Position numbers and translations under genes: made by a program. The notes beneath the pieces are model-generated. The model was not told the DNA's origin. It ran no database searches and saw only the letters and a program-made list of their open reading frames with translations. 64,000 nucleotides of DNA from a virus. Positions 1 to 64,000 of this stretch are shown here, in pieces (position 1 is the stretch's first letter; each line of letters starts with the position of its first letter). Location: IMG/VR virus record IMGVR_UViG_3300033146_004974, positions 1 through 64,000 of that record; one strand, given 5' to 3'.

Positions 1-1
1 T

Positions 2-337
2 ACGGCTGATTTTAAACCTCTTTTGAAAATCATGAAAGATCCTGCAAGTTACATGGTTTCTAGAGAGGTTGGCCAAGAGGAAGCACAAGAGGAAATGAGG
101 AAAGCACGAGAAAAGAAAGATGCAAACAATGATCGTCTTAAAAGACAACAAGGTTGGAGAAGAAAGCCTGATATTCAAGATGATGAAGATGCTTCCAAGC
201 GTGACAGCATTCCAATGTCTCAAGAAGATATAATGAAATTGCTTAAGCAACAAGAGGAAGAAAATAAAAAAAATCTTCAAGAGGCAGTTGATAATGAAAT
301 TTATAAACAAATCGTTGAAGAATTGGGGCACGCTTAA
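2..337 (+). CDS. C-terminal part of an unidentified protein (5' end outside window)
   Basis: The frame is open from base 2 with no stop, so this is probably the end of a gene that begins upstream; an internal TTG at 23 is in frame but has no convincing ribosome site. The visible 112 residues are highly charged and probably helical: Glu/Lys/Gln-rich, with a PMSQEDIMKLLKQQEEENKK stretch near the C-terminus. It ends just before a strong terminator and directly precedes the tail sheath gene. In T4-like genomes the neighbour here would be a head or packaging gene, but nothing in this tail end lets me name it. Confidence 0.6.
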   Translation, partial: TADFKPLLKIMKDPASYMVSREVGQEEAQEEMRKAREKKDANNDRLKRQQGWRRKPDIQDDEDASKRDSIPMSQEDIMKLLKQQEEENKKNLQEAVDNEIYKQIVEELGHA

Positions 338-352
338 ATGCATTTTCAACAA

Positions 353-377
353 GCCAACCTTGAAAGGTTGGCTTTTT
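353..377 (+). terminator. Rho-independent terminator upstream of tail sheath
   Basis: A perfect 8-bp stem (GCCAACCT / AGGTTGGC, 353-360 and 365-372) with a TGAA loop is followed by five T. It separates the upstream gene from the tail sheath gene. Confidence 0.85.
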
Positions 378-442
378 GTGTTTTTTGACCAACAAAGGAA
401 ATACTTAACTTGACTGTTTTAAAAAACCAAGGAGAGTATTAT

Positions 443-3292
443 ATGGCGAACGAAAAAAAATTCAATTTTGTCAGTCCTGGTATCAGAGTTAACGAAATTG
501 ATAACTCTGGTAGACCAAATGTGGCAAAAAATATAGGGCCTGTTATCATTGGGCGTGCGGAACGAGGTCCGCATATTCCAACTACAGTAAATTCAATGGC
601 AGAATTCATTGAAACTTATGGGAATCCAATTCCCGGTGGTGCTGGCGGTGATATTTGGAGAGATGGAAATAAAGTTGCTCCCGCTTACGGAACATATGCA
701 ATGCAAGGTTGGCTAAGAAGCAATTCACCGGCAACTTTTATTCGACTTTTGGGACATGAGCATCAAGATTCGACAAGCGATGGACGTGCTGGTTGGGAAG
801 TGCAAGATTTAGGAACTTCTGCAACAAATGGTGGTGCTTATGGTCTATTCATTGTTGATTCAGGATCTTCACCTTCTGATGTCCAGACTGGCTCTTTAGC
901 AGCCATTTTTTATATTCAATCTGGTTCTATTCAGTTAAAGGGGAACATTGCTGGGACTTCTGCGCTAACTGCTTCCGTTGGAACAATGATTGGCTCAACT
1001 GGTGCTGATAAAGAGTTTAAAATCATCATTCGCAACGGTAGCTTAGAGACTGTCAAAGAAACTACATTCAATTTTAATGAAAGCTCAAAAAAATTCATCC
1101 GTAAAGTGTTCAACACAAACCCAACCTTGGTAAACACTGATGTAACCCCATCTGATGTAACATCAAATTATTGGCTTGGTGAAACTTTTGAAAAATTCGT
1201 CAATGAAAAGGTAACGAATTCTGGTGCAGGAGAAAATTTCGGTATCCTTGTTGGATTGAAGGACCCTACTAGTGATAGTGAACAAGCATCGTTTCGTTTT
1301 GGTTGCCGCCCAGGACAAAGTGGTTGGGTTATTGCGCAAGATTTGAACACAGTTGGCGGATCTTCAAACAATTTTGATGCTTCGACAATGACCAAACTTT
1401 TCAAAATTCATGGTTTACATTCTGGGGAATGGTTGCAGAAAAATGTAAAAATAAGTATTTCTGAAATTACTCCATCAATTAATGAGAATGAACCATATGG
1501 TACTTTTACTGTAACATTGCGTGATATTGCCGATTCTGATAACGCAATTCAAATTATTGAAAGATATAAGAATTGTTCTTTGAATCCTAATTCGCCAAAC
1601 TACATTGCTAAAAAGATCGGTGACAAACATTTGGTTTGGAATGATCGCGAACGCAAATATTATGAATATGGATCATACAATAATCAGAGTAAATTCATTC
1701 GAGTTGAAATGAATTCAATTGTTGATAATGGAGGCATTCCTGCTGAAATGTTGCCATTTGGATTTCATGGGCCAATTCGTCACAAAGGTTTCGCAATTGC
1801 GGAAGGTAATGTGAGAGTTTTTGATGATTATGATACAGATTATGAAGAGGCATTCGCCGCTGGTGAAGGAACAATTTACGATATCCATCATAGTGCTGTT
1901 GGAGATGGTTTTTACGCTGGCGACGACGAACTGACCGCATCTTTTCAATTCCCAACTTTAACTCTTCGTGGCGACACCTATTCTGGTTCCTTATCCGATC
2001 CTCGTCAAGCATATTTTGGCATTGAAGTGGGCAAAAGTTCAGCTTCAACAATTTTTCAAAGAGGTTTCTCTGATTATGTAAGACCATTATGTTATGGATT
2101 TGATAGTTTTGCTGAAGAAAGTGAGACAGAAACTTCCTTTGTTTTCACTCTTGATGATATTTCAGGTTCTTCCAATAATCATGCTTTTTATGTTTCAGGC
2201 TCTAGAGCTAGCGGTACTTCCTTGACTGCCAATGGAACTTATAAAGATGTTTTGGACGCAGATTATGGCAAATTTACTTTACCATTTTTTGGCGGTTTTG
2301 ATGGTTTAAACACTCTTGAGCAAGATCCTTTTAGGAATTCATTGTTAGTAGGTGCCAATGATTTGAACAGCTATAGCTATAACACAATCAAACGCGCCAT
2401 TGATTCTGTCAAAGATCCTGAAGAATTTGATTTGAATCTGATCTCTATGCCTGGTCTAACCGAATCTTCTTTGAATCAGCATATGATTTTTATTGCAGAA
2501 GATAGAAGTGATTGCATGGCGATTATAGATCTTGAAGGTAGCTATGTACCTCCTTCTGAGAATACTTCTGACGAAGTTAACCGTCTTGGTTCTGTATCAG
2601 CAGTTATTTCAGAAATGGAAATAAGTGGATATAATTCATCATATGCTGCTGCTTACTTTGATTGGATTAGGATAAAGGATACAATTTCTGGGAATGATCT
2701 ATGGGTTCCACCATCAGTTGCAGCTATTGGAACAATCAGCTATACTCAGAAGACGAAGGATTTATGGTATGCTCCTGCTGGCACTTCAAGATCTTTAACA
2801 AATGGTGCTGCTGGCGTTCCTGTAATTGGTATTCGACAGCGTTTGCGAACAAAAGATAGAGACAAGCTTTATCTTTCACGCATTAATCCAATTACAGATT
2901 ACAAAGGCAATATTGTTATCTGGGGCCAGAAAACAATGAATTTGCCAAGGTCAAACCGAGCAAATTCGGCACTTTCGAGGATTGATGTTCGGCTTCTAGT
3001 TAACCATATCAAGAAACGTATTTCACAAATTAGTATGGACTTTATTTTTGAGAAAAATATCTTCCAGACTTGGCTAAAATGGAAGGGGCAAGTCTCCCCA
3101 TTCTTAGAAGACATTAAAGCACGATATGGACTAGAACGATTTAATATTATTCTCGATTCCTCTACTACAACTGATGAACTCGTTGATAGAAATGTAATGT
3201 ATGCAGTTGTTTCAATAGTTCCAGCTAAATCTATTGAAGCTATCGAAGTTGATCTGCAAGTAAACAACAGCGGTGCTTCATTCGCAGAATAA
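443..3292 (+). CDS. Tail sheath protein
   Basis: The product (949 residues) is the contractile tail sheath, the protein that polymerises around the tail tube and contracts on infection. The N-terminus (FNFVSPGIRVNEID) and the C-terminal part, with a VPVIGIRQRLRTKDRDKLYL-like segment and a final domain about residues 830-940, fit the myovirus sheath family. At 949 residues it is longer than T4 gp18 (about 660), so it probably carries inserted surface domains in the middle. An in-frame TTG at 410 exists, but the ATG at 443 is chosen because GGAGAG lies just upstream of it. The tail tube gene follows, the usual order. Confidence 0.93.
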   Translation: MANEKKFNFVSPGIRVNEIDNSGRPNVAKNIGPVIIGRAERGPHIPTTVNSMAEFIETYGNPIPGGAGGDIWRDGNKVAPAYGTYAMQGWLRSNSPATFIRLLGHEHQDSTSDGRAGWEVQDLGTSATNGGAYGLFIVDSGSSPSDVQTGSLAAIFYIQSGSIQLKGNIAGTSALTASVGTMIGSTGADKEFKIIIRNGSLETVKETTFNFNESSKKFIRKVFNTNPTLVNTDVTPSDVTSNYWLGETFEKFVNEKVTNSGAGENFGILVGLKDPTSDSEQASFRFGCRPGQSGWVIAQDLNTVGGSSNNFDASTMTKLFKIHGLHSGEWLQKNVKISISEITPSINENEPYGTFTVTLRDIADSDNAIQIIERYKNCSLNPNSPNYIAKKIGDKHLVWNDRERKYYEYGSYNNQSKFIRVEMNSIVDNGGIPAEMLPFGFHGPIRHKGFAIAEGNVRVFDDYDTDYEEAFAAGEGTIYDIHHSAVGDGFYAGDDELTASFQFPTLTLRGDTYSGSLSDPRQAYFGIEVGKSSASTIFQRGFSDYVRPLCYGFDSFAEESETETSFVFTLDDISGSSNNHAFYVSGSRASGTSLTANGTYKDVLDADYGKFTLPFFGGFDGLNTLEQDPFRNSLLVGANDLNSYSYNTIKRAIDSVKDPEEFDLNLISMPGLTESSLNQHMIFIAEDRSDCMAIIDLEGSYVPPSENTSDEVNRLGSVSAVISEMEISGYNSSYAAAYFDWIRIKDTISGNDLWVPPSVAAIGTISYTQKTKDLWYAPAGTSRSLTNGAAGVPVIGIRQRLRTKDRDKLYLSRINPITDYKGNIVIWGQKTMNLPRSNRANSALSRIDVRLLVNHIKKRISQISMDFIFEKNIFQTWLKWKGQVSPFLEDIKARYGLERFNIILDSSTTTDELVDRNVMYAVVSIVPAKSIEAIEVDLQVNNSGASFAE

Positions 3293-3293
3293 A

Positions 3294-3314
3294 AGGCAGG
3301 TTTTTAACCTGCCT
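3294..3314 (+). terminator. Hairpin between sheath and tube genes
   Basis: A 9-bp perfect stem (AGGCAGGTT / AACCTGCCT) with a TTT loop directly follows the sheath stop codon. There is no proper T tract after it (CTCTATTT), so it may be a weak terminator or an RNA-stabilising or processing hairpin that sets sheath and tube levels apart. Confidence 0.5.
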
Positions 3315-3344
3315 CTCTATTTAAAATTAAAGGAGAAATGAATT

Positions 3345-3896
3345 ATGACTTATTGGTCTTCACCAAATGCTGAACCGAAACGAGACTTTAGATGGGTTCT
3401 CGGATTTGGAGATGGTTTGACACGAATTGATGCGTATATGTGTAAAAATGCTGAACGCCCCACTTTTTCACAAGAGGAAGCTGAAGTAGCTTTTTTAAAC
3501 CACACTTTTTATTATCCTGGAAGGTTGAAATGGAAGGAACTTGCTTTAACTCTCTATGATAAAATTGACCCAAATGGTGCAAATCGTGTTTATCAAATGA
3601 TCAGAAATGCTGGTTATCATTTGCCAGAAAATCCAGATGATTATGCCACTGTTTCAAAATCTGCCGCTGTTGCAAGTCTTGGTGCGCTAGTCTTAACACA
3701 AATTAATGCCGCTGGCCATCCTATTGAAATTTGGACCTTGAAAAATGCTTGGATTAAGGATTTCACTCCCAGCAAGTGGGATTATACCAGTAATGAAGTA
3801 GCGACATTGGATATTACCATTCGTTTTGACTTTGCAAAACTAGAACAGATGCCTGCTTCGCCAGAATTCCAGAATTTCGAACCAGAACTACCATAA
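3345..3896 (+). CDS. Tail tube protein (T4 gp19-like)
   Basis: This 183-residue protein is placed directly after the sheath and has the size of the myovirus tail tube subunit (T4 gp19 is about 163). It would form the rigid inner tube that conducts DNA. The sequence begins with an SSPNAEPKRDFRW segment and ends with a beta-rich region containing WIKDFTPSKWDYTSNEVATL and ITIRFDFAKLE, the pattern seen in gp19-type tube proteins. An AAAGGAG ribosome site precedes the ATG. Confidence 0.85.
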   Translation: MTYWSSPNAEPKRDFRWVLGFGDGLTRIDAYMCKNAERPTFSQEEAEVAFLNHTFYYPGRLKWKELALTLYDKIDPNGANRVYQMIRNAGYHLPENPDDYATVSKSAAVASLGALVLTQINAAGHPIEIWTLKNAWIKDFTPSKWDYTSNEVATLDITIRFDFAKLEQMPASPEFQNFEPELP

Positions 3897-3916
3897 TAAC
3901 AGAAACAGGAAGGTAA

Positions 3917-4765
3917 ATGAGAAACGAGAATCGCTTACCAAGTGTGCAGCAAATTCATCAAGAGAAGGCTGAAGCGGTTGATGAATTTGCTTCTTATTTT
4001 GAAGAGTACAACACAGAATTTGTACCCTTGGCAACTGAAGGGAAACTATATCCAGAAGGTCATTCATTGCGTTCAGGAGAGATTGAATTAAGATATCCAG
4101 ACACCAATTCGCAGACAATTTTGCAAAACAAGTCTTATATTAAAAAAGGAATTGTTTACGAAAAATTTCTGCAATCGTTGGTTGTTGATAAGGGAATAAA
4201 AATTGGTGATGTTTATGCTTCAGATATTGCTTCAATGCTTATTCATACAAGAGTACTAATGTTCGGAAACGATTTTAGAACAACTGTACGATGTCCTGTT
4301 TGTAATGGACAGAACAAGGTTACAATTGATCTTTCAGAACAGCACTTTAGCATGAGAGCTGAAAAAGAACTTGAAGCAGAAAACATCAAACGGAATGGGG
4401 AAGAGTTTGAAATTGTTTTGAGCAATGGTTTGAAAGTTGTTTATAAATTATTGCTTGGGAAAGAACAAAACTATCTAACTCAAATATCTTCAAAAAAGAA
4501 GAAAAACAGCTTGCAGCATGATCCTATCAAAGATTTATTCAATGTGGTTGTTAAGAAAGTTTTGACAGAAGAAGGTAAGGAAATGCCTTTACATGTTTTT
4601 CTTGACAGAGCGCCTTTAAAATTGACTTCGCAAGTTATCATGGCTTACAACTTTTCTGAGCCTAACACTGATATTACATCGGATTTCACATGTGAGCATT
4701 GTTTCAATTATGAAGAAGATTTGGTGATTCCTTTAACAGTCAACTTTTTTCGTCCGAAACTCTGA
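3917..4765 (+). CDS. Tail assembly chaperone / baseplate-hub-assembly-like protein with zinc finger
   Basis: The 282-residue product lies between tail tube and tape measure, the classic place of the tail assembly chaperone. It also resembles the T4 gp26/gp51 family (baseplate hub assembly). A probable zinc site is formed by CPVC (C126, C129) and CEHC (C259, C262). The frame ends at TGA 4763-4765, but a second open frame runs through and beyond the stop without a usable start codon (see the next feature), as in chaperone pairs made by programmed frameshifting. Family assignment is from position and general resemblance; the choice between chaperone and gp26-type protein is open. Confidence 0.7.
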   Translation: MRNENRLPSVQQIHQEKAEAVDEFASYFEEYNTEFVPLATEGKLYPEGHSLRSGEIELRYPDTNSQTILQNKSYIKKGIVYEKFLQSLVVDKGIKIGDVYASDIASMLIHTRVLMFGNDFRTTVRCPVCNGQNKVTIDLSEQHFSMRAEKELEAENIKRNGEEFEIVLSNGLKVVYKLLLGKEQNYLTQISSKKKKNSLQHDPIKDLFNVVVKKVLTEEGKEMPLHVFLDRAPLKLTSQVIMAYNFSEPNTDITSDFTCEHCFNYEEDLVIPLTVNFFRPKL

Positions 4766-4964
4766 TAGGATTGAGCCTAAAAACTTTTTCTTTGACGAGG
4801 AATATTTAAAAACAATTTTTAAACAGATTAATAGCTTGGTTGTTTATGGTAATCACAACTTTAAATATCTTGTTAATATCCCAACAGGTTTGAGAGACTT
4901 TCTCATAGCAGATTTTATCGAGATTAAACAAAAGGAAGCAGAAGCTCATAAGAAGAATAAGTGA
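4737..4964 (+). CDS. Probable frameshift extension of the tail assembly chaperone (+1 frame)
   Basis: This open frame runs from just after a TAA at 4734-4736 to TGA at 4962-4964. It overlaps the last codons of the preceding gene in the +1 frame and has no ATG or GTG; the only TTG is deep inside. A +1 slip in the overlap (candidates: the T6 run at 4745-4750, or CTC-TGA at 4760-4765) would make a protein of about 348 residues by adding some 65 residues, including NHNFKYLVNIPTGLRDFLIA. Tailed phages commonly make the longer chaperone form this way, although the direction differs between phages. A sequencing error, or an ATT start at 4770, cannot be excluded. Confidence 0.6.
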   Translation, partial: QSTFFVRNSDRIEPKNFFFDEEYLKTIFKQINSLVVYGNHNFKYLVNIPTGLRDFLIADFIEIKQKEAEAHKKNK

Positions 4965-4993
4965 AAGGCTGGTTTTGACCAGCCTTTTTTTTT
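4965..4993 (+). terminator. Rho-independent terminator after the frameshift extension
   Basis: A 10-bp stem (AAAGGCTGGT / ACCAGCCTTT, 4965-4974 and 4979-4988) with a four-base loop runs into a tract of T. It follows the extended frame directly, which supports 4964 as the true end of this transcription unit. Confidence 0.85.
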
Positions 4994-5020
4994 ACATTCT
5001 AATTAAAATAGGAGAAAGAA

Positions 5021-5329
5021 ATGGAGATTATAGATTTCACTGATAAAAATAAATTGCTGACAGAAAGCTGGTTAGCATCTTTTGGAGGAATCGTTAAATC
5101 AATTCTTGGCCGTATGCTTGGGGATTCAACACCATTCCCTTTTAAGGTCAAAGGATCGAAACGAGAGGTTGAGTCTTTCTTAAATTCGTTAAAGGGAGAG
5201 TATAAATATATTAAGTCTATTCGCAAAAATGGACTGAATTCGGCTGCTACCTTTAAAAATAAAGCGAAATTGCAACGTGCTGTTAGGAATTTTGAAAAGG
5301 AGACTGGGTTGATGTGGCCCTTTGAATAA
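5021..5329 (+). CDS. Small basic protein of unknown function next to tape measure
   Basis: This 102-residue protein has a good AGGAGAAAG ribosome site. The sequence contains a hydrophobic stretch (WLASFGGIVKSILGRMLG, about residues 17-35) followed by a basic region with many Lys/Arg (SKREVESFL, SIRKNGLNSAA). I do not recognise the family. Its position between the chaperone and the tape measure gene suggests a structural or assembly role in the tail, but similar small basic proteins are also found as DNA-associated factors. Confidence 0.75.
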   Translation: MEIIDFTDKNKLLTESWLASFGGIVKSILGRMLGDSTPFPFKVKGSKREVESFLNSLKGEYKYIKSIRKNGLNSAATFKNKAKLQRAVRNFEKETGLMWPFE

Positions 5330-5334
5330 AAATT

Positions 5335-8130
5335 ATGCCAGCGAATGATCAAGCCAAAATGGTTGCAGCTTTCAAAAGAATGGATAAACTTCTTGAGAAA
5401 AATGTTAAACAACAAAAAGATCTTGCAGACATTTTGAAAGAAATGAGCAACAAAATTGGCAAAATCAAGGGTGCCAAGGATAGCTCATCAAATGTAAATA
5501 AATCACCTGATGCGAAAGATGAGATGAAGAGGTCCGAAAAAGAATTAAAAAATCTTCGCAAACAAAAAGAGCTTCAAAATACGATTTCAAGGGAATTAGA
5601 AACACAATTTGAAGCTCATGTTAGCAACATGAAGCTAATAAGTGAAGAATATGAAATTCGCAAACAAATTCATCAACTTAGCATATTAACATATGGCCAC
5701 AATTCTGCACAAGCTATCGCACAAGCTGAGCTTGTGCGAGAAGCAAAAGCAAGATATGAATTAGCAGTTCGTCAACAAGGAATTGATGAACTTGGAGAAC
5801 AACATGCTTTAAGATTGGCTGAAGTAATGGGAGGCGTTCGCAAAGATAGCCAAACTTTTGCCGGGAACTTTGTCAAAGCATTGAACACTTCCGGTGGCTT
5901 AACAAGAATGATGCAAGGTTTCAAAAGGGGAATGAAGGATACTCTATTCTCTCTTGAAGCAATGACAACAGCGGGTTTGGACAAGATTATCGAGTCAACA
6001 ATGCTTGTTGCAATTCAAACAGAACAAGCAATTTCTTCATTTCAAAAAGCGACTGGCGCATCTGATGAATATGCTAGTCAAATTGAAGTTGTTCATAATG
6101 AAACAATGCGTTATGGAGTTGATGCGACACAAGCTGCTGAAGCAATGACAAATTTGAGTCATGAGATGATGAATTTTAACACATTATCTTCTCAAACTCA
6201 AAATGAATTGGCTGGAACGATTGCGCTGCTTGATCAAATTGGAGTTTCTGCAACAACAAGTTCTAAATCCATGGATTTGATGATAAATTCTATGGGACTA
6301 AGCACAACTGAGGCACAACAATTCACAAATGAATTAGCAGATCTTGGCGCAATGCTTGGGAACAGTGCACAAGCATTTGAAGATTTCAATGCATCAGCAA
6401 AAGTTTTGCACGCTTATGGAAAAGATGCAAAATCTGTTTTTATTGAACTTGAAAAATCCGCAAAAGCTACCAAAATTCAAATGAGTGAGTTGCTTGTTAT
6501 CACGAATCAATTTGATACATTTGAAGGAGCTGCTGAGGCTGCCGCTGGGTTGAATTCAATTCTTGGTGGAGGTTTGCTTAATGCTTCACAACTTGTTTTA
6601 GCGTCAGAAGAAGAGAGGATTCGGTTGCTTATCGAATCAATCCAGCTTTCTGGAAAAAGCTGGGATGCTATGAAAAAGCATGAGAGAATGGCGATTGCAA
6701 ATGCTGCTGGTATCAATGATATGACAGTGGCGAATAAACTTTTCAGCATGTCCTTGTCGGCTTATGATGAATCAATGGTCAAAAATGAAAAAATGGCTGA
6801 ATCTCAGAAAGCTCTTGAGGAGCGTGCAATGGAAGTTAAGGCTATTTGGGAAGAATGGAAAATCATTATTCAGCAGACTGCAATTGCAATGCAACCTTTG
6901 CTCGACATTGTGAAAACCTTTGTTGAATGGATCATCGAAGCGAATGAGGCTTTGGGAGGGAAATTAATCCCAATTTTGACTGGTGCTGGTTTGGCCTATA
7001 TAGTATTCGGGAAGGTTGTTAATGTTGTTTTAAGCGGTCTTTCATTGGGATTGAAAGCAACTGGGGCTGCTGCTACAACAGCATCTCCAGGAATTGTAAC
7101 ATTGGGTAATGCTCTTGGCACTTTTGCAACCGCTGCCGCAAAAGCAGTCCCGGTTGTTTTAGGATTCGCAGCGTCAATTCTTGTTGCATCAATTGGAATT
7201 GGATTGGTTGTTGGTTCGCTCGTCCTTTTGGCTTACGCCTTGAAAGATATGTCAGGGGAAGGTGTAACAACCCTTGCAGTAATGGCGGGGTTAATTTTGG
7301 CAGTTGGTTTTGCGGGGAGTGCAGCATCAAGTGGAATGATTCAGTTTGGTGCCGGTATGTTGCTGGTTGGGGCAGGAGTTGCGTTGATTGGTGCCGGGAT
7401 TTGGTTAATGGCAGAAGGTTTTGAAACCTTTGTCGAATCATTTCAGAATCTTGATTTGAATAAGTTTATGCAGTTTTCCCTTTCGTTGATGGCTTTTTCA
7501 GCAGCGCTGGGAATCCTTGTTCCAGTTTTGGCAGCATTTGCTTTGATATCTTTGCCAGCATTTCTTGGTTTGTCAATGTTTTCTGCTGGTCTTGCCTTGA
7601 TGAAAGAAGCTCTGGGTTCTACAAATGATTTGGACAATTTGGCCACTCTTTTTGAATCTTTGGCGAAAATTGTTGAAGAATCAGAGAAACTTAGCAAACT
7701 CCCAGGAATTATTGGAGATGTTGTTGACAAATTGAACGCACTAAATATGGTCAAACTTCTTTTGGCGAATGCTCTTGGTTCATGGTTTGATGCGTTCAAT
7801 GATGATGGCTGGATTGCGCAAATCAATGCAGTTGGGAACAAAATTAAACCTGTTGTCGAACTTGTTTCAACGATTAATTCAGAAAAAGTACAGCAAGTTT
7901 CTGAATTGGCTCAAAGCATTAAAGTTATAACAGAGAGTACTGCTAATCCAAGCAAGGAACAAGTTGAATTGTTAAAAGCGATTGCTTCCAAGTCTGATGG
8001 GCACGAAAATGGTGGAATTGTTGTTAAAGTTTATTTAGACAGTAAAGAGATTTCTGCAAAAGCTGTTAAAAGAATTGAAAACAATAGAACAAAATCTTAT
8101 AATTTTGCCAAGAGGATAAAAAGTACATAA
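5335..8130 (+). CDS. Tail tape measure protein
   Basis: The 931-residue product has the typical composition of a tape measure protein. Residues 1-110 are Lys/Glu/Gln-rich coiled coil, followed by a long Ala/Ser/Gln-rich helical region. About residues 545-740 are strongly hydrophobic (IGIGLVVGSLVLLAYAL, MLLVGAGVALIGAGIWLM and others). It would set tail length and may help DNA cross the inner membrane. It follows the chaperone gene as expected. The ATG at 5335 has a weak ribosome site; the next ATG at 5359 is an alternative. The last codon overlaps the next start (TAATG). Confidence 0.9.
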   Translation: MPANDQAKMVAAFKRMDKLLEKNVKQQKDLADILKEMSNKIGKIKGAKDSSSNVNKSPDAKDEMKRSEKELKNLRKQKELQNTISRELETQFEAHVSNMKLISEEYEIRKQIHQLSILTYGHNSAQAIAQAELVREAKARYELAVRQQGIDELGEQHALRLAEVMGGVRKDSQTFAGNFVKALNTSGGLTRMMQGFKRGMKDTLFSLEAMTTAGLDKIIESTMLVAIQTEQAISSFQKATGASDEYASQIEVVHNETMRYGVDATQAAEAMTNLSHEMMNFNTLSSQTQNELAGTIALLDQIGVSATTSSKSMDLMINSMGLSTTEAQQFTNELADLGAMLGNSAQAFEDFNASAKVLHAYGKDAKSVFIELEKSAKATKIQMSELLVITNQFDTFEGAAEAAAGLNSILGGGLLNASQLVLASEEERIRLLIESIQLSGKSWDAMKKHERMAIANAAGINDMTVANKLFSMSLSAYDESMVKNEKMAESQKALEERAMEVKAIWEEWKIIIQQTAIAMQPLLDIVKTFVEWIIEANEALGGKLIPILTGAGLAYIVFGKVVNVVLSGLSLGLKATGAAATTASPGIVTLGNALGTFATAAAKAVPVVLGFAASILVASIGIGLVVGSLVLLAYALKDMSGEGVTTLAVMAGLILAVGFAGSAASSGMIQFGAGMLLVGAGVALIGAGIWLMAEGFETFVESFQNLDLNKFMQFSLSLMAFSAALGILVPVLAAFALISLPAFLGLSMFSAGLALMKEALGSTNDLDNLATLFESLAKIVEESEKLSKLPGIIGDVVDKLNALNMVKLLLANALGSWFDAFNDDGWIAQINAVGNKIKPVVELVSTINSEKVQQVSELAQSIKVITESTANPSKEQVELLKAIASKSDGHENGGIVVKVYLDSKEISAKAVKRIENNRTKSYNFAKRIKST

Positions 8131-9092
8131 TGGAAGGAAAAAAAGCAAAAAAACACAATAGTCCTTTTGAAGATATTAAAGAAGATCCATATGTTAATAT
8201 CCTTTCCAACAATTATACTAAATTAAAAATTTATTCAGTACCAGCAAATTCTGAAATTTCGTTTAATGCAATGTTGACAAATTTTAGCGATAAATTTTCT
8301 CAAAATTGGGAAGAAACTGCTGTGTACGGTAGGATGGATGAAATTTTGACATTTGCAGGAACAATTCGAGAAATAAATATATCATTCAATGTTCCTGCGT
8401 ATTCAGCATTAGAAGCGTTTAAAAATATGGAAAAAATTTCAAAACTGGCTAGTTTCCAATATCCGGGATATGAGGAGCATTTTTCAAGCGAAGATTGGAT
8501 GTTTGCAAACGCGAATACGATTAGCACTCCACCATTATTTAAAGTGAAAATGGGGAATTTAATAACATTGCCGACTGCTGCCAATGTTGGTTCGGCAAAA
8601 AGTGCTGGTTTGTTGTGCAAAATGAGTGGATTTGAATTCAATCCTGTTAATGAAATGGGGTATTTTACACCAGCAAAAGGAGCGTTTTTGCCAAAGCTTG
8701 TTGAACTTTCTTTTGATCTGAAAGTTTTACATACTCACGAACTAGGATGGGGTATGGACCATAAAAAAAGGACCAATCCAAATAATAGTAGCCAAAGAAG
8801 GGGGGCTAATTTCCCATATTTGATTGCAAACGATGGTGGTGGTCCTGGAAGAGAAGATGCTTTTTATGAGGAACCAGTTGGAAACTCATGTGAAAATGTT
8901 TCTCAAGGAATAAGCGAAGGAGAAGTATGTAATGAATGTGGTGGCAATTGCCCAGATGTTGATTGTTCTATGTCTTCTGATCCTCAATGCATTAATGATG
9001 ATAGAACTTCTATCCAAGAGGAAATGAACGAAACGCATAATCAAATTGTCGAAGATTCGCTTGTTAATATGCTATTCAGTCAAGGGACTTAA
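8130..9092 (+). CDS. Baseplate / tail tube initiator-like structural protein
   Basis: The product has 320 residues. The first 220 contain a beta-rich segment (ILTFAGTIREINISFNVPA) and an EFNPVNEMGYFTP segment, of a kind seen in the tube-cap and baseplate proteins that sit next to the tape measure in T4-like phages (gp48/gp54 region). The C-terminal 90 residues are different in character: Asn/Asp-rich with a cysteine cluster (VCNECGGNCPDVDCS), possibly a metal site. The start overlaps the tape measure stop. The exact baseplate role is inferred from position only. Confidence 0.65.
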   Translation: MEGKKAKKHNSPFEDIKEDPYVNILSNNYTKLKIYSVPANSEISFNAMLTNFSDKFSQNWEETAVYGRMDEILTFAGTIREINISFNVPAYSALEAFKNMEKISKLASFQYPGYEEHFSSEDWMFANANTISTPPLFKVKMGNLITLPTAANVGSAKSAGLLCKMSGFEFNPVNEMGYFTPAKGAFLPKLVELSFDLKVLHTHELGWGMDHKKRTNPNNSSQRRGANFPYLIANDGGGPGREDAFYEEPVGNSCENVSQGISEGEVCNECGGNCPDVDCSMSSDPQCINDDRTSIQEEMNETHNQIVEDSLVNMLFSQGT

Positions 9093-9097
9093 TAAAA

Positions 9098-9430
9098 ATG
9101 AGATATGATTCTAAAAAAGCTTTGCGATTGGATAATGAACGTTATCAAGAGTGGTTTGATAATCTTGGAGTGAAGTTTGTTAATCTTTATCCAACTTTCC
9201 CAATAAAATACCCTAATGCTGATAAAATGAGGAATATTAAGTTGGTAACTCATATTTGGAAAAGCGGTGATTCTTTAAGCAACCTTGCAGAAAATTTTTA
9301 TAAACATTGGAAATATTGGGAAGTTATTGCAATTTTCAATATGAGACCAACTGACGCATTCTATAGAATTGGTGATAAAGTCTATATTCCACAGCCTTTA
9401 GAAATGGCTTTGCAAATTTTGGAGTTGTAA
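9098..9430 (+). CDS. LysM-domain baseplate protein (T4 gp53-like)
   Basis: This 110-residue protein carries a LysM-like fold in its second half: WKSGDSLSNLAENFY, then YWEVIAIFNMRP, then IGDKVYIPQPLE. The order 'short linker, LysM' and its place within the baseplate genes resemble T4 gp53, a baseplate wedge protein with a LysM domain. It would connect baseplate parts rather than act as an enzyme. A stop codon lies one base before the next gene's GTG. Confidence 0.75.
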   Translation: MRYDSKKALRLDNERYQEWFDNLGVKFVNLYPTFPIKYPNADKMRNIKLVTHIWKSGDSLSNLAENFYKHWKYWEVIAIFNMRPTDAFYRIGDKVYIPQPLEMALQILEL

Positions 9431-9431
9431 A

Positions 9432-12359
9432 GTGGCTGGTGAAATTAATTTTGATCAAACTATAGTAACGCGCGATAACATGAGGGCAGAGAAAAAAGCT
9501 CTTGAAGAATCTTCAAGCGAGAATGCTATACCTGATGCCAAGGAACACAATGATTCTTCAAAAAGTTCTTATCGCAACCAATGTACGCTTTTAGTAGCAG
9601 CAAAAAAATTGGCAGAAGCTAATGCGAATAATCCCGACTTCGGATACAAAAATTTTATTCCATTAAAAAGTGGTTCTGGGAAAAGAACTTCAACATTTCT
9701 TGCGAGGAAAGGTGTCAACGAACTTTTTTCACTTGATAGTGCACAAGCTTCGTCATTAATCCCAAGAATCCGTTTATTTAAAAGTTTCCCGCTAGAGAAT
9801 CCTGAAGATTTGACCAACACAAGAGATGTTGAATTTAAGTTTCGTTCACATTTTTCAGATTTTTCCTTTAACTACAACACCTTAACTCTTTCAAACAACT
9901 TACAAGAAGATGATATAACACTTGGTGTTCCGAAAGATGTTGGGCTAAAGAGCTTTACAATAACTGTTGAAGGAGGCGATTTTACAACAAGGAATTTAAT
10001 TCAAGCAGAATTGACGATTGTCATGCGTTCACTTGAAGATTTGCTTGATCACTGCAATTATGAAATCCATGATGGTAAGGAGTATAAAGTAAGGTATATA
10101 GATCTTGCTTCGCTACCTCTAAATGGTGCTGAACTTTGGAAGTTTGATCCTTATTATTATACAATAAAAGCGGTTATAGGGTGGGCCAAACCTTCTGGGG
10201 ATGTTTTGACAAGAACTCTCTGGGAGAATATTGATGGGTTTACGACGACATATGCTTTGAATGTTATTGACCATGAAATCAATATGAATGAAAATGGCCA
10301 AGTGGAACTAAAAGTGACTTACAAGGGTACAGCGGACGCCTTGATGCTGTCTGATAGAACTAACATCCTAAGCAATCCCGAAATAAGACAATTAGAATTG
10401 GATTCGATTGAGATCAAAAAGAAAGAGCTGACTTCAACAAAAGAAAAAATCGAAGTTGAAGGGGAACTTTCTAAACAGTATGGCCAAGAGCGGTGGGAAA
10501 AAGTCGAAAAAAATCTTGGTGATACAACACTAGAAGAGATAGAAGGCGATATGGATGTTGGATATATATCTGCTGGTTCAAGATATACCGACAATCATTA
10601 TAAAAGCGCTATAGAATTGGCACGCGATCAGAAGAAACGAATTGCCAAAAATCGTGAAAAATATGTCGAAGATAATGGAGATTTGTTGGGCAGCGATTTG
10701 TTTGAAAAAAAAGAGACGATTGATAAACATCTAGAAGAGGTGCAACAGGAACGCTCCAATGTTCTAAACAAGTTAAGAATTAGTAAAAACAAACGCTATC
10801 AAGATATCATTCAAGGGATGTTGGAGCGTGGAAGAGTTTTTTATGTCGATATCCCGAAGCACGATATTGAATTTATTCATAGCGTTTTGGAAGTTAACAA
10901 TCTTTCATTTGGTATGTTTGACAATTTTGTTCGTGGCCTCGAAACAACTGACGTAGCAACTTTGAGCAGAAATGAATTGCAAGAGTCTGCCGCTGCCAGA
11001 TTCCCATTCCAGAATATCAAAATTGTTTCAAGCGACTTACCATTTGATTCTGTTGTGACACTTTTTGGCACTGCAAATTTGCAAAAAGAAGTTGATGGCC
11101 TTTCAATGAGTGATGAACAGGATGAGCAAGCGATTCACAAATTGGGTCAAAAAACAATTGCCGAAAGAACTCATGGATTTTTTAAGGGTGAAGGGGTAGA
11201 CAACGTATTAGAAGATGTTAGAGAAATTGATGATTTCTTCGAGGGGGATAACCCTGAATATACTCGGAATACATTTGTCTTCCTTGGTGACATTATTGAA
11301 GAGGCATTAAACCCATTATATTCTATTGAAACTCCATTCCCCTTCATAAAGAATATGACAATTTTATTGGGAGATATCCAGCTTTTTTCTGGCGATAGAA
11401 AATTTTCGATTAATATTGCAGATTTGCCAATTTCTTTTGAACTTTTTTTTGAGTGGTTTTTGAATAAAATTGTGAAACCGCAGAGAAACAAGTATCATTT
11501 GAGGGAATTTCTTTCTGATATTGTCGCTGAGATCGTTCCGGCTGCCATTAAATCACAATGTTTTGAAAATAGGATGTTCCGTTTAAACCAGATTGATGTC
11601 AGCACTTTTACGCTTCAAACAAAAAATGGAGAAAACCCTATTGCCAATCTTGTTCAAACACCACATCAAAATTTAAACAGAAGACTTGACCTAGAAAGGA
11701 GGGATGTTATAGATTTCTTCCAGCAAAGTTATTTAGCAAGTTTCAAAACAGATAAGACAGATTTTACATATGTTTTATTAAATTCTGGGCAGGTAAATGA
11801 TGGGAATTTCAATGGAGATCCTATAGAAGATTTTGAACAAGGAATTTATCATTTTTGGATTGGTAACAGTAGAGGGTTATTGAAAACAATTAAGTTTAAA
11901 AACAACACTTTGGCACATGTCCGTGAGGCTAATCTGCAAAAGGTAGATTCAAAACAATTAGATATTATTGCCAAATATTATGATGTTGAAATGACAATGA
12001 TTGGCAATAGCCTATTTTTGACAGGACAACTAATTTATATCAATCCAACTCTTTTTGGTTATGGAGACCCAGCAAATGTTAATTCTATTGCGTACAAATT
12101 GGGAATTGGTGGTTATTATTTAATAACTAGAGTTGAAAGTGAATTCACCAACGGTTCTTTTGAAACAGTTATTGACGCTAAATGGCAATCTTTTGTTAAA
12201 GAAAATGGTGATGAAGGTGAGGCTGGTGGAAGAAAAGTTAACGCATTTGATATAGCACCAGATATTGAGGTTGTATTGCCGAAAAAAGAAGAATATCACT
12301 CATCTTTAGAAAACGTAGTAAATACAATTAAAAAACGGCTAGAAGAAGATGGCGATTAA
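9432..12359 (+). CDS. Large baseplate hub protein
   Basis: This 975-residue protein starts with GTG. The N-terminal 330 residues look beta-rich and structural. About residues 330-470 are Lys/Glu-rich coiled coil. The C-terminal part contains NPTLFGYGDPANVNS and LGIGGYYLITRVESEFTNGS, a pattern typical of the end of tail hub (gpD/gp27-type) proteins, which form the trimeric ring below the tube. I see no lysozyme or other catalytic motif. It lies in the middle of the baseplate genes and overlaps the next gene by 11 bases. Confidence 0.65.
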   Translation: MAGEINFDQTIVTRDNMRAEKKALEESSSENAIPDAKEHNDSSKSSYRNQCTLLVAAKKLAEANANNPDFGYKNFIPLKSGSGKRTSTFLARKGVNELFSLDSAQASSLIPRIRLFKSFPLENPEDLTNTRDVEFKFRSHFSDFSFNYNTLTLSNNLQEDDITLGVPKDVGLKSFTITVEGGDFTTRNLIQAELTIVMRSLEDLLDHCNYEIHDGKEYKVRYIDLASLPLNGAELWKFDPYYYTIKAVIGWAKPSGDVLTRTLWENIDGFTTTYALNVIDHEINMNENGQVELKVTYKGTADALMLSDRTNILSNPEIRQLELDSIEIKKKELTSTKEKIEVEGELSKQYGQERWEKVEKNLGDTTLEEIEGDMDVGYISAGSRYTDNHYKSAIELARDQKKRIAKNREKYVEDNGDLLGSDLFEKKETIDKHLEEVQQERSNVLNKLRISKNKRYQDIIQGMLERGRVFYVDIPKHDIEFIHSVLEVNNLSFGMFDNFVRGLETTDVATLSRNELQESAAARFPFQNIKIVSSDLPFDSVVTLFGTANLQKEVDGLSMSDEQDEQAIHKLGQKTIAERTHGFFKGEGVDNVLEDVREIDDFFEGDNPEYTRNTFVFLGDIIEEALNPLYSIETPFPFIKNMTILLGDIQLFSGDRKFSINIADLPISFELFFEWFLNKIVKPQRNKYHLREFLSDIVAEIVPAAIKSQCFENRMFRLNQIDVSTFTLQTKNGENPIANLVQTPHQNLNRRLDLERRDVIDFFQQSYLASFKTDKTDFTYVLLNSGQVNDGNFNGDPIEDFEQGIYHFWIGNSRGLLKTIKFKNNTLAHVREANLQKVDSKQLDIIAKYYDVEMTMIGNSLFLTGQLIYINPTLFGYGDPANVNSIAYKLGIGGYYLITRVESEFTNGSFETVIDAKWQSFVKENGDEGEAGGRKVNAFDIAPDIEVVLPKKEEYHSSLENVVNTIKKRLEEDGD

Positions 12360-13401
12360 GAAAAAAAATATTCAATTTAAAAAGCTTAAGGATCATTTCA
12401 AAAGAAATAAGAAAAGATTTAATAGCATTTCATTGCTTGAAGATAAAAGATTCTATGGCAAAGTGGATGCTCAAGGAGATTTGGTGATGCCTTCAGAAAA
12501 TTTCCTGAAGGTGAGCCGATACAATCAAAAAGTTTTTGCATTAGATTTTGTTATCCATTCTTTAGACAATTTGTTAAATGCTCTTTATAAAAAAATATCA
12601 TTTGGGAGAATTAAACAAGATTCTGTTCTGTTTGGGCTAAGACCCGTTTCCGGTTGGGAAAGTCTTGATCAGCTTTTCAAGAACCATTTGAACATTGCTT
12701 ACAATTATTATGTTCATAAGTTTATTCAAGAAAATATTTTTATCGAAAGTGTATCATTTTTTTTGGATAAATTTCTTCACTTTTATAATCAACAAATGTT
12801 CACGATCAATCGTTCAACATATATCAAAAATTCCACTTGCCCCAACGAAATGAGTGGTTTTATTATCAACCTTAATAAGCAAAATGAAAGATGGCCTTCA
12901 GACAGATTTTTTAATGATTGGTTAATCTTGGCTAATTCATTTGGTTTTTACGTTGACAATGAGCGCCCATGGAGGATTATTGCCAATTTAAATTCACAAG
13001 TAATCATGCAAGAAACTGCTGAATCGATGTTTAAAAACAAATTCTATAACATTGAGCTTTCTGAAATTGAGAATATGCAACTTTGTCTTTGGCAAATTTA
13101 CTCAAACGTGGTCAAGCTCCGACCCGAAGTTGTCAAGCCATATGTTAACAAAAATTATTCAACGAAAGCAAGAAGTTTCAAACCAAACCAACTGAGTCTC
13201 AAACAATTCGTGGACAAGCTTGACAGACACGGGTGGATAATGGTGTACTTGCAAACGCGAGCAATCGAGTTAAAGGTGCTACACAAGCTTGACAAAAGCA
13301 TAATTGATAGCGAGGTTGCGACTTTTGACACAATCGAAATGAGGTTTGGAATTTTAAGCGCTGTGAGATATATTAACAACTTTTTGGGAAATATAAAATG
13401 A
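12349..13401 (+). CDS. Unidentified protein at the end of the tail module
   Basis: The 350-residue product starts with a very basic N-terminus (MAIKKKNIQFKKLKDHFKRN) and is rich in aromatic residues and Asn throughout, with no signal peptide or membrane span. The ATG lies inside the end of the hub gene, and the stop overlaps the next gene's ATG (ATGA), so it is translationally coupled on both sides. Location suggests a virion or tail assembly protein, but coupling to the DNA polymerase gene downstream leaves a replication role possible. I do not recognise the family. Confidence 0.75.
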   Translation: MAIKKKNIQFKKLKDHFKRNKKRFNSISLLEDKRFYGKVDAQGDLVMPSENFLKVSRYNQKVFALDFVIHSLDNLLNALYKKISFGRIKQDSVLFGLRPVSGWESLDQLFKNHLNIAYNYYVHKFIQENIFIESVSFFLDKFLHFYNQQMFTINRSTYIKNSTCPNEMSGFIINLNKQNERWPSDRFFNDWLILANSFGFYVDNERPWRIIANLNSQVIMQETAESMFKNKFYNIELSEIENMQLCLWQIYSNVVKLRPEVVKPYVNKNYSTKARSFKPNQLSLKQFVDKLDRHGWIMVYLQTRAIELKVLHKLDKSIIDSEVATFDTIEMRFGILSAVRYINNFLGNIK

Positions 13402-14564
13402 TTTATCACATTTTTTTTGAGGGTGAGCAAATGGTTGCTTACTATTCTCAAGAAACTGGGCTTGTTGATGCAAAGGTTCTTCCCAATGAAGAACCTTTTT
13501 CAATTTGGGATATTTCTCCTGGGACATTGAAATTTTTTGAAGGAAAAGAATACAAGATTCTCAGTATTGAAAACGACCTATCAACTCTTGCAAAAAGGGC
13601 AGGCTTGGAAGAACAGTGGGAACAGAATATTCAACGAAATCAGGCGATTTTCAATTCAATACAGACTTCACATGTTTTTGTTTCAAGGCCAGTATTCAAA
13701 TATTTCCCAAGACACATTCTGGAAAAGTATTTGTTCTTGAAATGTGAATTGATGAAAAATTGGATAAAGCCAATCAATCTTCATCATAAACAAAAATTGG
13801 CAATTGTTTGCAAAGATATTGAAACAAATGTCTTAAATATTTCAAAACTTCATGGGAACCATTTGTTCCAAAGAATTCGTTTTAATCCTTTTGGAGGAAA
13901 AACTGGGCGGTTTGTTTTAAAAGAAAATTCTTTCCCAATCATGAACTTGAAAAAAGAAGAAAGATTTAAGATTATTCCAAACAACGATTTCTTTTTAGAA
14001 ATTGATTATAATGCAATTGATATAAGATCGTTTCTATTCTTGTGTGGGATTGAACAACCATTACATGATCCTCACGAATGGCATCGTCAAAAGTTGTTCC
14101 CTAATTTTTCAAGACAAGAGGTGAAACAAATTTTTTTCAAATGGTTGTATGGTGGGAAATGTGCTGAAGAAGTTGACACTGCCTTAAACAAGCTGTATTG
14201 CCCCTCTAAGCTCGCACAATGGAAACGCAAGCAAGAGTCCATAAAAACTGTTGAAAGCAATCTGGGAGTGAATGTGGAAGGATTTGACATGATTGTGACA
14301 GATCCTTTTGGAGAGAGTGCAATTGCAGATGAAAGAAGAGCCAATTCTTATTTGATGCAAAGGACAAGTGCTAGCATATTCTCAAGAGGTCTTGTTAGAG
14401 TCTGGGAGATGTTGAGAGGAAAAAGAAGCAAGATTGTTTATGCAATTCATGACAGTGTGGTCATCGACTTTGCGCATGAAGATGAAGGCATGATTGGCGA
14501 CCTTAAAAAAGCCTTTGAAAACTGTGAGTTGGCACATTTTAAAGCGAATGTGAAAAAACTTTGA
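13398..14564 (+). CDS. Compact family A DNA polymerase (polymerase domain only)
   Basis: The 388-residue protein carries all three signature motifs of the PolA palm and fingers. Motif A is FFLEIDYNAIDIRS with the metal-binding Asp. Motif B-like is FSRQEVKQIFFKWLYGG with the conserved R, K and YG spacing. RRANSYLMQRTSASI corresponds to the RRAINFPIQGTAA segment, and motif C is YAIHDSVVIDF. There is no 3'-5' exonuclease domain and the N-terminal 130 residues are not recognisable. At under 400 residues it is much shorter than PolI or T7 polymerase. This phage also encodes a DnaE polymerase, so this one may serve repair, gap filling or priming. Confidence 0.85.
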   Translation: MIYHIFFEGEQMVAYYSQETGLVDAKVLPNEEPFSIWDISPGTLKFFEGKEYKILSIENDLSTLAKRAGLEEQWEQNIQRNQAIFNSIQTSHVFVSRPVFKYFPRHILEKYLFLKCELMKNWIKPINLHHKQKLAIVCKDIETNVLNISKLHGNHLFQRIRFNPFGGKTGRFVLKENSFPIMNLKKEERFKIIPNNDFFLEIDYNAIDIRSFLFLCGIEQPLHDPHEWHRQKLFPNFSRQEVKQIFFKWLYGGKCAEEVDTALNKLYCPSKLAQWKRKQESIKTVESNLGVNVEGFDMIVTDPFGESAIADERRANSYLMQRTSASIFSRGLVRVWEMLRGKRSKIVYAIHDSVVIDFAHEDEGMIGDLKKAFENCELAHFKANVKKL

Positions 14565-14583
14565 ATTTCATGTCGCTTTTCGC

Positions 14584-14612
14584 TTGATTTTTGGCCAAAA
14601 GTATGATATAAT
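14584..14612 (+). promoter_or_regulatory. Sigma70-like promoter after the DNA polymerase gene
   Basis: TTGATT (14584-14589) and a perfect TATAAT (14607-14612) are separated by 17 bp. It lacks the upstream box found at the other phage promoters, so it may be an early, host-polymerase promoter. A near-palindrome starts nine bases downstream. Confidence 0.75.
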
Positions 14613-15052
14613 CAAGGAACATCAAACATGTTGATAAGGACAGTTTGAAACATATATTAAAAAAAAATAAAGTTTAACAATTCAATTTTATAATAAAAAG
14701 ATTTCACAATAACAATCCAAAACACAAAGTCTTCCAAATAAATTTAAGGGCCGACCTCTGTCTTTTGATAAATCAAAAGAAATTTCCCAAGTTTTATTTG
14801 AAGCAGATACTTATTAAAAAACCTTTTGAAAAAAATGTTAAATTGTAACTTAGAAAGAAAAGAGTTCTAAAAAGGTCATAAACAAGTTGATAATATCTAA
14901 GAGTGATTTGGGATCAGATTTAAAATTTATAAAAATAAAAGAAAGTCTATCCCAGCATTTGAGATGGTAAAAATCCCAGAGAGAGAATGGTGAACAAGTT
15001 CGCTGTAAGAGCGAAAGATTGCACTAATAGTGTGGAATATAGAGAAAATTTT

Positions 15053-15106
15053 AAAACCACGCAAATTCATAGCGTGCTTGACAGATGCGCCGGACGGTGT
15101 TACAGT
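15053..15106 (+). promoter_or_regulatory. Bipartite phage promoter a (upstream of tRNA-Lys)
   Basis: The 16-bp box AAAACCACGCAAATTC ends exactly 9 bp before TTGACA (15078-15083); TACAGT follows after 17 bp (15101-15106). It would transcribe tRNA-Lys and the operon with the FtsZ-like and SSB genes. Confidence 0.7.
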
Positions 15107-15128
15107 GTGTGCATGACTTGAGGTTGAA

Positions 15129-15200
15129 GGGACTTTAGCTTAACGGTAAAGCAACTGACTTTTAATCAGTAGATTCTGAGTTCAAATCTCAGGAGTCCCA
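15129..15200 (+). tRNA. tRNA-Lys (anticodon TTT)
   Basis: A full cloverleaf can be drawn: acceptor GGGACTT / GAGTCCC, D arm with GCTTAACGGTAAAGC, anticodon stem ACTGA / TCAGT with loop CTTTTAA, T arm CTGAG-TTCAAAT-CTCAG, discriminator A. The anticodon reads TTT (Lys). CCA is not encoded (TGA follows), so the phage CCA-adding enzyme at 57 kb, or a host one, is needed. It is nearly identical outside the anticodon region to the second tRNA at 26918. Confidence 0.93.
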
Positions 15201-15296
15201 TGACAAGTAAAAGAGGAGGACAGGGATTATAAAAACATATCCCAGTGGAAATTGATTTGTAAAAGGTTATATTTTTTTAAAGGACAAGGAAAGAAG

Positions 15297-15569
15297 ATGA
15301 TTACAAACTTAAAGCAATTGGTTGAAAATATCCCAGAAGAGTTTAAAGATCTTACGACAAAGAGAGCAAATGTTCGTTTTGAAGGCGAAACAAGCACTAT
15401 CGAACTCAAAAAAGATGAAGGTTATGAGGCAATATACACTTATTCAGATGAGAATGGAATTTTTGTGCGGATTACAACTCCTAAAACTTCCAATTGGAAT
15501 GCGATGATTAGACAACTTGGAACAATGATGTCCAAGTCCCACGTGATTCTTCATGATTTTGTGAGCTGA
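15297..15569 (+). CDS. Small protein of unknown function
   Basis: The product has 90 residues and an AAGGACAAGGAAAG ribosome site. The sequence alternates charged and hydrophobic residues in a compact alpha/beta pattern (ANVRFEGETSTIELKK, FVRITTPKTSNWNAMI). I do not recognise it. It heads the set of genes for the FtsZ-like protein and the single-strand DNA-binding protein and is probably transcribed with tRNA-Lys from promoter a. The ATG at 15297 is preferred over an upstream in-frame non-ATG start because of its ribosome site. Confidence 0.75.
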   Translation: MITNLKQLVENIPEEFKDLTTKRANVRFEGETSTIELKKDEGYEAIYTYSDENGIFVRITTPKTSNWNAMIRQLGTMMSKSHVILHDFVS

Positions 15570-15571
15570 GA

Positions 15572-16393
15572 ATGAAAATTATAACAATAGGTGAAGCAAG
15601 CTTTCAAATAGGGCTCAAATATTCATTGCATTCAGCATGCGAAGTTTTAAGCATTGACTCAGAAAGAAAAAATAATAGAACTATTGTTATAAATGAACAA
15701 AATTCGGCAAAAGAATACGAAAGGAATTTTGCTATTGATTTAGATCTTTTGCCACTTGGAGAAGAGATCTTTTTATTTGTCTCAGATGGATCAAAAATTT
15801 CTGGGATAACTTTGAGTCTGCTTGCCGTTCTGATTTCAAGAAACAATAGAATCAATCTTATCCAGATTCAGACTGAAAAATCTTTGATGACAAAAGAAGT
15901 TGAAAAGCATAGTGTAATCTTTAACAAAGTGCTAAAAGATGTTGCTTTATCAGGTTATATCGAAAGATTATTGATTTTTAATAATCAGAGACTAATTAAT
16001 CTCGTTAGAAAAGAACCTGGTGTTAATTTTATTAATCTTTATTCAAGAATTAATGAATTGATCTCATGGTATTTGTTTCTATTGTACGAAGGTCTCGAAG
16101 GGGAAAGATTATATGGCTCAAAATTCAACAAAGTGGCAGAATATGCCAGAATCGAAACACTTGGAGTACTTAACTTAGAGACTTTTGAGACGGTTCTTTT
16201 TGCGGAGTTTAAACAGCCGAGAAGCAAACATTTTTTCATTTTTTTGAACAAGGAGGATGCGCGAAACACAGAGATAGCCAACAGAATCATAAATAATATC
16301 AGAAAAACAGAAGATCAAATGCAAATCACCTTCACAGTACACTCAACAATGGACAGAAGTGAAGGTTTGTGCCTAACAAGAACATCAATTTAA
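15572..16393 (+). CDS. Divergent FtsZ/tubulin-like protein
   Basis: The 273-residue product has the order of elements of the tubulin/FtsZ GTPase fold. The N-terminal strand (MKIITIGEASFQIG) is followed by a second strand ending in NEQNS, where FtsZ has NTD. EEIFLFVSDGSKISGITLSLLAVL (about residues 64-87) sits where FtsZ has the GGGTGTG tubulin signature. INLIQIQTEKS, then YIERLLIFNNQRL, matches the FtsZ 'NDKL' strand. A C-terminal beta domain ends in QITFTVHSTMDRSEG. The glycine-rich signature is degraded (SDGSKISG) and I see no T7 catalytic loop, so GTP hydrolysis may be lost. It is placed beside the SSB gene. Fold assignment is by eye and needs structure prediction. Confidence 0.5.
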   Translation: MKIITIGEASFQIGLKYSLHSACEVLSIDSERKNNRTIVINEQNSAKEYERNFAIDLDLLPLGEEIFLFVSDGSKISGITLSLLAVLISRNNRINLIQIQTEKSLMTKEVEKHSVIFNKVLKDVALSGYIERLLIFNNQRLINLVRKEPGVNFINLYSRINELISWYLFLLYEGLEGERLYGSKFNKVAEYARIETLGVLNLETFETVLFAEFKQPRSKHFFIFLNKEDARNTEIANRIINNIRKTEDQMQITFTVHSTMDRSEGLCLTRTSI

Positions 16394-16409
16394 CAAAAAG
16401 GAAAGACCA

Positions 16410-17276
16410 ATGGCTTTTAATTTAGACGCAATCAAACAAAAATTTCAGGACGCCAGCGAAGGGAAAAACATCAAGTCTGGAGGCAACAACCAGACATTTT
16501 TCTTTAAATGTCAAGAGAACGAAACAAGAATAATCCGCCTCATTGAACACCCAGAAGTGAAATTGGAAAATGATTTTGCCGAAGAAAGGCATTTTCATTA
16601 TGTGACAATTCCAGGTCAAAAGGAGCGCGTTGCTTTCATTTGTCCTAAAAGAACCTATGGTGGCGAATGTCCAATCTGCAATCTTTCTTACGCATTGTGG
16701 GATCAGGTCAAAGAGAGATGGCCAAGTCGTGATGAAAGATTTAACAATCCAGAAGCAAACAGGGTTTCACGCCTTGTTAAGTCGCTTTTCTCTGTTCATC
16801 GCTTTTATTCTTACGTCCTCCCACGGAAATTGAACGAGAATGAACAAGGACCTCTTATTTGGGGTTATTCTAGCAACGTTCATGATAAACTCATGAAATA
16901 TTTCGTTGATGAAGATTGGGGCAACATTGCCGATGTTCATGAAGGCTTTGACATCAAAGCAGAGTTGGTAAAGGGGAAGCAATTCAATGAGTACAGCATT
17001 AAAATTCGTCCAAAGTCTGTTCCATTGGCTTCTTCAGACGAAGAAATCCAGGAGATTTTTGACAAAACATCATTGATTTCTTCTGGCGAAATGGCAAAAT
17101 ATTTTGTCAAAATGCCTCATGAAGAAATGGTAAATCTTGCTGACAAGTTCTATAAGGGATATGTTCTGGCAACTGGCGGAACTGTCGAAGATGTTTCAAA
17201 CGAAAGTATGAGAGGCGGAGACGATGACGCTTCGACAAAATTTGCAGCATTTGATGATCCAGATATTCCATTCTAA
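16410..17276 (+). CDS. Single-stranded DNA-binding protein (gp32-like, SSB-like tail)
   Basis: The 288-residue protein looks like a T4 gp32-type ssDNA-binding protein. It has a basic N-terminus and a core with a probable zinc site (H61/H63, C78, C87, C90 in FICPKRTYGGECPICNL). The C-terminal tail is acidic and ends in AFDDPDIPF, which closely matches the protein-docking tip of bacterial SSB (DDDIPF). The tail would recruit replication partners. It would coat single strands during phage replication and recombination. An AAAGGAAAG ribosome site precedes the ATG; a 13-bp stem hairpin follows the stop. Confidence 0.85.
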   Translation: MAFNLDAIKQKFQDASEGKNIKSGGNNQTFFFKCQENETRIIRLIEHPEVKLENDFAEERHFHYVTIPGQKERVAFICPKRTYGGECPICNLSYALWDQVKERWPSRDERFNNPEANRVSRLVKSLFSVHRFYSYVLPRKLNENEQGPLIWGYSSNVHDKLMKYFVDEDWGNIADVHEGFDIKAELVKGKQFNEYSIKIRPKSVPLASSDEEIQEIFDKTSLISSGEMAKYFVKMPHEEMVNLADKFYKGYVLATGGTVEDVSNESMRGGDDDASTKFAAFDDPDIPF

Positions 17277-17287
17277 AGCGCGTTAAA

Positions 17288-17319
17288 AATCCTGCTTCAC
17301 CATTTTGTGAAGCAGGATT
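17288..17319 (+). terminator. Strong hairpin after the SSB gene
   Basis: A 13-bp perfect stem (AATCCTGCTTCAC / GTGAAGCAGGATT) with a six-base loop lies 11 bases after the SSB stop. The T run comes only after CAAAAG, so termination efficiency is uncertain. A new phage promoter follows directly, supporting an operon boundary. Confidence 0.65.
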
Positions 17320-17335
17320 CAAAAGTTTTTAATTT

Positions 17336-17389
17336 GAAACACGCCACATTTTCACCATGCTTGACAAAACAGCGCTATTGTGGCATGGT
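17336..17389 (+). promoter_or_regulatory. Bipartite phage promoter b
   Basis: Box GAAACACGCCACATTT (17336-17351) ends 9 bp before TTGACA (17361-17366). CATGGT lies 17 bp downstream (17384-17389). It serves the ankyrin-like gene. Confidence 0.65.
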
Positions 17390-17426
17390 GGGAAATGTGG
17401 TGCAAACCTTAGCACATGGAGAGAAA

Positions 17427-18188
17427 ATGTCAGCACAACAAATCCTCGAAAGAATCGTTGAACAATTTGATATTGATTATGTCGAATTTGCTATAAACGA
17501 GTTTGATTGCAACATGATCGAATGGGAAAAACCGAGATTGCAATATGCGATGAACAACAGGGGAAACAGAGAGATATTCTACCAAATTGTGAGGAGATTC
17601 AAATATTCGAATAAGGAGATGCGAAAGGCATTAAAAGTTTATTTAAATGAAATGTCTGGCATAAATGAGTTGGTTGTTTCGTTTATTTTAAACAAGCTGG
17701 GGAAAGATCGTTATGAATTTGATTTGAGTGAGGAAATGGTCGAAGTGAAAAACACTTCGATGTTAAGAGTATTAATGAGGCACAGTTCTTTAACAGCTTT
17801 GAAAAAAGCTGCACTAAGAAAAGTTGAGCAATATGATGTACAAGTTTTTTTTGAAGAACCTTTTTTATATTCAAGAGAATATAAAAAAATTGGCGAGCAG
17901 TTTTTGTTAACTTTTTTGTTGGCAGCAATAGAAGTTAACAAAACAGAATTGTTCAGATTTGTTGTTAACGAGTTTGAACAATTGGATTTGACTTCTAATA
18001 ACAACATGCTGTTGCAGGCTGCGATTGAACACGAATGCGATGATGAGCTTATTGACATTTTGATTGAAAGAGGGGCCAGTTTTAATTCAATTGGGATGGA
18101 ACTGGCCCCTCTTGGGGATTGGAGCACTACTACTTCCAAATGGGAATTAATGAAACAGTTGTACAATTTCATAAACGAAAAGAAATAA
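17427..18188 (+). CDS. Ankyrin-repeat-like protein
   Basis: The 253-residue product starts at ATG 17427 behind GGAGAG; longer in-frame starts would run back through promoter b. The C-terminal half has helical repeats of ankyrin type: LLTFLLAAIEVNKTELFRF, then LLQAAIEHECDDELIDILIE and RGASFNSIG. The N-terminal half has similar spacing but weaker consensus. Ankyrin repeats bind other proteins, so a host-factor or phage-protein binding role is likely, without a defined partner. A 14-bp inverted repeat lies within the coding sequence near its end (18068-18113). A second ankyrin-like protein is encoded at 62205. Confidence 0.75.
   Translation: MSAQQILERIVEQFDIDYVEFAINEFDCNMIEWEKPRLQYAMNNRGNREIFYQIVRRFKYSNKEMRKALKVYLNEMSGINELVVSFILNKLGKDRYEFDLSEEMVEVKNTSMLRVLMRHSSLTALKKAALRKVEQYDVQVFFEEPFLYSREYKKIGEQFLLTFLLAAIEVNKTELFRFVVNEFEQLDLTSNNNMLLQAAIEHECDDELIDILIERGASFNSIGMELAPLGDWSTTTSKWELMKQLYNFINEKK
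18068..18113 (+). repeat. 14-bp perfect inverted repeat inside the ankyrin-like gene
   Basis: AAGAGGGGCCAGTT (18068-18081) and AACTGGCCCCTCTT (18100-18113) flank an 18-base loop. In RNA this would be a very stable hairpin 75 bases before the stop codon and 78 bases before the next gene. It may act as an RNA processing or attenuation site for the nucleotidyltransferase gene. Confidence 0.7.
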
Positions 18189-18190
18189 AG

Positions 18191-19327
18191 ATGTTCTTGA
18201 GTGGTGAAAAATTCTTTGAAACTTCACAATTGTACAAGCATAGACAAAAAATGAAACTTCCAAAACAGTCTGGAACTCCTTGGCTCAACGACAGAACAAT
18301 TTTCTTAACAAAAACTGGTTCACAAGCTTATGGAACATCTTTGCCGACTTCTGATTTGGACATCAGAGGAATTGCAGTTGCTCCAAAAGAATTTTATCAT
18401 GGTTTTGTGAAGAAGTTTGAACAAGCTATTTTCAAAGAGCCCGATGCGGTTGTCTATGAATTGCAAAAATTTATGGACCTTGCAGCCAAGGCCAATCCAT
18501 CAATTTTGGAAATGCTTTGGACAGATCCAGAAGATCATTTGAAAGTGACTTCAAGTGCTCAAAAACTGCTGGATAACCGTGACTTATTCTTATCCAAGAA
18601 GGTGAGATATACTTTTCTGGGATACGCAATGAGTCAATTGAAGAGAATCAAAACTCATAAAAAATGGCTGCTCAATCCTCCCAAAAAACAGCCAAAACGT
18701 TCTGATTTTGATCTCCCAAAAAGGAAACCTTTGCCTCGTGAACAAATGGGCGCTTTAAATTCTTTGATCCAAAGAAAGCTTGACTCTTGGCAAATTGATT
18801 GGGAAATTTTTGAGATCAACGAAAGGAGAAAATTTAAAGAAGAATTGCAAGAGATTCTTGAAGAAATGCAGTTGGGAAAAGGCGAGCAACAATTTTCTGC
18901 TGCTGCAAGAGTTATTGGAATCGATGAAAATTTTGTACAGCTTTTGATGAGAGAAAGGGGATATGCTGATGCCAAAAAGAATTGGAAGAATTATCAGAAC
19001 TGGAAGTTAAACAGGAATAAAAAAAGAGCTGCTTTGGAAGCAGCATTCGGATATGATGCAAAACATGCAATGCATCTTGTTCGATTGTGTCGCATGGGTA
19101 CAGAAATTTTAGAAACTGGAATTGTCCGAGTCCGAAGACCTGACGCTGAAGAACTTTTGGAAATCAGAAGTGGGGCATGGCCTTATGAAAAACTCATCAA
19201 TTGGGTTGAAAAACAGGAAGACAAATTCGCAGAGTTGTACAAAACAAGCGATTTGCCGAACAAGCCCAACAGACAAAAGCTTGACAAATTGTGCTGCGAA
19301 ATTGTTGGAGAAATGATGGAAAAATGA
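18191..19327 (+). CDS. RlaP-type nucleotidyltransferase (DNA polymerase beta superfamily)
   Basis: The 378-residue protein carries the minimal nucleotidyltransferase signature TKTGSQAYGTSLPTSDLDIRG: G43-S44 and the metal ligands D55 and D57. The following region (EFYHGF, a VYELQKFMDLAAKANPSILE segment) fits the RlaP/YcgL-type family linked to RNA repair. The middle, about residues 160-240, is Lys/Pro-rich (LLNPPKKQPKRSD). The ATG at 18191 follows the previous stop by two bases. The last 130 bases of the gene are repeated at 19740. In the context of phage tRNAs, CCA-adding enzyme and RNA ligase, an RNA repair role is the best guess. Confidence 0.8.
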   Translation: MFLSGEKFFETSQLYKHRQKMKLPKQSGTPWLNDRTIFLTKTGSQAYGTSLPTSDLDIRGIAVAPKEFYHGFVKKFEQAIFKEPDAVVYELQKFMDLAAKANPSILEMLWTDPEDHLKVTSSAQKLLDNRDLFLSKKVRYTFLGYAMSQLKRIKTHKKWLLNPPKKQPKRSDFDLPKRKPLPREQMGALNSLIQRKLDSWQIDWEIFEINERRKFKEELQEILEEMQLGKGEQQFSAAARVIGIDENFVQLLMRERGYADAKKNWKNYQNWKLNRNKKRAALEAAFGYDAKHAMHLVRLCRMGTEILETGIVRVRRPDAEELLEIRSGAWPYEKLINWVEKQEDKFAELYKTSDLPNKPNRQKLDKLCCEIVGEMMEK

Positions 19328-19474
19328 TGAACAACATTGATTGGAAAAGTCAATCGAAAACCTTTTGAGGACAATTTCAAAGGAAATCCCAGAATTTGAA
19401 ATTGTCGAAAAGAAAAAAAGTTGGTTCATGAAGTTTTTGTCAATTCTTCTGTTTTTTAATAAAAACTTCATGAA
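19196..19474 (+). repeat. Direct repeat, left copy (279 bp)
   Basis: This segment matches 19740-20019 with scattered substitutions and a one-base deletion. It covers the end of the nucleotidyltransferase gene and the beginning of a metallopeptidase gene. The left copy has the intact end of the first gene and a broken start of the second. Confidence 0.9.
19324..19474 (+). pseudogene. Broken 5' fragment of the membrane metallopeptidase gene
   Basis: This corresponds to the first 150 bases of the peptidase gene at 19868. A one-base deletion (GATTGGAAAAGTCAATCG against GATTGGGAGAGGTCAATTG) shifts the frame and leads to a TGA after 14 codons. The match stops at 19474, where foreign-looking sequence starts. 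It keeps only remnants of the ESWFMKFL-like hydrophobic segment in another frame. Confidence 0.85.
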
Positions 19475-19492
19475 ACCACAAGGTTAGAAGAA

Positions 19493-19732
19493 ATGGGGAT
19501 AGACCAGAGGACCATACAGATGAACCGGAAGACACAAAGAGATATTGAGCAACTTTTCGAGGAGAGACTTCGACGATACCTCACCCGCGAATTGTTGCCA
19601 CTGTACGGGATAAAATTATACAACCAGCCAATCTTCCTCAAATTGAAGCTAGATAAATCTATTGTCTGCGAGGTGTACACGGCTCTGATGAAGATGCACG
19701 AGGCACGAATATCTTCCTGCGAGGACAAATGA
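19493..19732 (+). CDS. Small inserted ORF of unknown function
   Basis: The 79-residue product is rich in Arg, Leu and Glu (RDIEQLFEERLRRYLTRELL) and ends with MHEARISSCEDK. It lies in the 265-bp unique segment between the two direct repeats. My hand count gives about 45 percent G+C for this ORF, visibly above the AT-rich neighbours, and it uses codons such as ACC, CCG and CTC more freely. The ribosome site is weak (AGAAG). It looks like recently acquired DNA. No family recognised. Confidence 0.55.
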   Translation: MGIDQRTIQMNRKTQRDIEQLFEERLRRYLTRELLPLYGIKLYNQPIFLKLKLDKSIVCEVYTALMKMHEARISSCEDK

Positions 19733-19739
19733 TGGAGCA

Positions 19740-19871
19740 ATCAATTGGGTTGAAAAACAGGAAGACAAATTCGCAGAGTTGTACAAAACAAGCGATTTGC
19801 CAAACAAGCCCAATAGAAAAAGGCTTGACAAATTGTGTTGCGAAATCGTTGAAGAAATGTTGGAGAAATGA
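19740..19871 (+). pseudogene. 3' fragment of the nucleotidyltransferase gene
   Basis: This is the second copy of the last 44 codons of the RlaP-type gene, in frame to its TGA but without any start or N-terminus of that gene. Most differences from the left copy are third-position changes, as between alleles of related phages. Confidence 0.85.
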
Positions 19872-20019
19872 TGAATAGCATTGATTGGGAGAGGTCAATT
19901 GAAAACCTTTTGAGGACAATTTCAAAGGAGATCCCAGAATTTGAAATTGTTGAAAAGGAAAAAAGTTGGTTCATGAAGTTTTTGTCAATTCTTCTGTTTT
20001 TTAACAAAAACTTCATGAA
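19740..20019 (+). repeat. Direct repeat, right copy (280 bp)
   Basis: This is the partner of 19196-19474. It has the fragmentary end of the nucleotidyltransferase gene and the intact start of the peptidase gene, the reverse of the left copy. Confidence 0.9.
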
Positions 20020-20530
20020 GATGACAACAACGATTGGAAACAAAGTTTATATTCCAAAGGAGGTGAATGAAGGAGAAAGAAAAAGGGCATTTGCTATTCT
20101 TGCGCACGAATTTGCGCATTTGCGTGATTTCAAAGAGGGGAAGCTTTCATTTTCTTACGGTTATTTGTCGTCACAAATTGATTTTATTTTCTTTCTCCCA
20201 TTCATTATGATATCATTTGCGGCACATGAGCCGATCTTGGCGTTTTGGTTATTGTCAATTGGCCTTTTTAAACTTCTCCCCGGTTCTTTTTTTCGTTCGC
20301 AAGCGGAAGTGCGCGGATATGTGGCGAATAGTCTGGTTAACGAATTAGTTTATGGCTATAGAACTGATTTTGATGTGCTTTGGGACAAGACTTTTCTTTC
20401 ATGGAAATATTACAAGATGGGAGTAGGATGCGACAAAGAATATTTCCGAATATATTTCAATCATTTGCATGATACGGACCACTATACTTATATCAAAGAA
20501 TCATTATGCGTGATAGAGGGTGTTTTATAG
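19868..20530 (+). CDS. Membrane-associated zinc metallopeptidase-like protein
   Basis: The 220-residue protein contains AFAILAHEFAHLRDFKEGK, a gluzincin-type HExxH motif near residue 78. About residues 96-140 form two or three hydrophobic segments (IDFIFFLPFIMISFAAHEPILA, FWLLSIGLFKLLPG). Downstream FFRSQAEVRGYV provides a Glu (AEVRGY) at the place of a third zinc ligand. It may cleave membrane or envelope proteins. The beginning of the gene is duplicated at 19324. The start has two adjacent ATG codons overlapping the preceding fragment's TGA. Confidence 0.7.
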   Translation: MMNSIDWERSIENLLRTISKEIPEFEIVEKEKSWFMKFLSILLFFNKNFMKMTTTIGNKVYIPKEVNEGERKRAFAILAHEFAHLRDFKEGKLSFSYGYLSSQIDFIFFLPFIMISFAAHEPILAFWLLSIGLFKLLPGSFFRSQAEVRGYVANSLVNELVYGYRTDFDVLWDKTFLSWKYYKMGVGCDKEYFRIYFNHLHDTDHYTYIKESLCVIEGVL

Positions 20531-20727
20531 CAACTTCTTCAGAGAAGTTTTTTCTCAAAACAAAACTTGATAGAAAAATATTGATTAAGCTTTTTTCAAT
20601 TTTTTACGAATATGACAGGAGTATTTATGTCTCAATTGGAGTGAATATAACTCCAAAGAATTATCAAGTGTTGACAACAGATGAGTTATTTCCAGATTTA
20701 ACACCTTATTTGAGCGAAGGAGAATAA
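20506..20727 (+). CDS. Small protein of unknown function
   Basis: This 73-residue frame overlaps the peptidase gene by 25 bases and ends one base before the HD-domain gene. The sequence (FFLKTKLDRKILIKLFSIFY, then SIGVNITPKNYQVLTTDE) looks like a compact alpha/beta domain. I do not recognise it. Placement between two overlapping genes supports real translation. Confidence 0.6.
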   Translation: MRDRGCFIATSSEKFFLKTKLDRKILIKLFSIFYEYDRSIYVSIGVNITPKNYQVLTTDELFPDLTPYLSEGE

Positions 20728-20728
20728 A

Positions 20729-21226
20729 ATGGACTTCAAGACAATTATGCAAACTGCACCAATGGAACTTGTCAATAAAGTTGAAGCATTGAAGGATGTT
20801 AAGGAAAGCAATATTCATCATCCTGAAATGAATGCTTATCAGCACACAATGATTGTGGTTGATCGACTTGACAAAACAAGGGATAAGAATTTAATTCTCA
20901 GTGCCTTTTTCCATGATATGGGAAAAGTTGGCACTAAAAAGAAGATCAACAACATTGTTGGAGAAATATTCGTCAATCATGACAGAATTTCTTCTGAACT
21001 TGTAAACAAATTTTCGAAATTTGTTCGAAGAATGAAAGCTGATCCAGAGATTGTTTCGAAAATTGTGAAGCACCATATGCAAATGAAGTTTTTTCACAGC
21101 TTAACGAAGGAACAAAGATCTCTTTTGAAGGAAGATGCTGAACTGTTCCGTATGATGGTCATTTTTCGTGAAGCAAATGATATGACAAGAGAATTCAATG
21201 TTCGCAGCTTTCATGAGTACCGATGA
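20729..21226 (+). CDS. HD-domain phosphohydrolase
   Basis: The 165-residue protein has the HD-family metal ligands: HHPEMNAYQHT (first His), LSAFFHDMGKVGT (HD pair) and later KHHMQMKF and an Asp in EANDM. The arrangement is very like the HD domain of bacterial CCA-adding enzymes, including the one at 57 kb here, but no nucleotidyltransferase domain is attached. A 2',3'-cyclic phosphodiesterase/phosphatase or nucleotidase activity is plausible. Its TGA overlaps the start of the next gene (ATGA). Confidence 0.8.
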   Translation: MDFKTIMQTAPMELVNKVEALKDVKESNIHHPEMNAYQHTMIVVDRLDKTRDKNLILSAFFHDMGKVGTKKKINNIVGEIFVNHDRISSELVNKFSKFVRRMKADPEIVSKIVKHHMQMKFFHSLTKEQRSLLKEDAELFRMMVIFREANDMTREFNVRSFHEYR

Positions 21227-22185
21227 GATATTTAATCGTCGATATGACGAATCAATTTATTCGCTCTTGGATTGTCGCGCCACAATTGGACAATGATGGG
21301 AGACCGATTGGTGGCGTAATTGGTTCGTTGCAAATCATTCAAAAGGTGATTAAAAAAACCGTTCCTGATCGTGTTATAATCGTTTGGGATGAAAAGGGAG
21401 GTTCTGATAAGCGAAAAGCTATCAATGAGAATTACAAAGGCAACAGAGGATTCCTCAAGCCATTGCACAGCGGTTCTATGACGAATAAAGAAATTATGTC
21501 AAACCGTTTTTGGCAAGAGGATAGAGTGAGGGAATATTTAAGTGCCTTACCATTTTTGCAATTTAAGTTTGCAGGGGTTGAAGCAGATGATGTGATTGCT
21601 CAAATTAAAAACCGTTTGCCAGATGATGAAAAAATCATCATGTCAGCGGACCATGATATGTTTCAATTGTTGGATAAAAAGACGTTGGTTTATAAACCGA
21701 CTCCTAGAAAAACAATTGAAGACAAAATGTTGAACACGTTCGACATGATTAAAGAATATGGAATTCATCCGAATAATTTTGCTTTGGCAAAAGCAGTTGC
21801 AGGAGATAATTCAGACAACATTAAGGGAATCAAACGGGTCGGTTTTAAAACGTTGCTGAAAGAATTCCCAGAATTTTCTAAATCAGAAGAAATAAGTGCT
21901 GCGAAGCTTGTTGCAATGGCAAATGAGAAGAGGAAGACATCAAAGAAAAAGATTTTCGAAAATCTTGCGGAGAATTTAGAGCTGCTTGAGGAGAATTATT
22001 CCATCATTCAGTTGAAGAATCCTTACACAACAGATCATATCGAATTTGAATTTAAAGATCTTCGTGAAAAGGAGGTAAGATTTGATAAGAATCGTTTCCT
22101 TTCGATGTTTGAAAATGATAAAATTAAGGAGATGTTTTATATAACCTTGATCAAAGCATGTGATAGAATTATCAAGGCTATATAG
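21223..22185 (+). CDS. 5'-3' exonuclease / flap endonuclease (T4 RNase H, PolA N-terminal type)
   Basis: The 320-residue product matches the FEN/5' nuclease family. YLIVDMTNQFIRS carries the first acidic residue, VIIVWDEKGGSDKRKAINENYKGNR the arch segment, GVEADDVIAQI and IIMSADHDMFQLL the acidic metal ligands, and VAGDNSDNIKGIKRVGFKTL the helix-hairpin-helix. It would remove RNA primers and flaps during phage replication. It starts inside the stop codon of the HD gene. Confidence 0.9.
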   Translation: MRYLIVDMTNQFIRSWIVAPQLDNDGRPIGGVIGSLQIIQKVIKKTVPDRVIIVWDEKGGSDKRKAINENYKGNRGFLKPLHSGSMTNKEIMSNRFWQEDRVREYLSALPFLQFKFAGVEADDVIAQIKNRLPDDEKIIMSADHDMFQLLDKKTLVYKPTPRKTIEDKMLNTFDMIKEYGIHPNNFALAKAVAGDNSDNIKGIKRVGFKTLLKEFPEFSKSEEISAAKLVAMANEKRKTSKKKIFENLAENLELLEENYSIIQLKNPYTTDHIEFEFKDLREKEVRFDKNRFLSMFENDKIKEMFYITLIKACDRIIKAI

Positions 22186-22204
22186 ATTTTACAAGGAGTG
22201 CAAG

Positions 22205-22393
22205 ATGAGTGTAAAAGAACAAGATTTGGTGAAGATTATAAATAAAATTTTGAAACGTGGTGAAAGAAGCATAGCTATCCCAGCGGATAAGCAAGATGTG
22301 ATTGTTGAACATTTTGAGGGAAAAGGCTGGGAGGTTTCAAAAAACGGATTGCTTTTGGAATTCAAAGGTAGACAAACTCTTCTTCTAGACTAA
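22205..22393 (+). CDS. Small protein of unknown function
   Basis: This 62-residue protein has an AAGGAG ribosome site seven bases before ATG 22205. A longer frame begins inside the nuclease gene but lacks a ribosome site. The sequence (AIPADKQDVIVEHFEGKGWE, then LLLEFKGRQTLLLD) suggests a small alpha/beta domain. No family recognised. Confidence 0.7.
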   Translation: MSVKEQDLVKIINKILKRGERSIAIPADKQDVIVEHFEGKGWEVSKNGLLLEFKGRQTLLLD

Positions 22394-22402
22394 AAGGTCA
22401 CA

Positions 22403-22720
22403 ATGAGTGAAAGGAAGAAACTTGAATTTCTTTTGAAGGCTGCTGCTGGTGAAGAAACGCTAGGAAAAAGTGCAGCAACAATGTTGGCAGTTGCGATGGG
22501 GATTCACATTGTGTCTCATCATCCTTTGGATTCAGGAGATTTGGGAAGGTGCATCAAAATTGTTCAAATGTTCCCAGAAATCGAAGATTCATTTGAGGCT
22601 CTGAAAAATCTTCCTCATTGGGAGTCGATTATCGAGAATTGGGGCAAATTAGTAAAAGAAATGCGCTCCTTAAATGGAACGTATGCGTATTTGAATAATG
22701 GAGAACTGATTAGGACCTAA
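22403..22720 (+). CDS. Protein of unknown function, probably helical
   Basis: This 105-residue, mainly helical protein contains LLKAAAGEETLGKSAATMLA and a run of short helices ending in MRSLNGTYAYLNNGELI. It is reminiscent of small phage proteins that accompany replication genes, but I cannot name it. It sits in a row of closely spaced small genes between the 5' nuclease and the DUF3310 gene. Confidence 0.65.
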   Translation: MSERKKLEFLLKAAAGEETLGKSAATMLAVAMGIHIVSHHPLDSGDLGRCIKIVQMFPEIEDSFEALKNLPHWESIIENWGKLVKEMRSLNGTYAYLNNGELIRT

Positions 22721-22721
22721 A

Positions 22722-22898
22722 ATGGCTAAAAAGAACAAGAAAGAAGATTTGAAGAAACGTGATCCATTTGCTTATCAACTCATTTTTAGAACGGGGAAGG
22801 GCGGTCATAAGGACAAGAGGAAAAAGGGTTCAAAAAAGCAACAAGCTCAAAGAATGATTGATGATGCTTTGGAAGATGAGTGGGAAGATGACGAATAA
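22722..22898 (+). CDS. Very short basic protein
   Basis: A 58-codon frame begins one base after the previous stop. The product is Lys-rich at the front (MAKKNKKEDLKKRD, GGHKDKRKKGSKKQ) and acidic at the end (LEDEWEDDE). It could bind nucleic acid. The end overlaps the start of the next gene. Close packing supports its reality; the function is unknown. Confidence 0.6.
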   Translation: MAKKNKKEDLKKRDPFAYQLIFRTGKGGHKDKRKKGSKKQQAQRMIDDALEDEWEDDE

Positions 22899-23394
22899 AG
22901 AACAACAAAGAGAGTTTATTTATCATATTGTAGCATTGGAGGGGCCAATTGCGAGAAGTGAACTTGTGAAGTTAGGTGAGAAGGCAGGATTAAAGGTCTC
23001 AGAAATAAACGCTTCTGTTAGGCACTTAACTGAAAACAATCATTTATTATTTAATAGCGAAATGCGTTTAGAGTGCAAGAAAGAAATTGTTAAGCACAGT
23101 GCTGAATTTGAGTGTTATGATTCGGTAAAGGAAATTCTTGTCAAAAGCTCTTTTCTTTACGAGGAGGTTGATGATAAAATTTTTGTCACTCTTGATTCAT
23201 CAAGATTCAAACATGATGAACTGGAAAGAACAATTTTCAAAAAACTAAGAGAAGTTATGCCTCATCGTTTTAAGAAAAATAAGGGAAAGTATTACAGATT
23301 GTCGCGTTCCATTCCTGCATCTTCTGGCACAAGAAGATATGAACTCTATTCAGAGGATATTTCTGCAATTATTCCGAAAAAGTTTGCTGTTTGA
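22888..23394 (+). CDS. Possible winged-helix protein
   Basis: The 168-residue product starts at ATG 22888 behind GGGAAG. The first 65 residues look like a winged helix: a REFIYHIVALEGPIARSELV helix, then LKVSEINASVRHLTENNHLL as recognition helix and wing. Two more alpha/beta segments follow, with FKKLREVMPHRFKKNKGKYY basic near the C-terminus. It may bind DNA as a regulator. Promoter c lies directly behind it. The family is not identified. Confidence 0.6.
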   Translation: MTNKEQQREFIYHIVALEGPIARSELVKLGEKAGLKVSEINASVRHLTENNHLLFNSEMRLECKKEIVKHSAEFECYDSVKEILVKSSFLYEEVDDKIFVTLDSSRFKHDELERTIFKKLREVMPHRFKKNKGKYYRLSRSIPASSGTRRYELYSEDISAIIPKKFAV

Positions 23395-23446
23395 AACTCG
23401 AAAGATTAGCGTGAGGCTTGACAAACACGACTAAACAGGGTATGCT
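23393..23446 (+). promoter_or_regulatory. Bipartite phage promoter c
   Basis: Box GAAACTCGAAAGATTA (23393-23408) ends 9 bp before TTGACA (23418-23423). TATGCT lies 17 bp downstream (23441-23446). It is the best -10 match of the set and serves the DUF3310 gene. Confidence 0.75.
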
Positions 23447-23467
23447 GAAGGCACATTGGAGGGGATT

Positions 23468-23854
23468 ATGAGTGAGAAGACACAAATCGAACACCCTGAT
23501 TATTATAATCAGGGCAACATTGAAGTCATTGACGCCATCAATGATTGGAAATTGAATTTTAATCTTGGGAACACCGTCAAATACATTGTCAGGAAAGATT
23601 TTAAAGGCAATGACCCAATTGATGAATTGGAAAAAGCACTTTTTTATTTGAAGTACGAAATTAAAATGCTTGAGCAAATGCGTGATGGTCTTGGTAAAAT
23701 TATCAAAGTTGATAAGGGAGTTGGCGATGAAAAAGTTGTTGCTCTTTTGAAGAAGAGTATTGAAGAAGGTAATTTGACTCCACAAGAGGTTAACGATTTT
23801 TTTGAAATGAACGAAAGTCTGCCGGAACTTCCTGAAGAAGTGGAGGAAATTTGA
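23468..23854 (+). CDS. DUF3310 family protein
   Basis: The 128-residue protein shows the DUF3310 pattern. HPDYYNQGNIEVIDAINDW is followed by FNLGNTVKYIVRKDFKGN and then DELEKALFYLKYEI, matching the usual order of HY-GxIE, GNAxKYxxR and DLxKAxxYL. The family is widespread in phages and sometimes annotated as nucleotide-kinase-like, but its activity is not settled. The C-terminal 45 residues are Glu-rich. GGAGGGG precedes ATG 23468, the first ATG after promoter c with a ribosome site. Confidence 0.85.
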   Translation: MSEKTQIEHPDYYNQGNIEVIDAINDWKLNFNLGNTVKYIVRKDFKGNDPIDELEKALFYLKYEIKMLEQMRDGLGKIIKVDKGVGDEKVVALLKKSIEEGNLTPQEVNDFFEMNESLPELPEEVEEI

Positions 23855-23955
23855 TGCAATATCTGCTAGACATTACTCATATCTTTTTCAGCAAAAGGAC
23901 AAGAAAATGGGTTCAATATGATCTAGCATATTGGAGGGCAATCGGGAAAAGATGA
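23854..23955 (+). CDS. Tiny coupled ORF (33 residues)
   Basis: This frame starts in the stop of the DUF3310 gene (TGATG) and ends in an ATGA overlap with the next gene. The peptide is aromatic and basic (FFSKRTRKWVQYDLAYWRAI). The precise coupling on both sides argues for translation, at least as a link between genes. Confidence 0.45.
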   Translation: MQYLLDITHIFFSKRTRKWVQYDLAYWRAIGKR

Positions 23956-24323
23956 GTGTCTACGATTTAGAACATGCTTTAAGAATCTTGCATGAAGGAG
24001 GTGACACATATTATAATCCAAAAAGGATTTTCAGAAGGGATTTAAATATTATTTTAAAGCCTAGAGTGAAAATCGATTCTATCCAACTTCAGAAGTACAA
24101 AGTTGATGATATCATTTTATGTGAAGTTGGTGGAGTTACAAGAATAGCCAAATGTTTACAATACAGTTGGCTTGAAAAGAAAACAATTTTTTCTACAACC
24201 ATATATGCGATTTTGGCCGGGAATGATAAGGTTATATACGGATGGACTAACCGCATATATGGTTTGCTAAACGAACGATACTATTCAAAAATAGAGAGGA
24301 ATGATGAGAGAAGTAGGAATTGA
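23952..24323 (+). CDS. Protein of unknown function
   Basis: The product has 123 residues, with the start at ATG 23952 behind GGGAAAAG. The N-terminus is helical (YDLEHALRILHEGG); the rest is beta-rich (VDDIILCEVGGVTRIAKCLQ, TIYAILAGNDKVIYGW), like a small barrel such as an SH3 or peptidase-like fold. No catalytic motif or family recognised. It overlaps the next gene by 23 bases. Confidence 0.65.
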   Translation: MSVYDLEHALRILHEGGDTYYNPKRIFRRDLNIILKPRVKIDSIQLQKYKVDDIILCEVGGVTRIAKCLQYSWLEKKTIFSTTIYAILAGNDKVIYGWTNRIYGLLNERYYSKIERNDERSRN

Positions 24324-24558
24324 TACAATCATTGAAGAAGGGGTGGCACGTTTTTCTGGCTACAACAAAGGCTTTTGGCATTTTGTAGTCGAGTGGCGAG
24401 GGAGCTTTTATGCTTTCCGAATCCATGGGAAAGATTTGAGCGAAGCAAAGTTCAACCACAAAATGCCAGCGAAGTTCTATGAAAAATTCATCAGAAGTGA
24501 GTGGATTAACAAACTCATGTCTGATAGGAAACTGAAGACTGTCCAATTTGACATTTAA
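24301..24558 (+). CDS. Small protein of unknown function
   Basis: An 85-residue aromatic-rich protein (GFWHFVVEWRGSFYAFRIHG) with an AGAGGA ribosome site. It ends 21 bases before a strong terminator. No family recognised. Confidence 0.65.
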   Translation: MMREVGIDTIIEEGVARFSGYNKGFWHFVVEWRGSFYAFRIHGKDLSEAKFNHKMPAKFYEKFIRSEWINKLMSDRKLKTVQFDI

Positions 24559-24579
24559 TTCCCTCCACAAGAATCATCC

Positions 24580-24607
24580 AAGGCAGAGTCATTCTGCCTT
24601 TTTTTTT
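24580..24607 (+). terminator. Rho-independent terminator
   Basis: The stem AAGGCAGA / TCTGCCTT (24580-24587, 24593-24600) with a five-base loop is followed by seven T. It closes the transcription unit begun at promoter c. Confidence 0.9.
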
Positions 24608-24617
24608 GAGGATTTAC

Positions 24618-25565
24618 ATGCGCGAATTTAAAAAGCCAGATGTTGTCATGGCACTAACCCTAAACATCAACAATCCTTGGAGTAGGATTGTTATCAAATC
24701 GGCTGTTGTTAACGATAGTCCACTTTATTCAGTTAGAAAATCTCAGCTTGATTACGAATTTGGTGAGAAGTTTTTAGCGGCGGAAACTGAAGAGGAAAAA
24801 GAAGAGATTCGCCAAGAGGCCATCGAGAAGATTCATTGCTTACTCAACCACAAAGGCGAAAATCGAAGGAAGTATGTCATTGCCAGAACTGCACTCATTT
24901 TTTATGATGAAGCAACGACAAGTAGGTTTTTAGATTGGTTTGAGGAATGGGAAAAAGAATTCGGAAGGGAGACGGCACTTGTTGCAAAATCTCCTTATTT
25001 CAAATTTGAGAAGTACCGCGTCAATGTTTCTATTATGTTGACAACAGAAGAGTACAAACAATTTATTGAAGATTTCCCTTGGCAAGCATATGTGAGAGTT
25101 TACAAGGAATGGTTGCCGAGTGAAGGGCCTGAAATAGAATGGGATGGGGATTATATGGATGAAAGGTACATGCTTTGGGATTCATCAAAACCAGAGTTTG
25201 AACCGGAAAAAGTTGTCCCAATGGTAGAGGAGAAATACGAATGGTACGAGAAACCTGATTTAGCGCTCCCTGATGGATATGATCCAAGAGGGTTGAAGTT
25301 TTCAAAGCAGGTGACGAATCTTGAAGCAACTTATTACAATGCTGTTAAGCAAGAGAAGAAAGAGGATCTCCTTGAACTCTTGAAGACTTCTTTAAAGCGA
25401 AAGAAGGCGGCTAATGAGATTAACGAACTTATTTCAAAAAATTACGACAACTACCTCTCATCTGATGGTGATTTGCTATCTGATTTAAACAAACTTGAAC
25501 CAAAACCTTCCAAGAAAACTGTTGAGAAAGTTATAGAACTTTTTAAGGAATTCAATGAAAGCTGA
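24618..25565 (+). CDS. Protein of unknown function, coupled to the replicative helicase
   Basis: The product has 315 residues. ATG 24618 is preferred; an in-frame TTG at 24606 lies in the terminator tract. The protein is Glu/Lys-rich and acidic, with EFEPEKVVPMVEEKYEWYEK in the middle and a helical C-terminus (LLELLKTSLKRKKAANEIN). The stop overlaps the helicase start by 11 bases, which suggests a partner of the helicase, perhaps a loader or primosome protein. That role is inference from context only. Confidence 0.65.
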   Translation: MREFKKPDVVMALTLNINNPWSRIVIKSAVVNDSPLYSVRKSQLDYEFGEKFLAAETEEEKEEIRQEAIEKIHCLLNHKGENRRKYVIARTALIFYDEATTSRFLDWFEEWEKEFGRETALVAKSPYFKFEKYRVNVSIMLTTEEYKQFIEDFPWQAYVRVYKEWLPSEGPEIEWDGDYMDERYMLWDSSKPEFEPEKVVPMVEEKYEWYEKPDLALPDGYDPRGLKFSKQVTNLEATYYNAVKQEKKEDLLELLKTSLKRKKAANEINELISKNYDNYLSSDGDLLSDLNKLEPKPSKKTVEKVIELFKEFNES

Positions 25566-26904
25566 TTTTGACAGAATTTTCCAAGAGAAATTGGTCCAGA
25601 TAGTTTTTTTTGACCACAAATTTGCAACTCAAATCGAAGAATTGATTAAATTTGATTATTTTGATTTGGAGCATCTTAGTGGATTCATGAGGATTTTTTA
25701 TTCTTATAAAAAAGAATATGGGATCTTTCCTCAAAGTATTCTGTTTGGTTCAATTTTGAAGCTTGAAATGCCGAAGAAGACAAATGACGACATTATTGTC
25801 CGGGATAAGGCATTGGCATTTCTGGAGACGATTAAAGACAACAAACCAATCGAGGAAGAAAAATATATTAAAGATAAATTTCTGGATTTCGTTAAAAATA
25901 AGGCGTTGATCGAAACATTCCAAGAGTGCATCCCATTGATTGAGCGAAACGAAGTTGAGACAATTCGCGATAAAATTGGCGAAGTACTCAAAATGGGGAT
26001 TGATCAAAATTTTGGCCACGATTATTTCAACGATTTTGAAGACAGGTATAGAGCAAATTCAAGGGAGGTTATTTCTACTGGTTGGAAAGAAATTGACGCA
26101 ATAACAAAGGGTGGGCTTGCGAAGAAGGAATTGAGCGTCATCATTGGTTCAACGGGGAGTGGGAAATCTTTTTTGTTGACTCATCTTGTAGCAGAAGCAG
26201 TCAAACAAGGTTTGAATGCAATTTACTATTCTTTTGAACTTTCAGAAGGTGTAATTGGGCAAAGAATTGATGGAAAATTGAGTGGTATTGCCCTAGATTT
26301 GCTGGAGTATAAAAAAGATGTTGTCGAATCGAAGATTAACAACATTTTCAGTAAAACTGGAGCAATTCTTGTCATAAAAGATTATCCACAATTTTCTGTG
26401 ACTGTTCAAACGCTTAAAAATCATATTCATCGCCTTAAATCTGTTAAGAATTTCTACCCAGATTTGGTTGCGGTTGATTATGGAGATCTTTTAAAGGGCA
26501 GAGATGATTCTTTTGAGGCTACAAGGCACAATTTGAAGCGCAATTTTGATATGCTTCGGAATATGGCTGCTGAATTGAATATTGCTGTTGTAACAGCAAC
26601 GCAAACGAATAGAAAAGGGTTGACACAAAAAGTTGTAACACTTGAGGATATTAGCGAAAGTTATGGCAAAACACAGAATGCTGATTTGATTGTGACAATT
26701 TCCAGAACTCTTGAAGATAAAGAAGAGAATACTGGAAGGATGTTAGTGGCAAAGAATCGCAACGGGCCAGATGGAATTGTTTTTCCAATGGAGATTGACT
26801 ATGGACATTCGGTAATAAATGTGTTAGAAAGACAGACGGGAGCAGTTTCAAAGCGGATTGATATGGACAAGATCCAGGATGCAATTCGTGGAAGAAAAAA
26901 ATGA
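25555..26904 (+). CDS. Replicative DNA helicase (DnaB / T4 gp41 type)
   Basis: The 449-residue protein has the RecA-like core of the DnaB family. STGWKEIDAITKGGLAKKEL precedes the Walker A motif VIIGSTGSGKS (about residue 198). Then come YYSFELSEGVIGQRIDG (helicase motif with FELS), LVAVDYGDLL (Walker B) and VVTATQTNR with the Q motif; MLVAKNRNGPDG carries the arginine-finger region. The N-terminal 170 residues form the usual helical domain. It would unwind the phage replication fork and work with the SSB and DnaE genes nearby. Confidence 0.93.
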   Translation: MKADFDRIFQEKLVQIVFFDHKFATQIEELIKFDYFDLEHLSGFMRIFYSYKKEYGIFPQSILFGSILKLEMPKKTNDDIIVRDKALAFLETIKDNKPIEEEKYIKDKFLDFVKNKALIETFQECIPLIERNEVETIRDKIGEVLKMGIDQNFGHDYFNDFEDRYRANSREVISTGWKEIDAITKGGLAKKELSVIIGSTGSGKSFLLTHLVAEAVKQGLNAIYYSFELSEGVIGQRIDGKLSGIALDLLEYKKDVVESKINNIFSKTGAILVIKDYPQFSVTVQTLKNHIHRLKSVKNFYPDLVAVDYGDLLKGRDDSFEATRHNLKRNFDMLRNMAAELNIAVVTATQTNRKGLTQKVVTLEDISESYGKTQNADLIVTISRTLEDKEENTGRMLVAKNRNGPDGIVFPMEIDYGHSVINVLERQTGAVSKRIDMDKIQDAIRGRKK

Positions 26905-26917
26905 GATTGCTCTCTGG

Positions 26918-26990
26918 GGGACTCTAGCTTAATGGTTAAAGCACCTGACTCATAATCAGTAGATTCTGAGTTCGAATCTCAGGAGTCCCA
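26918..26990 (+). tRNA. tRNA with anticodon CAT (Met, or Ile2 if lysidine-modified)
   Basis: The cloverleaf has acceptor GGGACTC / GAGTCCC, anticodon stem CTGA / TCAG with loop CTCATAA, T arm CTGAG-TTCGAAT-CTCAG and discriminator A. The anticodon is CAT. No CCA is encoded (TGG follows). It is a near copy of the tRNA-Lys at 15129, so the two derive from one gene with a changed anticodon. The helicase stop lies 14 bases before it and a gene starts 10 bases behind it, so it must be processed from an mRNA. Confidence 0.93.
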
Positions 26991-27000
26991 TGGAGGAAAA

Positions 27001-27429
27001 ATGAAAAATTTTAACAAAGAGTTTTTTGCATGTCAGGAATGCAATTTGAAAGAGGTTTTTGATTATTCTAAAATGAATGAAAAACCTTATTTTACAAGAA
27101 ATGGAGAAATGTTTTGTTACAAACACTTGATTCATAGAATTGAAAAAGATAATTTTCAACAATTTGTTGAAAAGGTCATTAGAACAGAATTTTTAACAAC
27201 AGAAATAATGAGTCAGACAATTTACTTTGTCGAAGAGAAATTACGCATCATCAAAGAAGAAATTGCTGACTTTCTGCAATCATCTCTCATTTTTCAGCAG
27301 AAAATGCAAAAATTTCGCGAACTCGAATTTAACACGCACGCTTGGTTGAGCCGTGAACAATTATCTTTTTATCGTGAAAGGCATTGTGCTTATTTTGAAG
27401 CAATATTAACTGCTTATAAAATTTGTTAA
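27001..27429 (+). CDS. Zinc-finger-like protein of unknown function
   Basis: The 142-residue protein starts with FFACQECNLKEVFDYSKMNE and then GEMFCYKHLI, an arrangement CxxC...C-x2-H that could bind zinc. The rest is helical (YFVEEKLRIIKEEIADFL and LSREQLSFYRERHCAY). TGGAGG from the tRNA 3' side serves as the ribosome site. Function unknown. Confidence 0.65.
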   Translation: MKNFNKEFFACQECNLKEVFDYSKMNEKPYFTRNGEMFCYKHLIHRIEKDNFQQFVEKVIRTEFLTTEIMSQTIYFVEEKLRIIKEEIADFLQSSLIFQQKMQKFRELEFNTHAWLSREQLSFYRERHCAYFEAILTAYKIC

Positions 27430-27524
27430 AAAACTTGTTTTTCGCAGATTGAAATGCCTCAACTGTTTTAAAAACGAAACGGTATTTAAAAAACCTAATG
27501 TGATTGTAAGGGAGTTCGAGATAA

Positions 27525-29936
27525 ATGAGAAAATTTTTGAGAAAAGAGGTTGAAAAAGCGTGTTTGGAATATTTTTTAGGTGATTCATTAGCAGCGAACG
27601 TTTCATACACAAAATATCTCCTAAAAGATAAGGAGGGTTTCTTCTTAGAAAAGACTCCAGACGAAATGCATTGGAGGATGGCAAAAGAATTTGCCAGAAT
27701 TGAATGCAATTATTCTCAAGAGAATTTTAAAGAAGTAGCCAAACGTTTTTATAATCTTTTTAAACATTTCAAATATATTGTGCCACAAGGTTCTGTAATG
27801 TATGGCTTAGGAAATCCTAAAGCCATTTCGTTATCGAATTGTACAGTTTTACCATCTCCATCTGATTCTATTAGCGGAATTTTCAAAACAACTGGAGATA
27901 TGGCCAACCTCTTCAAAAGGCGTTGTGGGGTTGGTCTTGATATTTCTTCGTTGCGTTGGGATGGAGCATATGTTGATAACTCCGCAAATTCCTCAACTGG
28001 TGCATGGAGTTTTGCCGATCTTTTTTCGTATGTGACCAAAAAGATTGGTCAGAATAATAGAAGGGGAGCGCTTCTGATTTCACTGGATGTTAGACATCCA
28101 GATGTTGTCAAATTTGCCACTTCTAAGTACGATGAAACAAAAGTCACTGGAGCGAATATTTCGTTAAAATTGGTTGATGAATTTTATCAAGCAGTCGAAA
28201 ATGGCGAAAAATTCACACTCCAATGGCCAGTTGATTCCGCGAATCCTTCTTTTGTGCAAGAGGTTGATGCAAGAGAATTATTTGAAACGATTGTCGAAGC
28301 AGCGACAAAAACAGCGGCACCTGGGATCTTTAATTTTGATCGAATGTTGCGATACACTCCGACATATGCTTACGAAGCATTAAGGACTATAACAACAAAT
28401 CCTTGTGGCGAAGTCCCTCTTGGGGCGAATGATTCGTGCAGATTGATTTCACACAATTTGCTAAGTTATGTTATCGATCCATTTACGAAAGATGCTCGAT
28501 TTGATTTTGAATTGTTTGATAAGCATTGCAGATTTAAGACAAGGCTTGGAGACAATCTCGTTGAATTGGAATTAGAAAAGATTCTTCAAATTTTGGAAAA
28601 ACTGGATGATGAAGATGAAATCGACTTATGGAATAAGTTCTATAAAATCGGGAAGTTAGGAAGACGTTTAGGACTTGGCACTCATGGTTTGGCTGATGCT
28701 TTAGCGGCATTGAGAATCAGATACGATTCTGACGAAGCATTAGAAATGGTTGACGAGATTTATCGTAAACAGATGATTTCTTGTTATGACGAAAGCGTTA
28801 ATCTCGCAATAGAACGTGGTTCATTTGAACTTTTCAATTGGGAATTAGAAAAGGACAATGAATTTATCAAACAACTCCCAGAATGGTTGCAAAAAAGAAT
28901 TGCTAAGCATGGACGAAGGAATGTCGCATTGTTAACAAATGCGCCAACTGGTTCTGTTGCGATTGAATCACAGGTTACAAGCGGTCTGGAACCAGTTTTT
29001 CGATTTGTTCATGATAGACGACGAAAGCTGACAGAAAGTGAAAACATCAAACCTGATTTTGTTGACAAAACTGGCGATAGATTTATCAAATTCAAAGTTT
29101 TCCATCACAATGTTGAAAGATGGCGGAAGGTAACAAACGGAGATGTCAATAACTTGCCTGATTACTTTGTTTCATCAGACAAAATCAGTTGGCAAAAACG
29201 TGTTGAGCTTCAGGGAGTCATTCAAAAGAGTGTTGATAATTCAATAAGTTCGACCATCAATCTTCCAAAAGGGACTTCTGTCGAAATTGTCAAAGAAATT
29301 TACATGGAAGCCTGGCGCAAAGGGTTAAAAGGTGTTACAGTCTATATTGATGGCACCAAAGATGGAATTTTATTGTCGGAAGAGTCAGAAAAAGAAGAAT
29401 TTATTCAAAAAGATGCCTTAAAAAGACCTGAGAAACTGGAATGTGATATCCACCGTATGACAATTAAGGGGCAAAAATATATAATTTTTGTTGGATTGTA
29501 CAATAAAAAACCTTATGAAGTCATGGGTGGTTCTTCTGAACACATTGAGGTTCCAAACAATTTGATGAAGGGATTTTTGTATAAAAAACAATTTAAAACA
29601 GTAAACAGTAAGTATCGTTTTGAATCTGGGGATTTTGAGATAAAGGAAATTACCAAAGTTTTTGATAATCCGAATAACGAAGTTGTAACGCGACTTGTTT
29701 CTTTCGGTTTAAGACATGGTGCAAAACCTTCTGATATTGTTAGCCAGCTTCAAAAGGACCCGGATTCAGATTTCTTTTCGTTCTCAAAATCTTTAGCTAG
29801 AGCTTTGAAGAAGTATATCAAAGATGGAGAAAAAGTCAGCACAAGATATTGTAAAGAGTGTGGTGAAGAAAATTCATTAGAGTATCAAGAGGGATGTGTA
29901 ACCTGCATGAATTGTGGGTGGTCAAAATGTGGTTGA
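27525..29936 (+). CDS. nrdJ: Class II (B12-dependent) ribonucleotide reductase
   Basis: The 803-residue product is an adenosylcobalamin-dependent ribonucleotide reductase, which reduces ribonucleotides to deoxynucleotides without needing oxygen. Seen are SLSNCTVLP (redox Cys106), FKRRCGVGLDISSLR, RRGALLISLDVRHPDV, the finger-loop NPCGEVPLG (Cys293 thiyl and Glu295) and a C-terminal tail with KECGEENSLEYQEGCVTCMN, the Cys-rich end typical of the NrdJ type. There is no N-terminal ATP cone of normal length. It lies upstream of thyX. It would be independent of the host reductase but needs cobalamin from the host. Confidence 0.9.
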   Translation: MRKFLRKEVEKACLEYFLGDSLAANVSYTKYLLKDKEGFFLEKTPDEMHWRMAKEFARIECNYSQENFKEVAKRFYNLFKHFKYIVPQGSVMYGLGNPKAISLSNCTVLPSPSDSISGIFKTTGDMANLFKRRCGVGLDISSLRWDGAYVDNSANSSTGAWSFADLFSYVTKKIGQNNRRGALLISLDVRHPDVVKFATSKYDETKVTGANISLKLVDEFYQAVENGEKFTLQWPVDSANPSFVQEVDARELFETIVEAATKTAAPGIFNFDRMLRYTPTYAYEALRTITTNPCGEVPLGANDSCRLISHNLLSYVIDPFTKDARFDFELFDKHCRFKTRLGDNLVELELEKILQILEKLDDEDEIDLWNKFYKIGKLGRRLGLGTHGLADALAALRIRYDSDEALEMVDEIYRKQMISCYDESVNLAIERGSFELFNWELEKDNEFIKQLPEWLQKRIAKHGRRNVALLTNAPTGSVAIESQVTSGLEPVFRFVHDRRRKLTESENIKPDFVDKTGDRFIKFKVFHHNVERWRKVTNGDVNNLPDYFVSSDKISWQKRVELQGVIQKSVDNSISSTINLPKGTSVEIVKEIYMEAWRKGLKGVTVYIDGTKDGILLSEESEKEEFIQKDALKRPEKLECDIHRMTIKGQKYIIFVGLYNKKPYEVMGGSSEHIEVPNNLMKGFLYKKQFKTVNSKYRFESGDFEIKEITKVFDNPNNEVVTRLVSFGLRHGAKPSDIVSQLQKDPDSDFFSFSKSLARALKKYIKDGEKVSTRYCKECGEENSLEYQEGCVTCMNCGWSKCG

Positions 29937-29949
29937 AAAAGGGGATTTT

Positions 29950-30684
29950 ATGAAGCTGTATGAAGATGATATTGGCGAAGTTGAATTTGTGGATTGCATG
30001 GGTGATGATTTAGCGATTGTCAATGCCGCAAGAATCAGCTTTTCCAATGAAAAAAAGTTGCTTGATCTTTCTGATAGGAAATTGTTGAGATATATGTTGA
30101 AGAATGGTCATTGGTCTCCATTTGATCAAGCGTATGTCAAGTTTAAGATCAAAGTCCCGCTTTTTGTGCGAAGTCAGCATCATCGTCATTGTTCACAAAA
30201 ATTTAATGAAATTTCGAGACGATATGTCGCAGTGGATATGGAGATGTATAATAATCCAGAAGGACTGCGAAGGCAGCACAAAGTGAATAAACAAGGTTCT
30301 TATGATGAATTTTTCAATCCACAGTTGACGAATGATTCTGAATTATATTTTGAGAATGGTTGTTTTTCATCATATCCAGATGAATCAGTTAATCTTGTTC
30401 AGTATCTTGAACAGTATCATCAGCTCACGTTGCATATTTATAATACTCTTGTTTCATGGGGGTTTGCAAAGGAGCAAGTGCGCGGATATTTGCCTCAAAA
30501 TTTATACACAACTTATATTGCGACAGGTTCGGTGCGCAGCTTTATTCATTATCTTCAACAGCGATTGGATACTCATGCACAATGGGAGCACCGGAAGGTT
30601 GCAGAAGTTATTGAAAGACATCTGAGAGAACATTTCCCAATAACTTTTAAAATTCTTGATGAACTGGCATTAGAGGAGGGTTAA
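29950..30684 (+). CDS. thyX: Flavin-dependent thymidylate synthase (ThyX)
   Basis: The 244-residue product converts dUMP to dTMP using FAD and methylenetetrahydrofolate. The ThyX signature region reads HRHCSQKFNEISRRY; the usual RHR-x7-S is here RHC-x7-S, so the third signature residue is Cys in place of Arg. LLRYMLKNGHWSPFDQAYVK and SVRSFIHYLQQRLDTHAQWE are further family segments. ATG 29950 follows GGGGATTTT; a GTG start 36 bases upstream would overlap the reductase end. It works together with the reductase, dUTPase and deaminase of this phage. Confidence 0.93.
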   Translation: MKLYEDDIGEVEFVDCMGDDLAIVNAARISFSNEKKLLDLSDRKLLRYMLKNGHWSPFDQAYVKFKIKVPLFVRSQHHRHCSQKFNEISRRYVAVDMEMYNNPEGLRRQHKVNKQGSYDEFFNPQLTNDSELYFENGCFSSYPDESVNLVQYLEQYHQLTLHIYNTLVSWGFAKEQVRGYLPQNLYTTYIATGSVRSFIHYLQQRLDTHAQWEHRKVAEVIERHLREHFPITFKILDELALEEG

Positions 30685-30687
30685 GAA

Positions 30688-30987
30688 ATGCTTATGACAT
30701 TCAACGATTATGTTCTTGTAGAAAAGTTTGATGCCAAGAAGGCATATGTTGATAAGAAGATTGCGGAAACATCTTTCGATTTTGGCGAACAAAATTTGAC
30801 CATTGATGAAAAATTTTGTTGGGTGACAGTCACAACGAAATATGAAAATGATAAGGTTACTCTGCATAAAAATCAGAAATTACTTGTTTTTTCGCATCTT
30901 ATCGAAAAGGTTGAGTACATTGATTTTGATGGTGTCGAAAAAGAATTGACAATAATTCCATTATCTTCTATTGTGATATCAAAGTGA
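30688..30987 (+). CDS. GroES-like co-chaperonin candidate
   Basis: The 99-residue product has the length and order of a GroES subunit. NDYVLVEK near the start compares with the GroES HDRVIVKR strand. VTVTTKYENDKVTLHKNQKLLVFSHL compares with the 'VKVGDxVxF' half. DFDGVEKELTIIPLSSIVISK compares with the 'Y-x-l-ESDILA' end. The mobile-loop segment (KKIAETSFDFGEQN) lacks the usual GGI-V-L, as in T4 gp31 and other phage cochaperonins. The phage encodes GroEL at 40.9 kb, which supports the call. The fold is judged by eye. Confidence 0.55.
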   Translation: MLMTFNDYVLVEKFDAKKAYVDKKIAETSFDFGEQNLTIDEKFCWVTVTTKYENDKVTLHKNQKLLVFSHLIEKVEYIDFDGVEKELTIIPLSSIVISK

Positions 30988-31895
30988 GAAATATCGTTGT
31001 TGGGAATTCAGTAGAATCAGTCATATTCGCGTGGAAAAATGATTTTATTATGATTCATTATGATGGCCCAACAACCTTGTATGATTACTTTGAACCAGAT
31101 TTGAATTTGGCCCAATATTTTTTCCCAAAGTTAATTCTCAAAGATCGCCAAATTCAAATGATAGAAGGTTTGAAAAAGGTTGGCCCAACGATCCACAATC
31201 TCAAGGCAATGCTCTTGTTCGATCTTGGACTGCAAGGCTTGCTTCCTTTTTCCGATAGAGTTACAAATATCACAATTCTTGAGGAAGAAAACAAATTAAA
31301 GGTTTCTCTTGATGATGTTACAACAGAAACGATTGAATATGATGGATTGATCCTGTTTGAAACTCATATTGTTGAAAATTCTGAAGCAAACTTTGTTGAT
31401 GGAATTGAGGGGGAATATGTAGTCATTGATTGGTTCATAATTAGGAGACTCCTAAAAAGAAATTTGGAATATTATGAACGGGATAATAAATTTGTGAACA
31501 ATTTTCATATAACATCTGCGATATCAAGCAATAGAAAATTGTTGGTCTCCAAATCTTATTTGACTCTTGAAGAATTGGAGAAAGAGTTTGACTCGAATGC
31601 TGTTCTTCATGAGATTGATAAAATCTTGATTGATAATGATTTTCAAAATGCAGTGAGACATCAGCAAAAAGCTAATAAATCTGATTTTCTACTAGAGCCG
31701 ATTAGGAGAATCAAATTTAAAAACTGGTTTTTTTATGATGAAGATAATGGAAATATCGAATATAGAAATGATACTTTAGAAATGTTGTTAGAAAATATTA
31801 AACCGAAAGAAAGGAAATTGCCGTGGATTTTTCCAAAATTTCCAAAGAGCGCTATAGCCATTTCTCGTTTGTGGCAGGAATTATTCCACTTCTAA
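30984..31895 (+). CDS. Protein of unknown function
   Basis: The 303-residue product starts with GTG overlapping the previous stop by four bases. The sequence is a mix of beta and helix with no recognised motif (VIFAWKNDFIMIHYDGPTT; IVENSEANFVDGIEGEYVVI). It overlaps the next gene by 73 bases. Perhaps co-translated with the next gene; function unknown. Confidence 0.65.
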   Translation: MRNIVVGNSVESVIFAWKNDFIMIHYDGPTTLYDYFEPDLNLAQYFFPKLILKDRQIQMIEGLKKVGPTIHNLKAMLLFDLGLQGLLPFSDRVTNITILEEENKLKVSLDDVTTETIEYDGLILFETHIVENSEANFVDGIEGEYVVIDWFIIRRLLKRNLEYYERDNKFVNNFHITSAISSNRKLLVSKSYLTLEELEKEFDSNAVLHEIDKILIDNDFQNAVRHQQKANKSDFLLEPIRRIKFKNWFFYDEDNGNIEYRNDTLEMLLENIKPKERKLPWIFPKFPKSAIAISRLWQELFHF

Positions 31896-32692
31896 ATCTA
31901 TCAAATTTAGAATATGATTTGCCATATGATCCTTGGATGTTGCCGACAAGCGAGACGACAACGATTATTGAAAATGCAATCAATTCATGTGCAATGGCTG
32001 GATGTACTGATATATGGATTGTGGCACCAAATTTCATTCATCCAATGTTGAAGAAAATATTTGGTGATGCCATTTTGAGTCCAAGGATATATACAAATGC
32101 GATAGAAATTAAAAAAAAGAATGCAAAAACGGGATTTAGAACCGCCTTTCATGCGAACAAAAGAATAATCCCTCTATTCTATATTCAGTTGGAACCAGAC
32201 GATATGATATATAATGCTAATACAGCATTCTCTATTTTATATGCATCTTATATTCCATCAAGATTAATAAAGAATTTTTCCAATTATGCGTTACCAGATA
32301 TGTTTTACGTTCATCCTCCATTCACTGTCAATGATCCGAATGAACTGAAACAAGTATCACACTTTAAAAGATTAGATAAAGCAAATTTCGGAGAATTGCT
32401 TTGCATAACTGATGGGGAAAAGAATGCTGCGAATGGGTATCAACTTCCTTTTGCATATCATTTGAATTCGCTTGAAAGAATGCACGAAAATTATAAAAAC
32501 AGTAAAGAGAAAACTGTTCAAAATATGTTGAAAGGGATTGATTACAAAAATTTTGAAATAAGTTGGCACCATGATTTGAGAAATTGGGAAGATTATTGTA
32601 GTTTTCTTATGAACAAAGAGCGAAGAAAAAAAACAGTGTTGAAGAGAAGACTCTTGAACAATCAAGTTTTAAACAGAATAGGAAAAGAATGA
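31823..32692 (+). CDS. Nucleotidyltransferase/glycosyltransferase-A-fold-like protein (uncertain)
   Basis: The 289-residue product starts with GTG. The first 90 residues (FVAGIIPLLNLSNLEYDLPY, PTSETTTIIENAINSCAMAG, CTDIWIVAPNFIHPMLKKIF) have the order seen in sugar-nucleotidyltransferases of the GT-A fold: first strand, conserved 'P' loop, helix, then a strand with 'IWIV'. The typical catalytic Lys/Arg in the first loop is not evident. The C-terminus is very basic. The call rests on a general pattern only. The stop overlaps the next start. Confidence 0.35.
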   Translation: MDFSKISKERYSHFSFVAGIIPLLNLSNLEYDLPYDPWMLPTSETTTIIENAINSCAMAGCTDIWIVAPNFIHPMLKKIFGDAILSPRIYTNAIEIKKKNAKTGFRTAFHANKRIIPLFYIQLEPDDMIYNANTAFSILYASYIPSRLIKNFSNYALPDMFYVHPPFTVNDPNELKQVSHFKRLDKANFGELLCITDGEKNAANGYQLPFAYHLNSLERMHENYKNSKEKTVQNMLKGIDYKNFEISWHHDLRNWEDYCSFLMNKERRKKTVLKRRLLNNQVLNRIGKE

Positions 32693-35600
32693 AAAAGATT
32701 AATTTTGTCAATCTTCATGCGCATTCAGGATTCTCTATTTTCGATGGTTTCGGAATGCCCGGAGAATATATGGATTATGCCTTCGAGAATGGCATGAATG
32801 CCCACGCCTTAACAGACCACGGCAATATGAATGGCTTTTCATACCAAATCTTACACGCAAAGAAGATGAAGGAAGCTGGGAAGGTATTAAAGCCGATTTA
32901 TGGTGTTGAAGCTTATTTTGTACCTTCTGTGAAAGAATGGAAAGCGGCGATGGACCAAAAGCAGTTTTCCAAGAGGGCCAAAAAGATTGATGATGATGCA
33001 AGAAGATTAAATCCAGAAGAGTTGGCCACCTTAAATAAAAGAAGGCATGTTGTTCTTCTGGCCCAGGACAAAAAGGGTTTGAAAAACCTTTTTCAGCTAG
33101 TATCAAAATCACACATGGGAGACAATTTTTATAGAAAGCCAAGAATTGACTTGGATTTAATTAAAAAACATAATGAAGGTTTGGTCTGTACTTCTGCTTG
33201 CCTTGGCGGGTTAATGAATATGGAGTGGTGGATCAATGAAGATAAAGATAGAGCCATTGAGCAAATGGCTTTCTGGGCAGACCGATTTAAACAGATTTTT
33301 GGCAGACGTTTTTTTATCGAACTTCAATGGAACGATATTGAAGAACAGCATTTGACCAATATTATCAATATTGAAATTGCAAAAAAACTCGAATTAGAAC
33401 TTATTTCAACTGCTGATTGTCATTATCCAACACCTGAAGATTTTCAGAATAGATATTTGTATAACAAGCTTGGCTGGTTGAATTCATATAACAATGAAGA
33501 GTTCGTAATGCCAGAAAGCGCAGAAGAAATTGGCTACCATTTGTATCCCAAAAATGGCGAGCAAATGATGGAGTCTTTTGAAAAATCTTCTGAAAAGATG
33601 GGATACAAATATGACAAGGATTTGGTCTTAAAAAGCATAACAAATGCATATAAAATTTCTGAAGAGTTGATTGGGAATATCGAATTCGACACAAAAGTTC
33701 GACTGCCTGATTTTGTTGTCCCAGAAAATGTTGATGTCAATGAACATCTGAGGGAAGTTGCTGTAGCAGGACTACTGTCAAAAAATCTTGACTCGAAAGA
33801 ATATCGCGAAAGATTAGAAGAAGAATTGGAAGTAATCGAGAGTCAAGATTTTTCAAAATATTTCCTTACTTCAAGAGCATATATCAAAGAGGCAAAGGAT
33901 ATAACTTTGATTGGCCCTTCACGCGGTTCAGCGGGTGGTTCATTAGTTTCATATGTGCTTGGCATTACCCAACTTGATCCTATTAAATGGGGATTGCAAT
34001 TTTCAAGATTCTTGACAAGAGGTGCTAAAGGATATCCAGATATTGATACTGATTTTGGTGACAACTTGGCTGTACATGATCACTTAATAAAAAAGTGGGG
34101 TGAGCAGAGTGTTGTTTCAATTACAAACTTTAACAGGTTGAAGTTTAAATCTGTTTTGAAAGATCTTTCAAAACTATTTGGAGTCAGTTTTGAGGAGGTC
34201 AATGCAGTAACAACGGTGATGGAGGAAGAAGCGAAAGGGCCTGCAATGGCTGCAAAAGGTATTAAGGTAGGTGCATATACATTGAGTGGCGACGAGCTTA
34301 GAACGCATTCTGAGACCTTAAAGGCGTATCTCAAAAAGTATCCTGATGTTGATAAATATATTGACACACTGCAAGGTCAAATTCGTTCTGTTAGTCGTCA
34401 TGCTGGTGGAATGTTGGTTTCAAATAATTTAATTGAAGAAATGCCATTAATTCGCTCTGCTGCTTTATCAAAAGATAAGAAAGAAGCCAGAAAAAAACAA
34501 GGATTGAATGGTTATATCCTTCAGACGCCGTGGTCTGAAGGGCAGAATGTACGCCACCTAGAACCATTAGGGTTCATTAAATTTGATAGACTTGGCTTAT
34601 CAACATTGTTGATGTTCCAAAGCTGCATCGAAAACATTTTGGAAAAGCAAAATGGGCAAGAGGCTTCTTTTGACGAAGTGCAGAAGTGGTATAATAAAAA
34701 TATGTCGCCAGATGTTTTAGATTTGGATGATCAAAAAGTTTGGAAATATGTTTTTCAAGATGGGAGATGGCCAGGAATTTTTCAATTTACTGAAAGTGGT
34801 GCTCAAGAGCTTTGTAAGTCCGTTGCGCCAACAAACATTAACGAATTGTCTGCTGTTACTTCATTATACCGCCCAGGGCCTTTAGGGGCTGGTGCTGATA
34901 AAGATTATTTGACTTACAAAAATAATCCGTTGAGGATTAGATATGAACATAAAATTCTTGAAGGGATTTTGTCTAAAACATATGGGATGATTGTTTATCA
35001 AGAGCAGATTTCTGCAATTGCTTCACAACTTGGTGGGTTAACGAGTGATGAAGGGCAATTTTTCAGAAAGTTGTTGACAAAAAAAGGAACTGGGAAAGAT
35101 GGCTACCTTCAAACTTTAGAAGAAAAATTCTTAAAAGGTTGCGAACTAAATGGGATGAGCAATCTCATGGCCAATAAACTTTTGGAAAAATTAGTTTATT
35201 TTGCCGCATATGGTTTCAATGAAATTCACGCCATTGCTTATTCAATTATTTCGTATCAATGCGCATGGTTTTTTACATATTATTCTGCTGAATGGTTAGC
35301 GGCAGTTTTAGAAAGGGTTCCTGAGAAGCAAAAAGTTTCCGCAATCAATGCGACAAAATCATATGGTTTTGCAATCAAATCGCCAGATGTTAACCAATCA
35401 AGCAGAAAATGGAAGCCAATTGGAGATGGCTCAACAATTGCGCAACCTCTTTCAGCAGTCAAAGGAATTGGTGCCAAAGCGATTGAGGAAATCTTTGAAC
35501 AACGTCCGTTGACGATGGACAAATTGTTGTTTGGAATTAGTAAAAGGAAAGTTAACAAAAAGGTGTTAACATCTTTGTTTAAGTCTGGTGCACTTGATGA

Positions 35601-36099
35601 TCTAATCGATTTGGAAGTATACAGTAATTTTAAACACTTTTATTTGGCAGCTTTAGAAACAAGGCCAAAGACTAGAAAAGCGCTTGAAAAAAAGATCAAA
35701 GAAACGAAAGGTTGTGACGATTTTGATGAACAAGAGTATATCCAATTCAAGGTTGAATCATCAGGGATTTACCCAGTTTTTTATATTGTAGATCCAGAAA
35801 TGGAGGACAGATTAAAAGAATTCAACATGAAATGTCTTGGCGAATTTGATGGGACAACAGACCAACTATTCTGGGGGATAGTAAAGGAGACAGAGTTAAA
35901 AAGGACTAAAAGAGGAAGTTTATATAACGTTGTAACAATGATTGATACAACATTTAAGGAGATCAAGATCAATTGTTGGTCATGGCAAGAGACTGATGTG
36001 GTTCACAAAAATCATGTATATTTTTTCAGAGTCGATCATGCTCCAAAATGGGGTTTTTCGACAAGAAGTTTCAAAAAGAATTTTAGAATGATTAAGTAA
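32689..36099 (+). CDS. dnaE: DNA polymerase III alpha subunit (DnaE type)
   Basis: The 1136-residue protein is the family C replicative polymerase. Residues 1-70 are the PHP domain with NLHAHSGFSIFDGFG and HALTDHGNMNG metal ligands. GPSRGSAGGSLVSYVLG is the family C nucleotide-binding segment, and YPDIDTDFGD (about residue 450) carries two catalytic Asp. SLYRPGPLGAG, IVYQEQISAIA and FNEIHAIAYSIISYQCAWF follow as in DnaE. The tail has a helix-hairpin-helix (AVKGIGAKAIEEI) and an OB-like end. The PHP histidines are largely kept, so PHP proofreading is possible. No clamp gene is in this window. Confidence 0.95.
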   Translation: MKKINFVNLHAHSGFSIFDGFGMPGEYMDYAFENGMNAHALTDHGNMNGFSYQILHAKKMKEAGKVLKPIYGVEAYFVPSVKEWKAAMDQKQFSKRAKKIDDDARRLNPEELATLNKRRHVVLLAQDKKGLKNLFQLVSKSHMGDNFYRKPRIDLDLIKKHNEGLVCTSACLGGLMNMEWWINEDKDRAIEQMAFWADRFKQIFGRRFFIELQWNDIEEQHLTNIINIEIAKKLELELISTADCHYPTPEDFQNRYLYNKLGWLNSYNNEEFVMPESAEEIGYHLYPKNGEQMMESFEKSSEKMGYKYDKDLVLKSITNAYKISEELIGNIEFDTKVRLPDFVVPENVDVNEHLREVAVAGLLSKNLDSKEYRERLEEELEVIESQDFSKYFLTSRAYIKEAKDITLIGPSRGSAGGSLVSYVLGITQLDPIKWGLQFSRFLTRGAKGYPDIDTDFGDNLAVHDHLIKKWGEQSVVSITNFNRLKFKSVLKDLSKLFGVSFEEVNAVTTVMEEEAKGPAMAAKGIKVGAYTLSGDELRTHSETLKAYLKKYPDVDKYIDTLQGQIRSVSRHAGGMLVSNNLIEEMPLIRSAALSKDKKEARKKQGLNGYILQTPWSEGQNVRHLEPLGFIKFDRLGLSTLLMFQSCIENILEKQNGQEASFDEVQKWYNKNMSPDVLDLDDQKVWKYVFQDGRWPGIFQFTESGAQELCKSVAPTNINELSAVTSLYRPGPLGAGADKDYLTYKNNPLRIRYEHKILEGILSKTYGMIVYQEQISAIASQLGGLTSDEGQFFRKLLTKKGTGKDGYLQTLEEKFLKGCELNGMSNLMANKLLEKLVYFAAYGFNEIHAIAYSIISYQCAWFFTYYSAEWLAAVLERVPEKQKVSAINATKSYGFAIKSPDVNQSSRKWKPIGDGSTIAQPLSAVKGIGAKAIEEIFEQRPLTMDKLLFGISKRKVNKKVLTSLFKSGALDDLIDLEVYSNFKHFYLAALETRPKTRKALEKKIKETKGCDDFDEQEYIQFKVESSGIYPVFYIVDPEMEDRLKEFNMKCLGEFDGTTDQLFWGIVKETELKRTKRGSLYNVVTMIDTTFKEIKINCWSWQETDVVHKNHVYFFRVDHAPKWGFSTRSFKKNFRMIK

Positions 36100-36109
36100 A
36101 GGAAAGCGA

Positions 36110-36577
36110 ATGTATATTAAATTTTCATTAGAGGAAGAAGGGATGAAGGCTCCAACTAGGAGCAATCGGTCTGATGCGGGACTGGATGTTTATTTCAACC
36201 AGGCTGATTCGCATCTTTCATCTATAACAGTACATCCAGGCCAGAATTATTTGTTTGCGACAGGTTGCAGATTTGAAATTCCACATGGTTACGCATTGAT
36301 GGTTAAAAACCGTTCTGGGATGGCATCAAGACATAATTTGTTGAAAGGTGCTCAATTGATTGATGCAGGTTATTCAGGAGTTGTTTACATTGATTTACAT
36401 AATGTTGGGGAAGAGGCGGTAACAATCAAAAATGGCACCAAGATCGCTCAATTGGTTTTAGTTCCGGTTTTATCGTTTGATCTGGTTCAAGCTGACAAAG
36501 ATGATTTGTATTCCAAAGAAATTGTTTTCTCAGAAAGGGGAGAAGGAGGGTTTGGCTCAACGGATTCAAAAAAGTAA
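36110..36577 (+). CDS. dut: dUTPase (trimeric, Dut)
   Basis: The 155-residue protein has all five dUTPase motifs in order: SDAGLDVYF, NRSGMASRH (motif 2), GAQLIDAGYSGVVYIDLHN (motif 3), NGTKIAQLVLVPV (motif 4), and the flexible glycine-rich end RGEGGFGST (motif 5). It hydrolyses dUTP to dUMP, which feeds ThyX and keeps uracil out of DNA. AAAGGAAAG precedes the ATG. It is followed by promoter d. Confidence 0.95.
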   Translation: MYIKFSLEEEGMKAPTRSNRSDAGLDVYFNQADSHLSSITVHPGQNYLFATGCRFEIPHGYALMVKNRSGMASRHNLLKGAQLIDAGYSGVVYIDLHNVGEEAVTIKNGTKIAQLVLVPVLSFDLVQADKDDLYSKEIVFSERGEGGFGSTDSKK

Positions 36578-36622
36578 GAATTGACGAGTTGCTTGACAAT
36601 ACAGCGCTGCTTATGAGATAGT
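36568..36622 (+). promoter_or_regulatory. Bipartite phage promoter d (weak box)
   Basis: TTGACA at 36593-36598 and GATAGT 18 bp downstream (36617-36622). The 16 bp ending 9 bp upstream of the -35 reads AAAAAAGTAAGAATTG, so only the AATT half of the box is conserved; it overlaps the end of the dUTPase gene. Downstream GTGAAGGTGC is shared with promoters e and f. Confidence 0.6.
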
Positions 36623-36663
36623 GAAGGTGCATGGCATTAATGCCACAACAAGGAGAGGTCAGA

Positions 36664-36969
36664 ATGAGTTTAATTGATACAATCAACAACACATTTGAGC
36701 AAATTGAAGAGAAGTTAGAACAAAACACATCAACAAAGGAGGAGCATGTTAAAGCCTTTGTCGAAGAATTTGAAAAGATTGAAGAACAGTTTGCTGCTCT
36801 TCGCGAAGAAAGGAAACAATTAATTGATGAGTACACAAACAATAATTGGTTGACAAAGGATGATGTCAAAATGATTAAGCGTGCGATCAGAATCGTGAAG
36901 TCAGAAACGGATTTTGAAGAGTTAGCAGAATTTATCAATCCTGCGATGGAAGCATTAGGCGAAGTTTGA
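36664..36969 (+). CDS. Coiled-coil protein of unknown function
   Basis: The 101-residue acidic protein starts at ATG 36664 behind AGGAGAGG. It is almost fully helical with heptad-like spacing (TFEQIEEKLEQN, FEKIEEQFAALREERKQLID), probably a coiled-coil dimer. The first gene after promoter d. The stop overlaps the next ATG (TGATG). Confidence 0.7.
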   Translation: MSLIDTINNTFEQIEEKLEQNTSTKEEHVKAFVEEFEKIEEQFAALREERKQLIDEYTNNNWLTKDDVKMIKRAIRIVKSETDFEELAEFINPAMEALGEV

Positions 36970-37304
36970 TGCTAATTGACGATTTTGAAACCTTCAAATT
37001 TCATTATTTGGAGGGGTCAAAAAAGACCATAAAACTTCCGATCTGTTCAAAGGAAAAGATGGATTTCTTTTTTAAACTTCAACAAGACAAGTTTTCTAAA
37101 GTTGATTTCATTTTGCTTATTATAAAGGCATATATAAATCATGACAGAAGATTGATAAGCTTGATACGGGAAGAACAGAAACGAAAAAAGACCTTTTCGA
37201 CCGAAGTTTTCAAAAAAATGAAAAAGAATGATAAAAAAGTTTATTCAAGTCTAGATAATTATACTTTCGGAGAGGAAGGTGATATTCTTTTTGAGGAAGA
37301 ATAA
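36969..37304 (+). CDS. Protein of unknown function
   Basis: The 111-residue protein is Lys-rich (EEQKRKKTFSTEVFKKMKKN) with an acidic C-terminus (EEGDILFEEE). The start overlaps the preceding stop. No family recognised; its position in the operon with two acidic proteins suggests expression at the same time. Confidence 0.65.
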   Translation: MLIDDFETFKFHYLEGSKKTIKLPICSKEKMDFFFKLQQDKFSKVDFILLIIKAYINHDRRLISLIREEQKRKKTFSTEVFKKMKKNDKKVYSSLDNYTFGEEGDILFEEE

Positions 37305-37341
37305 ACTATATAAATTGTTACGAAAAATAAAGGAGCAAAGA

Positions 37342-37848
37342 ATGGATATTGACAAATGGGCAGAAATTGCAGGCACAAACGAAGCTACTCGCAAACTTAT
37401 CAAGGAAGCTTACCGTCTTGAAGAGGTAGACAGTGCAGGTCTGGAAAAAGATGAGGAAGTCCTTGAAGAAGAGGAAGAATTAGAAATCGATGATGAGTCG
37501 ATGGAAGAAATGTCTGAGCCTGATGAAGAAATGGGCGAAGAAATGGGCGAAGAAATGGATGAGGAAATGCCTTTGGAAGAACCTGACGATGAAATGCTGA
37601 TGGGAAATGAGGAAGGGCAAGAGAAAAATGATTTGCTTTACAAACAAGTCATTAACGCCTTGGCACCAATTTTTGGAGTCGAAATAGAAATTGATTCTGA
37701 TGTTTCTCCAGAAGGTGATATGGAAGTTATGTCGGATGAGGTTTCTGATGGCATGGAAGGTGAAGAAGTTGATGAGGAAATGTTGGCTGAAGCATTTAAA
37801 CGAGTAGAAAAAAAGATTCGCTCTCAATTTAGAATCAAAAAGAGATAA
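37342..37848 (+). CDS. Highly acidic protein
   Basis: The 168-residue product starts at ATG 37342 behind AAAGGAGC. About residues 30-100 are an Asp/Glu/Met-rich stretch (EEMGEEMGEEMDEEMPLEEP), followed by a LLYKQVINALAPIFGVEIEI segment and a basic end (KRVEKKIRSQFRIKKR). This mosaic resembles phage head scaffold or DNA-mimic proteins; because a ClpP-like protease follows, a scaffold/protease pair is a thought but not more. A terminator follows directly. Confidence 0.7.
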   Translation: MDIDKWAEIAGTNEATRKLIKEAYRLEEVDSAGLEKDEEVLEEEEELEIDDESMEEMSEPDEEMGEEMGEEMDEEMPLEEPDDEMLMGNEEGQEKNDLLYKQVINALAPIFGVEIEIDSDVSPEGDMEVMSDEVSDGMEGEEVDEEMLAEAFKRVEKKIRSQFRIKKR

Positions 37849-37868
37849 GTGAAGCTAATCAAGTGAAT

Positions 37869-37894
37869 AAAGGCCATTTATGGCCTTTTTTTTT
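37869..37894 (+). terminator. Rho-independent terminator
   Basis: The stem AAAGGCCA / TGGCCTTT with loop TTTA is followed by a long T tract. It ends the unit of promoter d. Confidence 0.9.
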
Positions 37895-37904
37895 AGGAGA
37901 TGTG

Positions 37905-38021
37905 ATGGAATCCTTGAAGGAGAAGATAGTAAGAATTGCCAAAGATTTATTGAAAAAAAAGAAAAATGAAGATGTACTCTTATTACAACCTAGCAAGGAA
38001 AAAGATGGAAACAAACGATAA
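37905..38021 (+). CDS. Tiny basic protein (38 residues)
   Basis: This frame begins directly after the terminator behind TAGGAGATGTG and codes for a Lys-rich peptide (IAKDLLKKKKNEDVLLLQ). It overlaps the start of the ClpP-like gene in another frame, so it may be a leader coupled to that gene. The ribosome site is good; function unknown. Confidence 0.5.
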   Translation: MESLKEKIVRIAKDLLKKKKNEDVLLLQPSKEKDGNKR

Positions 38022-38619
38022 AAATCCAATTTTTGTGCCAAAGATTGTCCACATTCATGGAGAAATAGATGATACAAATGCCGCAAAAGCAATTGATCAA
38101 ATGTATGCAGTCAGGAGCTACATGAAAGAAACTGTTGTGATTAATGAGCGTGTAATGATTGAAGAACGCTCTGCAAAAGCAACAATTCTCTTAAAAAAGA
38201 ATCCAGAAATAACTTTAAGGGTTTCTTCAACCGGAGGTGGGGTCTATGATATGCTTTCTATTCTTGATACAATGGAAAATCTTAAAAGAACAATAGCCAT
38301 TAAGACTATTGCAACTGGGTATGTAATGTCGGCGGCAGTTCCTTTAATTGCTTTTGGCACAAAAGGAAGAAGGTTTGCTGGGAAACGTTGTCAATTCATG
38401 ATTCATGGAATTGCAGGGGGAGCTTATGGTAAACTTGTTGAAATTGTAGAGACAACCAAGCATTTGAAGCATCTTCAAAAGCTGTATATCGAAGCCTTGC
38501 TTGCAACAACAAACTTCCCCCCAAAGAAATTTGAAGAAATTGTCAAAAGCAGAGGGGAATTTTATTTCACTTCACAAGAGGCGCTGAAGTTCGGCATTAT
38601 TGATAAAATTATTGATTGA
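38005..38619 (+). CDS. ClpP-like serine protease
   Basis: The 204-residue product matches the ClpP/crotonase-fold protease family: LRVSSTGGGVYDML as the nucleotide-strand/oxyanion loop, TIATGYVMSAAVPLIAFGTKG with the nucleophile Ser109, KRCQFMIHGIAGG with His134, and TSQEALKFGIIDKIID as the C-terminal end. In ClpP the third catalytic residue is an Asp just before the EA-x3-GLID segment; here that stretch reads SRGEFYFT, so the Asp is not evident. ATG 38005 follows AAGGAAAAAG; an ATG at 37966 is possible. It may process head proteins or take part in host takeover. Confidence 0.8.
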   Translation: METNDKNPIFVPKIVHIHGEIDDTNAAKAIDQMYAVRSYMKETVVINERVMIEERSAKATILLKKNPEITLRVSSTGGGVYDMLSILDTMENLKRTIAIKTIATGYVMSAAVPLIAFGTKGRRFAGKRCQFMIHGIAGGAYGKLVEIVETTKHLKHLQKLYIEALLATTNFPPKKFEEIVKSRGEFYFTSQEALKFGIIDKIID

Positions 38620-38627
38620 GGGTGAGA

Positions 38628-39419
38628 ATGTTGTTAAGGAATATGGCAAGAATTTTTGCTCCTTCGTTGCACGACAAATGGCAAGTTAAAATGAGAAAGA
38701 CTCTTGCCGAATCTTTAACAAGAAATGAAAAAGTTGTGGTGCCAGAAAAGAAAGAAAAATGTATCATTTGTCATGATGAAGAAGTTGCAATCAAATGGTC
38801 AAAAGTTGTGAATGTTCATGACAACAACGCTTTAAAATCTGAAAGAGGAAATTATTCCAGAAGAAGGTCTGGTACAAAACCAAAAATGATTGTGACACAC
38901 TGGGATGTTACCAAAAGTGCCGAATCATGTTGCAAAGTTTTGAATCGTGTTGGACTATCTAGTCATTTTGTTATTGATAATGATGGGACAATTTTTCAAA
39001 TGCTTGACACCAAGCACAAAGCGTGGCACGCTGGGAAGGTTAACAAATTTTCAATAGGCATCGACATATCAAATGCTTATTATCTAAAACATCAAGATTG
39101 GTACATTAAAAATGGGTTTGGCCCTCGACCAATTATGAGTGATTGTTATATTCATGGGAAAAAATTGAAGCCATTTCTTGGTTTTTTCCCTATCCAAATC
39201 CAAGCTTACAAAGAACTGCTAAAAGCGTTAATGAACGCTTATTCAATAAAAAATGATTATCCAACTGAGGATGGCAATCTAATTAAAACAGTTTATAAAC
39301 CTGCTGTTAAAGGTGATTTTTCTGGATTTGTTGCACATTATCATGTATCAAAAAACAAGAAAGATGTCGCCGGGTTAGATTTTAGTAGAATTTGGAGCGA
39401 AATTGAAGAATATTATTAA
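38628..39419 (+). CDS. N-acetylmuramoyl-L-alanine amidase (endolysin candidate)
   Basis: The 263-residue protein has an Amidase_2 zinc domain, residues about 88-255. MIVTHWDVTKSAESCCKVLN carries the first His, SSHFVIDNDGTIFQM the substrate strand, HKAWHAGKVNKFSIGIDISN the HAG segment, and FSGFVAHYHVSKNKKDVAGLD the second zinc His and end. It would cleave the link between peptide and glycan in peptidoglycan. The first 80 residues are basic with a CIICHDEE segment and no signal peptide. It probably acts in host lysis or as a virion lysin. ATG 38628 follows GAGGGTGAG. Confidence 0.85.
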   Translation: MLLRNMARIFAPSLHDKWQVKMRKTLAESLTRNEKVVVPEKKEKCIICHDEEVAIKWSKVVNVHDNNALKSERGNYSRRRSGTKPKMIVTHWDVTKSAESCCKVLNRVGLSSHFVIDNDGTIFQMLDTKHKAWHAGKVNKFSIGIDISNAYYLKHQDWYIKNGFGPRPIMSDCYIHGKKLKPFLGFFPIQIQAYKELLKALMNAYSIKNDYPTEDGNLIKTVYKPAVKGDFSGFVAHYHVSKNKKDVAGLDFSRIWSEIEEYY

Positions 39420-40905
39420 AGATTATGTTAAAAAAGAATATAAGAATCTCCCTGAACCTGTTATTGCCGATGATTTGAGCATTATTGTTTCGGAAGGTTA
39501 CAAAAGTGCAATGAATCATTTGCTTCTTGAAGCGAAGTTTGATTATTCCCAATTACCGACGGAAATGAAATCAAGGATATCCCTTTTCAACTCTATGCTC
39601 AAAAAAAAGGGAGATGATTTTCTGACTCTTGTGGACAAAAAACTATTGGCCGATTCAGTGAACAAATTGTCAGACACGGATGGCAGCATTGATAGCACTA
39701 AACTGATAACAGAGTTTATGAGCGGTTCATCAATCGGGAATTTTGATTTAAGCAAGAAAAATATCAAAAGCATTTTAAACGTTTTTGGCCAAAAAGGGGT
39801 GAGCATATTCATTCTCTCAGAGAATGGTTCATTGATTGGCAATTTTTCTGATCTAATAACCTTTTTATCGTCAAAAGATGGTGAAAAAGGCTATGAGGTA
39901 ATTGTTGCCAGGACAGAAAAGGGAAGGCTTTCATTTTCAAGTTTCAACATCACAAGAGAAAATTTTTTCTACTTTTTCCCAGCTAAGAAATACTTTGAAT
40001 ATACTCCAGATGATTTTGCAAAAGAAAATTCCTTAGAAGTACTTGGGAACAAAATTCCAACGCACAGGAAAGATTTGAGCAAAATTATTTCGCTGAATGA
40101 AGAAGTGAAAGTTGAGATCTTTTCTGACATTAATGGCAACATTTTCTCTGATATCAAAGATTTTGACAAAGAAGAGTTTTTCGAGAAGGTTTTGCCATTT
40201 TCCGGGAGAGTTGGACAATCTGATTCAATAAGAACCGATTTGCCTGATGGGATGGATGGATATAAATCTGCAATTGAACTTGTTAAATCTCACCCAGAAT
40301 CAGAAGAAATTTTGCAGAAATATGCAATGTATGCAGGTATGACTGAAAAAGAATTTTATGATACAATTTCTCCAAAAAATGGAAGGAAAAGGTCATATGG
40401 AACAATTTTTAAGAATCGTTTTGAATTAATTCTGAAGGTTGCGAACAAAATTAATAAGATGAAAAGGAAGCTTGGAACTGAAAGTGAAATGAAGCCAGGG
40501 CTTCCAATTCAGAATGCTCTTGTTGAGCTTGAGGATTTTGCCGAGAAGAAACCTACTTTGAAAGATTTAAAGGATTTGGCTATTTTTGATCCAATCTCTT
40601 GGGGCAATATTCTTATTAACAATTTAAAATATCAGAAAAATGGGTTTGTTGGAGGTGAATTTGAGTTGACCAAAAGAAAACTGGAAAAAAACATCGTCAA
40701 ACTTGGTTCTATTCCGAATGACCCTAACTATTATACAAAAGCTTCTGACAAAATTGATAAATTGATAGAAAAGAAAATTGATGATTTAAATTCATCAACA
40801 AACCATATTATCGATTTTGTTAGAGATTCGTTGAAACGACAATCAAAACGTGTTAAGCTCGAAAAAGAGTTGAACAAATTCAAAGAGCAAATTGGAGGTT
40901 TCTAA
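39403..40905 (+). CDS. Protein of unknown function between amidase and GroEL genes
   Basis: The 500-residue product starts with TTG inside the end of the amidase gene, behind GGAGCG, and its stop overlaps the groEL ATG. The sequence is Lys/Asp/Ser-rich with helical segments (LFNSMLKKKGDDFL; IGQSD-like turns) and a coiled-coil C-terminus (LKRQSKRVKLEKELNKFKEQ). It has no membrane span or enzyme motif that I recognise. The coupling with groEL might mean that it is a GroEL substrate or virion protein; this is a guess. Confidence 0.65.
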   Translation: MKNIIKDYVKKEYKNLPEPVIADDLSIIVSEGYKSAMNHLLLEAKFDYSQLPTEMKSRISLFNSMLKKKGDDFLTLVDKKLLADSVNKLSDTDGSIDSTKLITEFMSGSSIGNFDLSKKNIKSILNVFGQKGVSIFILSENGSLIGNFSDLITFLSSKDGEKGYEVIVARTEKGRLSFSSFNITRENFFYFFPAKKYFEYTPDDFAKENSLEVLGNKIPTHRKDLSKIISLNEEVKVEIFSDINGNIFSDIKDFDKEEFFEKVLPFSGRVGQSDSIRTDLPDGMDGYKSAIELVKSHPESEEILQKYAMYAGMTEKEFYDTISPKNGRKRSYGTIFKNRFELILKVANKINKMKRKLGTESEMKPGLPIQNALVELEDFAEKKPTLKDLKDLAIFDPISWGNILINNLKYQKNGFVGGEFELTKRKLEKNIVKLGSIPNDPNYYTKASDKIDKLIEKKIDDLNSSTNHIIDFVRDSLKRQSKRVKLEKELNKFKEQIGGF

Positions 40906-42482
40906 TGAAGAAAAAAATCCTTTTCGATCAAGAATTGCGTCGCGAGATTCTAGAAGGTGTTAGGAAGTTATCAAAAGCCGTTAGTTCAACGTTGGGGCCA
41001 AAGGGACGGAATGTCATTATTCGTCACAAGGAGAAATTGCCATTCATGACAAAAGATGGCGTAACTGTCGCGCAATCTTTTGTCATTTCTGACAATGTTG
41101 TGCAGAATGCGGCTGCACAAATTGTTAAAGAAGTCTCGCTGAATACAAACAAAGAAGTTGGTGATGGTACAACAACTGCCACAATTTTGACTCATAGTAT
41201 TCTTGAAAATTCTGATAAATACTTGACGAGTGGGATTTCTCCAATTGAATTACAAAGGGGAATTGAAAAGATTTCCTCATTTATTCTTGATGAAATTCAT
41301 TCAGAAAAACAATTTGTCAAGACTGAAGAGGATGTTAAGAACATTGCAACAATTTCTGCCAATGGTGATGAAGAAATTGCAGAAATTGTTGCAACTGCCG
41401 TGACATCCGTTGGTTTAGATGGTGCTGTGACAGTTGAAAACGGTTTTGGGAAAACAAGTCTTGATATGAAAGAAGGCTTCCTCTATCCTTCTGGATTTTT
41501 GACACCACATTTTATCACGAATCTTGATTTAAGGAATACGACCACATTAAATCCTTTCATTTTTATCACTGATTATGACATTAGTGCTGTTGAGCATTTC
41601 ATGCCTGTTATCGAAGTGGCGGCGGCAGTTAACAGAGATGTTTTACTTATTGCACCAAGTATTAATAAAACGGCCTTGAAAGCTTTGATCAGCAATGAAT
41701 TATCGGAAAAGACTGTTAATCGTGTAATACCGATTGAAGCAGCTTTTTTCGGCAATCGTCAAAGTGATGTTTTATTTGATTTGGCCACAAAGGTTGGCGC
41801 GACAGTTATTTCAATTAAAAACAATCTCGTTTTTGGCCAGGCTGCCATTAAACATCTCGGAACAGCAGAGAAAGTTGAAATCAACAATTATCAAACACTA
41901 TTTTTGGCTGTTGGCAATCAGGAGGAAATCGATTATCGCTTGAAAGATATCGAACATCAAATGAAACAACCGAACACTCCGCCAGAGGATGAGCAATTTA
42001 TGCATGAGCGAATTCTCAGGCTAAGAAGTGCCGTTGCGATTATTCAAGCAGGGGGAAATTCTAAACTTGAAATGATTGAGAAAAAGCATAGGATTCAAGA
42101 TTCTATTGAGGCAGTTAAAGCGGCAATAACATTTGGTTATTTGCCTGGTGGCGGATCATTTCTGCTAAAGGTTGCAGACAAATTTGAGTCTGATGGTTTT
42201 TCTCTTGGTGAAAAAGGCGGTGTTGAGATTATCAAGAAAGCGTGTACCGAGCCGGTTCGACAACTTGCGAAGAACTCAGGATTAGTTCCAGACGTTGTTG
42301 TCAACACAGTTTTGAAAAGTGAAAAAAATTGTGGAGTGAATATGTCAAATGGTTTGGAATGCAATTTGATCGATTCTGGCATCATCGACCCAGCACAAGT
42401 GATTGAAGTTTCGTTTAAGAATGCTGTATCGGTTGCAGGAACTCTTTTGATGGCGGGTGTCGGGATTATTGAAGAGGAATAA
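40905..42482 (+). CDS. groEL: Chaperonin GroEL
   Basis: The 525-residue product is a group I chaperonin. KAVSSTLGPKGRNVII near the start and MTKDGVTVAQSFVI are classic. NKEVGDGTTTATILTHSIL gives the ATP-site GDGTTTA. A long apical region follows, and KAAITFGYLPGGGSFLL with VSVAGTLLMAGVGIIEEE gives the equatorial end. The GGM-repeat tail of bacterial GroEL is missing. It would fold large phage proteins; the partner lid may be the GroES-like protein at 30688. Alignment with bacterial GroEL is clear over the full length, but it is quite diverged, as known for phage chaperonins. Confidence 0.95.
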   Translation: MKKKILFDQELRREILEGVRKLSKAVSSTLGPKGRNVIIRHKEKLPFMTKDGVTVAQSFVISDNVVQNAAAQIVKEVSLNTNKEVGDGTTTATILTHSILENSDKYLTSGISPIELQRGIEKISSFILDEIHSEKQFVKTEEDVKNIATISANGDEEIAEIVATAVTSVGLDGAVTVENGFGKTSLDMKEGFLYPSGFLTPHFITNLDLRNTTTLNPFIFITDYDISAVEHFMPVIEVAAAVNRDVLLIAPSINKTALKALISNELSEKTVNRVIPIEAAFFGNRQSDVLFDLATKVGATVISIKNNLVFGQAAIKHLGTAEKVEINNYQTLFLAVGNQEEIDYRLKDIEHQMKQPNTPPEDEQFMHERILRLRSAVAIIQAGGNSKLEMIEKKHRIQDSIEAVKAAITFGYLPGGGSFLLKVADKFESDGFSLGEKGGVEIIKKACTEPVRQLAKNSGLVPDVVVNTVLKSEKNCGVNMSNGLECNLIDSGIIDPAQVIEVSFKNAVSVAGTLLMAGVGIIEEE

Positions 42483-42484
42483 GG

Positions 42485-42823
42485 ATGGAGTTTTATCAAT
42501 TTTTAACAGATATAGGAGGTGTTGCAAAACTAGTTCTCTTATTCATATTGGGCGGCTTCATGCTTCATCTTAAATCGGCTGTTAACAATGGAAAGATTTC
42601 TGTTGTTATACAAAGCAGGACCAACTCCTCTTTAGAAAAAGAAAACCATATTTTAAAAGAGGAAAACTCTAAACTTTGTGTAGAAATTAAGGAAGTAAGG
42701 TTGACTGCAAAACAAATGTCGGAAGAAGTTGAAGCATGGCAAATAAAGTATATTGAAGCCCTTGAAAAAAGCAAAAAAGAGTTTTTAGAATTAAAAAAGG
42801 AGATTGAAGATGAACACACTTAG
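42485..42823 (+). CDS. Membrane-anchored coiled-coil protein (spanin-like candidate)
   Basis: The 112-residue protein has one N-terminal transmembrane helix (VAKLVLLFILGGFMLHL, residues 13-29) followed by a Lys/Glu-rich coiled coil (LEKENHILKEENSKLCVEI; EEVEAWQIKYIEALEKSKKE). This is the design of an inner-membrane spanin (Rz type) with a periplasmic coiled coil, but a role as a GroEL-linked or other membrane protein cannot be excluded. The amidase is 3 kb upstream. Confidence 0.55.
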   Translation: MEFYQFLTDIGGVAKLVLLFILGGFMLHLKSAVNNGKISVVIQSRTNSSLEKENHILKEENSKLCVEIKEVRLTAKQMSEEVEAWQIKYIEALEKSKKEFLELKKEIEDEHT

Positions 42824-42896
42824 TGACAAAGAAAGGAATAGACTTATAGTAAAAATGATGCTCTTTTTCTTCCTCTTGTTGATGATGATGTTCTAA
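42810..42896 (+). CDS. Tiny membrane peptide (28 residues)
   Basis: MNTLSDKERNRLIVK is followed by a Met/Phe/Leu-only segment of 13 residues to the stop. It overlaps the end of the preceding gene by 14 bases and its TAA overlaps the next ATG (TAATG). A single hydrophobic segment with a basic N-terminus could insert in the inner membrane, e.g. as holin or holin modulator; not provable. Confidence 0.5.
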   Translation: MNTLSDKERNRLIVKMMLFFFLLLMMMF

Positions 42897-43681
42897 TGAT
42901 TTTCAAAAAATATGAATCTTTCTTGAAAAGCAATATTCAACGCCATCACAATCGTGTATCAATGATTAAAAAAATTGATATTGCGATTGAATATGAAGAT
43001 TTTATAGATGCACAATTGCATTATGATATTGCAGTGCTTTTGCTTTCCGAAATGAGGAAAACTTGGGCACTGGATAGGATAGCAATAATTTTTTCATTTC
43101 ATAGCGAAAAAATTTTGGAAGATAGGAAAAGGGAGTTTGAGAACTTTGTTGTCAATCAGGATCAAAGGGCACAGTTAAAGAAAGTTTTGAATTATTTTGA
43201 CTTATCTAATTCTATGATATATGAAGAGAATTATATGATGAAGAAGTATTACAGAATGCGAAACGCTTTAACATTTGGTGACTATATCAATCCACAAGAT
43301 TTAGGAGGATTTGTTGGCGAAAAAAGTGTGAATAAAATCATCTCCAATCTTAACAAGCCAGCTATTTACGAGTCTGGAGATCTGTTGTTGATTAATTTCA
43401 CCAGAATGAAAAACGACAGATTTCGCAAAATCTTCGATCTTCATTATTACCAATCGAAGAATTACATCAGAAGTGGTCTCTTTTTCGTTCTGTCCGAAAC
43501 AGATATTGTTGGCCCATCAGGAAGAATGTATAGAGGATGGTTATTTACAGGCGATAGAAAATTGGATGTTCACATTGGAGAACAATTCTTAAAAAAATAC
43601 CGTTTTACTAAGAGGATGAGGAATGATATCAGGAAATTTAGAAAAGAACATGGACAATTACAATCGAAATCCTATTATTAG
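42896..43681 (+). CDS. Protein of unknown function
   Basis: The 261-residue, Lys/Arg-rich protein starts in the stop codon of the tiny membrane gene. It contains helical segments (AQLHYDIAVLLLSEMRKTWA, LKKVLNYFDLSN) and a beta-rich part (GDLLLINFTRMKNDRFRKIF, IRSGLFFVLSETDIVGPSG). No catalytic motif or family recognised. It overlaps the next gene by 59 bases. Confidence 0.65.
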   Translation: MIFKKYESFLKSNIQRHHNRVSMIKKIDIAIEYEDFIDAQLHYDIAVLLLSEMRKTWALDRIAIIFSFHSEKILEDRKREFENFVVNQDQRAQLKKVLNYFDLSNSMIYEENYMMKKYYRMRNALTFGDYINPQDLGGFVGEKSVNKIISNLNKPAIYESGDLLLINFTRMKNDRFRKIFDLHYYQSKNYIRSGLFFVLSETDIVGPSGRMYRGWLFTGDRKLDVHIGEQFLKKYRFTKRMRNDIRKFRKEHGQLQSKSYY

Positions 43682-43946
43682 AGTTCAAAAAACGGTAGAT
43701 TGGAGAAATTTTAGAAACCTTTTGGAACATGAATGGAGCGAATTTCAAGATCTTGTGGAATGGGGGGGGATGGATGTTTTCAAATGGGATTCTGAAGAGA
43801 TGGCCGATTCGATGTTGAGAATTAAACTGAAATTTGACGATTTGTACACAAATTTTGAAGCTTACTTGGAAATAGAGAAAAAAATTGAAGATAACACACC
43901 AAGAAATGAAGAAGACATTCCAGAAGTTGAACATTCAGGCGATTAA
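43623..43946 (+). CDS. Protein of unknown function
   Basis: The 107-residue product follows GAGGATGAGGA; an ATG at 43650 is an alternative start. Helical and acidic (RNLLEHEWSEFQDLVEWGG; YLEIEKKIEDNTPRNEED). Overlaps both neighbours, as typical of co-expressed small phage genes. Not recognised. Confidence 0.6.
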   Translation: MISGNLEKNMDNYNRNPIIRVQKTVDWRNFRNLLEHEWSEFQDLVEWGGMDVFKWDSEEMADSMLRIKLKFDDLYTNFEAYLEIEKKIEDNTPRNEEDIPEVEHSGD

Positions 43947-44202
43947 CGCTTCAATATTGAGTGCAGAAGAAGAGCCACAATGGATTCCTAAAAAAGAAGG
44001 AGTTCAAGAGCTTTTATGGAATTTGAAAGAAGATTGTGAAGAGACTGTGAAACTGATGCTGAACTTTTTTCATCCTTCAGTTGAAACTGATGCTGAAATT
44101 AATGATGAAACTTTTGCAGAATTGTTTATCAAACTTGAGCTGAATTTTGCAATGACAGAATTGTTGAGAAGAGAGTTTTCCATTTCGCTTTTGTTGCACT
44201 GA
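43906..44202 (+). CDS. Protein of unknown function
   Basis: The 98-residue acidic protein (EEEPQWIPKKEGVQELLWNL, ETVKLMLNFFHPSVET) begins inside the preceding gene. ATG 43906 and TTG 43885 are both possible starts and neither has a strong ribosome site. Mostly helical. Not recognised. Confidence 0.55.
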   Translation: MKKTFQKLNIQAINASILSAEEEPQWIPKKEGVQELLWNLKEDCEETVKLMLNFFHPSVETDAEINDETFAELFIKLELNFAMTELLRREFSISLLLH

Positions 44203-44210
44203 AAGAGAAA

Positions 44211-44681
44211 ATGTTGAGCAAAATAGCGCTTTTTATGTTCAAGTTAAGCTCATTTTATTCGCTTGTGGCATTGTACTCTATTGTCTCATTCGGTTTCTGC
44301 ACTCTTCAGACATCATTACTAATTGGTTTTGCAGCAGTGTGGTTGATGCTGATGAACAAAGCTTTTTACTCCTTTTTCAAGTCGTATCTTGAAGTTTTGC
44401 CATTTAGGGTTGACAAAAGCAAGACTTATCAAGTTTCTTACGATATCATTTTCCCAATGGCAGTTCTGCTTTCATTCAATATGATCACCTTTTATGGATT
44501 TTTTGCAATACCTTTTCTAATTGCAGTCATCGGTAGCAAAACTTACCCATATTCTTTTGGCAAACAAATTTATTTAGTTCGTGGGGAGAAATTGTTCTAC
44601 ATCATTTCCAAACGTCCATTGTCAAAAGTGACGCATGTGCGTTGTTTGAGCAATGTTCTATATATTGATGTAGAAAGGTGA
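44211..44681 (+). CDS. Integral membrane protein
   Basis: The 156-residue product has about four hydrophobic segments: ALFMFKLSSFYSLVALYSIV, LLIGFAAVWLMLMNKAFY, IIFPMAVLLSFNMITFYGF and IPFLIAVIG, then a soluble 45-residue C-terminus (SFGKQIYLVRGEKLFYIIS). No signal peptidase site. It precedes the small-peptide/radical SAM region by five bases and could belong to it (export or anchoring), although no transporter motif is visible. Confidence 0.7.
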   Translation: MLSKIALFMFKLSSFYSLVALYSIVSFGFCTLQTSLLIGFAAVWLMLMNKAFYSFFKSYLEVLPFRVDKSKTYQVSYDIIFPMAVLLSFNMITFYGFFAIPFLIAVIGSKTYPYSFGKQIYLVRGEKLFYIISKRPLSKVTHVRCLSNVLYIDVER

Positions 44682-44685
44682 TGCA

Positions 44686-44901
44686 ATGAAATTTTGCAAA
44701 GAATCGGAAGAAGTCAAATCGTTTGAAAATGATTTTGAAGCTTTTGTTTTATATGAAGAATGGGGTGTTGATGATTGTTGTTTCAAATGTTGTTTTATTT
44801 ATTTCGCATGTTGTTTTATTGCAGTTGATAATACGCCCGTCTTAGAGAACCAAGTGGGACCTACACATGTAAGTTACAATTTCAGCAGAAATTGGATGTG
44901 A
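44686..44901 (+). CDS. Small Cys-rich peptide, copy 1 (possible precursor peptide)
   Basis: The 71-residue product shares an acidic N-terminal part with copy 2 (ESEEVKSFENDFEAFVLYEE) and a conserved C-terminus (HVSYNFSRNWM). In between it has a unique stretch of seven Cys with aromatic residues (DDCCFKCCFIYFACCF). Constant leader with variable Cys-rich segment, in tandem and beside two radical SAM genes, is what one would expect of a RiPP precursor; it could equally be a small metal-binding protein. GGTGATGCA precedes the ATG. Confidence 0.65.
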   Translation: MKFCKESEEVKSFENDFEAFVLYEEWGVDDCCFKCCFIYFACCFIAVDNTPVLENQVGPTHVSYNFSRNWM

Positions 44902-44933
44902 TACAATAAAGTTGGCAAAAGACGAAAGTCTTC

Positions 44934-44987
44934 GAAACAGCACGAATCCTCGCCGTGTTTGACTCCTGAGCGCGGGTGTGACATTGT
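44934..44987 (+). promoter_or_regulatory. Bipartite phage promoter e
   Basis: Box GAAACAGCACGAATCC (44934-44949), 9 bp, TTGACT (44959-44964), 17 bp, CATTGT (44982-44987), then GAAGGTGC. It serves peptide copy 2. The region is one unit of a tandem duplication with promoter f. Confidence 0.7.
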
Positions 44988-45037
44988 GAAGGTGCAAGCG
45001 AAGGAATATCACAAACACGTTGTACAAGGCGTTGACA

Positions 45038-45232
45038 ATGAAATTCCGTCAAGAATCAGAAGAAGTCGAATCGTTTGAAAATGATTTCGAAACTTTTGTT
45101 ATATATGAAGAATGGGATATTGATGATTGTTATTTCGCATGTGGTCCTGCTGGAGTTGATAATACGCCCCACTTGGAGAATCAAGTGGGGCTTACACATG
45201 TAAGTTACAATTTCAGCAGAAATTGGATGTGA
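45038..45232 (+). CDS. Small peptide, copy 2 (possible precursor peptide)
   Basis: The 64-residue paralogue of copy 1 has the same acidic leader (ESEEVESFENDFETFVIYEE) and C-terminus, but a shorter middle with only two Cys (DDCYFACGPAGVDNTP). Differences between the copies in the shared parts include silent third-base changes (e.g. GATTTT/GATTTC), which supports coding. ATG 45038 is the start that aligns with copy 1. A strong 10-bp hairpin lies inside the gene's 3' part (45166-45191). Confidence 0.65.
   Translation: MKFRQESEEVESFENDFETFVIYEEWDIDDCYFACGPAGVDNTPHLENQVGLTHVSYNFSRNWM
45166..45191 (+). repeat. 10-bp perfect hairpin in peptide copy 2
   Basis: GCCCCACTTG (45166-45175) and CAAGTGGGGC (45182-45191) enclose GAGAAT; CTTAC-ACAT-GTAAG follows as a second small dyad. 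Copy 1 has only a decayed version of the first stem. Confidence 0.7.
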
Positions 45233-45264
45233 TACAACAAAGTTTGCGAAAGGTGATACATCTT

Positions 45265-45318
45265 GAAACGGCGCAAATTCGTACTGTGCTTGACTCCTAA
45301 GCGCTAGTGTGGCATTGT
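45265..45318 (+). promoter_or_regulatory. Bipartite phage promoter f
   Basis: Box GAAACGGCGCAAATTC (45265-45280), 9 bp, TTGACT (45290-45295), 17 bp, CATTGT (45313-45318), then GAAGGTGC. It is the closest copy to the consensus box (identical to h) and drives the first radical SAM gene. Confidence 0.75.
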
Positions 45319-45369
45319 GAAGGTGCGAGCACGGAATCACCACAAACACGTTGCACAAGGCGTTGACAA

Positions 45370-46164
45370 ATGTATATTCAAAACTTTGTTGTTGAAGTTA
45401 CCAGAAGATGTAACATGGTTTGCTCTCATTGCTTGCGAGGGAAAGCCCAGAATCTTGAAATGAGTCGAGAAACAGTTTCGCGTTTGTTTCGCGGAATTGA
45501 TAGTATTAGGGCTTTAACGATAACAGGTGGAGAGCCAAGCCTCGCCGTCGAAAGAATTGAATGGATCATTGATGAATTGAAAAACAATCATGTCGAACTT
45601 GGCTATTTTTATATTGCAACAAATGGTAAGAAAGTTTCTCAAGAGTTTTTGATTGCTTTGATCAAACTTTATGCACTTTCTGATGAAAAAGATATGTGCC
45701 AAGTCCTTGTTTCGACAAGCTATCATGATTTGCCCGTGAATAATGATCAATTGGAACTCCTTTCGGCATTAAATTTTGTCGAGATTCAGAAGGATGCTCC
45801 TTTCGCCTTGATCGAACAAGGATTCGCAGAAAATTTGTCCGGCAACAAAAGAGAATTAAGCCTGGAATGGTTTGAAGTTGATGAAGATAGTATAATGGAT
45901 GGATATATTTATATCAATGCAAAAGGAGATTTCATTCCATCTTGCGATATGTCTTATGACAATCAAGATTTGGTTGCCAAATTTGGCAATGTGAACGATG
46001 ATGGTTTTAATTATTTTGAGGCCATTGAACAGTTTAATGAAATACAGGAATATTCTCCCATCAATGAGGACAGTGAATATGGGATTTGCTTTAGTGAGTT
46101 GATCGATAGATTGATGGAAAAGTACAAAAACATTTGGAGTTTTAAATGTTCATCTGCTGCATGA
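45370..46164 (+). CDS. Radical SAM enzyme 1
   Basis: The 264-residue protein has a canonical radical SAM cluster motif C14-x3-C18-x2-C21 (RRCNMVCSHCLRG), the SAM-binding ALTITGGEPSL segment and a FYIATNG strand. The C-terminal part ends with IYINAKGDFIPSCDMSYDNQ and later SEYGICFSEL, and FKCSSAA, a loose Cys set that could hold a second cluster, as SPASM-type enzymes do. It would use SAM to start a radical modification, of a peptide if the neighbours are precursors. It has its own promoter f. The 5' leader is copied from the peptide unit. Confidence 0.88.
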   Translation: MYIQNFVVEVTRRCNMVCSHCLRGKAQNLEMSRETVSRLFRGIDSIRALTITGGEPSLAVERIEWIIDELKNNHVELGYFYIATNGKKVSQEFLIALIKLYALSDEKDMCQVLVSTSYHDLPVNNDQLELLSALNFVEIQKDAPFALIEQGFAENLSGNKRELSLEWFEVDEDSIMDGYIYINAKGDFIPSCDMSYDNQDLVAKFGNVNDDGFNYFEAIEQFNEIQEYSPINEDSEYGICFSELIDRLMEKYKNIWSFKCSSAA

Positions 46165-46598
46165 TTATTGTTACAATTGTAGCATGGATTTCTCAAAATG
46201 CTTTGCATGAAATGGCGCACTTTTTGGTGGCGAAATATCATTTCAATGTTAAGCTGAAAACATTCAGAATCTTTCCTCACTTTCTGGGAAAAGATGGAGA
46301 AGTCTATTATCTCCCATTCACTCTCAAAAAGCCTGAAGGTGCGCGGTTTTTATTCGCAAGGGTTGAATGGGAAGGAGGAGAGTCAGAAAGTGCCGCAAAA
46401 ATGAGACAAGTTCTTGCAGCACCGCTTGTTGCTTCATTTGCTTTAATCCTTCTGCTGCTCATTGCAGAAAGTTTGACAGGATTCAGCTTTTTTTATTCCC
46501 CATTTTATCTAACATCAGGAATCAACATCGTTTGGTGGATTTGGGGAATGAAATTTGGCTCAAAATTTTCTGATGGCAAAAGATATTTGTCATTGTGA
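46146..46598 (+). CDS. Small site-2-protease-like (M50-type) membrane peptidase
   Basis: The 150-residue membrane protein has HEMAH (H21, E22, H25) within its first hydrophobic helix (SQNALHEMAHFLVAKYHF) and a DG pair at the end (SKFSDGKRYL, D143). In M50/site-2 proteases the HExxH and a later Asp-Gly bind the zinc inside the membrane. Two more spans lie at about residues 94-110 and 115-136. It is shorter than normal family members. Between two radical SAM genes it might release or mature a modified peptide; that is inference. GGAG lies before the ATG. Confidence 0.65.
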   Translation: MFICCMIIVTIVAWISQNALHEMAHFLVAKYHFNVKLKTFRIFPHFLGKDGEVYYLPFTLKKPEGARFLFARVEWEGGESESAAKMRQVLAAPLVASFALILLLLIAESLTGFSFFYSPFYLTSGINIVWWIWGMKFGSKFSDGKRYLSL

Positions 46599-46604
46599 GG
46601 AAAA

Positions 46605-47627
46605 ATGGAAATTTTTGACAACAAAGAATTCAAGATTCTTAGGTCAGATGAGTACAACTTCGTTTTTGACAAAAAGACTGGAGTTTTCAAAAGGTGGGGA
46701 AAGACTTTTGACGATGATCCAGAAGAAGGTCTGCCAGAAATTGCCGATATTGAAATTTCAGAAGTTTGTTCTGGAGTCTCTGGAAGTGGTTTGTGTAATT
46801 TTTGTTATAAAAGCAACACAAAGTCTGGGCGGAATATGAGCCTTGAGACCTTTAAAAAGGTCTTTTCCAATCTTCCGAAAAGCGTGACTCAAATTGCTTT
46901 TGGAATTGGTGATATTGAAGGTAATCCAGAGATTTGGGATATTTTGTGGCACACCAGAAACAATGGTGTCATTCCCAATATTACAATAAATGGACAAGGG
47001 ATAACAAAAAAAATTGCGCATAAGTTGGCCAGTGTTTGCGGCGCTGTTGCAGTCTCTTTGTACAACAAAGAATTAACATTTGATGCTGTTCATAAGCTTT
47101 CTGAAGAAGGTTTAAAGCAAGTTAATATCCATTTCTTTTTGGCTGAAGAAACATATGAAAGGGCGTTAAGAACTCTTGATGATATCAAGAATGACGAAAG
47201 ATTGGCCAATTTGAATGCGCTAGTCTTTTTGTCGCTGAAGTCAAAAGGCCGTGCCAAAGGTAATTTCCATTCTCTTTCGCAAGAGAGATTCACCAATCTT
47301 GTGGAAAAATCAATGGAAAAAGGAGTTAGAATCGGTTTTGATTCATGTTCGGCATTTAAATATCTGAATGCTGTTGGATATGAAGAACCACATATTTCAT
47401 TCACAGAGCCTTGCGAAAGCACTCTTTTTTCAATGTATATAAACGTTGAAGGAAAATTTTTTCCATGTTCTTTTATGGAAGGTGAAAAAGGTTGGGAAAA
47501 AGGAATTGATTGCACAAGTGGAGAATTTTTGAAAGCAGTATGGAATCATGGGAGAACATGCAGAACAAGAAATTTAGTGAAAATTGCAAGAAAATCTTGT
47601 GTTAATTGTCACCATTTTAAAATTTGA
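46605..47627 (+). CDS. Radical SAM enzyme 2 with unusual cysteine spacing
   Basis: The 340-residue protein has VCSGVSGSGLCNFCYKSN: C55-x8-C64-x2-C67, in place of the usual C-x3-C-x2-C. The following sequence fits the radical SAM barrel (SVTQIAFGIGDIEGNPEIWD as the GGEP equivalent, GVIPNITINGQG as the next strand). The end has seven more Cys (EPCESTLFSMY, FFPCSFMEG, IDCTSGEF, RTCRTR, KSCVNCHHFKI), like a SPASM auxiliary-cluster domain. A ribosome site GAGGAAAA precedes the ATG. It is likely a peptide- or protein-modifying enzyme. Confidence 0.85.
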   Translation: MEIFDNKEFKILRSDEYNFVFDKKTGVFKRWGKTFDDDPEEGLPEIADIEISEVCSGVSGSGLCNFCYKSNTKSGRNMSLETFKKVFSNLPKSVTQIAFGIGDIEGNPEIWDILWHTRNNGVIPNITINGQGITKKIAHKLASVCGAVAVSLYNKELTFDAVHKLSEEGLKQVNIHFFLAEETYERALRTLDDIKNDERLANLNALVFLSLKSKGRAKGNFHSLSQERFTNLVEKSMEKGVRIGFDSCSAFKYLNAVGYEEPHISFTEPCESTLFSMYINVEGKFFPCSFMEGEKGWEKGIDCTSGEFLKAVWNHGRTCRTRNLVKIARKSCVNCHHFKI

Positions 47628-47637
47628 GGGAAAATAA

Positions 47638-48162
47638 GTGAAAGTTAGACACGGTTTTGTTTCAAATTCATCGTCAAGTTCGTTTCAATGCGGAGTTTGT
47701 GATGAAATTGCATCAGGTTGGGATGTCTCTTTTGAAGATTGGGGGATATATCAGTGCGGCATTTGTGAACAAACATATTGCGAACATCATGCGTTACCAT
47801 TGACGTTTGGGAATGTCCAAAGGGGAGTTGAAAAACTGATAAAAAACAGTGAAAAATCATTTTCCAATGATTTTCATGTTGACCAAGAAGTTTTGCAAAT
47901 TTTGCAGAATCATTCTGGGATGCTTGATGAACACGGACTGGATGATTTGCAAGAACTTTTCGAAGCCGGGACAAAATGGTCTGAACCAATGGTGAGAAAC
48001 TTTGTTGCAACAGTTTGTTGTCCAATGTGTTCAATGCAAAAGATGTCTCCAAGATTATATGTTAAGTACATCTTGAAACATCATTTGAAGATGACTGAAG
48101 AAGAGGTGCTGGCTTCTTTGAGAGGGAATGGTGTTACATTTGAACAACTTATGTCACCATGA
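47638..48162 (+). CDS. Cys-rich protein with SNSSSSSF N-terminal motif
   Basis: The 174-residue product starts with GTG: KVRHGFVSNSSSSSFQCGVC. I recognise K-x-R-x-GFVSNSSSSSF as an N-terminal tag that occurs in otherwise unrelated phage and bacterial proteins, of unknown role. Three Cys pairs follow (CGVC, CGICEQTYCEHH and CCPMCSMQK), likely two zinc ribbons. The rest is helical. It directly follows the radical SAM genes, so it could be their substrate; this is inference. Confidence 0.7.
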   Translation: MKVRHGFVSNSSSSSFQCGVCDEIASGWDVSFEDWGIYQCGICEQTYCEHHALPLTFGNVQRGVEKLIKNSEKSFSNDFHVDQEVLQILQNHSGMLDEHGLDDLQELFEAGTKWSEPMVRNFVATVCCPMCSMQKMSPRLYVKYILKHHLKMTEEEVLASLRGNGVTFEQLMSP

Positions 48163-48220
48163 ACTCAGGAGGAGAAGAACAGTGAACAAATTACAATAAC
48201 GTAAAAAGCTGAGGAAAAAA

Positions 48221-49474
48221 ATGAGTACATTCACATTCAAAGAAGTTTTGGCTGCAATCCCATATCTCATTGACAATCAGACTGGGAAGAAAAAGTTTGG
48301 CATCATGCTTCGTGGTCCACATGGAATTGGCAAAAGCGAATTTATTGCTCAAATTGGCCACAAATTGGGGAGAAAAGTTCTTGATGTTCGTCTTTCACAA
48401 AAAAGTGAAGGCGATTTGATGGGATTGCCAACAATTGTTGAAGGAGATGATGGTTTTTCTTCAACAAGATTCCACTCTCCAGAATGGTTTATGCAAGCCT
48501 GTCGCGAACCAGTTGTTCTTAATATGGATGAGTGGGATCGAGCAATAACAGAAGTTCGCCAAGGAGCTTTTGAAATTGGCGATTCAAGAAAGCTGGATAT
48601 GAAAGAGCTTCATCCAGATACTTTAGTTTTTACAGCGTGCAATTCTGGAACTGAATTGACTTCTGGTCAATATGATGTTAATGATCTTGATCCAGCGGAA
48701 CTTGATCGTTGGTTTGTCATTGATTTAGAACCTTCCGTTGACGACTGGTTGGCGTGGGCTTCAAAAAATGAAATTCCAGAAGTGATTTGGGATTTTCATA
48801 ATGAAAATTCAAGAACCACAAATCATCTGGAATTCAATGGGGTTTCAGAACCAAACAAGATTTACCCTTCGAGAAGAAGTTGGGCAAGATTTGCGGACGC
48901 AATCAATAATTATCTTCTTCTTGAAAAGAAAAAAAATGTTGGGGAAATGGATAAAGAAATCCTTTTCTTCCTTGGTTGCGGATTTCTGGGGGATGAGACA
49001 ACAGCAGCTTTTATTAAATACACTCAAGAGTACAAACATGGTGAAAAACCTTCCCTGGAAGACATTCTTGACCATGGGAAGTTCCACAAGTTGAAGACCT
49101 GTGAAGCAACTGATCACATTGCAATTGTGGAGAAGTTTAAGAAAAAATATCCTGTCACAAAGGGTGATACATTCATTCTTAATGGGCAACAGATTGAGAA
49201 TCTTGCGGAGTATGCAGTAAATTATTGCCCACCTGAAGTAGCAATTTTGTTGTTTAATCATGTCACTTTCCTTCCTGCAAAGGATGAAGAAATTCAAGTT
49301 TTGATGAGACGAACGAGGAGAGAAAGAGGGAGCACTCACCCAACGGGACGGTTGTTTTCAGATGCAATGAGAATTTATAATTGCAAAGTTTTTGAAAAGA
49401 GAACAGGGGAGTTGACAACATTCAAAAAGTATTTTGCTTCATTTGCTGGGAAATCTTCTCTGATCAGTTTTTAA
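48221..49474 (+). CDS. MoxR-type AAA+ ATPase
   Basis: The 417-residue protein has Walker A GIMLRGPHGIGKSEFIAQIG (about residue 32) and EGDLMGLPTI as in MoxR proteins. Walker B reads VVLNMDEWDRA and sensor 1 VFTACNSGTELTSGQYDVND, with LDPAELDRWFVIDL next. The C-terminal part, about residues 230-417, is unassigned. MoxR ATPases work as chaperones with VWA proteins to insert metals or remodel complexes; the next gene is such a partner. The start ATG 48221 follows GAGGAAAAAA. Confidence 0.88.
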   Translation: MSTFTFKEVLAAIPYLIDNQTGKKKFGIMLRGPHGIGKSEFIAQIGHKLGRKVLDVRLSQKSEGDLMGLPTIVEGDDGFSSTRFHSPEWFMQACREPVVLNMDEWDRAITEVRQGAFEIGDSRKLDMKELHPDTLVFTACNSGTELTSGQYDVNDLDPAELDRWFVIDLEPSVDDWLAWASKNEIPEVIWDFHNENSRTTNHLEFNGVSEPNKIYPSRRSWARFADAINNYLLLEKKKNVGEMDKEILFFLGCGFLGDETTAAFIKYTQEYKHGEKPSLEDILDHGKFHKLKTCEATDHIAIVEKFKKKYPVTKGDTFILNGQQIENLAEYAVNYCPPEVAILLFNHVTFLPAKDEEIQVLMRRTRRERGSTHPTGRLFSDAMRIYNCKVFEKRTGELTTFKKYFASFAGKSSLISF

Positions 49475-49475
49475 A

Positions 49476-49495
49476 CGCAATGCTTTTGCATTGCG
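49476..49495 (+). terminator. Small hairpin between MoxR and VWA genes
   Basis: A perfect 8-bp stem CGCAATGC / GCATTGCG with loop TTTT lies two bases after the MoxR stop and 19 bases before the next ATG. There is no T tract, so it is more likely an RNA-processing or stability element than a terminator. Confidence 0.45.
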
Positions 49496-49513
49496 GAATT
49501 GGGGTGGTGAAAA

Positions 49514-50830
49514 ATGTCTCTTTTTGAAAAAGAAGTCGTCAGATTATTATACGAAGAACCGTTTTTTGCAGCTTTGTCAATGAGGATTAATAAACGTGCG
49601 ATAAAAGGTGGGCATATTGCAGGAGTGGGGATTGTCAATGGACGTTTGGAAATGGTTTATAATGAAGAAATGTTTTTCAGTCTCGATGCTGAAACGCGTC
49701 TTGGGCTTTTAAAACATGAAATGTATCACATTGTTTTGGCGCATTTAACGGAAAGGCTACTGTACTCAGACGAATCAAAAGAGATGCAAGAAATTTATGC
49801 AGTTGTTGCTAACATCGCTAAAGATTTAGCAATTAATACGCATATCCCCTCATTGAGCGGTGTTAAAAAGGTGCTTGTTAAAGGTGAAATGCAGGAAATT
49901 TATTTTTGTATTCCAGGTGGTAAGGGATATGAAAAATATCCTCCGAATTTGACTTCTGAAGCATATTACGACATGCTTAAAAAAGATGAGGAATTCCTCG
50001 CGACATTCAAATGTTCAGTTTGTAAAAAGAAGATTCCATTTAATGAAAAAGACGAGCTGAAAGATGATTATTGCAAAGGTTGCAAAGGTTACGGCGGGGT
50101 TTTGGGAGAAAGTGGTCCAGAACATGGGAATCACGATAAGCATGAAGGATTTGGAGAATCGAAAGTCAATGATGCGATTCTTAAGGATGTTCTAAACAAG
50201 GCTTACAAAGATGGATTGCGCAAAGGTTTTGGGTCTTTGTCGCATGAATATCAGGAGCTTTTGAAAAATTATTTTTCAAACTATGTTGATTGGAAGATGC
50301 TTTTTAGAAGATTTGTAAAATTTTCCATCAGAAATGGAAAAAAATCATCTTTGATGAAGTTGAACAAACGATATCCTTATATGTTTGCAGGAAAGAAATA
50401 TAACAGAACTGCCAACATTGCGGTGTCAATTGACGAAAGCGGCTCTGTTAGCAATGAAATGCTTGAAGTGTTCATAGCAGAGCTGAACTCTCTTTCGAGA
50501 ATGGTGGAATTTACTGTTATCCCTTTTGACACAAAGATAAACAAAAAAAATATCTTTGTGTGGAAAAAGGGGAGCAAATTAGATTTTATTCGTCGCCAAG
50601 CTGGCGGAACCGACTTCGATGCACCGACAAACTGGGTGAATGAGAATAAATCTCCAAATGGTTCTAAATTTGATGGTCACATTATTCTAACAGATTTAGA
50701 AGCTCCTCAACCTGGCCCAAGTCGTTGTAAAAGAATGTGGATTACAACTGAATCATGCAGTAATAGCTATTTCGATCCAAAAAGCATTGGAGAAGTTGTT
50801 ACTTATATCCCGGATGAACAACTAAGATAA
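49514..50830 (+). CDS. VWA-domain protein with putative metallopeptidase domain
   Basis: The 438-residue protein joins an N-terminal metallopeptidase-like domain (LGLLKHEMYHIVLAHL; H68-E69-H72) to a C-terminal von Willebrand A domain with the MIDAS motif AVSIDESGSVSNEM (D-x-S-x-S) and later GGTDFDAP and IILTDLEAPQP. Between them lie two CxxC zinc-ribbon pairs (FKCSVCKKK; DYCKGCKGYG). This domain order (DUF2201-type) is known as the partner of MoxR ATPases. Whether the peptidase is active in phage biology is not known. Confidence 0.85.
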   Translation: MSLFEKEVVRLLYEEPFFAALSMRINKRAIKGGHIAGVGIVNGRLEMVYNEEMFFSLDAETRLGLLKHEMYHIVLAHLTERLLYSDESKEMQEIYAVVANIAKDLAINTHIPSLSGVKKVLVKGEMQEIYFCIPGGKGYEKYPPNLTSEAYYDMLKKDEEFLATFKCSVCKKKIPFNEKDELKDDYCKGCKGYGGVLGESGPEHGNHDKHEGFGESKVNDAILKDVLNKAYKDGLRKGFGSLSHEYQELLKNYFSNYVDWKMLFRRFVKFSIRNGKKSSLMKLNKRYPYMFAGKKYNRTANIAVSIDESGSVSNEMLEVFIAELNSLSRMVEFTVIPFDTKINKKNIFVWKKGSKLDFIRRQAGGTDFDAPTNWVNENKSPNGSKFDGHIILTDLEAPQPGPSRCKRMWITTESCSNSYFDPKSIGEVVTYIPDEQLR

Positions 50831-50841
50831 AAGGAAGGAAA

Positions 50842-51168
50842 ATGAGTAAAGAAATTTTAAAAACTGAACAAACACAAGAGAAGTTACAGGCTGTTGAGAT
50901 TGAAGTTGTGAAGCAACGTTCGATTTTAAAACTTTTAGATTTTTTAAACGAATCCAGTTACAATTATGATTTTGTAAATGGCAAAGGGCACTTCTTTCGT
51001 TTGAGATTGAAGATTGCTGGACAAGAAATGAACGAATATGCTACAATTGATTTTCATTTTTTATTTGCAGCAGCAGAAGGTGAATATCAGTTTTTGAACA
51101 AATTTAAGAATTATTTGCTTTCCATCTTAACAATTATAGACACGGAATTGTTAAGATGGAAAGCATAA
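50842..51168 (+). CDS. Protein of unknown function
   Basis: The 108-residue protein, mainly helical, begins after AAGGAAGGAAA. Segments VEIEVVKQRSILKLLDFLNE and HFLFAAAEGEYQFLNKFKNY suggest a compact domain. It is the last gene before a 146-bp gap. Not recognised. Confidence 0.65.
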   Translation: MSKEILKTEQTQEKLQAVEIEVVKQRSILKLLDFLNESSYNYDFVNGKGHFFRLRLKIAGQEMNEYATIDFHFLFAAAEGEYQFLNKFKNYLLSILTIIDTELLRWKA

Positions 51169-51203
51169 TGAAAAATGAAAAACCACCATCTTCTTAGGTA
51201 CAC

Positions 51204-51224
51204 CCGCGCGCATTATGCGCGCGG
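51204..51224 (+). repeat. G+C-rich perfect hairpin in the 51.2-kb gap
   Basis: CCGCGCGCA (51204-51212) and TGCGCGCGG (51216-51224) around TTA. This is the most G+C-rich run of the window. No T tract follows. The rest of the gap (51169-51314) contains no gene and no phage promoter box. Confidence 0.7.
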
Positions 51225-51314
51225 CACGCAAGAGCGTTATAGTAAAAAGAATGATAACCTTCAGGGGGCTAAAATTTATTGCTAGTTTTCAGAAAATTTT
51301 AAAAGGAAGCTACA

Positions 51315-51521
51315 ATGAAATTTAAGGAGTTTTCACCAAATATTAATGCAGCTTTCACCGGATGGACGTTGTTCGAAACGATTAGAATAATGTCAAAGGA
51401 AGGTGAAGTGGTGATGAGATGCGAAAATATGGACTGGCTTTGGGAATATCAAGAGATTGATGGAATTAAGGTGCAAACCATATTTAAAATAGGGCAATAT
51501 TTCTCAAGAGTTGAACAATAA
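51315..51521 (+). CDS. Small protein of unknown function
   Basis: The 68-residue protein begins after AAAAGGAAGC. It has WTLFETIRIMSKEGEVVMRC followed by an acidic/aromatic stretch (NMDWLWEYQEID) and a beta-like end. Not recognised. Confidence 0.6.
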   Translation: MKFKEFSPNINAAFTGWTLFETIRIMSKEGEVVMRCENMDWLWEYQEIDGIKVQTIFKIGQYFSRVEQ

Positions 51522-51549
51522 ATGTGATGGTTAAAACGTGAGGTCAAAA

Positions 51550-51636
51550 ATGGTTAATATCATTTTAACAATGGCTTGGCTATCCATTTTGATAGCCTTC
51601 GCCATTCTTTTTTATTTAAGATTTAGCCATGAATAG
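51550..51636 (+). CDS. Tiny membrane peptide (28 residues)
   Basis: The peptide is almost entirely one hydrophobic helix (IILTMAWLSILIAFAILFYL) with a short polar tail (RFSHE). The upstream GTGAGGTC is a reasonable ribosome site. It is one of several tiny single-span proteins of this phage. Confidence 0.5.
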   Translation: MVNIILTMAWLSILIAFAILFYLRFSHE

Positions 51637-51683
51637 CTCGGAATTCGCGCGCCACTTGACTAGACATGTGCCTATGTTAATGT
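51631..51683 (+). promoter_or_regulatory. Bipartite phage promoter i
   Basis: GAATAGCTCGGAATTC (51631-51646) is a partial box (GAA...AATTC), 9 bp before TTGACT (51656-51661). TAATGT lies 16 bp downstream (51678-51683). It is the only family member with a dyad operator-like sequence on the core promoter. Confidence 0.6.
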
Positions 51684-51688
51684 CTAGT
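51659..51688 (+). promoter_or_regulatory. Operator-like inverted repeat over promoter i
   Basis: ACTAGACAT (51659-51667) and ATGTCTAGT (51680-51688) form a perfect 9-bp dyad with a 12-bp centre. It covers the end of the -35, the spacer and the -10, so a bound dimeric repressor would block the promoter. Confidence 0.6.
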
Positions 51689-51713
51689 CATGGCATGGCA
51701 AAGGGGGAGTAGC

Positions 51714-52442
51714 GTGCGACAAAAAATAGAATTTCTCTTGAATTCGATTACGAACGTTAAAACAGGAAGACATGCTATAAGAAAGATGTCTAGACTTTTA
51801 AAGGAAAATGGCGAATTTGTTGCACCAATTGGTTTGGGCAATATAAAAACGGGATTGCCCGGATTTTATCGAAAGGTTGGTGACAATTGTCCAACTTGTA
51901 AGTTTAAAAACGATGGGTGTTACGCTCAACTTGGTTATGTTGGGATTGTTGAAAAACGTTCTCCAACTTCTTCTGAAGCGGCTTTGAACGGATTTCTTAT
52001 CTCCACAATTGTTTCGCAAAAATATTACAACAAACCTTCAAGATTGTTTGTATCTGGTGATATTTTTATAAATGGAGAATATGACAAAGAATTACATAAT
52101 TCTTTAATTGAAGCTGGACAAATTCTCCAAACAATTTTTGGAACAGAAACTCTTGCATATGGATACACTCATGGCAAAAATCTTTTAAAAGAAATTAAAG
52201 AATTGAAGAGTGCTGGAATTGTTTTATTGCAATCAGAATTTCATGGTGTTGGAGGTTCTGTTGTTCATCATTTTAATAAATTTGATGAGCTAAAAAGTAA
52301 TGAATTTCGCTACATAAAATGTCCTGCACAGCTCAGAAAAGATTTCCAATGCAGTGATTGCAAATTATGTATCAAATCTTATGAAAAGAAGTTGTGCATT
52401 GTTTTTAATCCACATGGGGCACTGAAAGGGAAATTCAAATGA
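51714..52442 (+). CDS. Phage gp88-like cysteine-rich protein
   Basis: The 242-residue protein probably starts at GTG 51714 behind GGGGGAG; an ATG at 51690 lacks a ribosome site. It has a first Cys group (GDNCPTCKFKNDGCYAQLG) and a late one (IKCPAQLRKDFQCSDCKLCI, then EKKLCIVFNPHG). This two-cluster arrangement is that of the 'gene product 88' family of phages, of unknown activity; a metal cluster is likely. It is under promoter i and overlaps the metallophosphoesterase gene by four bases. Confidence 0.6.
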   Translation: MRQKIEFLLNSITNVKTGRHAIRKMSRLLKENGEFVAPIGLGNIKTGLPGFYRKVGDNCPTCKFKNDGCYAQLGYVGIVEKRSPTSSEAALNGFLISTIVSQKYYNKPSRLFVSGDIFINGEYDKELHNSLIEAGQILQTIFGTETLAYGYTHGKNLLKEIKELKSAGIVLLQSEFHGVGGSVVHHFNKFDELKSNEFRYIKCPAQLRKDFQCSDCKLCIKSYEKKLCIVFNPHGALKGKFK

Positions 52443-53170
52443 GAATTCAAATTGTTTCTGATCTGCACATTGAAAATTATGCAGATTACAATTGGCTTAT
52501 TGAAGAGATAATAGCAACAAAAAACAAATATAAATCCGACATTCTTGCAATTGCAGGAGATGTCGGAAATTATCCGAAAAATTTAGAATTGATTGAAAAA
52601 TTTGGGAAATATTTTTCTCAAGTTATTTTTGTATGGGGGAACCACGATTATTACAACAACCGTGGAAAATTAATTTTAGAAACCGAAAAAAGATTCGCAA
52701 AATCGGATAATATCCATTGGTTGCAACAAAATAGAATCGAAATTGATGGTCAAGGGTTTATTGGGGCGACATGCTGGTTCCCCAAAAGAAAAGATGATCA
52801 AAAATATGCTCACATGATGGCCAACAAAATTTATTCTGAATCAGAAGGAATGTCGTGGATTTATTCTCAACATCGCTTGGCAAAGAAATTTTTTAAAGAA
52901 AATATGAAAGATGGTGATATAGTTTTGACTCACCATATGCCAACATATCGATGCGTGAGTCCAAAATTTTCTGGTTCCCCTTTGAATCGTTTTTTTGTCT
53001 CTTCAATGACGAAAGAAATTAAAAAGGCTAAACCTTCTTTGTGGATTTGTGGTCATACACATGACAAATTTTCGGTAGAACAGTTTGAAACAGCAATTGT
53101 AGCAAATCCTTTTGGATATCCGAGCGAGATAAGGTTGCGAGGAATTTCAGAACTTGTTTTGGAATGGTGA
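52439..53170 (+). CDS. Calcineurin-like metallophosphoesterase
   Basis: The 243-residue protein has the five family blocks: IQIVSDLHIE, AIAGDVGNYP, FVWGNHDYY, VLTHHMPTY and WICGHTHDKF, all with the metal-binding Asp, Asn and His. It would hydrolyse phosphomono- or diesters; the substrate is not evident (nucleotides, or RNA ends, are possible). It starts in the previous gene's stop (ATGA). Confidence 0.92.
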   Translation: MRIQIVSDLHIENYADYNWLIEEIIATKNKYKSDILAIAGDVGNYPKNLELIEKFGKYFSQVIFVWGNHDYYNNRGKLILETEKRFAKSDNIHWLQQNRIEIDGQGFIGATCWFPKRKDDQKYAHMMANKIYSESEGMSWIYSQHRLAKKFFKENMKDGDIVLTHHMPTYRCVSPKFSGSPLNRFFVSSMTKEIKKAKPSLWICGHTHDKFSVEQFETAIVANPFGYPSEIRLRGISELVLEW

Positions 53171-53189
53171 GCACTGTTTGAAACATTCT

Positions 53190-53243
53190 GAAACGGCACG
53201 AATTCACGCTCCGCTTGACAAAACAGAGGTGTTCATGCGACGC
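53190..53243 (+). promoter_or_regulatory. Bipartite phage promoter g
   Basis: Box GAAACGGCACGAATTC (53190-53205), 9 bp, TTGACA (53215-53220). The -10 at 17 bp (CGACGC) is poor; TAGATT lies at 53245-53250, a 24-bp spacer. Sequence from the -35 on is alike in promoter h (AAACAG...CATGC...ATTGTGGG). Confidence 0.6.
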
Positions 53244-53289
53244 TTAGATTGTGGGAAAGACATAAAGCGTTGACCAAACGGGGGGAAAA

Positions 53290-53517
53290 ATGAAAAAGAA
53301 TCTTTGGATCATTGCAAAAAAAAGTCAGGGAGCAGAAATTGTTTACTGTTTTCATGATTCTTTTCATGGAGCTACCAAGGATTTAAGAGAGAATCGTTAT
53401 CCATTCTCTCACTACCTTCGAAGAGAAAATGACAACGATTTTTATCGTTGTCATTTCTGCAAAAGGAAGATGCGATTAAATGAAAGATGTTCTTGCACGA
53501 TTCCTAAAAGAGGATGA
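53290..53517 (+). CDS. Small zinc-ribbon-like protein
   Basis: The 75-residue protein carries YRCHFCKRKMRLNERCSC near its end, a C-x2-C...C-x-C metal-binding set. The first half is aromatic. GGGGGAAAA precedes the ATG. Its TGA overlaps the next ATG (ATGA). Role unknown; maybe RNA or protein binding. Confidence 0.65.
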   Translation: MKKNLWIIAKKSQGAEIVYCFHDSFHGATKDLRENRYPFSHYLRRENDNDFYRCHFCKRKMRLNERCSCTIPKRG

Positions 53518-53942
53518 GTAAGTATTTCTCGGAAGAGGGAAAGATTGTTCAATTGTCCAGAAGACAAAAAAATATCGTTTCCCTAGCAAAGAATATCTCT
53601 TTTCAATCACAACATCCGACTTTTTTTCATGGTGCCGTTCTAGTTCGTGGTTCAATAATCATTAACACAGCGTGCAATACCTTGGACTATTCTTACTTTG
53701 GGAATAGATTTAGAAATGATGGTTTCAAAGCGACTCGTCACGCTGAGTTGAGTGTCATTTTAGGAATTCCCAGGAAAAATACAACTGGTTCTGATATTTA
53801 TGTTGTCAGGACTAATAAAGATTCTATGTTTTGTAATTCAAAACCTTGCATGATGTGTAGCAATGCTATGTTATATGTTGGCATCAAAAGAGTCTTTTTC
53901 TCTGATGAAAAAGGATTCATCAGAGTTATCAAATTGCTATAG
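53514..53942 (+). CDS. Cytidine/deoxycytidylate deaminase-like protein
   Basis: The 142-residue protein has the zinc-deaminase signature: TRHAELSVILG (H76, E78) and KPCMMCSNAMLYVGIKRV (C112, C115). The LVRGSIIINTACNT strand and GSDIYVVRTN strand fit the fold. Substrate could be dCMP, cytidine or a tRNA base; the tight dCMP-deaminase features are not obvious. If dCMP deaminase, it supplies dUMP to ThyX. Confidence 0.75.
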   Translation: MSKYFSEEGKIVQLSRRQKNIVSLAKNISFQSQHPTFFHGAVLVRGSIIINTACNTLDYSYFGNRFRNDGFKATRHAELSVILGIPRKNTTGSDIYVVRTNKDSMFCNSKPCMMCSNAMLYVGIKRVFFSDEKGFIRVIKLL

Positions 53943-53961
53943 CCTCGCCCTGGGAGAAACG

Positions 53962-55308
53962 ATGCGTCAAGTAAGAATCCATTCAACAAGAGTTAAAGAT
54001 TTTGAAAGAAGGTTGCGCGCAATTGAAAAGAAGGCGCGCAAGGCTGGAATCGAACCACCAAAGGCTCAATTTTCGACTCTTGAAGAAGTTCCTTATTTTT
54101 CCTATGATGGGAAAGATTTGGATTCTTATGATGGTTCGAGAACTCCCCGTGGATATCATGTCTATCATATTTATATGGTGACAAAACCCGATTATCAACT
54201 CCCTGGAGGATGGGAGTTGAAAGCTGCAATTGAACATGAAGAGGAAGCCAACATGATTTATTCATGGGATGGAGATAAATCTTATGAAGAATTCAGAAAA
54301 GCTCCTGCCATTTGTGATCATTGCAAAACGAATCGCAAAAGGAATTTGACATATCTTGTCAAAAATTCTGAAGGGGACCTAAGACAAGTTGGCAAAACTT
54401 GTTTGAAGGAATATATGGGAATCGATGCTGCGAAAGCGTTGCTAGCCATTGATTCAACTCGTTTGGAAAATATGGGTTGGGATGGTGAGGCAAAAATTCC
54501 ATCAAGATATCCAATTCATTTGACAATTGCTCTTGCAAAAGAGGAGATTGAAACAAGTGGATATCATAAAACCTCGGAAAAAAACTCGACGAAAGATGCT
54601 GTTATCGAAACGTTTATGATGTTGGAAAGCAGGAACGAAAAAGTCTTGCAAAGCGCCAAGGGCTATATTGCAAAAGCTTTAGACAAACATGGACAGTATG
54701 CAAAGGAAGCTGTTATTTGGATGAAGTCCGAAACTTTTGACAATGATTATTTAAACAATTTGAAGGCAATCTGTTTAACTTCTTCTGTTTCAACAAAGAG
54801 AATGGGACTTCTCGTTTCAATGCCTTTGGCATATGACAATCATTTGAAAAAGTTGAATGCAGACAAAACAAATGACATTGAATCTGTTTATTTTGGAAGA
54901 GTCGGGGATAAGATTGGCACTCTTTTGACAAAAAGTGATCGCACTTGTGAAAGATTGACTTATTTCACCAATTTAAAAACTGGTGAAATTGTCGCATTTT
55001 CCGACACTAGATTGACCAATTTGCGAGCACAAGATTATGACAAATCTATGCTAGCAGGTTTGTTTTTAACTGTTACCACAAGGAAAGTTGTCGATGGTTA
55101 TTACGGTGTTAGTACATTATTAAAAATGGTTGACTCCGAAGGGCATTTGTTCGTTTATTTTAAAAGCGGATATTTTGACGAAGTAGTTGATCCCGGTGAT
55201 CAAATTATTTTGAAAGGAACAATCAAGAGGCATGAAATTTTCAACAATGTTAAGCAAACAGTTTTGACAAGATGCTCAATCACTAAACTTCAAGGTGTAG
55301 AAGAATGA
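53962..55308 (+). CDS. Conserved phage/plasmid-type protein with Cys-rich segment, function unknown
   Basis: The 448-residue protein starts at ATG 53962 behind GGGAGAAA. It begins with a basic helix (FERRLRAIEKKARKAGIEPP). About residues 110-155 carry ICDHCKTNRKRNLTYLVKN and DLRQVGKTCLKEYMG, a block that I remember from many phage and plasmid proteins of unknown function. The C-terminal part (VDGYYGVSTLLKMVDSEGHL, VDPGDQIILKGTIKRHE) looks like an OB-fold, so single-stranded nucleic acid binding is possible. Overlaps the next gene by four bases. Confidence 0.7.
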   Translation: MRQVRIHSTRVKDFERRLRAIEKKARKAGIEPPKAQFSTLEEVPYFSYDGKDLDSYDGSRTPRGYHVYHIYMVTKPDYQLPGGWELKAAIEHEEEANMIYSWDGDKSYEEFRKAPAICDHCKTNRKRNLTYLVKNSEGDLRQVGKTCLKEYMGIDAAKALLAIDSTRLENMGWDGEAKIPSRYPIHLTIALAKEEIETSGYHKTSEKNSTKDAVIETFMMLESRNEKVLQSAKGYIAKALDKHGQYAKEAVIWMKSETFDNDYLNNLKAICLTSSVSTKRMGLLVSMPLAYDNHLKKLNADKTNDIESVYFGRVGDKIGTLLTKSDRTCERLTYFTNLKTGEIVAFSDTRLTNLRAQDYDKSMLAGLFLTVTTRKVVDGYYGVSTLLKMVDSEGHLFVYFKSGYFDEVVDPGDQIILKGTIKRHEIFNNVKQTVLTRCSITKLQGVEE

Positions 55309-55505
55309 AAGTTTACAAGAAAATTGAATATATTTTACAGTGCGACATATGTCGCACAATCCTAAGCTTCACGATTGGCGAAGCTCTTGAAAACGATAAC
55401 CAATTGGAATGCCCAGAATGCCACAATTTTTTAATGGTTGGCGAGGATATCCCAAGCGTATATCTCACCATTGAAGAATATGAGGAAAAGGAAAAAAGAC
55501 GTTGA
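55305..55505 (+). CDS. Small zinc-ribbon protein
   Basis: The 66-residue protein has two CxxC pairs (LQCDICRTIL; LECPECHNFL) 22 residues apart, a treble-clef or zinc-ribbon pattern. Very acidic C-terminus. It starts in the previous stop. Possibly a small RNA-polymerase- or ribosome-binding protein; unproven. Confidence 0.7.
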   Translation: MKVYKKIEYILQCDICRTILSFTIGEALENDNQLECPECHNFLMVGEDIPSVYLTIEEYEEKEKRR

Positions 55506-55963
55506 AAAACGGATTTTCTAAAAAAAGAGTTCGCAAAGGATTCCCTGAATTGGTCCATGGTGAATATTATACTACAAATGTTCAACCATTCTGGAACAGG
55601 TTTGTACCATTTGATAAAGACTTGAAACTTTCAATGTTTGCTTTGTCAATTTCTTTTGAAAATTTAGAACCTTTCGCCATTGGGGTTAGGAATTTAAATG
55701 GCGAATTTCTTGTGGGATATGAAAAGACAATTCTAGGAAACGAATTGTTCACTTCGTTCGATGGCCAGAAGGAATTTTTAAACAGATTCATCACGAATCC
55801 AGAAATCAGTTTTTTATTGGTTTGGCAAAGTTTGCTTATCAATGCAGATGAGCAACAGAAGATTCCATACCTTTTGTCGAAGGAATTTGTTAACTTTTCT
55901 GGAATCGTGTTAAGAGGGAATGCGCAAAGGGTTAAGAGCTTTTCTCTTTTTGCAAAACCGTAA
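55502..55963 (+). CDS. Protein of unknown function
   Basis: The 153-residue protein has a TTG start overlapping the preceding stop. Its basic N-terminus (NGFSKKRVRKGF) is followed by an alpha/beta core (LKLSMFALSISFENLEPFAI, ISFLLVWQSLLINADEQQ). No family recognised. Confidence 0.6.
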   Translation: MKNGFSKKRVRKGFPELVHGEYYTTNVQPFWNRFVPFDKDLKLSMFALSISFENLEPFAIGVRNLNGEFLVGYEKTILGNELFTSFDGQKEFLNRFITNPEISFLLVWQSLLINADEQQKIPYLLSKEFVNFSGIVLRGNAQRVKSFSLFAKP

Positions 55964-55972
55964 GGAAAGATC

Positions 55973-56110
55973 ATGAATTTTGAAGAATCAGTCAAGCCTT
56001 CTCTTTTTGAGGAATTTGTTGAAGAACATGAATGCCTCGAATGTGGGGAATTTTTTGAAAATTGTCGTTGTAACGAAATGTTGCAAGATTTGGAAGAAGA
56101 TTTTGTTTAA
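55973..56110 (+). CDS. Very short Cys protein (45 residues)
   Basis: The frame begins after AAGGAAAG. It codes for an acidic peptide with HECLECGEFFENCRCNE, four Cys that may bind zinc. It ends just before promoter h. It was chosen over a longer frame that overlaps it because that frame has no ribosome site. Confidence 0.6.
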   Translation: MNFEESVKPSLFEEFVEEHECLECGEFFENCRCNEMLQDLEEDFV

Positions 56111-56117
56111 AAATCTT

Positions 56118-56172
56118 GAAACGGCGCAAATTCATGCGCAGTTTGACAAAACAGGTGTGCACATGCCATGCT
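56118..56172 (+). promoter_or_regulatory. Bipartite phage promoter h
   Basis: Box GAAACGGCGCAAATTC (56118-56133, identical to f), 9 bp, TTGACA (56143-56148), then CATGCT at 18 bp (56167-56172). It leads to a membrane peptide and a DUF7007-like gene. Confidence 0.7.
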
Positions 56173-56222
56173 TGAATTGTGGGCGAGACGAGAGGGAAAG
56201 ACATTCAACGAAGGACTACAGA

Positions 56223-56381
56223 ATGAGGTTTTTCACAACATTTGCTTTCATTCTTTCCTGCAATTTGATCTCTCTGATTGTTGCAGATGTCAATCCTCTT
56301 TTAACAAGCTGTTTAGTTTTTGCAGGGATGCTGTACGGCGTCTGGGCAAGTTATGGCAGCTCGCTAAAAAGGAAGAAGTGA
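56223..56381 (+). CDS. Small membrane protein (52 residues)
   Basis: The start at ATG 56223 follows AAGGAC. The product has two hydrophobic segments (FTTFAFILSCNLISLIVA and LTSCLVFAGMLYGVWASY) and a basic end (SSLKRKK). A longer open frame through promoter h is rejected. Role unknown. Confidence 0.55.
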   Translation: MRFFTTFAFILSCNLISLIVADVNPLLTSCLVFAGMLYGVWASYGSSLKRKK

Positions 56382-56413
56382 AGTCATTCCAAACCTTAAC
56401 GAGAGAATCGAAA

Positions 56414-56668
56414 ATGCGATTTAAATACTCCCCTTGGGGAAAAGTTCAACACTGTCATAAATTCTGTCGAGGAATTTATTCGGTTTCAACAGCGGGTCAT
56501 GGAGGAATTTATGTTTCTCCATCCTTGAACAAAAACATTCCAGAAGAATATAGAAATTCTTCTGGATGGTATGAAGAAGATTTAGAGGCGGCGATTCCTA
56601 TGTATTTCCTTAATTTGCCAAATGGCAAAAGTGCATGGGAATCGTATCAAAAGTTTTATCTAACTTGA
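56414..56668 (+). CDS. DUF7007-like protein
   Basis: The 84-residue product starts at ATG 56414 after GAGAGAA. SPWGKVQHCHKFCRGIYSVS followed by TAGHGGIYVSPSLN matches the SPWG-x-Q...GI-x-V-T-HGG-I pattern of a family common in phages and conjugative elements with unknown function. EYRNSSGWYEEDLEAAIPMY is the end of that domain. Confidence 0.6.
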   Translation: MRFKYSPWGKVQHCHKFCRGIYSVSTAGHGGIYVSPSLNKNIPEEYRNSSGWYEEDLEAAIPMYFLNLPNGKSAWESYQKFYLT

Positions 56669-56688
56669 TTTCGAAAAGGAGTTCTCAT

Positions 56689-56919
56689 ATGTCAAGAGGG
56701 AAAATGTATATATTAGTCGATGATTCCCAGTGTGTGGGTTGTTATTCGGACTTGCACGAGGCTCGCAAGGTCCAAACGAGTCAGACATATCCTTGTCTAA
56801 TAAGGATAGGAAGATGTTCAAAAGAGATCGAACGTGGAGACTATGTATCTTTGGTGAGTGTAATATATGACCCAGCAGTAGGGAATATCCCATATTACAC
56901 TCATTACGCGAAGAAGTGA
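56689..56919 (+). CDS. Small protein of unknown function
   Basis: The 76-residue product has AAAAGGAG as ribosome site before ATG 56689. It begins KMYILVDDSQCVGCYSDLHE and has a YTHYAKK end; beta-rich. A DUF-type phage protein perhaps. Followed by a very strong hairpin. Confidence 0.65.
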   Translation: MSRGKMYILVDDSQCVGCYSDLHEARKVQTSQTYPCLIRIGRCSKEIERGDYVSLVSVIYDPAVGNIPYYTHYAKK

Positions 56920-56922
56920 GGG

Positions 56923-56984
56923 GGCAAAGATTTTTTAATGAGTTGTGTATTCCCTTTTGTAAAACTCATTAAAAAATCTTTGCC
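56923..56984 (+). repeat. 22-bp perfect inverted repeat with 18-base loop
   Basis: Arms at 56923-56944 and 56963-56984 (GGCAAAGA...ATGAGTT / AACTCAT...TCTTTGCC) are fully complementary. No T run follows. It lies between the preceding small gene and the CCA-adding enzyme gene. A bidirectional terminator, RNase III site or protein-binding dyad are all possible. Confidence 0.85.
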
Positions 56985-57061
56985 TACAAAGAAGATGAAA
57001 GATGTGAATTTCTTTTGTTTTCATTTGACTACAAAAATTCGCACATTGCAGGGATTTCAGC

Positions 57062-58420
57062 ATGAAAGTTGATGTCAAAAGAGTTGAAAACCAAGAGTTT
57101 CAAACCGCTTTGAAACTGATGAAAAAGGTTGAAGCGGAAGGGTATGAAATTCTTATTGTAGGAGGTTTTGTTCGAGATCTTCTTTTGGGAAGGAATTCTG
57201 ATGACATTGATTTGAGCACAAATTGCCCTGAAGATGTTTTGAGCACTCTTTTTGAAACATTTGACATCGGAAAATCCAAATCTTTTGGAATTTCCGTTGT
57301 CAAATTGAATGATTTTGTTTTTGAGGTTGCGCAGTTTCGCCAAGATATTTATGAAAGAATGGGCAAAGGAGCTTCTTTTGCAAAGGTTGTCAACTCTTTC
57401 AAAAGCGATGCTGCCAGAAGAGATTTTACGATCAATGCGTTAGGCTTGCGGAATGATGGGACAATCATAGACCATTTCGAAGGTCAAAAAGATCTTCGCC
57501 AAAAATGCGTCAAAGCAATAGGCGTTCCTGCGCAAAGATTTGAAGAAGATGTTGTCCGAATCTTGAGAGCAATTAGATTTTCTTCAAGATTGGGATTCAC
57601 CATCGAGGAGAAAACGTTGAAAGAGATTGAAAATTTCTCAAGCAAAATGAGTGCGGTCGCTTGGGAAAGAGTTTTGAAAGAGTTGAAAAAAATGGCTTCC
57701 GGGAATGGGACTCAGTTTGCGCACGCAATTGAATTGTTGGCAAAGACTGGTGTTCTCCGGGAGATTATTCCAGAGCTTCTGCAATTGCAAGGTTTGGAAC
57801 AAAATGCGGACCATCATCCTGAAGGAAATGTCTGGGAACATACCTTGGCAGCGTTAAAGTGTAGCAACTCCCAAAATCCTTTGGTGAATTTTGCGATTCT
57901 TTTTCATGACATTGGAAAGATTGGAACTCATTCAGATGAGAATGGGAAACACAGTTATCACGGTCATGAAAAAGAGTCGTCGAAGATGTTTCGAATGATT
58001 GCGAAACGTCTGAAGATGTCAAATTCTGACATTGAGGCAATCGATTTTGCGATCTTGAATCACATGAAGTTTCACAGAATCCCAGAAATGAAGTTGGGAA
58101 AAGTTGCGAAACTGATTGGTGATAAGAATTTTGAGGTTTTGCAAAAGGTTGCGGAAGCTGATACCAAATGCAGACTTCACGCATTTAAACCAGAATCTTG
58201 GCAAAAGGTTCAGGATAAGATTGGCAAAGCAAGTCAGAAAATGGATATTGCAAAAGATTTGCCATCCGTTTCTGGCAAAATGATCATGCAGATTTTGGGA
58301 ATTCCTCCCGGACCAAAAGTTGGGATTGTCAAAAAAGCTGTTGGCAACGAAATCCTTGAATTTGGAATGCCCCAAGATTTAGAAGGTTTGGTCAGGAGGA
58401 TTGGAAATGAAATTTCATAA
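57062..58420 (+). CDS. cca: CCA-adding tRNA nucleotidyltransferase
   Basis: The 452-residue protein has the class II nucleotidyltransferase head: ILIVGGFVRDLLLGRNSDDIDLST with catalytic D48 and D50, SDAARRDFTINALGLR (ERhxxExxh-like segment), FEEDVVRILRAIRFSSRLGF (RRD...R-x2-R helix), and an HD domain (DHHPEGNVWEHTL; AILFHDIGK; SYHGHEKESS). It adds CCA to tRNA 3' ends. Both phage tRNA genes lack CCA. The HD domain suggests phosphatase/phosphodiesterase activity. It overlaps the RNA ligase gene, which fits a joint RNA repair role. Confidence 0.93.
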   Translation: MKVDVKRVENQEFQTALKLMKKVEAEGYEILIVGGFVRDLLLGRNSDDIDLSTNCPEDVLSTLFETFDIGKSKSFGISVVKLNDFVFEVAQFRQDIYERMGKGASFAKVVNSFKSDAARRDFTINALGLRNDGTIIDHFEGQKDLRQKCVKAIGVPAQRFEEDVVRILRAIRFSSRLGFTIEEKTLKEIENFSSKMSAVAWERVLKELKKMASGNGTQFAHAIELLAKTGVLREIIPELLQLQGLEQNADHHPEGNVWEHTLAALKCSNSQNPLVNFAILFHDIGKIGTHSDENGKHSYHGHEKESSKMFRMIAKRLKMSNSDIEAIDFAILNHMKFHRIPEMKLGKVAKLIGDKNFEVLQKVAEADTKCRLHAFKPESWQKVQDKIGKASQKMDIAKDLPSVSGKMIMQILGIPPGPKVGIVKKAVGNEILEFGMPQDLEGLVRRIGNEIS

Positions 58421-59378
58421 GTTTGATGGCATCAAAAATTCTATTCCAAAGGAAGTGGCTCGTTTGGTTAGAATATTCCGAAAAGACGGGATTGTTCTGG
58501 ACAATCAAACATGGATTGTGACAGAAAAGATCCATGGGACCAATTTGGGAGTTTATTACCTTCCATCGGAAGGGTTCAAGATCGCTTCAAGAAACGGTTT
58601 TACTGGCACAGGCTTTTTTGGTTCTCATGAAGTTATTATAAGAATCAAAGAACAAGTCAAAAAGCTTTGGGGGAACATTTGTGAGCCAGAAATCCCTTTA
58701 GTTTTGCATGGAGAACTCTATGGAGGATTCTTTGACGGCGTTTCAAAGAATCGAAGAGTTCAAAAAGGAGTTCAATACCGTTCCGACCATGGTTTTGCAA
58801 TCTTTGATGTGAGAATCGGGGATGAATTGCAAACATGGTCAGAAATGATTCCACGCCTTGAAGAAGTTGGGTTGGAATATCAACGAATTTTATTCACAGG
58901 AACTTTGAAACAATGTCTTGAATTTCCTGAAGAATTTGATTCGTTGAAACCAAAGGAGCTTGGGTTGGGAACTGATGAGCAAAACCTTGCTGAAGGAATT
59001 GTTCTAAAAACTGATAAGCCGATGTTTGCCAAAGATAGAAGGGCAATCTTGAAAAAAAAGAACAAAACATTTTCAGAACGAGCATGTAAAAAGGAGGCGA
59101 CGATCAAGTCTCAAAACGAGATCCCTGGAAGTGTTCTTCGCGAATTTCAAACCGTTGCGGAGTTTGTGACGTTGAATCGCTTGAGGAATGTCGTATCTCA
59201 TGTTGGATTCGATTCAATGAAGGATTTTGGCAAAGTCTTGAAAGAGTTCGTCGAAGATGTTATTTCAGATTATCTTGACGAAGAAGAGAGAGAAATCTGG
59301 GATGGAAGAATGAGAAAAATGTTGACAAGAGAATGCGCACTCTTGATGAAAGATTCTATTGAAAAAGATTTGATTTAA
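58407..59378 (+). CDS. RNA ligase (T4 Rnl2-like)
   Basis: The 323-residue protein has the nucleotidyltransferase motifs of Rnl2-type ligases: motif I WIVTEKIHGTNLGVYYL (K41), ASRNGFTGTGFFG (motif Ia), VLHGELYGGFF (motif III), GFAIFDVRIGD (IIIa), AEGIVLKTDK (IV) and ILKKKNKTFSE (V). It would seal 3'-OH/5'-phosphate RNA nicks, e.g. broken tRNA. The start is ATG 58407 behind AGGAGGATT. The C-terminal 110 residues are helical as in Rnl2. Adjacent to cca. Confidence 0.9.
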   Translation: MKFHKFDGIKNSIPKEVARLVRIFRKDGIVLDNQTWIVTEKIHGTNLGVYYLPSEGFKIASRNGFTGTGFFGSHEVIIRIKEQVKKLWGNICEPEIPLVLHGELYGGFFDGVSKNRRVQKGVQYRSDHGFAIFDVRIGDELQTWSEMIPRLEEVGLEYQRILFTGTLKQCLEFPEEFDSLKPKELGLGTDEQNLAEGIVLKTDKPMFAKDRRAILKKKNKTFSERACKKEATIKSQNEIPGSVLREFQTVAEFVTLNRLRNVVSHVGFDSMKDFGKVLKEFVEDVISDYLDEEEREIWDGRMRKMLTRECALLMKDSIEKDLI

Positions 59379-59455
59379 TGGGGATTTGGATTCTGAATTG
59401 TTCCTGCTTGTTCCTGATTATCATCACCATCATCATCATAACCAGAAGGAGTTGA
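59378..59455 (+). CDS. Tiny membrane peptide (25 residues)
   Basis: The ATG overlaps the RNA ligase stop (TAATG). The peptide is a hydrophobic helix (LNCSCLFLIIITIIIITRRS) with two Cys before it; a run of ATC/ATCA repeats gives the Ile stretch. One of several such peptides in the window. Confidence 0.45.
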   Translation: MGIWILNCSCLFLIIITIIIITRRS

Positions 59456-59459
59456 AAAA

Positions 59460-59690
59460 ATGACATTCCAACAGTGGAAAGAAGAGTTGAATGTTTACAT
59501 GCGACAAAGCCATTTGGGAATGACGTTAACAGAATTCCCAGAAATGGAAGTTGGGATGAGGGAGGCATTCACTTCTGGGAATTCCCCCGGCATTTTCTGG
59601 GAAAGTGAGTTGATCCCGATGCTTGAAGAAATGTTTGGACCATTGATGTCCGACTTTCTTAATGATGAAGAAGCTTGGGACATGGGATAA
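59460..59690 (+). CDS. Small acidic protein of unknown function
   Basis: The 76-residue protein, AAGGAG ribosome site. Many Met and Glu (EFPEMEVGMREAFTSG; MLEEMFGPLMSDFLNDEEAW). Helical and acidic; may interact with another protein. Not recognised. Confidence 0.65.
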   Translation: MTFQQWKEELNVYMRQSHLGMTLTEFPEMEVGMREAFTSGNSPGIFWESELIPMLEEMFGPLMSDFLNDEEAWDMG

Positions 59691-59692
59691 AA

Positions 59693-60262
59693 ATGAGATG
59701 GATTGTTTTGGTTGGAGCAAATCGCTTTGAAAGAATTCGTCGTCTAAGAATTCTTAGCAAAGATGCTGAAAACTATTGTTATTTTCATGACAAGATTTTG
59801 AGACGAATGAAGGAGAACAATCCATTTTCGTATGAAAAGTGGCTATTCCGAGCTATTGAAAACGAAAGTCGTTACGGGAAGTTGACGGTTTTTATTGAAG
59901 AATTGGGCGATAATTTTTTGCCAGACGAGTTGATTGATTTTGTTCAACACTTGAAAAACGAACATCCAGAAATGAGAGTTATCATTTCGACAGATTCTCG
60001 TTTTCTTATGGCTCAAATGAGGAAGGAGGAATTGTTAATTGTCACCGATTCTGGAGTTAAACCATTCAAAATTGAACCTCGCTTGAGCTTGGCTTCTGAT
60101 TTTGACATGGAAATGTATCAAAAAACCGTTGCTAATTCATTGGCGAGGGATTTTCAAAGATTTAAATATCTTGAGCATTCAGCCGATGATATTGAGGGCT
60201 TCAAAGAGTTTTCAACCCTTCAAGAAAAACTTTTTCGCGAAGGGTTGTTGACCAAAAGGTGA
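59693..60262 (+). CDS. Degenerate ABC/AAA-type ATPase-like protein
   Basis: The 189-residue protein shows two pieces of an ABC-type ATPase: a strand and loop RWIVLVGANRFERIRRLR at the start, where a normal protein has a GxNGxGKS Walker A, and LTVFIEELGDNFLPDELIDF with EMRVIISTDSRFLMAQM near residue 100, which look like Walker B/D-loop and the following switch strand. The Walker A Lys and the signature motif are absent, so ATP use is unlikely. Could be a decayed or reduced relative of OLD/RecF-like proteins. Low certainty. Confidence 0.4.
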   Translation: MRWIVLVGANRFERIRRLRILSKDAENYCYFHDKILRRMKENNPFSYEKWLFRAIENESRYGKLTVFIEELGDNFLPDELIDFVQHLKNEHPEMRVIISTDSRFLMAQMRKEELLIVTDSGVKPFKIEPRLSLASDFDMEMYQKTVANSLARDFQRFKYLEHSADDIEGFKEFSTLQEKLFREGLLTKR

Positions 60263-60266
60263 AAAA

Positions 60267-61250
60267 ATGTTGTGGGCAATTCTTTTTTTATACCTTTTGC
60301 CAGTTCCTTTTTATTTCATGAAGTTATATCAAGACTATCATGACCGAACAAATTCGGCCAGAAAAGACAAGGGGTGGCAAATCTTTTGGGAATCTTTAAA
60401 ATACCCAAAAGAAATTTGGAGAAATTTTAAGGAAAAAAGAATTGCCAAGAAATATATTATCCTCGAACTGAATGCGCCCAAAGAAGAGAGCAGGCAGTTT
60501 TTTGAGGAGTTTATGAGTGATAGGAGAAAAATGCGCAGCTATATGCACAAAAAAAATGCGCAATGGGTTCCTGTTGCTGTTGATCGGGGGTTTAAGATAA
60601 AATTCACTCCTCCTATGAACAAAGAAGAAAATGAATTGGCAATGTTTGTTGGATTATGTTATAAATTTTCGACAAATCATTGGGCAACAATTGTCGATTC
60701 GTTTGAAGCCTTTACAGACATGTTTGGAATCAAATTCCACAATGGAGATATTTTTCTTCAATATTTCTTTGCTTCTGCTTATTGGGAAAAATATGGTGAA
60801 CTTCCCGTGAATAAATTGCGGACATTTGCTGAAGTTTTGGAGATTGCCCTTCAAGCAAGTTTGTTTTGGAAATTCTGGGAAGAGATTTATTTCAGGCGAA
60901 TGATTCATTTGCCAAAAAGTGATTTAGCATTTTATCAAATGCACTTAATGTCCGCAAAATTCGTTTCAGCAGAATTTTATCAAGTTGCTGAAGAGGTGGT
61001 GGAATTTCTTCTTAATTATGAAGAAAAAAAAGAAGATGAATTGATCGAAGAAGAGGATGAATTGATCGAAGAAGAGGATGAATTGATCGAAGAAGAGGAT
61101 GAATTGATCGAAGAAGAGGATGAATATGAAGATGAATTGATCGAAGAAGAGGATGAATTGATCGAAGAAGAGGATGAATTGATCGAAGAAGAGGATGAAT
61201 TGATCGAAGAAGAGGATGAGGAGACATTTGATGACATCGTTGCTTATTAA
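60267..61250 (+). CDS. Membrane-anchored protein with DELIEEE repeats
   Basis: The 327-residue protein has an N-terminal span (MLWAILFLYLLPVPFYFMKL), a cytoplasmic or periplasmic helical middle (FWESLKYPKEIWRNFKEKRI; SVAEVLEIALQASLFWKFWE-like segment), and a C-terminal tract (residues 257-317) of two blocks of four DELIEEE heptads, separated by DEYE. The nucleotide units are identical 21-mers. The middle resembles the following gene's product in aromatic pattern (FWKFWEEI / FWKFWYKH), so the two may be paralogues. Function unknown. Confidence 0.75.
   Translation: MLWAILFLYLLPVPFYFMKLYQDYHDRTNSARKDKGWQIFWESLKYPKEIWRNFKEKRIAKKYIILELNAPKEESRQFFEEFMSDRRKMRSYMHKKNAQWVPVAVDRGFKIKFTPPMNKEENELAMFVGLCYKFSTNHWATIVDSFEAFTDMFGIKFHNGDIFLQYFFASAYWEKYGELPVNKLRTFAEVLEIALQASLFWKFWEEIYFRRMIHLPKSDLAFYQMHLMSAKFVSAEFYQVAEEVVEFLLNYEEKKEDELIEEEDELIEEEDELIEEEDELIEEEDEYEDELIEEEDELIEEEDELIEEEDELIEEEDEETFDDIVAY
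61035..61214 (+). repeat. 21-bp coding minisatellite (4 + 4 units)
   Basis: The unit GATGAATTGATCGAAGAAG followed by AG occurs four times (61035-61118), then GATGAATATGAA, then four more times (61131-61214). Units are identical at nucleotide level, so the array expanded recently and may vary in number between isolates; each step keeps the reading frame. Confidence 0.95.
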
Positions 61251-61362
61251 TTTGTACATCTTTGGCGTTCTGATCAACATTGCATTTTGCAAGAACCTTT
61301 CGCCAATGATTTTAGTGCCATTTTATCCATCTGCAAAAGAAGTTTTTGGGAGAAGAGAATGA
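61231..61362 (+). CDS. Small membrane protein (43 residues)
   Basis: This frame starts inside the end of the repeat protein gene and ends in an ATGA overlap with the next gene. MTSLLINLYIFGVLINIAF is a single span; then a short tail with KEVFGRRE. Coupling on both sides supports it. Confidence 0.5.
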   Translation: MTSLLINLYIFGVLINIAFCKNLSPMILVPFYPSAKEVFGRRE

Positions 61363-62162
61363 GTCCATTTTCGTTTTTTGGTGCAATACTTTTGGCAAGC
61401 ATACTACTTTTCTTTTTAAACTTGATTCAAGTGCCATATAGCAAATTTGGCTATTGGCTTTTCATTCCTTTTGGGTATCTTTTCGCGTCCGAAAAGGAAG
61501 AAAAGGAGAGAATTGTATATGATTGCACTTTAGAAGTTGAAAAGTGGATAGCAGAACGTTTCATCAAAGAATATATGTTGCCTAAAAGCGCTGAAGATCC
61601 TGTTTTAAATTTTGTCAAAATTCGATGGCATTTTCCAAGTCCCAAAACGAATTTGGAAAAAGGAGTGTGGAATATCCTCGGATGGGAAATGGTTTTTGAA
61701 AATGACAAAAAGTACTTCACAACAGTTCAAGAAACTTTTTACAACTTTTATATAACATTTGTTAATGATTCTTCGCATTATGGTTTCGTGACACCAATTC
61801 TTACAATTTATTTTGTCCATTTGTGGTTGAAAGATCATAAAATTCCAGAAGAATTGTTTGTGACTAATGAAGAATTGACCAATATTGCCCTAAAATCAAA
61901 AATGTTCTGGAAGTTCTGGTACAAGCATGGAGTCAAAACATTTTTGGAAAAAGATTTGACATTGAATGATGTCAGATTTCTCAGAGAATTTTTACCACTT
62001 TCAAGGGGATTTGAGGAATTTGATGATGATGGCTGGGAGATAAAAATTTGGAGTCATCTTGAAGGAGCGGAAAGCATCATTGAAGATCTTTATCTCGAAG
62101 AGGCTTCGAAAAAGGAACAAGATTTGAAAGAAATTCCACTCAGGTTTATGATGAGTGAATGA
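61359..62162 (+). CDS. Membrane protein related to the preceding repeat protein
   Basis: The 267-residue product starts at ATG 61359 after GGGAGAAGAG. Two N-terminal spans (FFGAILLASILLFFLNLIQV; YWLFIPFGYLFA) precede a long soluble part. The soluble region has the same layout as the middle of the previous protein: e.g. YITFVNDSSHYGFVTPILTI, ALKSKMFWKFWYKHGVKTFL, compared with FWKFWEEIYFRRM. Two membrane paralogues in tandem; role unknown. Confidence 0.7.
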   Translation: MSPFSFFGAILLASILLFFLNLIQVPYSKFGYWLFIPFGYLFASEKEEKERIVYDCTLEVEKWIAERFIKEYMLPKSAEDPVLNFVKIRWHFPSPKTNLEKGVWNILGWEMVFENDKKYFTTVQETFYNFYITFVNDSSHYGFVTPILTIYFVHLWLKDHKIPEELFVTNEELTNIALKSKMFWKFWYKHGVKTFLEKDLTLNDVRFLREFLPLSRGFEEFDDDGWEIKIWSHLEGAESIIEDLYLEEASKKEQDLKEIPLRFMMSE

Positions 62163-62204
62163 GATAAATATTACCAATTTCCATTCTACAAATTGAGGAA
62201 ATAT

Positions 62205-63170
62205 ATGAGTTTTATTATACCTCTTCAAGAGATTTTTGAAGAAGAAACCCCAGAAGAAATTCAGGGAATCATGAAAAACATTCCTCAAGAAGTTTTAAAC
62301 ATTTTGAGGGATGTTCCTCCAGAAGTCGAAACTAAAGAGCCTGCAAATAATGTTGACTCTTTGGTAAGACTTGCTAGCAAAAACGAATTGGATACGATTA
62401 GAGAAATACCGATCCCTGATTTAAATCCAAACTCATTGAACGCTGCGCTAAAAACATGTATTGCAAAAGATTATCGAGAGCTTTTTGAATATCTTTATGG
62501 TATTTTTAAGAAAACGCCAATTCATAGCAAGAAGACAAAGGTCAACGGATTGTTTGAATTTTCAGTCGCCCAAAATTCGATATATTTTGTCGAACTGTTA
62601 GCGAACAAACACAAATATCTTGATCCTTTCCCACCGATGAATCGCGCAATTTCTCATGGATTTGTTGATATTATCACAAAATTATTAAAAATTTTCCCAG
62701 AAATAGATAACATTTATGATTTTCAGAAATTTTTAACTCGTGCGATAAGGGATGATAATCTCATCTCCATCAAGTTTTTTTTGGATAAGGGTGCACTCAT
62801 TCATTCTGATGTTGATAAACCATTTTTGGAGGCGTCAAAATTTTCACCCAACTTCCTCAAATTCTTTTTTGAAAGCGGAGAAACAGTCCAGGAAGGAACA
62901 ATGCGGCAAGCCCTATTGAACGCAGTACATGAAGGTTATCCAGACATTGTTGAATTGCTTGTCAAAAATGGAGCCAGCCTAGAGGAAGAGGACTTAGAAT
63001 TCTTTTTCGAATATGATGGCGAAGATTTTTTTGATTATGTTCAAATCTTTATTGAAAATGGTTTAAGCCCTCGTGCACATGATGATTATTTTTTGAAGAT
63101 GGCTGTGGATCAATATGACACATTTATAATCAATTTTTTGCTTAGGGAGATTGCAAAAAATGATTTTTAA
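62205..63170 (+). CDS. Ankyrin-repeat-like protein
   Basis: The 321-residue product starts at ATG 62205 after GAGGAAA. Several ankyrin-type repeats are recognisable: MNRAISHGFVDIITKLLKIF, LTRAIRDDNLISIKFFLDKG, LLNAVHEGYPDIVELLVKNG, and LKMAVDQYDTFIINFLLR. Ankyrin proteins bind other proteins. The N-terminal 60 residues are acidic with EEETPEEIQGIMKNIPQEV. It overlaps the ligase start by 11 bases. Confidence 0.8.
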   Translation: MSFIIPLQEIFEEETPEEIQGIMKNIPQEVLNILRDVPPEVETKEPANNVDSLVRLASKNELDTIREIPIPDLNPNSLNAALKTCIAKDYRELFEYLYGIFKKTPIHSKKTKVNGLFEFSVAQNSIYFVELLANKHKYLDPFPPMNRAISHGFVDIITKLLKIFPEIDNIYDFQKFLTRAIRDDNLISIKFFLDKGALIHSDVDKPFLEASKFSPNFLKFFFESGETVQEGTMRQALLNAVHEGYPDIVELLVKNGASLEEEDLEFFFEYDGEDFFDYVQIFIENGLSPRAHDDYFLKMAVDQYDTFIINFLLREIAKNDF

Positions 63171-64000
63171 TATTTTGGAAGAAGCAGGGAGCTTGAAAGG
63201 CAATGCGCAAATCGAATTCCTCAAAAATCACCGAAGCAATGAAAGATTGCAGTTCTTTTTGGAAGTTGTTTGCACAGATGTCAGGTTAAAATGCAAATTT
63301 CCTTCTGCAACCTGCTGCAAAAATGCAGAAGAATTTGATGCAGAAGAAAGTTTGGAACAAGAAATGAGGAACGCAATTGCGAATTTGTTTGGGACCGATG
63401 AGTTGCGTTCGAGGTTGACGAATCTTGCAGAAAGGTCTACAAATTTTCAATTAAAGTGGATTAAAAGAATCTGGAACAAAAAGTTGAGAATAGGAATTGG
63501 CAAAAGAGTTTACGAGAAAGTGTGGGGAAAACCAAAAACAAATTTTTCTGTTTGTTTATGCAAAAAGTGGAAGGGGAAAGAATTTGCAACTGATGAATGG
63601 ATTGCTGAACCAAAATTGGACGGAGTTCGTTGCATAATCTTGATTGACCAAAACGGAAATGCTATTGCTAAATCAAGGAATGGCAAAGTGCTCCCTGGCG
63701 CGAAACATGTTGCACAAATTTTAGGACAAAAAGTTTCCAACATTGTTCTAGATGGAGAAATTGTTTACAAAGATTTCAGAACATCAGTTTCATTGGTCAA
63801 ATCTGAATCGAATTGGGAATCTTCAAAGCTGATTTTTCATGCGTTTGACGGAATGCCATATGATCTTTGGCCCCAAACTTGGGAGAAAGATATAAAATTC
63901 AGAAAAAGGTGGTTGCGTGAACAATTGAGCCAAGTTGATTCAAAGAATATTGAACTTGTTCCATCATTTTTGATTTCAGAAAAGGGGAGCGATTTTGATG
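63160..64000 (+). CDS. ATP-dependent DNA ligase (5' part; runs off the window)
   Basis: The frame is open to the end of the window (280 codons seen). The N-terminal 140 residues match the T4 gp30-type extension, with LKWIKRIWNKKLRIGIGKRV. Then motif I EWIAEPKLDGVRCI (K152 nucleophile), AKSRNGKVLPG (Ia), and VLDGEIVYKDF (III), then AFDGMPYDLW. It would seal nicks in replicated DNA. An unusual VCTDVRLKCKFPSATCCK Cys group lies in the N-terminal domain. Confidence 0.92.
   Translation, partial: MIFNILEEAGSLKGNAQIEFLKNHRSNERLQFFLEVVCTDVRLKCKFPSATCCKNAEEFDAEESLEQEMRNAIANLFGTDELRSRLTNLAERSTNFQLKWIKRIWNKKLRIGIGKRVYEKVWGKPKTNFSVCLCKKWKGKEFATDEWIAEPKLDGVRCIILIDQNGNAIAKSRNGKVLPGAKHVAQILGQKVSNIVLDGEIVYKDFRTSVSLVKSESNWESSKLIFHAFDGMPYDLWPQTWEKDIKFRKRWLREQLSQVDSKNIELVPSFLISEKGSDFD

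Follow-up and report, generated by a model that had tools for sequence, protein, structure and literature searches.

In the activated late promoters of phages P2 and P4, the site for the phage activator (Ogr-Delta) lies upstream of the -35 position, around -55, and these promoters have no good -35 element. In T4, the middle promoters carry a MotA box centred at -30 that replaces the -35 and they need a good -10, while the early promoters combine UP, -35, TGn and -10 elements with extra conserved regions, and some of them are stimulated by Alt-modified polymerase (PMC2988021). In prophage SPbeta ten MrpR peaks with a 15-bp motif were described and repression was shown (PMC10516654), and halovirus HF2 contains 58-bp dispersed intergenic repeats carrying promoters (PMC8707807). 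Elements of this kind are already known: some phage promoter classes are marked by a site peculiar to the phage, SPBRE is a repressor element, and the HF2 repeats are promoters scattered between genes. What appears to be new is the arrangement, in which a site of putative function lies directly upstream of an intact -35 in promoters that have TGn and weak -10s.

The virus record

The window analysed comprises the first 64,000 nucleotides (1-64000) of a record of 85,850 bp from an uncultivated virus, and the remaining 21.85 kb of this record were also scanned. The genome has 36% GC, and genes were recognised for a contractile tail sheath, a DnaB-like helicase, a DnaE-like polymerase, ribonucleotide reductase, a thymidylate synthase, dUTPase and GroEL, nearly all recognised genes being on the + strand. 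Since neither a terminase nor a capsid gene could be recognised in the ORFs scanned, the record is probably incomplete; its known part has a virulent look. The proteins have only distant relatives, with best identities of 41-48% in IMG/VR and below 45% in the named phages searched, and no relative was found in IMG/VR with the sheath and DnaB queries or in GTDB genomes with a nucleotidyltransferase query. The virus is probably an orphan myovirus.

Other features were observed along the record. At least 18 small ORFs (about 65-150 aa) occur at record positions 73619-79466 and 68306-68772 and at 44686-44901 and 45020-45232 of the window; many begin near M(K)FR and end in -WQ or -WM, neighbours in head-to-tail order often share a TGGCAATGA overlap, and the ORFs apparently form a tandem family. 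Ankyrin-repeat proteins are encoded at 17307-18188 (a weak match) and 62193-63170, and at record positions 64398-64946 and 79593-82235 (minus strand), the last being the largest (880 aa) and, among the long ORFs of the minus strand, the only one retained as a gene. An ArdC-like anti-restriction protein with a zincin-like peptidase domain is encoded at record 66621-67448, and a tandem repeat of about 25 bp (TGCAAAAATCCTTTCAAACATTTGA) occupies record 85658-85850, up to the record end.

A repeated box upstream of TTGAC

The initial annotation had described nine sites with a box ending exactly 9 bp before TTGAC, and all nine coordinates and distances were found to be correct. The elements and their surroundings are the following:

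14584-14612, + strand: box-less promoter-like site, TTGATT-N17-TATAAT with TGn; a candidate for the separate (early) class suggested in the initial annotation
15050-15106, + strand: element 1, box 15053-15068, -35 TTGACA 15078-15083, TGn, -10 TACAGT 15101-15106, 17-bp spacer; followed by tRNA-Lys (15129-15200) and then an ORF at 15297
17333-17389, + strand: element 2, box 17336-17351, -35 17361-17366, TGn, -10 CATGGT 17384-17389; a terminator-like hairpin just upstream and an ankyrin-like gene with a Shine-Dalgarno sequence from 17427
23390-23446, + strand: element 3, box 23393-23408, -35 23418-23423, -10 TATGCT 23441-23446, without TGn; followed by a DUF3310-like gene (start 23468)
36565-36622, + strand: element 4, weak box copy 36568-36583, -35 36593-36598, TGn, -10 GATAGT 36617-36622, 18-bp spacer; dUTPase upstream, downstream gene start at 36664
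44931-44987, + strand: element 5, box 44934-44949, -35 TTGACT 44959-44964, TGn, -10 CATTGT 44982-44987; duplicate of element 6, followed by a small MKFR-type ORF
45262-45318, + strand: element 6, box 45265-45280, -35 TTGACT 45290-45295, TGn, -10 CATTGT 45313-45318; followed by a radical SAM gene (45370)
51628-51683, + strand: element 7, box 51631-51646, -35 TTGACT 51656-51661, TGn, -10 TAATGT 51678-51683, 16-bp spacer; followed by a gp88-like gene (GTG start 51714)
53187-53244, + strand: element 8, box 53190-53205, -35 53215-53220, TGn, -10 GACGCT 53239-53244, 18-bp spacer; followed by a zinc-ribbon-like gene (start 53290)
56115-56172, + strand: element 9, box 56118-56133, -35 56143-56148, TGn, -10 CATGCT 56167-56172, 18-bp spacer; followed by a gene with a DUF7007 domain

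Between the box-less 14584 promoter and element 1 there is a 564-bp A/T-rich non-coding stretch (14565-15128), for which Rfam gave nothing but the tRNA that follows.

The pattern GAAAC-N6-AATTC-N9-TTGAC is matched exactly by three of the nine sites, the other six having one to three mismatches, and with three mismatches allowed the plain consensus is only mildly enriched (15 matches, 6.7 expected). In a leave-one-out matrix, the nine sites scored 19.5-38.3 bits and no other window position reached these scores; the top non-site in the window had 15.7 bits with the full matrix. The matrix, which parts the nine sites from the rest of the window, is decisive.

As the nine sites had originally been picked for their likeness, three less bias-prone tests were run, namely family hold-out, a scan of the unseen 21.85 kb and blind enumeration. 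The copies at 44934 and 45265 are not independent, since they lie in a duplicated segment, and those at 53190, 56118 and 64951 (the last beyond the window) are close to each other; spacers average 75% identity within these related groups. A matrix trained on 53190, 56118 and 64951 alone placed the other seven copies at ranks 4-10 of 171,636 positions (both strands), and one built from five diverged copies, with TTGAC left out, placed the other five at ranks 3-10. Training on the duplicated pair 44934/45265 alone made three diverged copies drop to ranks 10, 15 and 16. In the weight-matrix scan of both strands proposed in the initial annotation, the known copies outrank all other positions of the record, except for this two-site training, in leave-one-out as well as in leave-family-out form.

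In the unseen part of the record a tenth copy was found at 64951, with 43 bits and a 9-bp gap, the next match there having 11.7 bits. The eleventh copy, at 71656, has 8 bp between box and TTGAC; it was first spotted in a list of intergenic regions, and a model that allows gaps and had been trained without this copy then matched it with 14.6 bits (E 0.002). There are thus at least eleven copies of the promoter design in the record. The 9-bp spacing that had been considered fixed is kept in ten of eleven copies, including all nine original ones, but it is not absolute, given the 8 bp of the eleventh. The intergenic region of this last copy (record 71597-71833) contains, after the element, a second promoter-like sequence, TTGACG-N17-TACTCT with TGn, without a box.

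The blind search enumerated trimer pairs upstream of promoter-like TTGAC sites with no prior knowledge of the motif, and 31,250 were tested. Its top pairs, TGA, GAA, AAA or AAC at -26 to -23 combined with ATT at -13, correspond to the same motif, and they were seen 7-9 times against 0.06-0.16 expected (p 1e-12 to 1e-13.6). The same search in a distantly related 152-kb phage gave nothing comparable.

Promoter anatomy

In the first ten copies conservation extends from -3 to about +54 relative to the box start, with a sharp stop upstream. The conserved columns are, in order, YTTGAAAC, r-GC-r-C-r-AATTC, CGC and a GC right before TTGACW. After TTGACW comes a spacer, in which a CAG-GC stretch is conserved in part, and then TGn and a weak -10. 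The 9-bp linker is consequently not the unrelated sequence that it had been taken for, as GC or GT directly precedes TTGAC in nine of the first ten copies.

The TTGAC is intact in every copy and the -35 is a perfect TTGACA in eight of the eleven. In one copy the -35 and the -10 are 16 bp apart and in the other ten 17 or 18 bp, and the expectation of a plausible -10 at 16-18 bp in most sites was borne out, since NANNNT is present in 11/11 copies versus 73 of the 271 other TTGAC sites (27%; p 1e-6). Moreover, an extended -10 (TGn), absent from the initial annotation, is found in 9/11 copies versus 18/271 other TTGAC sites (7%; p 8e-9). TTGAC, TGn and NANNNT occur in register at 14 places in the whole record, nine of which have the box. 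The -10 and TGn are sigma-70 extended -10 marks, and they come from sequence that played no part in the box search. By their sequence, the sites are one class of predicted sigma-70-type extended -10 promoters (TTGACW, N13-15, TGn, NANNNT), and the conserved site in front of each spans about -61 to -37, abutting the -35, with the box itself at about -61 to -46.

None of the copies has TATAAT itself, and their -10 hexamers, which match it in at most four of six positions, are poor. The higher the box score, the lower the -10 score (rho -0.71, n=10, p 0.022), also with related copies collapsed (rho -0.82, n=7, p 0.023), in what is a small sample of partly related copies. This relation is expected if a protein bound to the box adds binding energy or helps opening, be it an activator or a polymerase contact.

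The elements have 47% GC versus 36% in the genome, and the box has conserved C and GC positions. An UP element was considered and discarded, because the A/T tracts at -40 to -60 are missing and the box is a specific mixed sequence. No conserved RNA structure was found, as RNAalifold predicts no pairs over ten copies, and Rfam gave no match except two tRNAs. A weak dyad is centred 13.5 bp after the box start, its right arm taking in the TT of TTGAC, with 44% paired versus 25%; its p value is about 0.055 after the search of all axes and the signal is weaker without related copies. Binding by a dimer, with the right arm over the -35, would be compatible with such a dyad, which is not significant after correction and is suggestive only. 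Conservation on one helical face gave p 0.045, which was not relied on because the strongest period tested was 13 bp.

Placement and occurrence elsewhere

All 11 copies are on the coding strand, and the models find none on the other strand and none within genes. Matches are thus not as frequent inside genes as between them, the outcome that would have spoken against the proposal of the initial annotation. The description of the sites as intergenic holds in that no copy is inside a gene, but the copies at 23393 and 36568 begin in the last codons of the upstream gene. Transcription is predicted to start about 7 bases after the -10, near 15113, 17396, 23453, 36629, 44994, 45325, 51690, 53251 and 56179 and, for the two copies beyond the window, near 65012 and 71716 of the record. 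In 7/11 copies a start codon with a Shine-Dalgarno sequence follows the predicted start at a distance of 15-44 nt. From the predicted start of 15053, tRNA-Lys is 16 nt on and the first start codon 184 nt on, and no Shine-Dalgarno start was found for 44934, 45265 and 71656. The proposal that the sites form a single promoter class, with an upstream box specific to the phage, is thus strongly supported, with the -10 and TGn in register, a single strand and genes just downstream. A terminator-like hairpin is found upstream of 17336, 51631 and 71656, with no obvious hairpin at most copies. The promoter of the gp88-like gene also has a perfect 11-bp inverted repeat, TGACTAGACAT-N12-ATGTCTAGTCA, from the -35 to past the -10 (51656-51690), which looks like a putative operator of its own.

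The exact 15-base core is present in at least 118 stretches of IMG/VR, 117 of which were scored; none has the other conserved columns, the best reaching -3.9 bits versus 13.6-41.8 for the copies in the record, and therefore these matches are attributed to chance. A stricter pattern had no match in IMG/VR or in GTDB species genomes, collections that possibly do not include near relatives. The core combined with the TGn/-10 pattern gave one match, which the element model does not recognise and which was judged to be chance. In ten records of distant relatives (448 kb) the element model found one match only, at chance level (12.6 bits, E 0.04).

Possible modes of control

These promoters would probably place many genes under the putative control of one DNA-binding protein. 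We give an even chance to the proposal that the box is read by a phage-encoded activator beside the -35 of co-regulated promoters of the host RNA polymerase. A sequence-specific activator, most likely encoded by the phage, would bind the upstream site next to the -35 and touch sigma region 4 and/or the alpha C-terminal domain of the host RNA polymerase. It would thereby compensate for the poor -10 hexamers, and a set of non-structural (early or middle) genes would be turned on together. A phage-encoded activator is favoured because of the trade-off between box and -10, because the box does not have the A/T-rich make-up of an UP element and because no sigma-factor domain was found in the record. 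Against it count the small trade-off statistic from partly related copies, the eight perfect TTGACA elements with TGn mostly present, with which the promoters could work without an activator, the 8-bp gap of the eleventh copy, and the negative searches for a regulator.

The initial annotation had proposed that an activator or a sigma contact reads the box, which is plausible and favoured by the inverse relation with the -10, but no regulator was found, either among most of the unannotated ORFs (Pfam and PHROGs scans) or in searches for sigma and integrase families. Sigma regions 2 and 4 (PF04542, PF04545) are both without a match in the 85.85 kb of this probably incomplete record, and the ORFs scanned gave no match to an Ogr-like protein. 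A 178-aa orphan protein with a possible helix-turn-helix N-terminus is encoded at 22858-23394, just before element 3. It has no homologue in phage records or PDB and its structure model (22888-23391) is poor (pLDDT 53), and being HTH-like and next to a site it could be, at a guess, a regulator candidate. The regulator gene may also be in the missing part of the genome. Tentatively, and with more doubt than conviction, a phage regulator of a new family would bind a site of about 25 bp abutting the intact -35 and command at least eleven extended -10 promoters with weak -10s, as a phage-wide switch that adds to host sigma-70 recognition without replacing the -35 contact.

It is somewhat unlikely that the box is instead a repressor operator abutting the -35 and shutting the promoter set together, in the way that MrpR acts on SPBRE in prophage SPbeta. 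The promoter regions of SPbeta likewise contain about ten copies of a conserved element (PMC10516654), the element here extends as far as the -35, so that a protein on it would stand in the way of the polymerase, and the weak dyad (p ~0.055) includes the TT of TTGAC in its right arm. However, poor -10s and their trade-off with the box are not expected of a repressor site. Moreover, the tyrosine-integrase family (PF00589), to which a tyrosine-recombinase-like repressor gene would belong, has no match in the known part of this virulent-looking, though probably incomplete, record.

We consider it less probable still that the RNA polymerase itself reads the box without a separate regulator, via an alpha C-terminal domain, possibly phage-modified, or a phage-altered sigma. 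The T4 early promoters are a precedent (PMC2988021), the -35 and TGn are strong here too and the element runs into the -35. Nevertheless, the box is not an A/T tract like UP elements, in elements of 47% GC within a 36% GC genome, no sigma region 2 or 4 was matched in the record, and the -10s of T4 early promoters are good matches, whereas these are poor.

In five diverged copies the motif columns are 82% identical, a figure that is illustrative since the columns had been selected by conservation and the family-hold-out test carries the weight, while the linker (27%), the spacer (30%) and the flanks (26-29%) are at random level; therefore selection on particular columns, and not recent copying, seems to have kept this element. 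For this reason it is very improbable that recombination has scattered a promoter cassette over the genome, the copies being alike by descent and having no dedicated regulator, in spite of the 44934/45265 duplication, the closeness of 53190, 56118 and 64951, and the dispersed promoter repeats known in halovirus HF2 and T4-like phages.

Should the activator reading be true, it would be another way for a virus to put many genes under one switch. In an orphan phage that is otherwise hard to read, the putative regulon is clean and testable: it offers eleven predicted starts of transcription and a defined site with which the regulator could be isolated.

Comparison with known promoter systems

The activated late promoters of P2 and P4 are alike in having the phage site upstream of the -35 and differ in lacking the good -35 found here. 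The T4 middle promoters share with this class a phage-specific box with a host -10 and often TGn. The MotA box replaces the -35 (PMC2988021), whereas here the box lies at about -61 to -46, 8-9 bp upstream of a TTGAC intact in all copies, and the -10 is poor; the earlier view that the two arrangements differ is upheld. A phage-specific site combined with a kept host -35 and TGn and with poor -10s is unlike the textbook T4 replacement of the -35 contact. The T4 early promoters resemble these in their -35, TGn and -10 with extra upstream conservation, but their upstream part is an A/T-rich UP element and their -10 is good, as opposed to a specific mixed box and a weak -10.

By description, SPBRE/MrpR is similar in its roughly ten short conserved copies in promoter regions of one phage genome (PMC10516654), but SPBRE is a prophage repressor site, while in the present record no lysogeny gene was found and the -10s are weak. 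The HF2 repeats are also dispersed intergenic elements of similar length that bear promoters (PMC8707807), with an archaeal promoter type and a different sequence class. The PeSL promoter/stem-loop cassettes of T4-like phages are likewise repeated promoters between genes, and some copies here have a terminator-like hairpin upstream; the present copies, however, are marked by a conserved box and not by a stem-loop, most of them having no obvious hairpin.
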